From an uncultured Pelagibacteraceae bacterium (lineage in GTDB: Bacteria; Pseudomonadota; Alphaproteobacteria; Pelagibacterales; Pelagibacteraceae): a DNA stretch of 33,368 nucleotides. Each line of letters begins with the position of its first letter. Position 1 is the stretch's first letter. The position numbers and the translations under genes are program-made. The notes beneath the pieces were generated by a model. That model was not told the origin of the DNA and did no database searches. It saw only the letters and a list, made by a program, of their open reading frames with translations. Below are positions 1 through 33,368 of the stretch, piece after piece. Where the stretch lies: contig CACPQC010000009.1 of the NCBI GenBank assembly GCA_902635975.1, positions 1 to 33,368 on the forward strand, given 5' to 3'.

Positions 1-2050
1 TATTATAGTTCTGTTCAATAATTTTTATTGAGCCATCAATTCCTATTTCCTCACCATTATCATTTAAACTCTCAGACAAGCCATCGGTAAAAGCATAAAA
101 TCTTGAACCATTTAATTTCATTTTATGAATGTTATAAACATCTTTATGTTTTTGTTTGATAACTCCTAATGGAGGTGCTGAACTTTCGATCTGATTGTAT
201 TCACCATTGCTGTTTCGGATAACTGCTGGTTGATGCCCAGCATTAACCCATCTAATTTCATCAGATATTAAATTATATTCACCCACAATTGAAGTCACAA
301 ACATTCCTGCAGTTTTAGTGTTATTTAAATCATTGTTCATATGAAAAACCATTTCATCAGGATCTACTTTTGATTGAGATAAAACTTCAAATAAAGTTGA
401 TGCTTTAGCCATAACCATTCCAGCATGAATACCTTTTCCAGCCACATCGGCTATGACAAAATAAATGCTATCATTGTGAGGATAAAAACTGAAAAAATCG
501 CCAGATACTTCTCTTGCAGCAATATTAATTCCATGAACGGGATAATTTTTTAAATTTCTTTTTGGTAAAAAATTTTCTTGAACTTTGACTGCAAGTTTAA
601 CCTCTTTTGAAATTCTTTCACGCCATTTATTTTTTTCCTCCTCACTTGTCTCAAGCTTGCTCATTAACTTATTATAATATAGACCAATGACTCCACCTGC
701 GGTAAATGGATCTTGAGGACCTCTAATTTTAAGATCACCAGATATGGATTGTTTATCTAAAATTGAAATTAAATCATGTTCAATAGAAACCGCATTATGT
801 TCAGCAATATTTAATCCAAGCTCCTCTTGAGCTGGACCTACTCTTAGTGGATAAAATTTATTAATAATATTTAAAATCACAAAAGATGAAATAAATGTAA
901 AAGCTCCAATACTAATTACTCCTATAAATTGAGTTTTGACTTGTGAAATTCTATCAAGTCCGGTATCTAAAATACTTAAGTCACTAAAAAAACCAACTGC
1001 TAATGTTCCCCAAATTCCTGCAGCTAAATGAACTGGTACGGCACCAACTACATCATCGATTTCAAATTTATTTAAAATTTCATTTACAGTTACCGCTATA
1101 ATTGCACCGACAATTCCAACAAAAATTGAAGTCACTGATGTCATTGAATTACATCCGGCTGTGATTGAAACTAAACCTGCTAATGGTCCTAAGATAATAT
1201 AAAAAGGATCAGGCTTTTTAAACTTATAATAAGAAATACCTAAACCAGTTAATAAGCCAAATGCAGCGGCTAAAAAAGTATTAATTAAAATTAATGGAAC
1301 TGTTTCATCCATTGCACCATTACTTCCACCATTAAACCCAAACCAACCAAACCATAAAATTAAAGCTCCTAAAACGGCTAGAGGAAAACTTGATCCTGTA
1401 AATTTACCCTTATTAGCTTCGGAGTATTTACCAATTCGAGGGCCTAAAATTATTACCGCAGCAAGTGCAATCCATCCCCCAACAGAATGAACAATTGTAC
1501 TCCCAGCAAAGTCAACAAACCCTAAATCTGAAAGCCATCCTGTTGCTTTTACTTCACCTGTTACGTTTAATAATTGATTTACAGTATCATATTTTGATAG
1601 ATAACTTGAGGACCAAGCCCAATGACCAACTATAGGATAAATTATTCCAGTTGCTAAAACTGTCATTATTAAATATCCATTAAACTTCATTCTTTCAGCA
1701 ACAGCTCCTGAAATTATTGTTGCAGCGGTTGCAACGAACATTGCCTGAAAAACAAAGTAAGTCATGTATTCGGCTTTATCAGTTTTGAAGAAAAATAAAT
1801 CAGTACCAAAAAATCCATTATACGATGTGCCAAACATCAAGCCAAATCCAAAAATCCAAAATATAACTACTGAAACTCCAAAATCTGCAGCATTTTTTAA
1901 AGCAACGTTAATGCTGTTTTTATGTCTTGATAAACCAGTTTCCATACACATAAATCCTGCTTGCATAATGAAAACTAAAATTGCACAGTTGATGACCCAC
2001 AAAGAGTCGATATTGCTCATTAGAATATCAATTGCTTCTTGGGGCATCAT
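1..2050 (-). CDS. amt: Ammonium transporter (Amt) fused to SpoIIE/RsbU-type PP2C phosphatase, 3' end outside window
   Basis: I translated this by hand from the reverse strand because the ORF track omits it: 683 codons are open from ATG 2050 to the window edge. Residues 1 to about 410 are a full Amt channel. They include the membrane segments, FAGSTIVHSVGGW with the first pore histidine (about H188), LAGLVSITAGC, and GAVPVHLAAGIWG with the second twin histidine (about H341), so transport looks intact. After the usual Amt tail (GLNIAEHNA) come a linker and a charged helix (about 465-495), then a PP2C domain with REVSGDFF, VIADVAGKG, NAGHQPAV, PPLGV and FTDGLSE. The last 60 or so residues are missing. 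The fusion is read through without a frameshift. Only 11 bp separate it from the upstream lipoprotein gene. Its likely substrate is the phosphorylated STAS protein at 3832-4131. The domain calls are firm; the signalling role is inferred. Confidence 0.93.
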   Translation of the reverse strand, partial: MMPQEAIDILMSNIDSLWVINCAILVFIMQAGFMCMETGLSRHKNSINVALKNAADFGVSVVIFWIFGFGLMFGTSYNGFFGTDLFFFKTDKAEYMTYFVFQAMFVATAATIISGAVAERMKFNGYLIMTVLATGIIYPIVGHWAWSSSYLSKYDTVNQLLNVTGEVKATGWLSDLGFVDFAGSTIVHSVGGWIALAAVIILGPRIGKYSEANKGKFTGSSFPLAVLGALILWFGWFGFNGGSNGAMDETVPLILINTFLAAAFGLLTGLGISYYKFKKPDPFYIILGPLAGLVSITAGCNSMTSVTSIFVGIVGAIIAVTVNEILNKFEIDDVVGAVPVHLAAGIWGTLAVGFFSDLSILDTGLDRISQVKTQFIGVISIGAFTFISSFVILNIINKFYPLRVGPAQEELGLNIAEHNAVSIEHDLISILDKQSISGDLKIRGPQDPFTAGGVIGLYYNKLMSKLETSEEEKNKWRERISKEVKLAVKVQENFLPKRNLKNYPVHGINIAAREVSGDFFSFYPHNDSIYFVIADVAGKGIHAGMVMAKASTLFEVLSQSKVDPDEMVFHMNNDLNNTKTAGMFVTSIVGEYNLISDEIRWVNAGHQPAVIRNSNGEYNQIESSAPPLGVIKQKHKDVYNIHKMKLNGSRFYAFTDGLSESLNDNGEEIGIDGSIKIIEQNYN

Positions 2051-2061
2051 TTAGAAAATTA

Positions 2062-2349
2062 TTATCTATAAATACTCATTGGATCTTGAATGCAATCCAT
2101 TTGCTCTAAAGTTTCAAAAAATATTTCGCTTAGTTCCGAGGAATGAGTTGTTGGGCAAATATTATTATTAATCTCATCAATATAAGTTTGCTTTGCATTA
2201 TTCATAGCTAAAGAGCTAGATAATGAGCTTGATGCTTGTAGAATGCTACCAGTCTCAACCAAGGTATAACTTGGTCCAATCATTGAAGTATACTGGCCAC
2301 AGCTGCTCAATATAGGTACCAATAAAAATACAAAAAGGATTTTTTTCAT
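2062..2349 (-). CDS. Small lipoprotein of unknown function
   Basis: This 95-aa protein has a lipoprotein signal: positively charged MKK, a hydrophobic core, and lipobox LSSC with the acylated cysteine at residue 17. The mature part is rich in Ser, Ala and Thr (VETGSILQASSSLSSSLAMNN) and carries two further cysteines, which could form a disulfide in the periplasm. No enzyme motif is visible. It lies directly upstream of the Amt-phosphatase gene in the same direction, and downstream of the pilin genes after an 83-bp gap, so it may be an envelope partner of either system. I do not recognise the family beyond short lipoproteins of this style in marine alphaproteobacteria. Confidence 0.75.
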   Translation of the reverse strand: MKKILFVFLLVPILSSCGQYTSMIGPSYTLVETGSILQASSSLSSSLAMNNAKQTYIDEINNNICPTTHSSELSEIFFETLEQMDCIQDPMSIYR

Positions 2350-2432
2350 AACACGAACTTATTTAATTTTTTGATTTTCACAATGAAACAAAGTATCCAT
2401 TTTGAGTAAAATTTTATCATATTTATCAAGAT

Positions 2433-2678
2433 TTAATCTCTCTTTTTCCAAATTAGATAAAAGATAAATGGCACAATAGCTGGTACAAGACCAAACCAAA
2501 TCCATTCATCCCATTTAAAGCTTTTGTCAAATCCCGGATTTTTTATACCATTCCACCAGATCAGATAGCCGATGAAAATCATCCAGATGATACTTAAAGT
2601 TGAAAATATTTTTATTAAGCTTGATTGATTGCCAGAAAATAATTTTTCAATGAATTCTTTGAAATTGTTTTTAAACAT
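2433..2678 (-). CDS. Small two-helix inner membrane protein
   Basis: An 81-aa hypothetical protein. A basic, amphipathic N-terminus is followed by two hydrophobic segments (about residues 22-43 and 58-76), joined by a Trp- and Lys-rich loop (NGIKNPGFDKSFKWDEW), and it ends in a positively charged KKRD tail. This suggests a hairpin membrane protein. It begins 17 bp after the stop of the pilin-like gene and is probably cotranscribed with it. No family is recognised. A role in pilus assembly or as a transmembrane adaptor for the signalling proteins is possible from position only. Confidence 0.65.
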   Translation of the reverse strand: MFKNNFKEFIEKLFSGNQSSLIKIFSTLSIIWMIFIGYLIWWNGIKNPGFDKSFKWDEWIWFGLVPAIVPFIFYLIWKKRD

Positions 2679-2695
2679 TTTATTTCTGACATTTA

Positions 2696-3115
2696 TTAAA
2701 AATTATTTGCCCCTTTAGTATTTAAAGTAAGTTCTTCACCATCTATACATGCGGTGCCATCCCACATACAAGCTTTTACGACAAAACCTGTGGTGTGGGT
2801 GTCCACACAAAATCTATAACCTTCAGCAGCAACAACAGGCTCATCTGCTGTTGTTTCAAATAAATCTGTATTGATTGCATCAGTATTATCTTGGCTAGGT
2901 GTACATCCACTTTGAACAAAATAATCACCATAAATTGACTGGTATTCTTGTTCTTGAAGTGCGATTTGTTGCATAGAGTTTTGTGCAGCAGATTTTTTGG
3001 CACCACCTACATACCCATTATATGCAACTGTACCAATGGCTGCGAGGGTTCCGATGATTGCAACTACTATTAGCAGTTCAATCAAAGTAAAACCTCTAAT
3101 AAGTTTAACTTGCAA
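2696..3115 (-). CDS. Type IV prepilin (PilE/PilA-like), apparent TTG start
   Basis: A 139-aa prepilin with a short basic leader (MQVKLIRG) and the class III cleavage site G|FTLIELL, including Glu at +5, followed by a long hydrophobic helix VVAIIGTLAAIG. The C-terminal part has four cysteines, compatible with pilin disulfide loops. It lies 33 bp downstream of the larger prepilin gene and shares its helix and NGYVG/NGYIG sequence, so the two look like paralogues. In this frame a stop codon (TGA) lies only two codons before the TTG, so there is no ATG or GTG choice. It therefore uses a rare start, is translated by coupling, or has lost its start. It is probably a minor or low-level pilin. Confidence 0.85.
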   Translation of the reverse strand: MQVKLIRGFTLIELLIVVAIIGTLAAIGTVAYNGYVGGAKKSAAQNSMQQIALQEQEYQSIYGDYFVQSGCTPSQDNTDAINTDLFETTADEPVVAAEGYRFCVDTHTTGFVVKACMWDGTACIDGEELTLNTKGANNF

Positions 3116-3148
3116 AGTTCAGCACTTTTGTTTTTGTACTATCAGCAA

Positions 3149-3628
3149 TTATTCAAATACTTGAACTGTCGTTGTAAGGGCAGTTTCTGTACAATCCTTA
3201 TCCCAACATGTTGTAATCAATATTTTCTGTGTAGTGCCTGCATCAGCTTTTGTAACTACTACATTGCCTCTTACTTTATCAGTATCAGTAGGTGTTGTTC
3301 CAACCACTGATAACCCTCCATCATAAGGATCTTTATCTTGCAATACTGTTCCACCTGTTAGTACCGTAATAATAGCATCTGTAGTAGAAGTACATGTAAT
3401 AGTACCACCCATGATAGTAGCGTTTTCATCTAATGCACATTTTGCAGCTTCATTAGCAATATACTTTGCTACACCATTATGTATTGATTTTGTAGAATTC
3501 TCTCTTGCAGCTCCAATATACCCGTTATAAGCAACTACTCCTACAGCTGCCAATGCACCAATAATTGCAACAACAACTAATAATTCGATTAACGTAAAAC
3601 CTTTTTTGTCTTTATTTTTATTAGTCAT
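3149..3628 (-). CDS. pilA: Type IV prepilin, probable major pilin
   Basis: A 159-aa prepilin. I chose ATG 3628 rather than the ORF-track start at 3688. It is preceded by a strong purine run (AGGGAGG), it gives a normal leader (MTNKNKDKKG), and the longer version would run into a tandem repeat. The processing site is G|FTLIELL with Glu+5, then VVVAIIGALAAVGVVAYNGYIGAARE. The globular region contains four cysteines in two pairs, suggesting one conserved C-terminal disulfide loop. It is the first gene of the minus-strand pilin-lipoprotein-Amt group, and its strong ribosome binding site and position suggest high expression, hence the proposal that it is the major pilin. The symbol is by analogy. 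Confidence 0.88.
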   Translation of the reverse strand: MTNKNKDKKGFTLIELLVVVAIIGALAAVGVVAYNGYIGAARENSTKSIHNGVAKYIANEAAKCALDENATIMGGTITCTSTTDAIITVLTGGTVLQDKDPYDGGLSVVGTTPTDTDKVRGNVVVTKADAGTTQKILITTCWDKDCTETALTTTVQVFE

Positions 3629-3630
3629 AG

Positions 3631-3637
3631 ACCTCCC
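3631..3637 (-). promoter_or_regulatory. Strong Shine-Dalgarno of the major pilin gene
   Basis: On the minus strand GGGAGGT lies just before ATG 3628, with 3 nt between GGAGG and the start codon. Most starts in this window have weak, A-rich leaders, so this stands out and decides the start choice for the pilin. Confidence 0.6.
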
Positions 3638-3673
3638 TAAAATTTTAATATTTTTCATATAAAACCCATTCTT

Positions 3674-3722
3674 AATATTTATAACCATATGTAAAGAATA
3701 TTTATAACCATATGTAAAGAAT
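3674..3722. repeat. Tandem 23-bp direct duplication upstream of the pilin gene
   Basis: The unit AATATTTATAACCATATGTA (plus AAG) occurs at 3674-3696 and 3697-3719 without mismatch, followed by the first three bases of a third unit. It lies 46 bp upstream of the pilin start, within the divergent spacer between the pilin gene and the STAS gene. It could be a doubled operator or promoter element, or simple slippage. The function is not shown by sequence alone. Confidence 0.85.
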
Positions 3723-3776
3723 GAAGTTGTGAAATTAAAGTAAAAAAAGCTATTTTTTTATAAATAAGTGTTCATT

Positions 3777-3805
3777 TTGGCTCAAATTTGCGATTTTAAT
3801 AATTA
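3777..3805 (+). promoter_or_regulatory. Candidate sigma-70 promoter for the STAS-HATPase pair
   Basis: TTGGCT (3777-3782) and TAATTA (3800-3805) are separated by 17 bp, and the predicted start point would lie a short distance before ATG 3832. The match is only partial and the region is A+T-rich, so chance matches are common. It is offered as the best candidate in the divergent spacer. Confidence 0.3.
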
Positions 3806-3831
3806 ATTAATAATGCTATCACTACATCTTC

Positions 3832-4131
3832 ATGAGTTATAAAATTACTGAAGACGGAAACACATCCACAGTTTTTCTTGATGGAGAAATTGATATGGAT
3901 GTGACTGAAAAAGCAAAAGAGGTTATTTTACCATTAGTTGAGGCTGGAAAAGAAGTTCACCTTAATCTTAAAGATGTTTCTTATATGGACTCATCTGGAA
4001 TATCAGTTCTAATTGAAAGTCATCAAAAAGCTTTGGAGAATAATACTAAGGTTGTTGTCAAAGAAGTCAGTAAGTCTGTTCTAAAAGTGATCATGATGGC
4101 TAAGTTGGAACAAATATTAAACTTAGAATAA
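3832..4131 (+). CDS. STAS-domain anti-sigma factor antagonist (SpoIIAA/RsbV-like)
   Basis: A 99-aa single-domain STAS protein, the usual length for SpoIIAA/RsbV. The hallmark MDSSGISVLIE is at residues 52-62. By analogy with SpoIIAA, the serine before Gly (about S55) is the residue phosphorylated by the partner kinase and dephosphorylated by PP2C phosphatases. Beta strands and the helix after the DSSG loop are in the usual order (FLDGEIDMD, VHLNLKDVSYMDSSG). Its stop overlaps the start of the HATPase gene (TAATG), so the two are translationally coupled. In a partner-switching circuit the unphosphorylated form sequesters the kinase. It is divergent from the pilin genes and flanked by two PP2C genes in the wider locus. 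The family call is firm; the target of the circuit is unknown. Confidence 0.93.
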   Translation: MSYKITEDGNTSTVFLDGEIDMDVTEKAKEVILPLVEAGKEVHLNLKDVSYMDSSGISVLIESHQKALENNTKVVVKEVSKSVLKVIMMAKLEQILNLE

Positions 4132-4544
4132 TGGATTTATCAGAGTCTAAAGATTTTCTTGTGCATACTGCAAGCTTAAAAGAGGTAAGAGTCTTCTCAA
4201 GGGAAGTATTTGAAAAACTAAAAATAAATAATGATCTAAAGGAAGAATTGGTTTTAGCAATTGCTGAAGCAGCCCAAAATATAGTTAAACACGCATATAA
4301 AGGTGTTGAAAATACCGCTGACCACATGCAAATAAAAATTTCTCTTAAAGACGATAATTTAGAAATTGGGTTTTTTGATAAAGGAAAACCTGTTGTAGAA
4401 GAGAATATTCAACATAGAAAATTAGATGATATCAAACCCGGTGGTTTGGGGACTTTTTTTATAAAACAAATAATGGACGATGCGGTTTTTAAAAAAGATC
4501 AACAAAAGTGGGTCAATCATTTAATTTTATCTAAAAAAATTTAA
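4131..4544 (+). CDS. HATPase_c serine kinase / anti-sigma factor (RsbW/SpoIIAB-like)
   Basis: A 137-aa GHKL-fold protein, the usual size for RsbW/SpoIIAB. The N-box is EAAQNIVKHAY (Glu46, Asn50), the G1 box is FFDKGKP (Asp83, Gly85), and the glycine-rich ATP lid is GGLGTFFIKQIMD (about 104-116). It starts on the last base of the STAS stop codon. Its 3' end meets the convergent pilC gene, and the two stop codons share TTAA. Expected function: it phosphorylates the STAS protein and binds it when unphosphorylated; when free it holds another partner, classically a sigma factor. No sigma factor gene is visible in this window, so its effector could be elsewhere or could be something other than a sigma factor. 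Confidence 0.92.
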   Translation: MDLSESKDFLVHTASLKEVRVFSREVFEKLKINNDLKEELVLAIAEAAQNIVKHAYKGVENTADHMQIKISLKDDNLEIGFFDKGKPVVEENIQHRKLDDIKPGGLGTFFIKQIMDDAVFKKDQQKWVNHLILSKKI

Positions 4545-5788
4545 CCCCCCATAATCGCACCAACATTAAATATTGGTGAATACATCGCAATCATCAAACC
4601 ACCAATCATAATACCCATAAATACAATCATGATTGGCTCAATCAAACTTGACATATTATTTACGGCAGTGTCAAATTCACTCTCATAATATTTTGCAACT
4701 GAATTGAACATTTCATCTAGTTGTCCAGTTTGCTCACCAACAGAAACTAGTTGACTGAATGTTGGTGGGAACAGTGGTTCTTTTAAAAATAACTTTGTTA
4801 GTGTGTCACCTGAAAATACTCCTTTTTTTACATTTTCTAAAGCTTCTGTGACTACAACATTTTTACTGACGGACTTAGAGATTTCTATACTTTCTAATAA
4901 ATTCACCCCTGCCGCACTTAAATTTCCCATGATTAATGAAATTTGAGCTATTAAAGATTTTAAAATTAAATCCCCAAACACTGGTAATTTTAAAACTTGT
5001 TTATGCCACATATATTGTATTTTCGCATTTTTAGTTGTTAGGTACTTAAACAAAAAGTAACCTCCAACTAAAACTAAAAATAAAATTTTTCCACCAGCAC
5101 CTCTTAGAAAATCACTCATACCCATTATTATTGCTGTGGGTTTAGGTAAAGCAATACCCATACCTTCGTACATTTCAGCAAAGACTGGAACCACTTTGAC
5201 TAACATAAAAGCACTTACAACCATAGCAGTGGTAAACATTATGCCAGGGTACATAAGAGCACTTTTGATTTTTTTTTTAATTTTTTCCTTTTTTTCTAGA
5301 TCATCTACAATTTTCAAGAGAAAAACATCTAACTTACCACTGGCCTCACCTGCTTTGATTAAGTTTACATAGACATTATCAAAATATTGAGGATATTTTT
5401 CAAAATTTTTTGACAATGTTATTCCTCCCTCTAAGCCCTTTCTTATATCTTCGATTACTTCCTTAATTGCCGGGGACTCGAGTTGATCTCGTAGCATTGC
5501 AAGTGTTTGCAAAATCGGCAGTCCTGCTTTTACCATCGTTGCAAACTGTTTTGAGAATATTAAAATATCTTCTACTTTTACTTTTTTCTTACCAAATAAG
5601 GAAAGGCCTTTACTTTTAGCTTTAGTATTATCTTTTTTTTCGCCTTTTTTCTTCTTGGTTTTAACTAAATTTGTAATGATAAGTTTTTGCTCTTTAAGTT
5701 TAAAGGATGCTTCGTCCTGATTGAGAGCCTCTATCTCACCCTCAACATATTTTCCTGCAGAAATGCCTTTGTAAGCAAATAATTCCAT
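4541..5788 (-). CDS. pilC: Type IV pilus inner-membrane platform protein PilC (GspF family)
   Basis: A 415-aa GspF/PilC-family platform protein of normal length. It opens with FAYKGISAGKYVEGEIEA, typical of the N-terminal cytoplasmic segment, and has two GspF domains: FSKQFATMVKAGLPILQTL (about 80-100) and the second copy near ISLIMGNLSAAGVNLLESIE (about 285-305). Three hydrophobic segments are visible, the last being SSLIEPIMIVFMGIMIGG near the C-terminus. A Lys-rich linker (KTKKKKGEKKDNTK) lies near residues 44-60. It follows pilB with a 2-bp gap and ends the pilM-to-pilC operon. It sits in the inner membrane under the growing fibre and is turned by PilB for extension and PilT for retraction. 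Confidence 0.95.
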   Translation of the reverse strand: MELFAYKGISAGKYVEGEIEALNQDEASFKLKEQKLIITNLVKTKKKKGEKKDNTKAKSKGLSLFGKKKVKVEDILIFSKQFATMVKAGLPILQTLAMLRDQLESPAIKEVIEDIRKGLEGGITLSKNFEKYPQYFDNVYVNLIKAGEASGKLDVFLLKIVDDLEKKEKIKKKIKSALMYPGIMFTTAMVVSAFMLVKVVPVFAEMYEGMGIALPKPTAIIMGMSDFLRGAGGKILFLVLVGGYFLFKYLTTKNAKIQYMWHKQVLKLPVFGDLILKSLIAQISLIMGNLSAAGVNLLESIEISKSVSKNVVVTEALENVKKGVFSGDTLTKLFLKEPLFPPTFSQLVSVGEQTGQLDEMFNSVAKYYESEFDTAVNNMSSLIEPIMIVFMGIMIGGLMIAMYSPIFNVGAIMGG

Positions 5789-5790
5789 TG

Positions 5791-7542
5791 TTAACTAGCT
5801 GATAATACCCGTTCAAATTCCCTAAAATTTAAGTCTCCATTTGCAATCATTCTTCTGCCCATATCTTGCATGGTTTGAAAACCCTCTTTTATTGCGATTT
5901 CTCTTAATTCAGGTGTTGTTGCTTGTCTTAAAATTGCTTCTTTAATTGGTTTTGAAACAACTAATATTTCATAAATTCCTTGTCGACCTTTATATCCGCT
6001 GTCTTTACATTTTGCGCAACCTTTTCCCTTAGTCGCTTTTGTTCTTGAAGCTTGCTCAGGCGAAAAACCAAGGTCAGTTAAAACTTTTGGAGTTACATCT
6101 TCATCAGGAACTCTACAATCTTTGCAGTTTTTTCTAGCTAATCTTTGAGCAAGAACTAATTGTGTTGCAGCACTGATTAAATAATCAGGTGTTCCCATAT
6201 TTTGCAAACGTGTAATAGTACTTGGAGCATCGTTAGTATGCAGTGTGCTAAATACTAAGTGACCTGTCAATGCAGCTTTTAATCCAATGTCAACTGTCTC
6301 TTTATCCCTCATCTCTCCAACCAAGATTATTTCAGGGTCTTGACGTAAAAAAGATCTCAGTGCAGATGCAAAAGATAAACCTATATCATCTTTAATTTGA
6401 ACCTGTCCGACACCATCTAATTCATATTCGACAGGATCTTCTGCTGTTAAAATATTTAAGTGAGGTTTGCTTACCTCTTTTAAGATACTATAGAGTGTGG
6501 TTGATTTACCTGAACCAGTGGGCCCAGTAACCAGAATTAAACCTTGAGTGCTATGAATAGATTTCCTCAAATTTTTTAAATCCTGATCTTCAAAATTTAA
6601 TTGTTCAAGTGTTATATCCCCTGCGTCCTTATTAAGAATACGCATTACAATTCTCTCATTATTGGCTGTCGGTAAAATTGATAATCTTAAATCTACTACC
6701 TTACCATCTATTTTAAAATTTATTGCTCCGTCTTGAGGTAATCTTCTTTCTGCAATATCCAATTTACCCATAATTTTAAATCGGGTTACGACAGCTCCGT
6801 AATTATCATGTAAAAATTTTTTATACTCCTCCTGCTCTTGAAGCATTCCATCTAATCTGTATCTAACACGTGATGAGAATCGATAAGGTTCAATATGAAT
6901 ATCACTAACTCCTAATTTAATCGCCTCTGCTACAACTGCAGTACTGAATTTGATTACTTCAGACTCGTTTTCTAAAGCTTCAACTTCCTCTTCTGGTTTT
7001 TCCTCTAAAACTTCTCCAGCATCACCAAGATCTGAGTCAAACGTTTTAGTTTTTTCTTTACGTTCTTCTCTTATAGCTTCAGTCGTTACCTCTCCAGTTT
7101 CACTTTGTAGTTTTTGAATAAATTCAGATATTTGCGATACTTTAGCAGCATGAAGTTCAATATTTTTTTTTGTGATTGCTTTTAAGTTTCTCATTAATCC
7201 AAGTTTCGAACTATCTGAAATTGCTATGTGTAGATCTTTCCCATCAACTTTAAATGGCGCAACAAAATTCATGTTAATGTAATTAGATGGCAGAACAGAT
7301 TTAATTTCATCGGTAATTTGAATTTTTGATAAGTCTGCAACTTCTAGGCTTTGCTCTTTAACTAAAACATCTAGAATTTTATCTTCATCACACAGTTTTA
7401 ATTCAAAAACTGCATCAATTTGTGATTTATTTTTTTCAGTGCTAACTTTTTTAATATTAGGTAAATCTTTTCCTGAAATAATATCGTTATCAATTAAAAC
7501 ATTGATTAAGTTAATTTCACTTTCTCTACTAATTTTTAACAT
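5791..7542 (-). CDS. pilB: Type IV pilus extension ATPase PilB (GspE/MshE family)
   Basis: About 583 aa, using ATG 7542 directly after the secretin stop at 7544. The ORF-track start at 7563 would add seven residues inside the secretin gene. The N-terminal domain (about 1-150) resembles the MshEN/GspE-N region. An acidic linker follows (LEEKPEEEVEALENES), then the ATPase core: SDIHIEPY, Walker A GPTGSGKSTTL (about residue 340), Asp box, ILVGEMRDKET (Walker B region), and HTNDAPSTITRL. A four-cysteine zinc site (CKDC and CAKC) near the C-terminus separates it from retraction ATPases. It powers pilin polymerisation from the cytoplasmic face and acts through PilC and the PilM-PilN protein. Confidence 0.95.
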   Translation of the reverse strand: MLKISRESEINLINVLIDNDIISGKDLPNIKKVSTEKNKSQIDAVFELKLCDEDKILDVLVKEQSLEVADLSKIQITDEIKSVLPSNYINMNFVAPFKVDGKDLHIAISDSSKLGLMRNLKAITKKNIELHAAKVSQISEFIQKLQSETGEVTTEAIREERKEKTKTFDSDLGDAGEVLEEKPEEEVEALENESEVIKFSTAVVAEAIKLGVSDIHIEPYRFSSRVRYRLDGMLQEQEEYKKFLHDNYGAVVTRFKIMGKLDIAERRLPQDGAINFKIDGKVVDLRLSILPTANNERIVMRILNKDAGDITLEQLNFEDQDLKNLRKSIHSTQGLILVTGPTGSGKSTTLYSILKEVSKPHLNILTAEDPVEYELDGVGQVQIKDDIGLSFASALRSFLRQDPEIILVGEMRDKETVDIGLKAALTGHLVFSTLHTNDAPSTITRLQNMGTPDYLISAATQLVLAQRLARKNCKDCRVPDEDVTPKVLTDLGFSPEQASRTKATKGKGCAKCKDSGYKGRQGIYEILVVSKPIKEAILRQATTPELREIAIKEGFQTMQDMGRRMIANGDLNFREFERVLSAS

Positions 7543-7543
7543 T

Positions 7544-9091
7544 CTATAAAACCCTTGGTGCAATAAATATTAACATTTCTGTTAACATATCCTGTTTTTC
7601 AGTTCCTTTAAATAAATTTCCTAGAACAGGTACATTTCCCATTCCTGGTAATTGTTGTTTGTTATTTTTTATCGAATTTTTCTTTATTCCGCCAATAACT
7701 ACTATATCTCCATCTGCAATCAAAAGCTTAGTTTCTATCTGCATAGTGTTTATTGACGGATCGGCACCCGCATTCGATTTGACAGAGTCATTTTTGACTG
7801 TAACATCTAAAAGTACATTTCCATCACCAATAATACTTGGTGTAACTGATAATTCTAGATTAGCTGGTTTAAATTGGACATCCGCTCCCTCTGAGCCTGT
7901 AGCCTGATATGAAATTTCTTCACCTTGTTTAATATTAGCTATTTGGTTATCTAATGTAAAAACTTTAGGATTAGATATAGTTTTTCCAAGACCAAGTTTT
8001 TCTAAAGCTTGTATTTCAGCTTTTAAAACTGCTGACCCCGTTCTTTTTAATATACCAATACCACTCGTTGCACCTATTGCAGATGAAGTAAAATCTGTAA
8101 TTTGTCCCTCACCACCTGAGACCGTACCTAGGGTTGGAGTAATTGGCCCATCGGTCGCTGCTCCTCCTATTGTACCACCAACAATCTCTTGCTGTCTTGA
8201 GTAGGCTGCTCCTAGTCTTGTACCAAGTGCTTTTTCAAAATCTGAATTTGCCTCAACTATAAATGCCTCAATTAAAACTTGTCTTGTTTTTACATCAATC
8301 TCACTAAGAATTTTATCTACCACATCTAAATCTTCAACCTTACCTCTTACGATAATTGATCTTGTTGTAGCTTCTTCAGTAATTTGTATTGGTGAAAAAC
8401 TACTTTCACCTGTAGTTGCAAATAATTCATTGATTGTAGTCTTAGCTTGTGCGGGTGAAATATAGTAAAGTCTAAAAATTTCAGAAACAATTGGCTCGAC
8501 TGAATCCTCTAATTCAACTTTCTTTTTTACGGCTGCGGCTCTCGTTGATTTATATGTCTCTTGAGCTGTTAAAGTGGAAGGTGTGTGTACTCTAATTAAA
8601 TTACTAGACACATCAATATCAGCAGCAAAATTTTTCATATCTAACAAAGCATTAAAAGCTTTATCCCAAGGAACATTAATCAATTCAGCAGAAATTGAAC
8701 CTGCTACCTCATCACCTACTAAAACATTAATGTCTCCAACCTTGCCCATTAATTGCATTGCTTCTGCATAATCCAAATTTTTAAATTTAAAGGATACAGT
8801 TTGTTTTAATTCTGTAAATTCGTCTGGTATCAATAAATAATTTCTTTTTTGTTGTGCTGATATTTTTTTTCTTTTTTGCAAAGCTTTTGTATCCCCTTCA
8901 ACTGGCTTAGGGCCCATCTCCACAGTTTTTTCAATCTCTATTCGTCCAGACTTTCTTATATCATCTTTTATAAGAGGTGTATTATGCTTGAAACCTTTAC
9001 CCTTTTTAGAAAGAGTATTAGACGCACATCCATTTAAAACTAAAAACAATAATGAGATTAAAGGAATTATTTTTAATAATCTAATATTCAC
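7544..9091 (-). CDS. pilQ: Type IV pilus outer-membrane secretin, lipidated (PilQ/MshL-like)
   Basis: A 515-aa secretin, shorter than typical PilQ (about 700 aa) and close to MshL size. It begins with a lipoprotein signal whose lipobox is LNGC (cysteine about residue 22), so it is probably lipid-anchored. The periplasmic part contains an STN-like segment (VSFKFKNLDYAEAMQLMGK, about 95-115) and a secretin_N domain (IFRLYYISPAQAKTTINELF). The C-terminal secretin domain has VLIEAFIVEANSDFEKALG and the family signature VPVLGNLF, and ends in a hydrophobic strand. No AMIN domains are visible. It overlaps the PilP gene by 11 bp. It forms the outer-membrane gate for the pilus. Lipidation of the secretin itself may explain why no pilotin (PilF/PilW-type TPR) gene is seen nearby. 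Confidence 0.93.
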   Translation of the reverse strand: MNIRLLKIIPLISLLFLVLNGCASNTLSKKGKGFKHNTPLIKDDIRKSGRIEIEKTVEMGPKPVEGDTKALQKRKKISAQQKRNYLLIPDEFTELKQTVSFKFKNLDYAEAMQLMGKVGDINVLVGDEVAGSISAELINVPWDKAFNALLDMKNFAADIDVSSNLIRVHTPSTLTAQETYKSTRAAAVKKKVELEDSVEPIVSEIFRLYYISPAQAKTTINELFATTGESSFSPIQITEEATTRSIIVRGKVEDLDVVDKILSEIDVKTRQVLIEAFIVEANSDFEKALGTRLGAAYSRQQEIVGGTIGGAATDGPITPTLGTVSGGEGQITDFTSSAIGATSGIGILKRTGSAVLKAEIQALEKLGLGKTISNPKVFTLDNQIANIKQGEEISYQATGSEGADVQFKPANLELSVTPSIIGDGNVLLDVTVKNDSVKSNAGADPSINTMQIETKLLIADGDIVVIGGIKKNSIKNNKQQLPGMGNVPVLGNLFKGTEKQDMLTEMLIFIAPRVL

Positions 9092-9518
9092 TTTGCTCCT
9101 TTATCTGATTTTTAAAATTCATAATTAAATATTTATCCTCGGTAGCAAAAACAGCCTCTTTAGTTGTCATATCAACTAATTTTACACCGTCGCTGACCTC
9201 CTCAAACATTGAAACAGTTATTATTTCGCCATCTTGATTGATTAGAGAAATGAAGCTAGCTGAGTCTGACTTTATAATTCCTGCCAATTTATAAGTGTAT
9301 AAATCTATTCTTTTCTTTTCACTCAACGGAGCTCCTCCCTCTGTTATTACTTTAACTCCACCGGAAAAAGATGAGTCCCCAACAAATGGGTCATTTAAAG
9401 GTAAAGGTTCTTCCTTAGAGGAATTATTTTTATCGTGATTATCAGCGAGCAAATGGGTGCTGAAAATTAAAAAAGCTAATAAAACTAACTTTGAACTGAA
9501 TTTATTAAAAAAACTCAT
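9081..9518 (-). CDS. pilP: Pilus alignment-complex protein PilP-like
   Basis: A 145-aa secreted protein with a signal peptide ending around HLLADNHD. The visible lipobox cysteine of typical PilP is absent, so this one may be soluble or membrane-tethered by an uncleaved signal. A disordered acidic stretch carries NDPFVGD, like the NDPF-type motif before the folded part of PilP. The C-terminal domain LAGIIKSDSASFISLINQDGEI fits the GspC/PilP homology-region fold that contacts the secretin. Its start lies inside the end of pilO (14-bp overlap) and its stop inside pilQ. It should link the PilN-PilO inner-membrane ring to the secretin N domains. The assignment rests on fold-like pattern and operon order. 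Confidence 0.82.
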   Translation of the reverse strand: MSFFNKFSSKLVLLAFLIFSTHLLADNHDKNNSSKEEPLPLNDPFVGDSSFSGGVKVITEGGAPLSEKKRIDLYTYKLAGIIKSDSASFISLINQDGEIITVSMFEEVSDGVKLVDMTTKEAVFATEDKYLIMNFKNQIKEQSEY

Positions 9519-10188
9519 CTGCTAGCCCCACTATTGTTAAAGTTCCACTTACTTTTATCGCTCCAGTTGAATCTGATTTTACCACTTGTATCTTTTCTGA
9601 CTCAAAATTCAACATCTTATTAGATAGCGATAAAGCTCTTTTAAATTTGATATACCCTAAAAAGTTGCCATTAATCTCAAATTTTACTGGTATCGTGTAA
9701 TAGGCAATATTTTTAATTGCCTCTTTTTTATTTTTTGCTTTTTTTGGTTTTTTCTTTTTTTTCTTACCTTTATTTAAAATCTCTGATTTTGACACTTCCG
9801 TTGGTTTACCCTTCTCAATAACAGAAATGACTAAACCATTGATAGTAGCAAACTCACTTAAATTTTGATAAAGCCCTTCTACCTCAGCTTTTGAGTGAAA
9901 TAGCGTTGAATAATTTTCATATTTAGGCTTAATTTTTTTAATTTTTCTTTTCACAGAAATAATTTCGTTATTAAATTTTACTATCTCTTCCTGTTTAGTG
10001 TTCATATCAGTAATTTGAGCTTTTTTTTCTTTAACAATTGGATTTAAAACAGCATAGTAAATGATTAAGAAAATTATAATTGATCCAAGACTTATACCAA
10101 TTTTAATTAAAGTTTTTTTATCGGCAAAAGCTATAATTTTTGCTTTTAAGTCATCCATATTCAGATTTTTTAATTCATTTAAATCCAT
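9505..10188 (-). CDS. pilO: Pilus alignment-complex protein PilO-like
   Basis: A 227-aa bitopic inner-membrane protein. Cytoplasmic residues 1-30 are followed by one transmembrane helix (IGISLGSIIIFLIIYYAVL, about 31-52), a coiled coil (EKKAQITDMNTKQEEIVKF through about 100), then a ferredoxin-like C-terminal domain (VKFEINGNFLGYIKFKRALS, FESEKIQVV). This is the PilO/GspM layout at the usual length. A run of lysines (KGKKKKKKPKKAKNKKEA, about 141-158) interrupts the first half of the periplasmic domain and is unusual. It starts 2 bp after the pilM-pilN fusion and overlaps pilP, in the canonical M-N-O-P-Q order. It should pair with the PilN part of the upstream protein. Confidence 0.87.
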   Translation of the reverse strand: MDLNELKNLNMDDLKAKIIAFADKKTLIKIGISLGSIIIFLIIYYAVLNPIVKEKKAQITDMNTKQEEIVKFNNEIISVKRKIKKIKPKYENYSTLFHSKAEVEGLYQNLSEFATINGLVISVIEKGKPTEVSKSEILNKGKKKKKKPKKAKNKKEAIKNIAYYTIPVKFEINGNFLGYIKFKRALSLSNKMLNFESEKIQVVKSDSTGAIKVSGTLTIVGLADEFF

Positions 10189-10190
10189 AA

Positions 10191-12647
10191 CTATCCTTTA
10201 ATTTTTACGAAAACCTTAAATCCTTTCATTGTTTGATCACCAGCTTTAACTCTAGGCATTTTCATTGATGATAAAGATGCTTGGGTAATTAATTTTTTAG
10301 ATTGTAAATTTCTAATTAGCTGTAATATATCATTATCTCCAGCAGCAATCCCTGTTATAGAAACAAGTTTTTTTCCATCATACTCAACAAGATCAAATTT
10401 TACTCTGCTAGGAACGCTACTTGCAATCTGTGCTAAAATTCTATAGCTCAAATCTTTGTTAGACTTTAGACTGTTGCTAAGTTTAAGAGTGGTTGTCATT
10501 TTTTTTAATTCTTTTGATACTTTAGCGAGTTGATTTGATTTTGATGTATGCTCTGTAACCACAGTATCATACAGTTTAAGTTTGTTATTGTAATTATAGA
10601 TATTCCAGAAAGCTAATGTAAATAAAATTAGATATACTCCAACTACAGCCCCAACAAATCCCTTATAGGCAAAATTTGAAAAGGCTTTCATTTTCTTTTG
10701 CTTAATCATTCCTTCTCTATTTGGAAGAAGATTTATATTTTTAACAGCAGTTACAAATTTGTAATATCCAAATACATCAAGTTTTCTAAAAGCAAGACCA
10801 ACAGTTGTTGAAAAGTAAGACCGGTTAGTTAAGTTAATTTTACTCTCTAATTGTTGAGGTATTTTAAGTCCTTCAAAGGGATCAAATAAATTAAATCCTG
10901 TATTTACTAAAGTTTTTCTAAAACTTGATAAATAATCTTCAACATTTTCTAAATTTGATACAACTTTTATATTTCTAACCCTCTTTTCATATTTTGTTTC
11001 AAAATCTTGAACCGCTTGTTTAACTTGTGTCATAAAACGTCTTACTAATGCGTCTTTTTCTTCTTGATCTTGCGACTCTTTTAAAATTTTTCTATCTTGC
11101 CCACGTAAAAAAATGTCAGTAATTATTGGGTTATTGTTGTATAGGATCATTACGTAATTTTCATCCAAACCAAATTCCAGCATTGCAGTAAAATTTGTAT
11201 CCTCTGTTTTATTTGAAATTTGATTTATTTGGTCAACTGCAGATTTTAAAGCAAAACATTTAACATCAATGATAACAGGATTTAATCCACTATTTTTAAT
11301 AATATTTGTATAATTATTTATGTCAGCTAATTTTGAAGCAACAAATAAAATATCCATTGTATTATCTTTTGAGTTTCTATTAATGACTTGATGAAATATA
11401 GAGTAGTCATCTAAGTTATCTGTCAACTGGACTAAATTTTCCCATAACGAGTTAGTATCTATTGCTTTTTTTAATTCCTCATCATTCATTAATGGTGCAG
11501 TAACTACTCTGATAATTGCATTAGTAACTGGGATTGCAATAGCAGCATTAGGAGTTGTTATTTTTGATTTCTGTAAAGCTACATTTAATTCATCACCTAC
11601 TTTTTGTTCATGATCAACAATAGCCGCGTCCTCAGGTAAGTCAATTGGATGAACATAAAATCTTTCTAAAACCCATTGATTAGCTTTATTTGAAGAAATT
11701 TGCGTTAGTCTAATTTCTTTGTTAGTTATTTCAACACCAACAATTTCTTCGCCTTGCGCAGTCTTCTTCCCTAACCTAGATTTTAAAAAGTTATTAAATT
11801 TTTCTTTTACTTTATTTTTATTAAAACTCATTTTTGGACTACTTGAATCTTTTTTTCCAAATGAAGGTGCTTTAAATTTTATATCTTTAAATTTATTTAA
11901 AAAATTTTTAACCTTTGATTGTTCTTCACTATTTGTTATTTCAGTCTGATTTAAAGAAGTATTATTTTCTAACTCCGTTTTTGTTTCAACAGTTTCTTTA
12001 TTTACAGTTTCTTGTAAAGGGACATCGTCTTTTCTTGCTGGCAATGTTATATCTGTTGTAATGGTTTCGTTAGAAGTAGTTTCTAAATTTTGTGGTTGTG
12101 TTCGTTTGTCAGTTTCTTGTGTCGACTTTTGTTCTAATTCTTTTTGTTCTTTTTCTTTTTGCGCATGAACATCGTCAAACCATTTTTCTAAAATCGGAAT
12201 TGCTTCTTCTAAGTCTGGAGTTCCCGATGATGAAATTTTTTGTTTTCCGTCTATATAGAGCCTACCAACCCAATTTTTTGACTTAAGCTCTCCTTTGTAT
12301 TTATCTTGTCTGACATAAATATGTAATCTGCCATCTTTCTTGTGAATTACTTGATGTTCTTTTTTTTCTTCTGTTCTTTGTGTCGTATTTTCAACTAACG
12401 GGCTTTCACTTTTAACTTCTTGCTCTTTATTAGTGTCGTTTTCATTTAAGTTGTCTTCTTTTGATAAATTTTTATTAATTTTATCTTCTTCAGGTTGTAT
12501 ATTTTCTGAAGTTGTTGAAGTTTCCTCATTAGAGGGAGTTACTTCTTGCTTTGTATCTGGAGTAGGTGCAACTGAAGATTGATCATCCTTATTTTGATCA
12601 TTCTTATCAATGATGACACCAAACTTTTCTTTTTCTTTGTCGTCCAT
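10191..12647 (-). CDS. pilMN: PilM-PilN fusion with long N-terminal extension
   Basis: I chose ATG 12647 (818 aa). The ORF-track start at 12698 is a GTG, and its extra 17 codons consist of operator-like repeats. Three parts are visible (numbering from 12698). Residues 18-317 are a charged, Glu/Thr/Asn/Lys-rich low-complexity region holding a small folded-looking segment (about 114-178). Residues 318-620 are PilM, an actin-like ATPase: VGVEITNKEIRLTQIS start, AIAIPVTNAIIRVV, LEFGLDENYVMILY, QAVQDFETKY. PilN follows with INLLPNREG at 655-663, one transmembrane helix (676-700), a coiled coil, and a C-terminal ferredoxin-like domain. PilM normally binds the INLLP motif at the PilN N-terminus, so fusion places both partners in one chain. 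It is the first gene of the operon and couples cytoplasmic PilB/PilC to periplasmic PilO/PilP. Length and architecture are unusual. Confidence 0.9.
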   Translation of the reverse strand: MDDKEKEKFGVIIDKNDQNKDDQSSVAPTPDTKQEVTPSNEETSTTSENIQPEEDKINKNLSKEDNLNENDTNKEQEVKSESPLVENTTQRTEEKKEHQVIHKKDGRLHIYVRQDKYKGELKSKNWVGRLYIDGKQKISSSGTPDLEEAIPILEKWFDDVHAQKEKEQKELEQKSTQETDKRTQPQNLETTSNETITTDITLPARKDDVPLQETVNKETVETKTELENNTSLNQTEITNSEEQSKVKNFLNKFKDIKFKAPSFGKKDSSSPKMSFNKNKVKEKFNNFLKSRLGKKTAQGEEIVGVEITNKEIRLTQISSNKANQWVLERFYVHPIDLPEDAAIVDHEQKVGDELNVALQKSKITTPNAAIAIPVTNAIIRVVTAPLMNDEELKKAIDTNSLWENLVQLTDNLDDYSIFHQVINRNSKDNTMDILFVASKLADINNYTNIIKNSGLNPVIIDVKCFALKSAVDQINQISNKTEDTNFTAMLEFGLDENYVMILYNNNPIITDIFLRGQDRKILKESQDQEEKDALVRRFMTQVKQAVQDFETKYEKRVRNIKVVSNLENVEDYLSSFRKTLVNTGFNLFDPFEGLKIPQQLESKINLTNRSYFSTTVGLAFRKLDVFGYYKFVTAVKNINLLPNREGMIKQKKMKAFSNFAYKGFVGAVVGVYLILFTLAFWNIYNYNNKLKLYDTVVTEHTSKSNQLAKVSKELKKMTTTLKLSNSLKSNKDLSYRILAQIASSVPSRVKFDLVEYDGKKLVSITGIAAGDNDILQLIRNLQSKKLITQASLSSMKMPRVKAGDQTMKGFKVFVKIKG

Positions 12648-12668
12648 TTTTTTATATTTTTTTTTTAT

Positions 12669-12722
12669 TCTAACACAAACATACCGAATCTCTAACACAA
12701 ATAAAAAAAAAGTCTAACACAA
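12669..12722. repeat. Three TCTAACACAA motifs phased at exactly 22 bp
   Basis: Perfect copies begin at 12669, 12691 and 12713, all in the same orientation, so each step is 22 bp, about two helical turns. They sit immediately upstream of the pilMN start codon at 12647, in the expected 5' untranslated or promoter-proximal zone. Same-face phasing suggests cooperative binding of a regulator. They are too short and too A+T-rich between copies to be a CRISPR. Confidence 0.85.
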
Positions 12723-12837
12723 TTTTCAACTTAAGGTGGTCATTTTGGGTTAAATCTCAAATAAGTATTGATTTTACTTACTTTCTTAAAAAAATAAAAA
12801 AATACTTAAATCATAATTTTATAATTAATTTTACATC

Positions 12838-12875
12838 ACTCTAACACAATTAAATTTATAACCTTGTGTTAGAGT
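12838..12875. repeat. 12-bp perfect inverted repeat made of two motif copies
   Basis: ACTCTAACACAA (12838-12849) and its exact complement TTGTGTTAGAGT (12864-12875) are separated by 14 bp. They contain motif copies four and five in opposite orientation. The pair could be a dyad operator. It could also form a weak hairpin in RNA, but the stem is A+T-rich. The T-run lies only on its plus-strand side, where no gene ends, so a terminator role is not favoured. Confidence 0.8.
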
Positions 12876-12950
12876 TTTTGATTTGAAATATAAATACAGA
12901 AAACTCAATAAAATCAATATTTTTTGAATTTTAATCATTAAGTTGTAAAT

Positions 12951-12980
12951 TTGTGTTAGAGTAAATTATTTTGTGTTAGA
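12951..12980. repeat. Two further motif copies in opposite orientation (TTGTGTTAGA)
   Basis: Perfect copies at 12951-12960 and 12971-12980, 20 bp apart, are oriented opposite to the 12669-12722 group. Both extend to TTTGTGTTAGAG. With the other five copies they make seven in about 310 bp. I found no other perfect copy when scanning the rest of the window by eye. Confidence 0.85.
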
Positions 12981-13289
12981 GCTGTTCATTTAGGATTTAT
13001 TAAAGTTTAATTTATTAAAATTTTTCATTTTGAAATGATAAAATTTAGAAAAGTTAATCTGTTTTTATAGAAAATTTGTCAATTTTTTCGAATTACAATC
13101 AAAAATTGTATAAATTTTAAAATAAAACTTCAAATTTTAAAAATTTATTATGATTAATTAAAAAATTAAATTTTTTTTACTAAAGAAATTGTATTTTAAG
13201 ATTTTTTACGTGGAATTAAAATAATTACAATTGATTAATCATTTTATTAAATATTTTTAAAATAAATATTTAAATAAATATTGTTTTAA

Positions 13290-13595
13290 TTATTCAATTA
13301 ACGATCTTCCTGTTATGTCTGTAGTAAATTGTTGGTATATCATCACTGATAGTGTCTCAACATTACTAACAACTCTATTATAATCAAAAGACCAATCAAC
13401 TTTGGTACAATCTAACTCTTTGTAATAATAAATTTTTGTTTTTTTTATTGATGGATCGATTTCTTCCGTAAGTATATTTAATAATTTTGTTTTTTTATCA
13501 ATTGCAAAATTATACCTACATACATTTGAGGTTGTCCAATAAAATATTACAGAAATTAAAATCGCAACGAATGACATAACTTTAGTTAAGCTCAT
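13290..13595 (-). CDS. Small exported or membrane-anchored protein coupled to the GAF-phosphatase
   Basis: A 101-aa hypothetical protein. One hydrophobic N-terminal segment (VMSFVAILISVIFYWTT, about 6-22) is an uncleaved anchor or signal peptide. The rest is a soluble domain rich in Lys, Tyr and Asp, with cysteines near residues 26 and 63 that could pair in the periplasm. Its start overlaps the stop of the GAF-PP2C gene (ATGA), which implies translational coupling and a functional link. It has no recognisable catalytic motif. A periplasmic sensor or inhibitor partner of the phosphatase is possible from context alone. Confidence 0.7.
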   Translation of the reverse strand: MSLTKVMSFVAILISVIFYWTTSNVCRYNFAIDKKTKLLNILTEEIDPSIKKTKIYYYKELDCTKVDWSFDYNRVVSNVETLSVMIYQQFTTDITGRSLIE

Positions 13596-14878
13596 TGAAC
13601 ACTATCAACTGTCACAATTGTTAAATCATCTTTTTGTATCATTCCTGCTTTGACAATATCTTCAATCATTAACTTAAGTCTTTTATTATTCGGAGTGTGT
13701 TGATATTTTTTAATATACTTTTGGAAACCTTCAACTTCGAGCATGTCACCTGAAGGATCTCTTATCTCAGTGATGCCATCGGTAAAAATATACATTGAGC
13801 TGTCAGAAAAGTTTGTAGTGGTTTCTTTATATTTTATTTTTGAAGTTATACCTAGGGGTGGACCAGCTTCAGAAAAGTTAGAAAAGTTTTGATCTTTATC
13901 AATTACAAGTGGTGGTTCATGACCTGCGTTTGATAATAATAATTCTTTTTTATTACTATCATAAATTCCAATCAACATTGTTACGAACATTCCTCTTGCA
14001 GCGGTTTCACATATTTCTTTGTTAAGTAAATTTAAAAGATCTGAAGTTGAAAAAATAGTTTTGCTTAAACATCTATACAAACTTGATGCCTTTGACATCA
14101 GTAAGGAAGACTTGATACCTTTGCCTGAAACATCAGCAACACCAAAACCATAAATTCCTTTTGCAATTTCAGAAAAATTATAAAAATCACCAGAAACAAC
14201 TTTCGCTGGAATATTTATTCCTGCAATTGGAAAGTCTTCATTTTTATTCTTAGATAATAAAGTTTTTTGTATTTCACCAACTATTTCTATTTCTTTTTGC
14301 ATTCTATTTTTGTCAATTAATTCTTTAGCCATTTTTGCATTACGAATTGCTAAAGCAGCTGGGGCAGATAATGTCTCTAACAATTTTCTATCATTCTCCT
14401 CGAATAACTTAGAGGATGTTTTTTTATTTAAACAATGGATTACTCCTATACATTCATTTGCAGCAATTAATGGTGAACATAGAACTGAATAAGTTGTAAA
14501 ATTTGTTTTGTTATCTAAATCAAAATAAAACTCAGCTATTTCTCTTACATCTTTTCTAACATCTCCAACTCTAATACATTTTTTTTGAAGAACTGCTTTT
14601 CCCATTACTCCTTGAGTTAGTGGTATCTCGTATTCATCAAGGTATGATTGATATTTGGATGCAATACATTGGAAAACTTGTTTCTTTTCATCTATCAAAA
14701 AAATATTTGCAGCTTGGGCATTTATTCTTTTTATGATTACTTCTAATGCAGTTTGCAAAGTTTCATTCAAATCTAAAGAGGTAGCAAACTCTTGATTCAT
14801 TTGCGTAATTATTGCCAAATCTTGGTTTAAATCGTTATCTTTTGTAATTGGCACTACTTTTTTTGATTTAAAAAACAT
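13592..14878 (-). CDS. GAF-domain SpoIIE/RsbU-type PP2C serine phosphatase
   Basis: A 428-aa cytoplasmic protein. Residues 20 to about 185 form a GAF domain (LDLNETLQTALEVIIKRI, PLTQGVMGKAVLQKK, YSVLCSPLIAANECIGVIH), a helical linker follows (KNRMQKEIEIVGEIQKTLL, about 190-210), and then a PP2C domain. The metal-binding acidic residues are visible in KVVSGDFYNF (D231), GVADVSGKG (D249), FTDGITEIRD and QKDDLTIVTV, so the enzyme looks active. It should dephosphorylate the STAS antagonist encoded at 3832-4131, as RsbU/SpoIIE-type enzymes do, in response to a small molecule, protein or redox signal bound by GAF. It is divergent from pilD and lies just upstream of the pilMN promoter region. It is the second PP2C of the window, with the same REVSGD/VVSGD and DV(A/S)GKG style as the Amt fusion. 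Confidence 0.94.
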   Translation of the reverse strand: MFFKSKKVVPITKDNDLNQDLAIITQMNQEFATSLDLNETLQTALEVIIKRINAQAANIFLIDEKKQVFQCIASKYQSYLDEYEIPLTQGVMGKAVLQKKCIRVGDVRKDVREIAEFYFDLDNKTNFTTYSVLCSPLIAANECIGVIHCLNKKTSSKLFEENDRKLLETLSAPAALAIRNAKMAKELIDKNRMQKEIEIVGEIQKTLLSKNKNEDFPIAGINIPAKVVSGDFYNFSEIAKGIYGFGVADVSGKGIKSSLLMSKASSLYRCLSKTIFSTSDLLNLLNKEICETAARGMFVTMLIGIYDSNKKELLLSNAGHEPPLVIDKDQNFSNFSEAGPPLGITSKIKYKETTTNFSDSSMYIFTDGITEIRDPSGDMLEVEGFQKYIKKYQHTPNNKRLKLMIEDIVKAGMIQKDDLTIVTVDSVQ

Positions 14879-14945
14879 TTTTAATACTAGTTTTACATCC
14901 CTTTCTTATTGGCATTTTAACCCTTTTTTGATAATTTTAATAGAT

Positions 14946-15059
14946 ATGGAAATCGTAATTAATTCGCCAGGTTTATATTTACATATTCATGACGCAATGG
15001 TTTTTATTCAGTACTGCATTGATGGAGTCATAAATATTGCTTCACAATTCAAAATCTAA
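14946..15059 (+). CDS. Possible 37-aa ORF just upstream of pilD
   Basis: ATG 14946 opens 37 codons (MEIVINSPGLYLHIHDAMVF...) that end 3 bp before the GTG start of pilD. It has no clear ribosome binding site and no recognised domain. Its close spacing would fit a leader peptide coupled to pilD, but in A+T-rich spacer DNA a 37-codon ORF is weak evidence. Confidence 0.25.
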   Translation: MEIVINSPGLYLHIHDAMVFIQYCIDGVINIASQFKI

Positions 15060-15062
15060 TTA

Positions 15063-15833
15063 GTGATTTTTGTTTTTTTTTTTATTTTAGGAAGTATTTG
15101 GGGAAGCTTCTGCAATGTATGTATATTTAGATTACCAGAAGACAAAGGTGTCGTTATAGATCGTTCCTTTTGTCCAAAATGTAAAAAAATTATAAAGTGG
15201 TATGACAACATTCCTTTAATTTCATTTTTATTTTTAAAAAGAAAATGTAGAAATTGCGATTATATAATTAATATTCAATATTTTATTGTTGAGTTATTAA
15301 CTGCAATAAGCTTTTGTTTGATCTACTACATCTATGGATTAAGTGTCACTACGTTATTGTTTATAGTTTTAAGTATATTCTTTGTAATAATTTTTTTTAT
15401 TGATCTAAAACATTTTATCATACCAAATGAATTAACTTTTCCTTTAATGTTTATTGGTTTTGTAAAATCATTTTATCCTAATTTGGATACAGTAATCTTT
15501 CCAAATTTTATAAACTCATTAATTGGTGGCGCTCTTGGTTATATAATTATATGGACAATCATTTTTCTCTACAAAAAAATTAAAAATAAAGAAGGTATGG
15601 GTTTAGGTGATGCTAAACTTTTATCAGCAATCGGTTTTTGGTTTGGATGGGTAAGTGTACCGTTAATAATTTTTTTTTCTTCCTTAATAGCTTTAGCATA
15701 TGTATCTCCTACATTGATCAACAGAACTAAAAATTTATCAACACAGATTCCTTTTGGTCCTTATCTTATTATAGGAACAATAATCTTTATAATTTTTGGA
15801 AATCAAATAAAATTATTATTATTTAATTACTAA
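15063..15833 (+). CDS. pilD: Type IV prepilin peptidase / N-methyltransferase PilD
   Basis: A 256-aa multipass membrane enzyme of the A24 family. It starts at GTG 15063, since no ATG precedes the conserved N-terminus. The methylase domain has GSIWGSFCNVCIFRLP and the zinc-type cysteine pairs CPKC (37, 40) and CRNC (62, 65). The two catalytic aspartates of the peptidase are in FFIDLKHFIIPNE (about D114) and GMGLGDAKLL (about D183). About seven hydrophobic segments follow the family pattern. It cleaves the leaders of the prepilins found here and methylates the new N-terminal residue. It is divergent from the GAF-phosphatase gene and convergent with pilY1, overlapping it by 4 bp at the stops. 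Confidence 0.95.
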   Translation: MIFVFFFILGSIWGSFCNVCIFRLPEDKGVVIDRSFCPKCKKIIKWYDNIPLISFLFLKRKCRNCDYIINIQYFIVELLTAISFCLIYYIYGLSVTTLLFIVLSIFFVIIFFIDLKHFIIPNELTFPLMFIGFVKSFYPNLDTVIFPNFINSLIGGALGYIIIWTIIFLYKKIKNKEGMGLGDAKLLSAIGFWFGWVSVPLIIFFSSLIALAYVSPTLINRTKNLSTQIPFGPYLIIGTIIFIIFGNQIKLLLFNY

Positions 15834-18800
15834 TAGTTCTCTCTCCAAGAATCCCTGAATGATCTAAATTGTTTGTCGCTAGCCAATATTTGAACTAAAG
15901 TATCTTCTGTTGCATCTGGACCTGCAAGGTTTGCAAACATTCTTCCTCCAAAGACAACTAGTTTTGATAAAATACCAGCTCCCACTTCATAACAAGTTCC
16001 CTCCGTTACAGAGCTATCAATGTGAAGTGTATCTAATGAACCACATTCATCATCATAAGCACAAACATATGCAGTTCCAAGCTTACATGCGTTTCTATTT
16101 GGTTCATAGATCGGAAAATAAACTTTTCCTCTGTAAACAGTAGGAGCTGCCGAAGTTTTTCTAAATTTATTAACTGTAGTTGACAAAGGATTTGTATCAG
16201 GAGTTCCTAAATGAACTCTCCATGAATTTGTGTTATTTGTTATTTCACAGATTGGGTAAGTATCACCTGTTGTATTTTTACATAAAGTGCTTTGATCTAT
16301 TGTAGGAGTTATAGTGTTTGTTCCTATAATAGTAGCAGCATCAAAAACAAAGTTTGCGTTTCCACTTAGTAATGGTGGTGAAGATTTTGAAACAAAGTTT
16401 GGAAAATCACGGTCTCTAATACCATAAACAATGTTATCCATTTCGCTTTTACCATCCTCACCTACTGTTTCTGATATTCTATTGAAATTACCAGTTCCAC
16501 CAAATAGCCATAGGTTTCCTGAATCTCCTCCAATTCCAGCATCCAACTCAAAAAAACTATACCTTTTATTTTTAAAATTAGCTCCAAGTGTCATTATAGT
16601 TTGTTGTTCGTATAAAGTGCCCTCAGAAGTCAAATTTATTTTTGTAATTTTGCCCTCTAGGTCGTTAACATAAACTAGCGCACCTCGCCAATTAGCATTA
16701 GCTGCGTTCTTTGCTGTAATTACAACTGGTGTTGAGGGTACTGAGTTAGTAATTGGGCTTGCATTAGCAAATGTACCAGAGATACCCATTTTATAACCAT
16801 TTTCATCAGTATCTAATATCCTTAAAAAACCATTATTTTCAGTTTCTGAATATCCATACAAGCTTCCAGCTCTGTGATCTAATTCAACATTATCTGGGTC
16901 TACCTCTGCTCCTCCCTCTAAATCAACAATAAAGACACCTGAGCCTACACATTTAGTTCCTGAGCCCATTCCTCCACCCATAACTGCAACGTATCGATCG
17001 GTTAAAATATTACTATCTCCAGTTTTGTTCGGGATTCTAAAAATTCTTGGAGTAGACCATGTTTCACCTAATCCACTGTAATCGTAGGCTTTAGTGGCCA
17101 TGGCTTGACCCTCGCACGTTGTTTCTATTTTTATTTTATTTGAAGCAGTATCAGTTAATCCTTGATTAATAGTAACAGTTTTACCAAAATCAACTGTCAA
17201 AGTTGATCCTGAATATGTTGCTGTCACCCCAGTCATCGGTGTCCAATCATCGCTTATTAATTCCGAAATTGATAAAACTCCATCTTTAAGATTACCACTG
17301 CTATCTATAGCACTTGCTGGTAAATCTATATCAAAAGTAAATTCTTCACCGTTAAAACAGGTGGTTGCTCCATCGTCATAAGCTACATTTATAAATTTAT
17401 TAGGAGTAAAATCGCTATTAGATTTGCACTCTGCTTTTGCGTCTCGATTAGTGAAATAATCTACATCGTCATTTGGATCGTCAGGTGTGCCACCATCATC
17501 TGCAGGTCCTAGAGCTTTATCCGCAGTTTCAGCTAAAGAATAGATATCAGCCGCATGTTTGGCTTCTTTTGATTCTATCAATGTAGTTGTGGCTCTCTCA
17601 TATGGTAATCTAATTATTTTACCCTTATGGTCTATTCTTATAACTTCTTTATTATAAGAGTCGTTGAATATAGAGAACATATGTAGTGGCCCTGTTCCTG
17701 TTGTAGTTGTTCCTGTTGTAGTATCAGTAGTCCCAGCAGTAAGTGTTGGGTTAGTCACATCTAATACAGAGAACCCAGCGCCTCCACGACCGTAAGGCAC
17801 AAACAATAATGTTCGCCATGATTTTTGGGTCTGATATTTCGATCCATCTGCTTCAAGTCCAAAAATAAATGCATCATGTGCAACAGGTGATCCATCAACA
17901 CCAAATATTGCATTCGATCCTCCTGCTTTTTTACTCAATAAAAATTGTCCATCATAATTTGCGTTAATTAATAGTGGTAATTGAGCTGCGATCATTGGCG
18001 GTACAAATGCCCACTCTTCAGATCCGTTAGAAGCATTAATCGCATGTAGCATTCCACCATTTGAACCCGCATAAATAATTTGTGCTCTATTTTTATTATT
18101 TAATTTAAAATTTTGATAACCTTTACTTGCTCTCCAGTAAGCTTCTTCGTTGTTACCTTTAAAGTTTGTACTAGCGTTAGGTGGACCCACTTCAATTAGC
18201 TGTGAATGATAAATATCTGCCAGAATTGACTCTCGATCCTCAGTAATGTTACATTCGCCACTACCATCTGATCCGTTGTAATCAAAATAATCAACTCCCC
18301 TTACAAAATTAATTAGACCCTTAACGTCATCATCAATGCCATCCTCTACTCCTGGTGTATTTTTAATTCCACACGTTGATCCAGTATTATGATAATCTCT
18401 TACAACGTTACCTGTTGATTCAAATAATTCCTGTATTGGTAAAGCATTGTTCTCGTTCCAATTATTCCAGTTCCCAAGATAATTTGCGTCAGGGTAAATA
18501 TCGGTATCGATTGCTGTCCAAATATTTCTACCAGTTGATTTTTGAGCTTTAATTGAACGAGCAGCATCCCAGTTGCCAAATGGATTTGAGGGCGAGGTGT
18601 CATGTTTAACTTCGCCATCTACAATTGATTTTCTCAGTAAGTGTCCAGTCCATTCTCCATTAGCTTCATAAGTAAACTGAGCTTGATAAACAGATCCTCC
18701 TTCTTCAAGAGTTGCTGTAATTGATGGAGCTGAGAAAGATAATCTCTCAGCAATAATCTGTCTAATTTTTGATCCAATCTCTGTTTTTAAATCTTCAGGA

Positions 18801-20755
18801 GTATCAGCTCCAATAGCTCTTTCGCATCCTGTTTTATCTGAAAGTGGCTCAAAAGTGTATGGATCTGTAACATCCCAATAATTTCCAGGGCTCTTACAAG
18901 AGCCAGCTCTTGCTAACCTATCAAATATTGGCTTAGCAGATGTATTATAAGAACCACCATATCCAACCATAAGAGTTGTTACTTTATGCTCATCTTTTAA
19001 CCTTGCTAAAGTTCTGTAAGCTTCCCACCAATTTCTGATATAACCATCACTAATTACAATCACATAATTCAACTGACATGGTAAATTTGGATCTATGATA
19101 GGTGTGTCTCCTCTTAAATTTCCAAAATAATTATAAGCTATTTCCGCAAAAGAATTTCCATCTGTCCCCCATGCCATGCCAATGTTTGGTAAAACTTCGA
19201 GAATTTTATCAGCACCTTTTGGGCTTACTCCAACATTTAAACACCAATCATTTAAACAAGGATTCGATTTTCCATCTGGGTGAACTGGATCTCCATCCCA
19301 TCCACCTTCATTATACCAGCAAGCATTATGATAATGACAGTATTTTTCACCTCCTCCTCTTGCTGTTGACCACCAGGCCTTACCACCACGCCAATCTGTT
19401 GTTCCAGAGTTCCAATGCCCAAAACCAAAATTTGCTCCCGCTGTTAATGCGCTATCAGTTACGATAGCCTCAATCGCATCTTTTGCACCTTCAAATTTTG
19501 ATACTTTTGCTCCACCGTATCTTGCTCTCCATGCTGTATCTTTATCAGCATCGGTTAATTTATTTACATCAAATTTGTGAATGAATGAATTTCTATCACC
19601 CACTAAAACTCTTGAAGAGCTTGTAAAAATATTATTAGCAAAAGTAGAGCTCGATGCTTTTCCAGGCATATTAAACTCGACATTTGCAGCAGAAACTGTT
19701 CCTGGGTCTTGATTATCAAAGACAGAACCTGTTCCGTTTTTACCAATAGTTATATCTAAACTTGCTGTAAAATTTGTATGATTAACTGAAATTCTTTGAA
19801 GAACATGTGAGTTCTTACTTGTGGTATAGATCTTATTATTTACATCCCGAGAATATTTGATTGAATAAATATCTTTTATATCATCTGTATAAGAGTTTTG
19901 TACACTAGGGCTCTGTACTCTATTACGTCCAGTATTTATATAATAATCCCAATTACCATCGGTTGGACAATAAAGATTATTACCATCTTTTGATAACTCA
20001 AAACCGAATAGACTCTGACCTCTTGCTAAATAAATATAATCTCCGTTATTACTTATAGTCATAGACATAGCTTTGTTGCCCGCTAATGAGCTACCAAAAT
20101 ATTGTCCGTTATTTATAGAACATCTTTTTTGTGCACCAGTTGTTAAATTTTTGACATATAGTTTACCTTTTTTTCCACCCCCTTCATGAGTTCTACCTCC
20201 TACAAAAAGAATTTCTTCATTATCTATCTCTCTTATCTCTAACAGAGCTGGCATGGCAATTTTAGTTTTGTTAAATCCAATTACCTCAACACATACACCT
20301 GAGCTGTTAATTGCAACTATCTGTCCTCCACCTTGTGTTGAAAGACCGTAAACTACATCATTTGAGGTTACATCTCCTGCCCAACTTTTATTAACTTTAG
20401 AATTTGTACCGCAATCTGGGTCATTATTACTTCCTCTAAAATTTATTGCATTTTTTGCAAATGATACATCTCTAGCGCCATCTGCACTTAAAATTTTTGA
20501 AAAACCTCTACCGTTTTCAGCAAAAATGATATTGCCATCACTTAACTCTACCGCCCAGTCAATACCGTAAGTACCCATACCACCCGATACTATATTTCTC
20601 ATACTAACCGAACTATCTAATAGTATTAAAATATTAGCGGGAACATCTCCCTCTCCTGAACCAGGAGGGATTGGTTTGGTAAATGATTTTGGAATTATTA
20701 TTAAAAATAATATTAAGTTTAAGATGAGAGTTTTTATCAAAGTTTTAGTTTTCAT
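15830..20755 (-). CDS. pilY1: PilY1-like pilus tip adhesin with vWA domain
   Basis: A 1641-aa secreted protein, longer than typical PilY1 (about 1000-1200 aa). After a signal peptide (about 1-26) comes the first strand of a von Willebrand A domain with MIDAS motif DSSVS (47-51). About 350 residues of propeller-like sequence follow (WAVELSDGNIIFAENG, MTISNNGDYIYLARG, SRVLVGDRNSFIHKFDV). The vWA fold then resumes at FEGAKDAIEAIVTDSALTAG (about 421) with ANFGFGHW, and YVIVISDGY near 564-572. The C-terminal PilY1 beta-propeller begins around 845 (IIYAGSNGGMLHAINASNG, EWAFVPP). It ends the fimT-pilV-pilW-pilX operon, overlapping the upstream gene by 4 bp. PilY1 proteins sit at the pilus tip, promote assembly and bind surfaces. 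The family call is firm. Confidence 0.92.
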   Translation of the reverse strand: MKTKTLIKTLILNLILFLIIIPKSFTKPIPPGSGEGDVPANILILLDSSVSMRNIVSGGMGTYGIDWAVELSDGNIIFAENGRGFSKILSADGARDVSFAKNAINFRGSNNDPDCGTNSKVNKSWAGDVTSNDVVYGLSTQGGGQIVAINSSGVCVEVIGFNKTKIAMPALLEIREIDNEEILFVGGRTHEGGGKKGKLYVKNLTTGAQKRCSINNGQYFGSSLAGNKAMSMTISNNGDYIYLARGQSLFGFELSKDGNNLYCPTDGNWDYYINTGRNRVQSPSVQNSYTDDIKDIYSIKYSRDVNNKIYTTSKNSHVLQRISVNHTNFTASLDITIGKNGTGSVFDNQDPGTVSAANVEFNMPGKASSSTFANNIFTSSSRVLVGDRNSFIHKFDVNKLTDADKDTAWRARYGGAKVSKFEGAKDAIEAIVTDSALTAGANFGFGHWNSGTTDWRGGKAWWSTARGGGEKYCHYHNACWYNEGGWDGDPVHPDGKSNPCLNDWCLNVGVSPKGADKILEVLPNIGMAWGTDGNSFAEIAYNYFGNLRGDTPIIDPNLPCQLNYVIVISDGYIRNWWEAYRTLARLKDEHKVTTLMVGYGGSYNTSAKPIFDRLARAGSCKSPGNYWDVTDPYTFEPLSDKTGCERAIGADTPEDLKTEIGSKIRQIIAERLSFSAPSITATLEEGGSVYQAQFTYEANGEWTGHLLRKSIVDGEVKHDTSPSNPFGNWDAARSIKAQKSTGRNIWTAIDTDIYPDANYLGNWNNWNENNALPIQELFESTGNVVRDYHNTGSTCGIKNTPGVEDGIDDDVKGLINFVRGVDYFDYNGSDGSGECNITEDRESILADIYHSQLIEVGPPNASTNFKGNNEEAYWRASKGYQNFKLNNKNRAQIIYAGSNGGMLHAINASNGSEEWAFVPPMIAAQLPLLINANYDGQFLLSKKAGGSNAIFGVDGSPVAHDAFIFGLEADGSKYQTQKSWRTLLFVPYGRGGAGFSVLDVTNPTLTAGTTDTTTGTTTTGTGPLHMFSIFNDSYNKEVIRIDHKGKIIRLPYERATTTLIESKEAKHAADIYSLAETADKALGPADDGGTPDDPNDDVDYFTNRDAKAECKSNSDFTPNKFINVAYDDGATTCFNGEEFTFDIDLPASAIDSSGNLKDGVLSISELISDDWTPMTGVTATYSGSTLTVDFGKTVTINQGLTDTASNKIKIETTCEGQAMATKAYDYSGLGETWSTPRIFRIPNKTGDSNILTDRYVAVMGGGMGSGTKCVGSGVFIVDLEGGAEVDPDNVELDHRAGSLYGYSETENNGFLRILDTDENGYKMGISGTFANASPITNSVPSTPVVITAKNAANANWRGALVYVNDLEGKITKINLTSEGTLYEQQTIMTLGANFKNKRYSFFELDAGIGGDSGNLWLFGGTGNFNRISETVGEDGKSEMDNIVYGIRDRDFPNFVSKSSPPLLSGNANFVFDAATIIGTNTITPTIDQSTLCKNTTGDTYPICEITNNTNSWRVHLGTPDTNPLSTTVNKFRKTSAAPTVYRGKVYFPIYEPNRNACKLGTAYVCAYDDECGSLDTLHIDSSVTEGTCYEVGAGILSKLVVFGGRMFANLAGPDATEDTLVQILASDKQFRSFRDSWRENY

Positions 20756-21321
20756 TCGCTACCGTCTTCCATTAATACTTCAAAATATTGTGGTGAGGTG
20801 ACAGCTACACCCTCTATAATTTCACCACTATTAGATTTAATTTTATAATAATAAATTTGCTTACCCGCAATGTCCCAAAATTTATATCCGCCCCATTGAT
20901 TGCTTTCGGTATCTATTTGACCGAAATTTGTTTGAACATATTGATTTAATAAACCTTCTTTGCTCTGATCATTATTAGGACCATTTTGCACCTCTATCTC
21001 TACTGCTGCCACTCTATTATTTACCACGTAACCTTTTATAATTACTTCTCCAAAATCAATATCTGCACAAAACGCCTTCTTCTCTGTAACATGAACTGAT
21101 ACTGGCCCACCTATACCCTCTAATCCACTTGATTTAGATCTTGAAGTAGTACCGCCTGGTTGATTTGTTACATACGTGCTTTGATCATCTATGTTACCAA
21201 AAATATTCTCAATTGTGCTTTTGTCTGAACCTATTTCTATACTTAATAAATCACATGCCCATAAATTTTGAACTCTTAACAAAGAAAAAACCAACAAAAA
21301 TATAAAAAAAAATTTTTTCAT
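20752..21321 (-). CDS. Secreted protein of unknown function between pilX and pilY1
   Basis: A 189-aa protein with a signal peptide (MKKFFFIFLLVFSLL... cleaved near LWA|C). The mature chain starts with ACDLLSIEIGSDKSTIENIFG and repeats a similar pattern later (LLNQYVQTNFGQIDTESNQWGG), which suggests two related subdomains, each with an FG turn. Two cysteines (in ACDL and FCADI) may pair. There is no lipobox consensus and no prepilin site. It is sandwiched in the minor-pilin operon, 25 bp after pilX and overlapping pilY1 (ATGA). That suggests a periplasmic or tip-associated accessory protein for PilY1. I do not recognise the family. Confidence 0.75.
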   Translation of the reverse strand: MKKFFFIFLLVFSLLRVQNLWACDLLSIEIGSDKSTIENIFGNIDDQSTYVTNQPGGTTSRSKSSGLEGIGGPVSVHVTEKKAFCADIDFGEVIIKGYVVNNRVAAVEIEVQNGPNNDQSKEGLLNQYVQTNFGQIDTESNQWGGYKFWDIAGKQIYYYKIKSNSGEIIEGVAVTSPQYFEVLMEDGSE

Positions 21322-21346
21322 TTAATTCCGTATAATATCATTTTTT

Positions 21347-22021
21347 TTAACCTGGTAAAACCACTAAGCTTTCAAGTGGTATTATAACCCTATCATCATC
21401 ATAAATGCCACATGAATAAATTCTATAAGCAGTACCAGAGCTAATTACATCTACAGATCCTTGTGCAACACTTGATCCCGCTTCCTGAAATTCAGCCTTA
21501 CCTACATTAACCATAAAATATTCATAGGTATAATTATTTAGCAATCGTTCTTCTATATCTTTAAATTTTTCCTCTTTACCACTGGCGGATGCATAAACTT
21601 GATCAACAATAGGCTTTACAATTCTATAAAAGCTGCCACCTGTATGATGCGCAACTACATCTTCTAAGTTTATTATGTTTTTAAAGCTTCTATAACAAAC
21701 AGATGATGTATCTACCTTGACAGTATTTGAAGGAGGTATATTTTTAGTACTAGTATCAGTTATTGAACTTTCTAAGCCATCATCAATCGCTCTTCTTGGT
21801 AACCCTAAAAAAGTATTAACCAAAAACTTTTCAGCTTCCAACAATCCAGTCTCCGCAACATAAAATGCTTGTTGACTTAAATCATCATTATTATTGTCTC
21901 TATGATCACTGGATGAGAGTACAATTAAGGTTCCACCCATTAATGACATTGCTATCAATAAAACTAAAGATAAGATCAATGTAAATCCTTGAATATTTTT
22001 ATTTTTATTTTTATTCATCAT
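21347..22021 (-). CDS. pilX: Minor pilin PilX-like
   Basis: A 224-aa prepilin-like protein. The leader MMNKNKNKNIQG precedes FTLILSLVLLIAMSLMGGTLIV, so the site is G|F, but position +5 is Leu instead of Glu. Loss of Glu5 is a known property of the tip-capping pseudopilin GspK. The next segment, DDLSQQAFYVAETGLLEAEKFL, is typical of PilX N-terminal domains. The start overlaps the end of pilW (ATGA). It is probably part of the tip-initiation complex with PilV, PilW and PilY1. Confidence 0.88.
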   Translation of the reverse strand: MMNKNKNKNIQGFTLILSLVLLIAMSLMGGTLIVLSSSDHRDNNNDDLSQQAFYVAETGLLEAEKFLVNTFLGLPRRAIDDGLESSITDTSTKNIPPSNTVKVDTSSVCYRSFKNIINLEDVVAHHTGGSFYRIVKPIVDQVYASASGKEEKFKDIEERLLNNYTYEYFMVNVGKAEFQEAGSSVAQGSVDVISSGTAYRIYSCGIYDDDRVIIPLESLVVLPG

Positions 22022-22962
22022 CCTCCGATATTCCTAGTATGAACACTTACAACAACATTATCTCTAAGATATTTGTCATCAAGTCCGACCCCGGTGTATC
22101 TATCTCTATTTAATGTTTTTAAAAATTTTTTTTGTTTAGGTTTGTTTTTAAAAAATTCTTTATTTGATCTAAATGTAAGCGACATATCAACTTGTCTAAT
22201 TTTATATAAACCTGCTCTATTATCATTATCTGGTAAAGGATAATCACCATCTTTCCATAAATGATGACCATTTTCATCAAATAATAAAAATTCCATATCA
22301 ACTAAATGTGATCTTACTTCTTGATTAGTATAGCACTCTTCGCAGCTGCTGGTCCAATTGCCCATTGGGGTCGTATCATTTTCTATCCAGCTTTCTTTAG
22401 TTTTATAAACGCCGTAATAATCGTTATCAGGATCTCCATCCTCACTTTTGATTGGCAATGCAAAATAAGTAATTTTATATCTTTTATATTGCTGAATTGG
22501 ATCATTTTTATCAAAATCACCATAGACAATGTGTATTAAATCACAGCAAGTATCTGTTGATCGATTTTTTGGAATTATTGGTGGTTCTGTACCTGGTGGT
22601 AATGTATCTGCAGCAGAATATCCCAAGATATCTCTTAGAACTATAATTGGGTCATGACTATCTATAATTCCTCTGTTGCTTTCTAACCCTGTCACATGTG
22701 TTAGGTTGTCTGCAAAAGGAATACCCTCATCATTTTTTCCATAATAATATTTGAAACCTGCTAATCTAATATCTTTCATCATCATTCCAACAATGTCTCT
22801 ACTCGAGCTACTTATCCTTGCTTTATCAGTTACTTGTTTATAACTGCTGTTTACAGCGGTGTAAGATGCAAACATTGCACCCATCATTAAGGCTGTAACA
22901 GCCACTCCCACTAGTAACTCAATGAGTGTAACTCCAGATATCTTATTCAATTTTCTATTCAT
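22018..22962 (-). CDS. pilW: Minor pilin PilW-like
   Basis: A 314-aa prepilin with a short basic leader MNRKLNKISG and site G|VTLIELLVGVAVTALMMG, with Glu+5 present. The long C-terminal domain includes KARISSSSRDIVGMMMKDIRLAGF, the usual PilW pattern after the helix, paired cysteines (CCD and CEEC), and a C-terminal VSVHTRNIG typical of GspJ/PilW. The start overlaps the pilV stop (TAATG). It is part of the initiation complex of minor pilins. Confidence 0.9.
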   Translation of the reverse strand: MNRKLNKISGVTLIELLVGVAVTALMMGAMFASYTAVNSSYKQVTDKARISSSSRDIVGMMMKDIRLAGFKYYYGKNDEGIPFADNLTHVTGLESNRGIIDSHDPIIVLRDILGYSAADTLPPGTEPPIIPKNRSTDTCCDLIHIVYGDFDKNDPIQQYKRYKITYFALPIKSEDGDPDNDYYGVYKTKESWIENDTTPMGNWTSSCEECYTNQEVRSHLVDMEFLLFDENGHHLWKDGDYPLPDNDNRAGLYKIRQVDMSLTFRSNKEFFKNKPKQKKFLKTLNRDRYTGVGLDDKYLRDNVVVSVHTRNIGG

Positions 22963-23648
22963 TATTCTTTAAAAATATAGTCAGCTTGAAAATATAGTGA
23001 TCGTCTCTTATTGCCTCCGTTAGTATTAATCTCGACTCTCCCTATGTAAATTTCATCAAAAACAGTAGATGGACTTCCAGGCATACAGCCATCACCAGTA
23101 CAAATTTTATAAACCCTTACACTTTTGGTATCCCCGTCTGTATCACCGCTTGGATCTTGTCTACATTTTAAATAACGATCTTCTCCTAAAATAACTTCCC
23201 ATCTGTTCTTTTTATTTTCTGGGGCACCTTCAGTTGTGCTATTTTTATAAATATCGGTCATAGCTGCTTTATCAAAAATTGGACCTCCTAAGCCACTGCA
23301 AGAGTCATATTCAAGTGGACTCTCTTTTATATACTCTGCAAACTTTCTAACATTTTCGGGGCAAGCTGATCCATCTAACGCCACTGTCTGACCATAATCA
23401 TTAATGGAACACTGTTTAGAGGCAGGATTAGTGTTTGCTGTTTGATCTCGGGATCCAATCATATCCTCTGCCACCATACTAGTAATATAATTAATTTTTG
23501 TTCTCTCAGCAGAGACATCAATTGAATTAACAGAGTAATTTACTAGTTGAAATACTGCAACAAAACCTATCGCAACAATTGCGGTTGATACTAAAGCCTC
23601 TACTAAACTTATACCTTTTTGTAATTTTTTTTTAGTAAAATTTGTCAT
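22962..23648 (-). CDS. pilV: Minor pilin PilV-like
   Basis: 228 aa using ATG 23648, whose ATGA overlaps the upstream stop. The ORF-track start 12 bp earlier lies inside the fimT-like gene. The leader MTNFTKKKLQKG precedes ISLVEALVSTAIVAIGFVAVF, the typical PilV/GspI start with Glu+5. The C-terminal domain has six cysteines and ends with a strand RRSLYFQADYIF. It should bridge PilW and PilX in the minor-pilin complex. Confidence 0.9.
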   Translation of the reverse strand: MTNFTKKKLQKGISLVEALVSTAIVAIGFVAVFQLVNYSVNSIDVSAERTKINYITSMVAEDMIGSRDQTANTNPASKQCSINDYGQTVALDGSACPENVRKFAEYIKESPLEYDSCSGLGGPIFDKAAMTDIYKNSTTEGAPENKKNRWEVILGEDRYLKCRQDPSGDTDGDTKSVRVYKICTGDGCMPGSPSTVFDEIYIGRVEINTNGGNKRRSLYFQADYIFKE

Positions 23649-24397
23649 TGTGCTACCCAATCATTAGCCCATTTGTATAAATTAATACTGCCAAATCTAC
23701 TCCAATTTACACGAAAAAAATTCACTTGCATAGGATCAGCTAGACCCTCCTTTTTACAATAGGTTCCTGGGCTTGTTTCAGTAGAATCTTCAGGTAATTT
23801 TTTTTGACAAATATAAAGGTTTTCAAAAAGTTTAAATCCAGCAGAACTAACCTCATAAAACTGGTCACTTACACTGTAGTATGTACCATCTTTCGAAAAG
23901 CATATACTACTACCAGCATCTGGTATTCGATTATTTTCATCACTACCATTGTTTGCTATGGCCATTAAAACTTTTGTCTCATCGATTCTAATTTGTTGAA
24001 CAGATAATTCATCACTAGTTGCGCCCTCATCATCCCAATTTATATCCATAGAACATCTTGTAGTAAACTCATGAAAATCTTTTTTTGTTGTACCATCCCA
24101 TTTATCTCTAACCAAGTCAGTAAATCTAGTTAACTTCAAGCCATTAGTTTCTAAAACTATTTCATTTCCATCTCTATAAATATCGACTTGTACAAAGCTA
24201 TATTGTCCTCTTTGGACTTGTGAAAAAATACTTCTCATCATGGAAGCAACTTTCGTAGCTTGGGATCTAACGTCTCTTTCCGCTTGCCATTTCAAAAATG
24301 GTTTAAAACCAATAGCTGACATTGCACCTATAATGGCGATGACGACAATTAATTCTAAAAGTGAAAATCCTTTAACTTTCTTTACCTGCATTTGCAT
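23645..24397 (-). CDS. fimT: Minor pilin FimT/FimU (GspH)-like
   Basis: About 250 aa starting at ATG 24397 (ATG 24391 is an equal alternative; a GGAAAG sequence precedes both). The leader MQMQVKKVKG is followed by FSLLELIVVIAIIGAMSAIGFKPFL with Glu+5. The mature region contains a GspH/FimT-type beta domain (MRSIFSQVQRGQYSFVQVDIYRDG) and several cysteines. The start lies within the 3' end of pilT, so the two genes overlap by about 26 bp. It is the first minor pilin of the operon, matching the fimU/fimT-pilV-pilW-pilX-pilY1 order known from gammaproteobacteria. Confidence 0.87.
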   Translation of the reverse strand: MQMQVKKVKGFSLLELIVVIAIIGAMSAIGFKPFLKWQAERDVRSQATKVASMMRSIFSQVQRGQYSFVQVDIYRDGNEIVLETNGLKLTRFTDLVRDKWDGTTKKDFHEFTTRCSMDINWDDEGATSDELSVQQIRIDETKVLMAIANNGSDENNRIPDAGSSICFSKDGTYYSVSDQFYEVSSAGFKLFENLYICQKKLPEDSTETSPGTYCKKEGLADPMQVNFFRVNWSRFGSINLYKWANDWVAQ

Positions 24398-25385
24398 CAA
24401 TCTTTCCAGCTGCAACAAGGTTCTCTAAAGATTTAGACATAGTAACCATACCATCTTTAACAGCGGTCTGCATGATACTTGGTATTTGATGTATTTTTGC
24501 TTCTCTAATTAAGTTTTGAATAGGAGCAGTACATTTCATTATTTCAAAAGCACCGACACGACCTTGGCCATCTTTTGTTTTTAATAATCTTTGAGTTACC
24601 ACCATCTTTAAAGATGTTGATAATTGAGCACGAATTTGAGCTTGTTGCTCAGGTGGAAACACGTCAATAATTCTATTTATAGTATTAGGCGCTCCACTTG
24701 TATGCAAAGTTCCAAAAACTAAATGACCTGTTTCTGCTGCAGTTAATGCAAGTGAAACTGTTTCTAAATCTCTCATCTCACCAACTAAAATTACATCAGG
24801 ATCTTCTCTAAGTGCAGCTTTAAGTGCAGTTGCAAAAGTTTGTGTTTGTTTACCAACTTCTCTATGTGAAACTATACTTTTAGCATCAGTGTGAATAAAT
24901 TCTACTGGATCTTCAACAGTGATAATATTTGCAGTTCTTGTTCTATTAATTTCATTAACAATTGCTGCAAGTGTTGTAGATTTTCCTGAACCCGTTGGCC
25001 CCGTTACCAGCACTAAACCTTTGTGCATATCAATAATATCATATAAAGCATCTGGAAGATCAAACTGTCCCATCTCTGGTATTTTGCTTTCAACTCTTCT
25101 CAAGACTGCAGCTGGACCATTTAAAGTTTTATAAAAATTTGCTCTAAACCTTAATCCACTAATTGTGACAGAAGAGTCTAGCTCATGAGTATTCTGAAAT
25201 TTTTTCGTCTCAACCTCATTACAATTTGTTGTCATTAAATCTATTAGATCTTGAGGTTTTACCAATACCTCCTTAACCATAATAATTTCACCAGTTTGTC
25301 TATAAGCTAATGGAGAGCCACTTCGAATATGAAAATCTGAAATTTTTTTATTATTCTTTGCTAATTCTTCTAATTTTTCAAACAT
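24372..25385 (-). CDS. pilT: Type IV pilus retraction ATPase PilT
   Basis: A 337-aa hexameric ATPase of normal PilT length. The N-terminal PAS-like domain starts with SDFHIRSGSPLAYR. Walker A is GPTGSGKSTT (129-138), the Asp box is VEDPVEF, Walker B is DVILVGEMRD (about 197-206), the His box is HTSGAPNTINRIID, and the C-terminal retraction motif variant is PIQNLIRE. It lacks the four-cysteine zinc site of PilB. It is the first gene of the minor-pilin operon on the minus strand, divergent from the autotransporter genes. It depolymerises the fibre, driving twitching or DNA uptake. Its presence indicates a retractile type IVa pilus. Confidence 0.96.
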   Translation of the reverse strand: MFEKLEELAKNNKKISDFHIRSGSPLAYRQTGEIIMVKEVLVKPQDLIDLMTTNCNEVETKKFQNTHELDSSVTISGLRFRANFYKTLNGPAAVLRRVESKIPEMGQFDLPDALYDIIDMHKGLVLVTGPTGSGKSTTLAAIVNEINRTRTANIITVEDPVEFIHTDAKSIVSHREVGKQTQTFATALKAALREDPDVILVGEMRDLETVSLALTAAETGHLVFGTLHTSGAPNTINRIIDVFPPEQQAQIRAQLSTSLKMVVTQRLLKTKDGQGRVGAFEIMKCTAPIQNLIREAKIHQIPSIMQTAVKDGMVTMSKSLENLVAAGKIDANAGKES

Positions 25386-25535
25386 AAAAATTTATAAATA
25401 TAGTTTAATTGATATCATATTTTTTAATAGATATCCTAGTCCGTAAAATGCCCAATATGGTCTAAATCCTTATTTTTAGACGTTGTTTTGCATTTTTGAT
25501 ATGGTGAATAATCCAATAATAATTTAAATAAGCTC

Positions 25536-27863
25536 ATGAATTTAGTTAAAAAAATAACACTTATTTTTTTTCTGCTAATTCCTATGTCTATTTCATTTGC
25601 AGAAATGGTGACTTTCAACCAAAGGGTAACTGTAAACGAAGTAGGTGAGACCGATAAAGGAGGAACTGGTTCAGATGATGCAGATTGGGGAATAGCAGCT
25701 GGTATTGAATTTAATCCTGATGGAACAAAAATGTTTGTCAGTTTTTCACAAAATTTTGACGGTACTGGAGAAATAGATCCTTTAATTATTAATACATACA
25801 ATTTGTCTATTCCTTATGATATCTCAACATCGACTTATGCAGGTGACGGTCAAAGATGTACATTTGATCGAGATGTTGGACAATTAACTAATCACAGATT
25901 ATACGACCTAGAAATATCTAATGACGGAATGAAAATGTTAGCGGTTACTAGAAATGCAAAAGCTGATGCAGACGATGACCATGCATATGTACTTAGTTTA
26001 ACTTCTCCTTACGATATATCATCTTGTCAAAGAAGTTCCACAACTACGGACATAGATAGTGACGCCTTTTTACTTGGAAGTAATGCAGGCAGAACAACTG
26101 AACCGGCTAAAAATAGATTAGAAGGTATAGAGATAAATGAAGATGGAAGTAAATTGTTTTTACTTTTTATGGATAATACCGCAAGTGATGGTGTAGGAGG
26201 AAGAATATACGAATTTAATCTTTCAACTCCATTTGACTTATCATCATCATCAATATCATTGGTCCTTGATGCGGGAATTATATTAAGTGAAGATACATCT
26301 ACTGGTGTACATGGCCCAGCCTCAATTAGATTTAGTGCTAATGGAAAAAGATTATTTGTCACTAGTCATGCTCCTGGAGCAACAAAGAGAATTACTCAAA
26401 TTTCTTTAACTAATGCATATGATACATCATCATTTGTTATTGACGGAAGTTATGATTTAAGCAACGCATCATACAATAACTCGCAGCCAAGAGGTATCGC
26501 GTTTAATTCAAGTGGACTAAAAATGTATCTTACAAAAGATAGAAGTGGTAATCCTAATGCTGGATTAGATCAAGTTTTAGAATATGATTTGGTTTGTCCT
26601 TTTAATATTATAGCTGGTAAATGTCCTTCAATCACTGAAAATAAAGATAGAGCTGGATTAGCAATAGCTCAGATAGAAATTGCAAAAAGAAATATTGATC
26701 AGTCAACAAACTCTGCACTCAACCGTTTAAAGTGGATTAGAAGAAATAAAGATAGAGAAAATTTAACTAATTTAAATATAGACTTTAATTTTAATAATCA
26801 AAGATTAGCCTCTTTAACCGAAGTTATTAAAACATCAGCTAACAATAAGAAGACTGCAAGAAATAAAAAAGATCACGATGTGTTTTATTGGAGTGAGGGC
26901 AGTATCGCAATAGGCAGAGTTGGCGATACCAGTATTTCTTCAACTAAAAAAATCGATTCAAATAGAATTACGTTAGGAGCTGATAAATTTGTTAGCAATA
27001 AAGCATTAAGAGGTTTTGCATTTAGTGTTGGAAGAAATAATGTTGATGTTGGTACCAAGGGTAGCAATCTAGATACTGATACCTACAATATTACATATTA
27101 TGACACCACACCTATAAAAGACGATACCAAATTTTTAGATAAAATTTTTGGTTTTGGTAAATTAAATTCAGACTTATTGACTGTTCTTGATGGTAAAAAA
27201 CTAACTGCAGATAGGTCGGGTCATCAATTGTATGGAACCATTAGAATTAAAGATGAAATTGAAAAAAATAATTTTACTTTTATCCCATCTGGAAGATTTG
27301 ACATTGGTCATACTATGTTAGGAAGTTATGAAGAGACTGGTCAAGGAGCAATTGCTGTTGATAAACAACACATTAGAACAAGAAAAATTAGAGCAGGATT
27401 AGCGGCAGTTGAAAATTTATCTAATAATCAATACACTTTTAAAAGACATGGTAAAATAGAGTATGTTGCAGATATCGAGCGTTCATCTGATTTTAAATAC
27501 AATTATGTTAGCGATGGCGGCACAAAATTTAATGACAAATTATATTCGGGAGCACTACACAACTTAAATGGTGAGATAGGAGTTGATATAATTTTACCAG
27601 AAAATTTTAGTATTTTTATAATATATGAACGTAATCAAGCATTAGGCGTTGGTCATACAGATAACTTACATATTGCTATTGGCTATTTACCAAACAAGAA
27701 AACAAATTATTCTGTGTTTCTAGACGGCACTGATGATACCAAAACAAATTATGTCATTAGTAAAAATATTAATGATTTTCTTATAGACTTCAAATTAACA
27801 AACCATTTGATGAGACCAGAAGAGTACGAAGAAGCATCCTTTAATTTAAGACGTAAATTCTAG
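25536..27863 (+). CDS. Autotransporter with propeller-repeat passenger (copy 1)
   Basis: A 775-aa outer-membrane autotransporter. The signal peptide ends near SISFA|E. The passenger (about 24-370) has at least five repeats of one pattern: h-x-F-x-x-x-G-x-K-h-(F/Y)-V followed by Y-x-L-x-x-P-(Y/F)-D-(I/L)-S, for example GIEFNPDGTKMFVSF and GIAFNSSGLKMYLTK. It probably folds as a beta-propeller. A helical linker (AQIEIAKRNIDQSTNSALNR, about 380-440) precedes a C-terminal beta-barrel (about 455-775) that starts VFYWSEGSIAIGRVGD and ends NLRRKF with the terminal Phe expected of outer-membrane proteins. It is divergent from pilT and followed 76 bp later by a paralogue. A surface adhesion or binding role is an inference. 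Confidence 0.87.
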   Translation: MNLVKKITLIFFLLIPMSISFAEMVTFNQRVTVNEVGETDKGGTGSDDADWGIAAGIEFNPDGTKMFVSFSQNFDGTGEIDPLIINTYNLSIPYDISTSTYAGDGQRCTFDRDVGQLTNHRLYDLEISNDGMKMLAVTRNAKADADDDHAYVLSLTSPYDISSCQRSSTTTDIDSDAFLLGSNAGRTTEPAKNRLEGIEINEDGSKLFLLFMDNTASDGVGGRIYEFNLSTPFDLSSSSISLVLDAGIILSEDTSTGVHGPASIRFSANGKRLFVTSHAPGATKRITQISLTNAYDTSSFVIDGSYDLSNASYNNSQPRGIAFNSSGLKMYLTKDRSGNPNAGLDQVLEYDLVCPFNIIAGKCPSITENKDRAGLAIAQIEIAKRNIDQSTNSALNRLKWIRRNKDRENLTNLNIDFNFNNQRLASLTEVIKTSANNKKTARNKKDHDVFYWSEGSIAIGRVGDTSISSTKKIDSNRITLGADKFVSNKALRGFAFSVGRNNVDVGTKGSNLDTDTYNITYYDTTPIKDDTKFLDKIFGFGKLNSDLLTVLDGKKLTADRSGHQLYGTIRIKDEIEKNNFTFIPSGRFDIGHTMLGSYEETGQGAIAVDKQHIRTRKIRAGLAAVENLSNNQYTFKRHGKIEYVADIERSSDFKYNYVSDGGTKFNDKLYSGALHNLNGEIGVDIILPENFSIFIIYERNQALGVGHTDNLHIAIGYLPNKKTNYSVFLDGTDDTKTNYVISKNINDFLIDFKLTNHLMRPEEYEEASFNLRRKF

Positions 27864-27939
27864 TAAAAAATTAAAGTATTTAATTATTAACAATTTTAGT
27901 TATATTCCAAAGTGATTAAAATTTAACGCTTACTGTATT

Positions 27940-30201
27940 ATGATATCTTTACTCAAAAGAATTCTGGTCATATTTTTCTTATCACTGCCGATCTCAAATT
28001 CTTTTGCATCAATGGTTAGTTTAGTGCACTCAAAAAGTGGGCTTGATAATGGTATAGGTGAGGCCATAAATGGAATAGATTTTAACAATGACGGAACAAA
28101 AATGTTTATTGTTTTCCAACAAAGCACCGCAACTTATGCAATTGTAGAAGAATATACTTTGTCTACACCATTTAATATCACAACTGCTTCATATGCAGGT
28201 GACAGTGAAATATGTTCATTGGATACTGGAGATACAACTTTTGGACCTGTAGGTCGTGTTTATGATATTGACTTTTCTAGAGACGGAATGAAATTACTTG
28301 TTGCAAGAGGCGGTTCAGGTAGCGCAAATGCTGAAGATGATAAAGTTTTTATGTTTAATTTAACATCACCCTTTGATATTTCAACTTGTTCATTCGCAAA
28401 CGATACAATTGCTCTTGACTCAGATACTCTACAAGAAGGTAGTAATGCAGGACCTCCAAAAGAAGGCGAAGACCCTGGATCAGGAAATAGTAAAAATCGT
28501 GCGCAAGCTATCAAAATAAATGATGACGGAACAAAATTATTTATTACTATGCATGGTGCAGGCGCTTATCAAGCAAGACTTTTAGAATATAATCTTTCAA
28601 CTCCATATGATTTAGAAACAATTAGCCTCGTTACCAGTGCAGGAATTAATTTAGAAAGTAGCGTAGAAGATAATCCAAATGGTTTAGATTTTAGTAAAAA
28701 TGGAAAAAGATTATTTGTTGTTAGTCATAATAATGATCAGCGAAGTGTTACACAAATTTCACTTACAAGAGCCTTTGACACATCATCATTTACTATTGAT
28801 GGCACCATTAAGCTTACAAGTATTTCTGGGGTTCCTACTATTGGACCAAGAGGACTTGCGTTTAGTTCTAGCGGATTAAAAATGTATGTTTTGGATGCTG
28901 ATGGTGTATCAGATGCATATGAGTTTGATTTAGTATGTCCTTTTAATCTTTTTGCTGGCAAATGTTCTCCAATAGCAGAAAATAAAGACAGAACAGGAAT
29001 AGCAATGGCTCAAATAGAAATTGCAAAAAGAACGATTGATCAATCAACCGATACTGCTTTAAATAGATTGAAGTGGATTAGAAGAAATAAAGATAAACAA
29101 AATTTAACTAATCTAAATATAGACTTTAATTTTAATAATCAAAGATTAGCCTCTTTAACTGAGGTTGTCCGAACTTCTGCTGTGAAAAAGAAAAAAAAAA
29201 ATAAAGATGAGAAAAGAGATGTATTTTATTGGAGCGAAGGAAGTGTTGCTATTGGCAGAGTGGGAGATACCAGTATTTCATCTACTAAAGAAATTAATAC
29301 TAACAGAATAACAGTTGGAGCGGATAGATTTATAGATGATAAAACTTTAAGAGGTTTAGCGTTTAGTGTTGGAAGAAATAATGTTGATGTTGGCAATATG
29401 GGTAGTAACGTAGATGCCGACACTTATAACCTTACGTATTACAGTACATCTCCAATGAAGGATGATGAAAAATTTGTTGATAAAATATTTGGTATTGGAA
29501 AAATTCACTCTGATATACTGACGGTATTAGATGGTAATGAATTAACAGCTAATCGAAGAGGTAAACAAATATTTGGAACAATAAAAATTAAAGATGAAAT
29601 AAAGGGAGATAAATTTACATTAATCCCATCTGGACGATTTGATATCGGTCACACTTTACTTGATGACTATGAAGAAGTTGGTGTTGGTGGAATTATTGTT
29701 GAGAAACAACATGTCAGAACCAAAAATCTAAGAGCAGCTCTTGCGATGGTCGAAGATATATCAAATGATAAGTATACAATAAAACGCCATGGAAAAATCG
29801 AATACCGAGCTGATATAGATCGATCATCTGATTTTAAATATAAATATAAAGCAGGATCAGGAACTCTTACCGATACATTACACGTGGGAGCTTTACATAA
29901 CATTACCGGTGAATTAGGTATCGATATCGTATTTCCTGAAAATTATAGTATTTTTATAATATATGAAAGAGACCAAGCAATTGATTACGGACATACCGAT
30001 AATTTACATATTGCTCTAGGATATTTACCAAACAAAAATACAAATTTTGCAATCCAATTAGAAGGAATTGATAATACTGAGGCAAATTATATTTTTAGTA
30101 AAAACATAAATGATTTCCTAATTGATTTAAAATTAACAAATCATTTAATGAGACCTGACGATTACGAAGAGGCATCATTAAATTTAAGGCGTAAGTTTTA
30201 A
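27940..30201 (+). CDS. Autotransporter with propeller-repeat passenger (copy 2)
   Basis: A 753-aa paralogue of the preceding gene in tandem. The signal peptide ends near SNSFA|S. The passenger again shows the repeat pattern (GIDFNNDGTKMFIVF, DIDFSRDGMKLLVAR, AIKINDDGTKLFITM, GLDFSKNGKRLFVVS, GLAFSSSGLKMYVLD), with different loops. The linker (AQIEIAKRTIDQSTDTALNR, LKWIRRNKDKQNL) is nearly identical to copy 1. The barrel is clearly homologous to copy 1 and ends NLRRKF. The passenger has diverged more than linker and barrel, as expected for exposed parts. Its stop codon abuts the stop of the convergent downstream gene with no gap. Confidence 0.87.
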   Translation: MISLLKRILVIFFLSLPISNSFASMVSLVHSKSGLDNGIGEAINGIDFNNDGTKMFIVFQQSTATYAIVEEYTLSTPFNITTASYAGDSEICSLDTGDTTFGPVGRVYDIDFSRDGMKLLVARGGSGSANAEDDKVFMFNLTSPFDISTCSFANDTIALDSDTLQEGSNAGPPKEGEDPGSGNSKNRAQAIKINDDGTKLFITMHGAGAYQARLLEYNLSTPYDLETISLVTSAGINLESSVEDNPNGLDFSKNGKRLFVVSHNNDQRSVTQISLTRAFDTSSFTIDGTIKLTSISGVPTIGPRGLAFSSSGLKMYVLDADGVSDAYEFDLVCPFNLFAGKCSPIAENKDRTGIAMAQIEIAKRTIDQSTDTALNRLKWIRRNKDKQNLTNLNIDFNFNNQRLASLTEVVRTSAVKKKKKNKDEKRDVFYWSEGSVAIGRVGDTSISSTKEINTNRITVGADRFIDDKTLRGLAFSVGRNNVDVGNMGSNVDADTYNLTYYSTSPMKDDEKFVDKIFGIGKIHSDILTVLDGNELTANRRGKQIFGTIKIKDEIKGDKFTLIPSGRFDIGHTLLDDYEEVGVGGIIVEKQHVRTKNLRAALAMVEDISNDKYTIKRHGKIEYRADIDRSSDFKYKYKAGSGTLTDTLHVGALHNITGELGIDIVFPENYSIFIIYERDQAIDYGHTDNLHIALGYLPNKNTNFAIQLEGIDNTEANYIFSKNINDFLIDLKLTNHLMRPDDYEEASLNLRRKF

Positions 30202-30543
30202 TTAAAAAAAGATATAATAAATCACCCAGGCAATTAAAGAATACTCAAGAAAGGTTTTAAATATTAGGAGATTTTTTTCACTAAACTTTGAAATTAGAAA
30301 TTTCCTTAAAAAATAAAAACCTATATGAACCAGTAATACTCCAGAAACTATCCCAATTACTGTAGACCCGATTGAAAAATTCTTATAACCAAAATAACAA
30401 GCGGCAATTAATGTAAGCCAAGAAACTTTTGATATAAATAATTTAAAGATTAATCCAGCTTTTTTATCAAAAACCGATTGTGTTTTGATAATTGAATAAG
30501 ACCAAACTATTCCTGTTAAAAAAGAAATATATTTTATTATCAA
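30202..30543 (-). CDS. Small multipass membrane protein, unknown
   Basis: A 113-aa hydrophobic protein with about four membrane segments (residues 4-19, 37-52, 56-80 and 97-113), separated by short basic loops. No family motif is recognised. It is the last gene of a six-gene minus-strand operon and overlaps the upstream gene by 4 bp. Function unknown. Confidence 0.7.
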   Translation of the reverse strand: MIIKYISFLTGIVWSYSIIKTQSVFDKKAGLIFKLFISKVSWLTLIAACYFGYKNFSIGSTVIGIVSGVLLVHIGFYFLRKFLISKFSEKNLLIFKTFLEYSLIAWVIYYIFF

Positions 30544-30884
30544 TTGATAACCTCAATTTCTTCAATAATGCTGACAATTTTTCCTCCTTTAAGCACTGCA
30601 TTGACTAAAGCGCATTCATAATATGCATAAGAACTTTCTTCAGCTATTTGTTTAAGTTCTAAACATTTAGATCTATTTTTAGTTAGTAAATGTTCTTTTA
30701 ATTCTGGTGGATCACCTAAATACATCATTAGCCCAATCACCTCTCCTTCTTTTTCAACTTCTGCTAGTTCTTCTATTTGTGCTACTCTTTTATCAACACC
30801 AATTTCAAAATTTTTGATTGCAACGAAACCTTTGTATACAATAAAGGCTACAACTAAATAAAAAACTATCTTTATCTTACTCAT
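30540..30884 (-). CDS. Small membrane-anchored protein, unknown
   Basis: A 114-aa protein with one N-terminal hydrophobic segment (IVFYLVVAFIVYKGFVAI, about 5-22) and a soluble domain that has an acidic helix (EELAEVEKEGEVIGLMMYLG) and two cysteines (KCLEL, YECAL). Its start overlaps the end of msrB by 8 bp. A thiol-related periplasmic role next to a methionine sulfoxide reductase is conceivable but not shown. Confidence 0.7.
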   Translation of the reverse strand: MSKIKIVFYLVVAFIVYKGFVAIKNFEIGVDKRVAQIEELAEVEKEGEVIGLMMYLGDPPELKEHLLTKNRSKCLELKQIAEESSYAYYECALVNAVLKGGKIVSIIEEIEVIN

Positions 30885-31251
30885 TTGACTCTTTAAAAAC
30901 TAAACAAACTCCATTATTACAATATCTTTTACCAGTTGGCTTTGGTCCATCATCAAAAATGTGTCCGTGATGGGCTTTACAACTCTTACAATGATATTCT
31001 GTTCTAGCATACCCAATTAAATGATCCGTTTTAGTCTCAAAAACATCAGGTAGTGATTGGTAAAAAGATGGCCAACCCGATCCACTTTCATACTTTGTTT
31101 GAGAATCAAACAATTTTAATCCGCAATTAGCACAGTGATAACTACCTTTACGTTTCTCATTATTTAATTCACTTGAGCCTGGAGGCTCTGTGCCATCTTC
31201 AAACATAACTAATTTTTGCACCGAAGAAAGGTTAGGGTTTTTTTTATCCAT
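30877..31251 (-). CDS. msrB: Peptide methionine-R-sulfoxide reductase MsrB
   Basis: A 124-aa MsrB. The zinc-binding pairs are CANC and CKSC. Substrate-pocket motifs are YESGSGWPSFY and HHGHIFDDGP. The catalytic cysteine is in KRYCNNGVC, where the usual motif is RYC(I/V)N(S/G). A further cysteine lies five residues after the catalytic one. It has no signal peptide, so it acts in the cytoplasm and repairs Met-R-sulfoxide in proteins. Its start overlaps the end of the HDAC-family gene by 8 bp. Confidence 0.94.
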   Translation of the reverse strand: MDKKNPNLSSVQKLVMFEDGTEPPGSSELNNEKRKGSYHCANCGLKLFDSQTKYESGSGWPSFYQSLPDVFETKTDHLIGYARTEYHCKSCKAHHGHIFDDGPKPTGKRYCNNGVCLVFKESNE

Positions 31252-32149
31252 GCGTTGATATTAATTCAGCACACGATTGATGTAAATAAGAGTGTAACTC
31301 AACAAGTTTGTTAAAATCTTTGTTATATCCACCCCCTAAAACACCACACAATGGAATATTTTTTGAAAAAAAATTTTCTATAACTATTTCATCTCTACTT
31401 TTGATACCTTCGTCTGAAATTTTTAATTTACCTAAACGATCATTAAAGTGAACATCAACTCCAGCAATATAAAAGACAAAATCAAATTTTTCTTTATTAA
31501 GCTGACCCAAACAACTTTTAAGCGAATTTAAGTATTCTAAGTCCTCAATATTATCCTCAAGTTCAACATCAAGATCACTGATAGATTTTTTTGCAGGATA
31601 ATTAGATTTTGAATGCATGCTAAATGTGAATACGCTTTTATTATTTATAAATATATCCGAATTCCCATTTCCTTGATGAACATCTAGATCTACAATTAAT
31701 ATTTTTTTTGCTAAACCTCTATCTAGTAAGTATTGAGCCGCAACGGCAACATCATTAAAAACACAATATCCAGCACCACTATCAAAAGTAGCATGATGGC
31801 TGCCGCCAGCAGTATTACAAGCTAAACGATTACTGATCGCAAGTTTTGCGGCTAAAACCGTTCCACCTGTTGCAACTAGAGATCTTTGAACAACGCTATC
31901 AACTAGTGGAAAGCCTATTTTTTTTACACCGCTTTCATCTAACGTTTTATTCTTTATATCTTTAATATATTTTTCTGAATGAGCTCTTTTTAAGGTTTCA
32001 TCAGAACATGGATAAGGTTTATGAAATTTTTTGACTATCTTATTTTTAATTAAATAATTTGCTAGTTCACCAAATTTATTGATTGGAAATTTATGATCAT
32101 CACCTATCTTAGCAAAATAATCTTCATGATTGACAACTGGAAGATCCAT
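31244..32149 (-). CDS. HDAC-family deacetylase (AcuC/HdaH-like)
   Basis: A 301-aa member of the histone deacetylase superfamily. The active-site elements are all present: GGSHHATFDSGAGYCVFNDV (His-His pair and the G-Y-C-x-F-N-D loop), ILIVDLDVHQGNGN (zinc ligands Asp and His), AGVDVHFNDRLGKL (third ligand Asp), and CGVLGGGY with the catalytic-type Tyr. Length is in the normal range for short bacterial members. Substrates of bacterial members vary: acetylated polyamines, acetyl-lysine proteins or small amides. It lies 1 bp after the dehydrogenase gene and overlaps msrB. The exact substrate is unknown. Confidence 0.92.
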   Translation of the reverse strand: MDLPVVNHEDYFAKIGDDHKFPINKFGELANYLIKNKIVKKFHKPYPCSDETLKRAHSEKYIKDIKNKTLDESGVKKIGFPLVDSVVQRSLVATGGTVLAAKLAISNRLACNTAGGSHHATFDSGAGYCVFNDVAVAAQYLLDRGLAKKILIVDLDVHQGNGNSDIFINNKSVFTFSMHSKSNYPAKKSISDLDVELEDNIEDLEYLNSLKSCLGQLNKEKFDFVFYIAGVDVHFNDRLGKLKISDEGIKSRDEIVIENFFSKNIPLCGVLGGGYNKDFNKLVELHSYLHQSCAELISTHG

Positions 32150-32150
32150 T

Positions 32151-33101
32151 TTACTCTATCACACGGATTGGTTTGCCGTTTACACAAGCCTCTAAAGCTT
32201 CAATCATTTGTGTATAAAAAATACTGTAATTTTCTGCAGTCACATATCCAATATGTGGTGTCAGTAATGCATTCGGTAAAAATCTTAGCTTATTATTTTC
32301 CGGTAATGGTTCTTTTTCATAAACATCTAAACCTGCACCAGCTATTTCATTAGTTGATAAGGCAATAATCAAATCATCCTCTTTGATGATTGGGCCTCTG
32401 GAGGTATTTATTAAAAAAGAAGTTTTTTTCATTTTATCTAATTCTTTAATCGTAATACAATTTTTATATCTCTCTCCACCTTGTACATGGATAGATAAAA
32501 AATCAGAGTTTTTAATTAAATCATCTTTGCTACATGGAAGAACATTTAATTCTTTGCATTTATCTAAATTAAGATTTTCACTCCAAGCCATGACTTCCAT
32601 ACCAAAAGCTTTACCAATTTTTGCGACTTCTGTGCCCACTCTTCCAAGACCAATAAGACCAAGAATTTTTCCTTTAAGTTCAACACCTAAAGTTGTTTGC
32701 CAGTAACCTTGATACATATTATCAATTTCCTCTTTAAAATTTCTTGCTAAACCCAAAATTAACGACCAAGTAAGCTCAGGTGTTGGATTTATATTCATCT
32801 CAGTACCACAAACAATTATTTTCCTCTTTTTTGCAGTTTCTAGATCTATTGATCTATTTCGTAAACCACTGGTAATGACAAATTTTAATTTTGTTAAATT
32901 ATCAATTAAATTTTTAGTAATCGGTGTTCTTTCTCTCATAATTAATAATGCTTCAAAATCAGATAATTGCTCTATAGCATCAGCTTCATCTGCAAAGGCC
33001 TCACTAAAAATTTTAAACTCGTATTTTCCTGATAGCTTTTCAATATCTACAAATTGTTGAGATACATTTTGATAATCATCTAATATTGCAACTTTAAGCA
33101 T
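32151..33101 (-). CDS. NAD-dependent D-2-hydroxyacid dehydrogenase family protein
   Basis: A 316-aa protein. The Rossmann motif is GLIGLGRVGTEVAKIGKAFGM (about 145-165). The family catalytic triad is in SGLRNRSIDL (Arg), GLDVYEKEPLP (Glu) and TPHIGYVTAEN (His). The TSRGP motif follows the family pattern. It resembles glycerate/phosphoglycerate-dehydrogenase-like members of about 310-330 aa and lacks the C-terminal ACT regulatory domain of SerA. It overlaps the upstream permease gene by 8 bp. The substrate cannot be told from the sequence. Confidence 0.92.
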   Translation of the reverse strand: MLKVAILDDYQNVSQQFVDIEKLSGKYEFKIFSEAFADEADAIEQLSDFEALLIMRERTPITKNLIDNLTKLKFVITSGLRNRSIDLETAKKRKIIVCGTEMNINPTPELTWSLILGLARNFKEEIDNMYQGYWQTTLGVELKGKILGLIGLGRVGTEVAKIGKAFGMEVMAWSENLNLDKCKELNVLPCSKDDLIKNSDFLSIHVQGGERYKNCITIKELDKMKKTSFLINTSRGPIIKEDDLIIALSTNEIAGAGLDVYEKEPLPENNKLRFLPNALLTPHIGYVTAENYSIFYTQMIEALEACVNGKPIRVIE

Positions 33102-33368
33102 AAACTTTTCTATTAGATAAATAAATCCCAGACAATATAAAAGTAGCTCCTACAAAATGATAAAGTTCAAATTTTTCTTTAAAAATAATAATTGCCATGA
33201 CAGCGCTGAATAAAGGCATTAATTGAATAAACATGGAAGCTCGATTAGGTCCAATTATTTCAATTCCTTTTTGCCAAAAATAATAAGCAGCTATGGCTGG
33301 AAAAATTGCTACATATATAAGTATTAAAAAAAAGTTTTTATCTAAATTTAACTCTAAACCAATTGATT
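33094..33368 (-). CDS. EamA/DMT-family permease, C-terminal part (partial)
   Basis: I translated this by hand; it runs off the window. The visible 91 codons encode the end of a drug/metabolite transporter-superfamily protein: hydrophobic FFLILIYVAIFPAIAAYYFW, then IGPNRASMFIQLMPLFSAVMA, IIIFKEKFELYHFVGATFIL, and the short tail SNRKVYA. The GPNRAS...PLF...GE-like pattern is typical of the second EamA repeat. It is the most upstream gene seen in the 30202-33368 operon. The transported compound is unknown. Confidence 0.85.
   Translation of the reverse strand, partial: SIGLELNLDKNFFLILIYVAIFPAIAAYYFWQKGIEIIGPNRASMFIQLMPLFSAVMAIIIFKEKFELYHFVGATFILSGIYLSNRKVYA

Follow-up and report, generated by a model that had tools for sequence, protein, structure and literature searches.

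A partner-switching module appears to belong to the type IV pilus (T4P) system of SAR11, and the phosphorylation state of its small STAS protein probably governs the pili, a reading of sequence comparisons to which we would give a probability of about two in three. On a Pelagibacteraceae (SAR11) contig, an Amt-PP2C, a GAF-PP2C, a STAS protein and an RsbW-type HATPase lie among T4P genes, as assigned by Pfam. In the proposed scheme, the kinase would phosphorylate the STAS protein on Ser54, and the phosphate would be removed by several PP2Cs that each carry a sensor of their own, in this locus a GAF domain or an ammonium sensor derived from Amt; the phosphorylation state set by these inputs would then decide whether pili are made or active. 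Most likely, the target of unphosphorylated STAS would be something other than a sigma factor, a mode of output also proposed for HmpV of Nostoc and RbaV of Rhodobacter, and control would thus be local and perhaps post-translational.

SAR11, the most abundant bacterial group of the ocean, dominates surface-ocean heterotrophs and possesses hardly any of the regulators usual in bacteria. In the phosphoproteome of the model strain HTCC1062 from 2025, RsbW (SAR11_0057) is the only Ser/Thr kinase reported, and the authors state that they know of no protein phosphatase (PMC13198564). The genome of this strain holds four SpoIIE-type PP2C genes, of which SAR11_0049 and SAR11_0050 are listed as ammonium transporters; by genome comparison, SAR11_0057 lies with its STAS partners within the pilus locus. 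The function of the kinase, the role of the SAR11 pilus and ammonium sensing without PII have therefore become directly testable in a cultured strain.

Gene organization of the locus

The original prediction of two PP2Cs, a STAS protein and a HATPase within or beside pilus genes was borne out by Pfam for every element and its position in the window (the whole 33,368-nt stretch analysed), where the following features were assigned:

2..2050, minus strand: Amt-PP2C (Pfam Amt 1.4e-111, SpoIIE 2.1e-29)
2062..2349, minus strand: small lipoprotein, weak LPAM_1 match; accompanies sensor PP2Cs
2433..2678, minus strand: 81-aa predicted membrane protein, adjoining pilins in several relatives
2696..3115, minus strand: type IV pilin (N_methyl 6.9e-07)
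3149..3688, minus strand: type IV pilin (N_methyl 1.8e-08)
3832..4131, plus strand: STAS protein, RsbV/SpoIIAA-like (Pfam 3.8e-15)
4131..4544, plus strand: RsbW/SpoIIAB-like serine kinase, HATPase_c_2 (Pfam 1.6e-17)
4541..5788, minus strand: PilC (T2SSF, Pfam)
5791..7563, minus strand: PilB extension ATPase (Pfam)
7544..9091, minus strand: PilQ secretin (Pfam)
9081..9518, minus strand: PilP-like, by position and relatives, no Pfam match
9505..10188, minus strand: PilO (Pfam 6.4e-06)
10191..12698, minus strand: PilM-PilN fusion with a long N-terminal extension (PilM_2 5.7e-19, PilN 5.7e-07)
13290..13595, minus strand: 101-aa membrane protein encoded with GAF-PP2C (52/80 SAR11 GAF-PP2C loci)
13592..14878, minus strand: GAF-PP2C, RsbU/RsbP-like input phosphatase (SpoIIE 3.4e-37, GAF_2 3.2e-15)
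15063..15833, plus strand: PilD prepilin peptidase, divergent from GAF-PP2C (together in 79/80 GAF-PP2C loci)
15830..20755, minus strand: PilY1-like adhesin, by position, no strong Pfam match, conserved in relatives
21347..25385, minus strand: minor pilins (PilX, PilW, PilV, FimU-like) and PilT retraction ATPase

The kinase gene shares one base with the STAS gene and four with the 3' end of pilC, and the C-terminus of the Amt-PP2C is cut off by the contig edge. The small lipoprotein gene adjoins Amt-PP2C or CHASE2-PP2C in relatives too, with neighbours conserved in L113, L121 and L127. This arrangement is not due to chance, since the same layout recurs across SAR11. Past position 14878 the T4P locus runs on to about 25385 with PilD, the PilY1-like protein, minor pilins and PilT. 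Rfam returned no RNA family anywhere in the window, and sigma-70-like sites near the STAS/pilin region were no more frequent than in shuffled sequence.

Association of the module with type IV pili

The kinase is present in 23 of 147 Pelagibacteraceae genomes, and STAS-only proteins occur in the same 23. A secretin gene accompanies it in 22 of them, always at a distance of 10 kb or less (22/22), and in the one remaining genome the contig stops inside pilC. The position is equally constant, at or just beyond pilC in all 31 assessable single-cell loci. Among PP2C genes sharing a contig with the secretin, 38 of 43 lie within 25 kb of it, and the fourth PP2C of HTCC1062 sits between pilin genes (PMC2217521 Table 9); some PP2C genes of T4P-positive genomes are found far from the pilus locus. 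Of ten independent pairs on the RpoD tree, T4P tracks the kinase in 9-10 and opposes it in none (sign p 0.002). Three T4P locus architectures each have their own HATPase and STAS genes, one of them in another genus at about 40% identity. Five T4P-positive genomes (G013, G059, G085, G098 and G100; 64-89% complete) have no detected kinase, and in four of these pilC directly abuts the pilins, so T4P can exist without the kinase. On whether the SAR11 kinase was recruited once or twice, a tree gave p-AU 0.41, a first tree having carried a long-branch warning.

Beyond SAR11, the genes for GAF-PP2C, HATPase and STAS are found as compact operons or as fusions, and the flanks that were retrieved contain no pilus genes. 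In other Alphaproteobacteria the GAF-PP2C gene neighbours those for HATPase and STAS, or a single polypeptide joins GAF-PP2C with HATPase, and the operon neighbours are MlaD/ABC or HlyD/ABC exporter genes. The window GAF-PP2C is about 36-42% identical to these adjacent or fused proteins, and such operons and fusions indicate that it belongs with the kinase/STAS pair. A physical and phylogenetic tie of the kinase/STAS set to T4P is thus well supported within SAR11 only: the predicted link to pili stands there and does not extend further, and the separation of these parts from pilus genes in most relatives, named in advance as the outcome that would speak against it, is found outside SAR11 and not inside it.

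Kinase, antagonist and phosphatases

The claimed RsbU/RsbV/RsbW part list is complete, all three families being present with catalytic motifs intact where the sequence is complete. The GAF-PP2C carries all catalytic motifs (SGDF, ADVSGKG, TDG and DDLT), and the metal-binding Asp residues of SpoIIE-type PP2Cs are in place, the last Amt-PP2C motif falling beyond the contig edge. The HATPase, whose sole PDB match is RsbW (6m36_A), has its N-box and G-boxes (E46/N50, D83-G85, G104-G107 in the window), with E46, N50, D83, G85 and G104-G107 invariant across 12 aligned orthologues. The STAS protein matches RsbV (6m36_B) at 4e-09, and its D53-S54-S55-G56 motif, kept as DSSG in all aligned SAR11 STAS-only proteins, aligns with the phosphorylated-Ser region of RsbV/SpoIIAA, as in an antagonist with a phosphorylatable serine. 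When the residue that we take to be phosphorylated in RsbV/SpoIIAA is mapped onto this motif, the alignment predicts S54 of MDSSG as the phosphorylatable serine. The HTCC1062 STAS peptide with the predicted phospho-Ser is YMDSSGISVLIESHQK. Phosphotransfer between kinase and STAS, and its reversal by PP2C, are predicted.

Ammonium and other inputs

Comparison with Ks-Amt5 gives good support to the view that the Amt-PP2C is a putative ammonium sensor derived from a repurposed ammonium transporter, its sensor site retained. The window protein comprises an Amt domain (18-420), a linker (DPFTxxGxIxxxYN) and a SpoIIE-type PP2C from residue 527, that is, an Amt fold fused to a signalling domain as in Ks-Amt5-type sensors; Amt and linker align to PDB 8qj3 over 15-482 and also to Ks-Amt5 (6eu6). 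Against the high-affinity reference site of Ks-Amt5 (Q24, E31, N47, D50, T51, T109 and T112; PMC5764959), all nine Amt-PP2Cs examined are identical at five of seven residues (Q24/E31/N47/D50/T109), with T112 replaced by S and T51 by F; the sensor-site residues in the window are Q30, E37, N53, D56, T111 and S114. The site is lacking in the 18 free-standing SAR11 Amts, of which 15 carry A24 together with L or K at position 50 and three differ from it otherwise (T24, Y31, I50). Ammonium binding would be expected to alter the phosphatase activity of the Amt-PP2C, which would in turn act on the window STAS protein. Among the fusions inspected in 399 phylum genomes beyond SAR11, a small sample, no Amt fused to PP2C was recognised, the partners being PAS/GGDEF-type, kinase and receptor-like domains; a literature search with partial coverage found no paper on Amt together with SpoIIE and GGDEF.

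Across SAR11 the PP2C input domains vary, being Amt, GAF, CHASE2, receiver or none (bare PP2C), and where Amt was looked for in kinase-positive genomes, the Amt-PP2C was missing from half of them. Ammonium is therefore only one of several swappable inputs to the switch. Of the two inputs originally proposed, ammonium and a GAF ligand, an ammonium-type input is retained, and their number is not limited to two; nitrogen status as the signal is unsupported in the form proposed, because inputs vary and the Amt-PP2C is often missing.

Output of the switch and alternative explanations

A search of 147 genomes found no dedicated alternative sigma factor. All nine closed kinase-positive genomes contain exactly two Sigma70_r2 genes, RpoD and RpoH, and kinase-negative genomes carry the same set. 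A dedicated sigma factor as output, in the manner of a sigma-B/sigma-F-type switch, was rejected on this ground, and c-di-GMP as co-regulator was ruled out by zero GGDEF in 15 genomes. PII was not found in the genus genomes tested. Given only RpoD and RpoH, no GGDEF and no PII, a canonical sigma-B output in SAR11 is unlikely. By analogy with Nostoc HmpV, we favour STAS as the output acting on pili, with T4P as the presumed target. It is tempting to speculate, though we hold this only tentatively, that at SAR11 pili a single phosphoprotein hub took over from PII, c-di-GMP and alternative sigma factors: external ammonium, perceived by a receptor phosphatase of transporter origin, would converge with other cues on one STAS protein, and this protein would act on the pilus machine directly, with no sigma factor in between.

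An unlikely but concrete possibility is that unphosphorylated STAS or free kinase docks on a pilus ATPase or the PilM-N-O platform and thereby switches extension. MlaB-type STAS proteins act on ABC ATPases, and the module adjoins MlaD/ABC or HlyD/ABC transport machines in other Alphaproteobacteria; the docking partner is only hypothetical, however, the foreign neighbours are suggestive only and the MlaB parallel is an analogy from general knowledge. Docking is also consistent with the lack of a dedicated sigma factor and of any Pfam transcription factor in the window's pil locus, with the absence of GGDEF in 15 genomes, so that GGDEF enzymes could not control the MshEN domain of PilB through c-di-GMP, and with the proposal that BtrU/BtrW directly target the process of type III secretion (PMC8256260).

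It is improbable that the kinase instead binds and withholds RpoD, the primary sigma factor, or RpoH, giving the module broad control of transcription, the T4P linkage merely showing which genes need such control. These are the only sigma-70-type factors present, a partner switch governs the housekeeping sigma factor of Chlamydia trachomatis (PMC8256260), and phosphorylated RpoD and RpoH occur in HTCC1062, where RsbW is the sole reported Ser/Thr kinase (PMC13198564). Kinase and STAS are, however, lost along with T4P while RpoD and RpoH are kept, and the dispensable function is therefore pilus-related; a weak negative in the same direction is that no sigma-32-type promoter turned up in four intergenic stretches of the locus when one mismatch was allowed.

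A further possibility is that the genes for pili, sensor phosphatases and autotransporters lie together because of a shared hypervariable island and have no joint function. HVR1 of HTCC1062 (SAR11_0042-0054), a hypervariable region of fast gene turnover, holds both Amt-PP2Cs and pilins (PMC2217521), and two isolates obtained from a single seawater sample differ by one tandem Amt copy and by one autotransporter. Such hitch-hiking is nevertheless highly improbable: the genes for STAS, HATPase and the pil core fall outside HVR1, which as defined there ends at SAR11_0054 (PMC2217521), one PP2C gene is flanked by pilin genes in another region, HVR4, the kinase is positioned at or close to pilC in all 31 loci, and the tie holds over three unlike T4P architectures and 9-10/10 independent pairs. 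Barely credible is an Amt-PP2C that serves as an uptake transporter regulated by its PP2C tail, the module controlling ammonium uptake and not pili: the transport-path Phe gate, twin His and Trp are kept in 9/9 Amt-PP2Cs and the selectivity-filter Ser in 5/9 and likewise in the window protein, yet Ks-Amt5 keeps transport motifs and translocates ammonium inefficiently (PMC5764959), free-standing Amts occur alongside Amt-PP2C and are set apart from it by the full ammonium-sensor site, and some T4P-positive genomes have kinase and STAS but no Amt-PP2C at all.

Relation to known systems

The proposed STAS-based control of pili has its nearest parallel in the Hmp system of Nostoc punctiforme (HmpU/V/W), which likewise ties PP2C, STAS and HATPase to T4P, there to T4P-driven motility, and whose STAS protein, HmpV, has been put forward as the output (PMC6495340, PMC8256260). 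The likeness is one of description: Hmp belongs to a cyanobacterial host with several alternative sigma factors, and the sources read give it no ammonium-sensor input, whereas in SAR11 the kinase/STAS pair lies inside the T4P locus and is served by several alternative PP2C sensors. RbaV/RbaW of Rhodobacter capsulatus, also likened by description, is an alphaproteobacterial STAS/kinase pair for which STAS in its unphosphorylated form, with an effect on motility genes, has been proposed as the output; the source read describes no T4P embedding (PMC8256260). Bordetella BtrU/BtrV/BtrW similarly serves one envelope machine, although a different one, type III secretion, and STAS phosphorylation is reported to affect kinase binding in the opposite way (PMC8256260). 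With RsbU/RsbV/RsbW and SpoIIE/SpoIIAA/SpoIIAB of Bacillus, the SAR11 set shares all three families and the conserved catalytic and phosphorylated residues; it differs in having no cognate sigma factor and several interchangeable sensor phosphatases for one kinase. A literature search with partial coverage found no paper uniting partner switching, T4P, PP2C and STAS.

Ks-Amt5, a Kuenenia Amt-histidine kinase, shares with the SAR11 Amt-PP2C an Amt domain with the high-affinity ammonium site (PMC5764959), and the linker of the SAR11 protein is common to Amt-PAS/GGDEF-type and Amt-kinase proteins. In Ks-Amt5 and other fused Amts the output is a kinase or second-messenger enzyme, whereas in SAR11 it is a PP2C that would feed into a STAS/kinase switch.

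Organisation of the module in the window

The window, one entire contig (G000:C9) of a genome that is 57% complete, contains by Pfam every element named in the original prediction of an RsbU/V/W-type partner switch relaying nitrogen status to type IV pili (T4P):

2–2050, minus strand: Amt fused to a SpoIIE-type phosphatase (Amt-PP2C)
3832–4131, plus strand: STAS protein
4131–4544, plus strand: RsbW-type HATPase (the kinase)
13592–14878, minus strand: GAF-fused phosphatase (GAF-PP2C)
up to ~25385: further part of the T4P locus, with PilD, a PilY1-like protein, minor pilins and PilT

The STAS and HATPase genes form a plus-strand pair with a one-base overlap, starting divergent from the pilins and ending convergent with pilC. 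Wherever the module proteins are complete they keep their catalytic motifs; the Amt-PP2C is interrupted by the contig edge immediately ahead of its last motif. Relatives of the GAF-PP2C, with identity up to 100%, are nearly all from named Pelagibacteraceae or Pelagibacter, i.e., SAR11. The PilM–PilN fusion (10191–12698) carries an N-terminal low-complexity extension of ~300 residues that differs in length among relatives. Between pilMN and the small gene preceding the GAF-PP2C lies an intergenic stretch of 591 bases and 15% GC (12699–13289), for which a search for RNA families gave no match. Tandem autotransporter genes (25536–30201) adjoin the pilus locus, and their relatives recur at both ends of SAR11 pilus loci.

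Linkage to type IV pili

Of 147 family genomes, 23 encode the RsbW-type HATPase, and these 23 are also the ones with STAS-only proteins. The secretin PilQ is found in 27, of which 22 carry the kinase, while in the sole kinase-positive genome without it the contig ends inside pilC. Kinase and secretin lie within 10 kb of each other in 22/22 genomes. A Fisher test of their co-occurrence gives p = 2e-20 but disregards descent. When descent is accounted for with an RpoD tree covering 60 genomes, the secretin changes along with the kinase in 9.5 of 10 independent kinase-differing pairs on average and in the opposite direction in none (sign p 0.002). Among 31 assessable loci in single-cell genomes, 27 place the STAS–HATPase pair directly beside pilC; at the remaining four an autotransporter is inserted and the kinase sits farther along the same contig. 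Two additional architectures of the T4P locus, the first from a different genus (G004) and the second shared by G009, G022, G017, G063 and G078, each come with a divergent HATPase and STAS of their own close to their T4P genes. No kinase match was obtained in five T4P-positive genomes of lower completeness; T4P therefore do not depend on the module.

A divergent second SAR11 pilus locus of ~60 kb (L219–L225, L122; G017, G009, G078) encodes unidentified proteins of very large size, PP2Cs with CHASE2 or receiver domains and, beside pilD, a STAS protein whose tail is rich in proline. Another genome, G040, has a short pilC and a pilD in two frames (L232:4922–5914 and 15559–16322), possibly through decay of the locus or sequence error.

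Phosphatases and their inputs

In the window the GAF-PP2C stands ~9 kb from the STAS–HATPase pair. Its homologue in other Alphaproteobacteria (~36–42% identity, mostly over ~95%) directly adjoins HATPase and STAS genes, or is fused to the HATPase with STAS beside it, which is good evidence that the GAF-PP2C acts together with the kinase/STAS pair of the window. The neighbours read around these non-SAR11 sets include MlaD/ABC or HlyD/ABC transport genes, with no pilus genes or sigma factor among them. The tie between partner switch and pilus is a SAR11 trait and is not general beyond it. For the Amt-PP2C, domain identity and genomic association suggest a link to the same pair.

In place of the two predicted inputs, ammonium and a GAF ligand, the inputs are several and swappable: PP2Cs of T4P-positive SAR11 genomes carry Amt, GAF, CHASE2 or receiver domains (the last with a weak HisKA match), or none. 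A search for Amt in 12 kinase-positive genomes found an Amt-PP2C in six (G000, G026, G035, G043, G051, G004). Given the variety of sensors and the lack of an Amt-PP2C in the other six, the switch is the conserved part and ammonium one of several inputs.

The Amt domain is most likely a receptor. Ks-Amt5, a Kuenenia fusion of an Amt with a histidine kinase, does not translocate ammonium efficiently; it binds it at a site comprising Q24, E31, N47, D50, T51, T109 and T112 (PMC5764959). In each of the nine SAR11 Amt-PP2Cs compared, positions 24, 31, 47, 50 and 109 hold Q, E, N, D and T, with F at 51 and S at 112. Free-standing SAR11 Amts (n = 18, Rh-like Amts excluded) differ, with A24 and L or K at 50 in 15 and T24, Y31 and I50 in three. 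This contrast between fused and free-standing proteins holds without the E. coli AmtB row of the alignment. The retained site argues for an ammonium receptor with PP2C output, whereas the output of Ks-Amt5 is a histidine kinase. In other Pseudomonadota (L301–L316, L318), Amts joined to PAS/GGDEF-type or kinase domains mostly share the Q/E/N/D/T signature, several visibly with a DPF...G.I...YN linker; signature and linker may distinguish sensor Amts from transporters. Two short Amts, L316 and L318, have the signature too.

Descriptions of the SAR11 clade usually state that it has no PII. None was found in ten genomes of the window's genus (the window's own being incomplete) or in Amt-PP2C-bearing G004; three family genomes of other genera without Amt-PP2C do encode it (G005:C1:43286, G009:C1:277820, G040:C1:750067), in two of them directly adjoining amt.

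Output of the switch

Kinase, STAS and T4P are gained and lost jointly while sigma factors remain, which favours the STAS protein as a local output on a non-sigma target, by analogy with HmpV of Nostoc and RbaV of Rhodobacter, where STAS output has likewise been proposed (PMC6495340, PMC8256260). Less likely alternatives are direct docking of the module on the pilus machine and capture of RpoD or RpoH by the kinase. For capture the Chlamydia switch offers a precedent (PMC8256260), but the same joint gain and loss speaks against it. A dedicated sigma-70-type factor, as in an Rsb-type output, is excluded, since every closed kinase-positive genome encodes two such factors and no more, the same number as in kinase-negative genomes. 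A search for GGDEF proteins in 15 genomes found none; fitting this, PilB (5791–7563) has an MshEN domain with no clear c-di-GMP consensus motif by eye.

The original observation is right, and its central idea largely holds with four corrections: the organism belongs to SAR11, the inputs are multiple and exchangeable, the dedicated output is not a sigma factor, and the tie to pili is particular to SAR11. Precedents exist for partner switches, for partner switches linked to T4P and for Amt sensors; what is new is their combination in an organism with few other regulators.

The model strain HTCC1062

We take G026 to be HTCC1062: its gene order (autotransporters, symporter, two Amts, two pilins) equals the published HVR1 list, SAR11_0042–0054 (PMC2217521), and its HATPase occupies the place of RsbW, SAR11_0057 (PMC13198564). 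From the tandem pair of Amt-PP2Cs (SAR11_0049/0050, catalogued as ammonium transporters) through two pilins, a pair of STAS genes, HATPase, pilC-B-Q-P-O-MN and GAF-PP2C to pilD, the gene order is that of the window. The features concerned are:

L112:15070–19561, L113:12116–13462 and L115:6827–7693: four SpoIIE-type PP2C genes
L115:5622–8455: second pilin cassette (pilin, truncated-globin-like protein, bare PP2C, pilin), HVR4, SAR11_1216–1219

According to a 2025 phosphoproteome study, HTCC1062 has no known protein phosphatase (PMC13198564); the four PP2C genes are candidates for this missing activity. The fourth, SAR11_1218, lies with the globin gene between the two flanking pilin genes of HVR4, a pilin cassette that thereby has its own phosphatase and, in the globin-like protein, a possible oxygen or NO sensor.

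Follow-up and report, generated by a model that had tools for sequence, protein, structure and literature searches.

A PilM–PilN fusion protein of SAR11 bacteria with a predicted DNA-binding domain of integrase type and a matching array of sites upstream of its operon

What is the role of the approximately 300 residues that precede PilM in a type IV pilus assembly protein of Pelagibacteraceae (SAR11)? The window, a stretch of 33,368 nucleotides, belongs to a 57% complete assembly of 746,626 bases (~747 kb). It carries an open frame at positions 10191–12698 on the minus strand, 835 aa counted from GTG, in which a conserved ATG at 12647 gives the 818-aa product, here called PilMN (Table 1). The sequence-only reading of this DNA had described the union of PilM and PilN in one polypeptide and did not mention the ~300 aa ahead of PilM, which include the most unusual part of the protein.

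Table 1. Coordinates of pilMN, its parts, the neighbouring operon genes and the upstream sites in the window
Feature	Position	Strand	Evidence or remark
Long form of PilMN, 818 aa: predicted arm-type DNA-binding domain at the N-terminus, then PilM and PilN	10191..12647	-	
Low-complexity N-terminal tail, poor conservation	12369..12647	-	
73-aa stretch including the ~65-aa integrase-like arm-type DNA-binding domain (predicted)	12150..12368	-	
Linker from DNA-binding domain to PilM, low-complexity, fast-evolving	11766..12149	-	
PilM actin-like domain	10791..11753	-	Pfam match 11124-11738
PilN INLLPNRE motif, residues 638-645	10713..10736	-	PilM-binding in other species
Helix of the PilN part with hydrophobic transmembrane stretch	10578..10673	-	model helix 365-396 and hydrophobic sequence
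PilN periplasmic domain	10212..10439	-	PF05137
PilO, next gene in the operon	9505..10188	-	PF04350
Probable PilP	9081..9518	-	position and size; no family hit
PilQ secretin	7544..9091	-	TIGR02515 above cut-off
PilB-type extension ATPase	5791..7563	-	
PilC platform protein (T2SSF)	4541..5788	-	
Site 1, TCTAACACAA (= TTGTGTTAGA read in operon direction)	12669..12678	+	
Site 2, TCTAACACAA	12691..12700	+	
Site 3, TCTAACACAA	12713..12722	+	
Site 4, TCTAACACAA	12840..12849	+	
Site 5, opposite orientation	12864..12873	-	
Site 6, opposite orientation	12951..12960	-	
Site 7, opposite orientation	12971..12980	-	

The fusion that had been claimed is confirmed: a single frame matches both PilM_2 (PF11104; E = 6e-19, 68.7 bits against a cut-off of 27) and PilN (PF05137; E = 6e-7, 29.9 bits against a cut-off of 22.8); the TIGR01175 score of 92 lies under that family's cut-off of 133. 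The stop and restart near residue 640 that the sequence-only reading had considered does not occur, as the frame is uninterrupted in the matches from related genomes, and PilM and PilN share one frame in every named Pelagibacteraceae locus fetched (>100 loci). Since the relatives have no stop in the frame, a sequencing error or a missed stop as the source of the fusion was rejected. The fixed 1:1 stoichiometry of PilM and PilN proposed earlier also holds, as a trivial consequence of the fusion, and the sequence-only reading placed the DNA correctly in Pelagibacterales.

The survey of PilM–PilN fusions suggested by that reading found them both in Pelagibacteraceae and in other families of Alphaproteobacteria. 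Six of the loci fetched have the two parts together in a single frame covered by the PilMN profile; three belong to the same family, and L208, L209 and L210 to other families. Of four proteins checked with Pfam, three showed both domains, the PilM match of L210 being slightly under the cut-off; L209 gave PilN only. Across the class, a PilN-domain match occurred in 49 of 385 genomes, always in open frames of at least 345 aa, and the smaller of these proteins (345–455 aa) may be GspL-like. The PilMN complex has been described as an orthologue or equivalent of GspL (PMC4471445), and a natural PilM–PilN fusion has been published for Clostridioides difficile (PMC6916266). The GspL plan, the C. difficile protein and the fusions in other Alphaproteobacteria rule out that the fusion is a novelty; it is real but ordinary.

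An AlphaFold2 model of PilMN (524 aa), built from an alignment of 50 rows in 48 of which INLLP is retained, had PilM structures as its best matches in the PDB (Foldseek E = 3e-21). The top match was an engineered Pseudomonas aeruginosa PilM:PilN1-12 construct (5eou), suggesting that the fusion is compatible with PilM–PilN binding. For the linker and the INLLP motif, pLDDT values fell in the 30s, and the low-confidence residues, 329–364, include the motif. Docking of the PilN motif onto its own PilM within the fusion is a possible arrangement.

Among the ~300 residues ahead of PilM, most of them poorly conserved, a block of ~65 aa (HKKDGRLHIYVRQDKYKGELKSKNWVGRLYIDGKQKISSSGTPDLEEAIPILEKWFDDVH) is nearly invariant, and the sequence around it is probably disordered. 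Mean column identity over the 73-aa stretch at 12150–12368 was 91% across 37 rows. Differences per 60 codons were 20.1 synonymous and 3.9 amino-acid in the domain, compared with 19.9 and 10.8 in PilM, indicating that the domain is under stronger protein-level constraint than PilM itself. The block occurs as a single copy in the assembly.

A profile search covering 397 genomes of the order matched this N-terminal domain in long PilMN proteins and in two proteins of ~425 aa. Both of the latter are tyrosine recombinases (PF00589), found in two genomes adjoining a tRNA-Leu gene. The PilMN domain and the integrase N-terminus are identical at 38 of 62 positions (61%; pairwise E = 2e-25), and the catalytic domain of tyrosine recombinases (PF00589) had no match in the PilMN protein of the window. 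Weak hits in G026 (SecD), G340, G422, G221 (sensor kinase) and G049 proved on inspection to be chance matches. None of the families of Pfam, NCBIfam and the PDB matched the domain alone; two unknown PHROGs matched it weakly (E about 1e-3), neither the domain nor its integrase was found in phage records and viral contigs, and bacterial AP2 hits were too few to make a profile for comparison.

The predicted fold of the domain consists of four strands followed by a helix (AlphaFold2 pLDDT 84), and no structure reached E 0.001 in a Foldseek search with this model. Four strands plus a helix are consistent with the fold of arm-type domains, and the N-terminal domain of the lambda and Tn916 integrases is an arm-type DNA-binding domain. 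Together with the homology to the integrases, this suggests that the N-terminal domain of PilMN is very probably an arm-type DNA-binding domain derived from an integrase.

Upstream of the operon, between the preceding gene and the ATG, lie seven exact copies of TTGTGTTAGA within 312 bp (12669–12980), three of them reversed relative to the other four. Most are separated by roughly a whole number of helical turns, two or more, and the site nearest the start codon ends 21 bp ahead of the ATG. The whole 747 kb assembly holds eight exact copies of TCTAACACAA, seven in the array and one elsewhere, which rules out a chance origin of the repeats. When one mismatch was allowed, a window-wide count of seven was reached in 15 of 100 shuffles, so that the number is not unusual in itself; the clustering and the exactness are. 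In 65 aligned promoters, identity to the reference was 98% for site bases versus 48% outside them, and the eleventh base was G in 87% of the sites. The far-upstream sites were conserved equally with the proximal ones.

We also considered whether the array is a DNA uptake sequence; this reading was rejected, because only about eight copies occur per genome and the domain lies on the cytoplasmic side. A promoter scan of the upstream region gave no more hits than in shuffled sequence, none of them convincing. Within the array region, at about 12894–12920 (about -270 to -250 from the ATG), there is a conserved block around TTGATTTTATTGAG that matches no site and is a possible promoter element.

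The domain and the array occur together across genomes. Where 900 bp or more of upstream sequence was available, each of the 71 loci with the domain had three or more sites, and each of the 22 PilMN loci without it had none. In 150 related genomes, at least six copies of the site were counted in 16 of the 20 that bear the domain, versus at most five in each of the 130 that lack it. The sole exception of its kind is a locus at a contig edge (L084, 1–500), where the frame is truncated and the domain is accompanied by 502 bp of upstream sequence with no site. Divergent domain-bearing loci, most of them from other genera and with domains that have diverged as well, keep the same 10-mer at differing positions and orientations. 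On the PilMN tree the presence of the domain changes only twice; the strict match between domain and array thus depends on few independent events. These changes would most simply represent one gain, followed by joint loss of the domain and the array in the short-form clade.

The integrase loci provide a second view of the repeats. In two SAR11 genomes, the integrase–tRNA-Leu loci (L194, 2485–7422; L195, 2354–7294) contain TTGTGTAAGAG repeats at matching places and are possibly an integrative element with its attachment sites. TTGTGTAAGAG differs from the pilus consensus in one base of 11. Each locus holds four exact copies of TTGTGTAAGA, itself one base off the pilus motif, where 0.07–0.09 are expected, and none of 200 shuffles reached four; near copies are also present. 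Repeat pairs stand directly upstream of the int gene, at matching places in both genomes. One genome (G181) has both genes: it contains ten TTGTGTTAGA copies, seven of which are at pilMN, and four TTGTGTAAGA copies, which all lie at most 5 kb apart around the integrase. As a background, 74 stretches from downstream of pilMN, averaging 6 kb, were scanned, and none held a near-motif 10-mer in four copies; in a first version of this test the figure was 5 of 79, presumably owing to stretches that took in the promoter. The case that the domain reads the repeats draws its greatest strength from this pairing of two homologous domains with two near-identical sets of repeats.

We propose that PilMN uses its N-terminus to bind the array in front of its own genes and thereby controls the operon, probably in a negative sense. 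This reading draws on homology and co-occurrence, and we put its probability at roughly two in three. PilMN would then be a membrane-anchored, DNA-binding form of a pilus assembly protein. Its N-terminal domain would recognise a site of 10–11 bp, TTGTGTTAGA(G), as the co-occurrence and the near-identical repeats of the integrase suggest, and TTGTGTTAGAG DNA is the site expected to be bound. In PilN topology, all sequence before the helix is cytoplasmic. The N-terminus would thus be cytoplasmic and the domain could reach the array DNA through the flexible linker of ~130 residues that joins it to PilM, with the PilN helix anchored in the inner membrane.

Occupancy of the array would most likely repress pilMN-O-P-Q-B-C, resulting in negative feedback on the amount of the assembly platform. 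The integrase of prophage KplE1 binds arm-type sites that overlap its own promoter and acts as its own repressor; the same behaviour is predicted for many tRNA-linked integrases (PMC2951348). This precedent, combined with a site 21 bp from the start codon, makes negative feedback the most likely role; since a convincing promoter was not found, repression rather than activation is a judgement. The domain and the array probably arrived jointly, by fusion of an integrase promoter and 5' end to pilMN. More speculatively, the assembly state, the nucleotide state of PilM or the binding of PilB could modulate the repression. A doubtful but possible extension is that free and assembled PilMN differ in their access to the array; the pilus machine would then itself be a transcription regulator anchored in the membrane, and the cell would measure assembly on its DNA by means of an integrase domain domesticated with its arm sites.

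Several other explanations were weighed against autoregulation of this kind. The bound array may stimulate the operon, for instance if it recruits the promoter to PilMN once the machine is assembled. The distal sites, at about -200 to -330, would fit such a role, and membrane-anchored activators of the ToxR kind exist as a parallel; however, the proximal sites sit in the region that RNA polymerase or the ribosome needs to engage, and the precedent of the integrase is repression, so that we consider stimulation unlikely. We give less chance to the idea that the domain binds the array mainly to keep the pilus locus tethered to the membrane, at the place of machine assembly. An array of 312 bp with mostly two-turn phasing, distal sites as conserved as proximal ones and a protein anchored in the membrane through a long linker would all suit a tether, but proximal sites near the start codon are better suited to regulation. 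It is improbable that a different regulator binds the array, with the domain serving in RNA or protein binding and both simply tracking one lineage. The tree, with only two changes of domain presence, leaves room for this, and PUR-repeat folds, which are nucleic-acid binding, were among the weak structural hits. Nevertheless, the integrase homologue's own repeats differ in one base over 11, which is unexpected unless the domain reads them, and the short-form clade lacks the array and the domain alike.

Two further explanations do without DNA binding at the present locus. The one implied by the sequence-only reading, that there is only a PilM–PilN fusion altering the stoichiometry or cycling of PilM, starts from a fusion that is real and conserved; since that fusion is spread more widely than the N-terminal domain and appears older, it cannot account for the domain or the array, and we regard this explanation as very improbable. 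That the domain and the array are now functionless, left over from an integrase inserted at the pil locus, is hardly credible: an integrase origin makes their joint arrival plausible, but the domain is under strong purifying selection, the sites were kept while the adjoining DNA diverged, and the positions of the sites turned over while the motif was retained. Binding of the array by PilMN with regulation of its own operon is the reading we favor.

In the operon context of PilMN, PilO and PilQ were assigned by family and PilP by position and size alone. Several neighbouring genes of the window, all on the minus strand, were recorded alongside. A fusion of an ammonium transporter (PF00909) with a SpoIIE-type phosphatase (PF07228) adjoins the pilus cluster at 2–2050 and runs past the window edge, and a protein with GAF and SpoIIE phosphatase domains (13592–14878), encoded upstream of the region that holds the pilMN promoter, adds a second SpoIIE domain to the cluster. 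Between the array and the GAF–SpoIIE gene lies an ORF of 101 aa (13290–13595) with an N-terminal hydrophobic stretch, for which ETRAMP, below its cut-off, was the sole family match. A pilin at 2696–3115 has a sub-threshold match to ComP_DUS (E = 7e-4), a DNA uptake sequence receptor family. A second T2SSE-type ATPase of 337 aa (24372–25385), which lies at the end of the cluster of minor pilins, is possibly a PilT-type retraction motor.

PilMN resembles PilM and PilN of type IVa pili in having both domains, the INLLP motif and an operon with PilO, a probable PilP and PilQ. It differs from them in that the two are one polypeptide here, with a predicted DNA-binding domain ahead of PilM. GspL of type II secretion systems and BfpC of type IVb pili likewise combine an actin-like cytoplasmic part with a membrane and periplasmic part in one chain; in contrast to these, the PilM and PilN models match PilMN and the INLLP motif is retained. 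The C. difficile PilMN shares with the SAR11 protein that it is a natural fusion, whereas its host is a monoderm and a different PilM–PilN contact motif has been proposed for it; the available excerpts of that report do not mention a DNA-binding domain (PMC6916266). Tyrosine integrases have a homologous domain and, close to the gene, short repeats that occur in either orientation; some of these enzymes bind such sites within the promoter of their own gene and act as self-repressors (PMC2951348). Unlike them, PilMN has no recombinase domain and is joined to a pilus assembly protein. ToxR-type membrane-anchored regulators and bifunctional autoregulators of the PutA type are membrane or membrane-associated proteins that control their own or related genes. 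What sets PilMN apart from both types is that it belongs to the core of the pilus machine and carries a DNA-binding domain predicted to derive from an integrase.

To our knowledge, specific DNA binding has not been reported for any pilus assembly protein of type IV systems, and a search of the open-licence literature found no such case. What merits attention at this locus is the combination of an apparent integrase-type domain on a pilus assembly protein with a matching, conserved array at its own promoter. SAR11 bacteria are generally thought to have few regulators. If the proposal is true, assembly of a machine and expression of its genes would be coupled in a single polypeptide, in bacteria that form the most abundant group among the heterotrophs of the surface ocean (PMC12636525). 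It would also provide a clear case of an integrase DNA-binding domain domesticated together with its sites.
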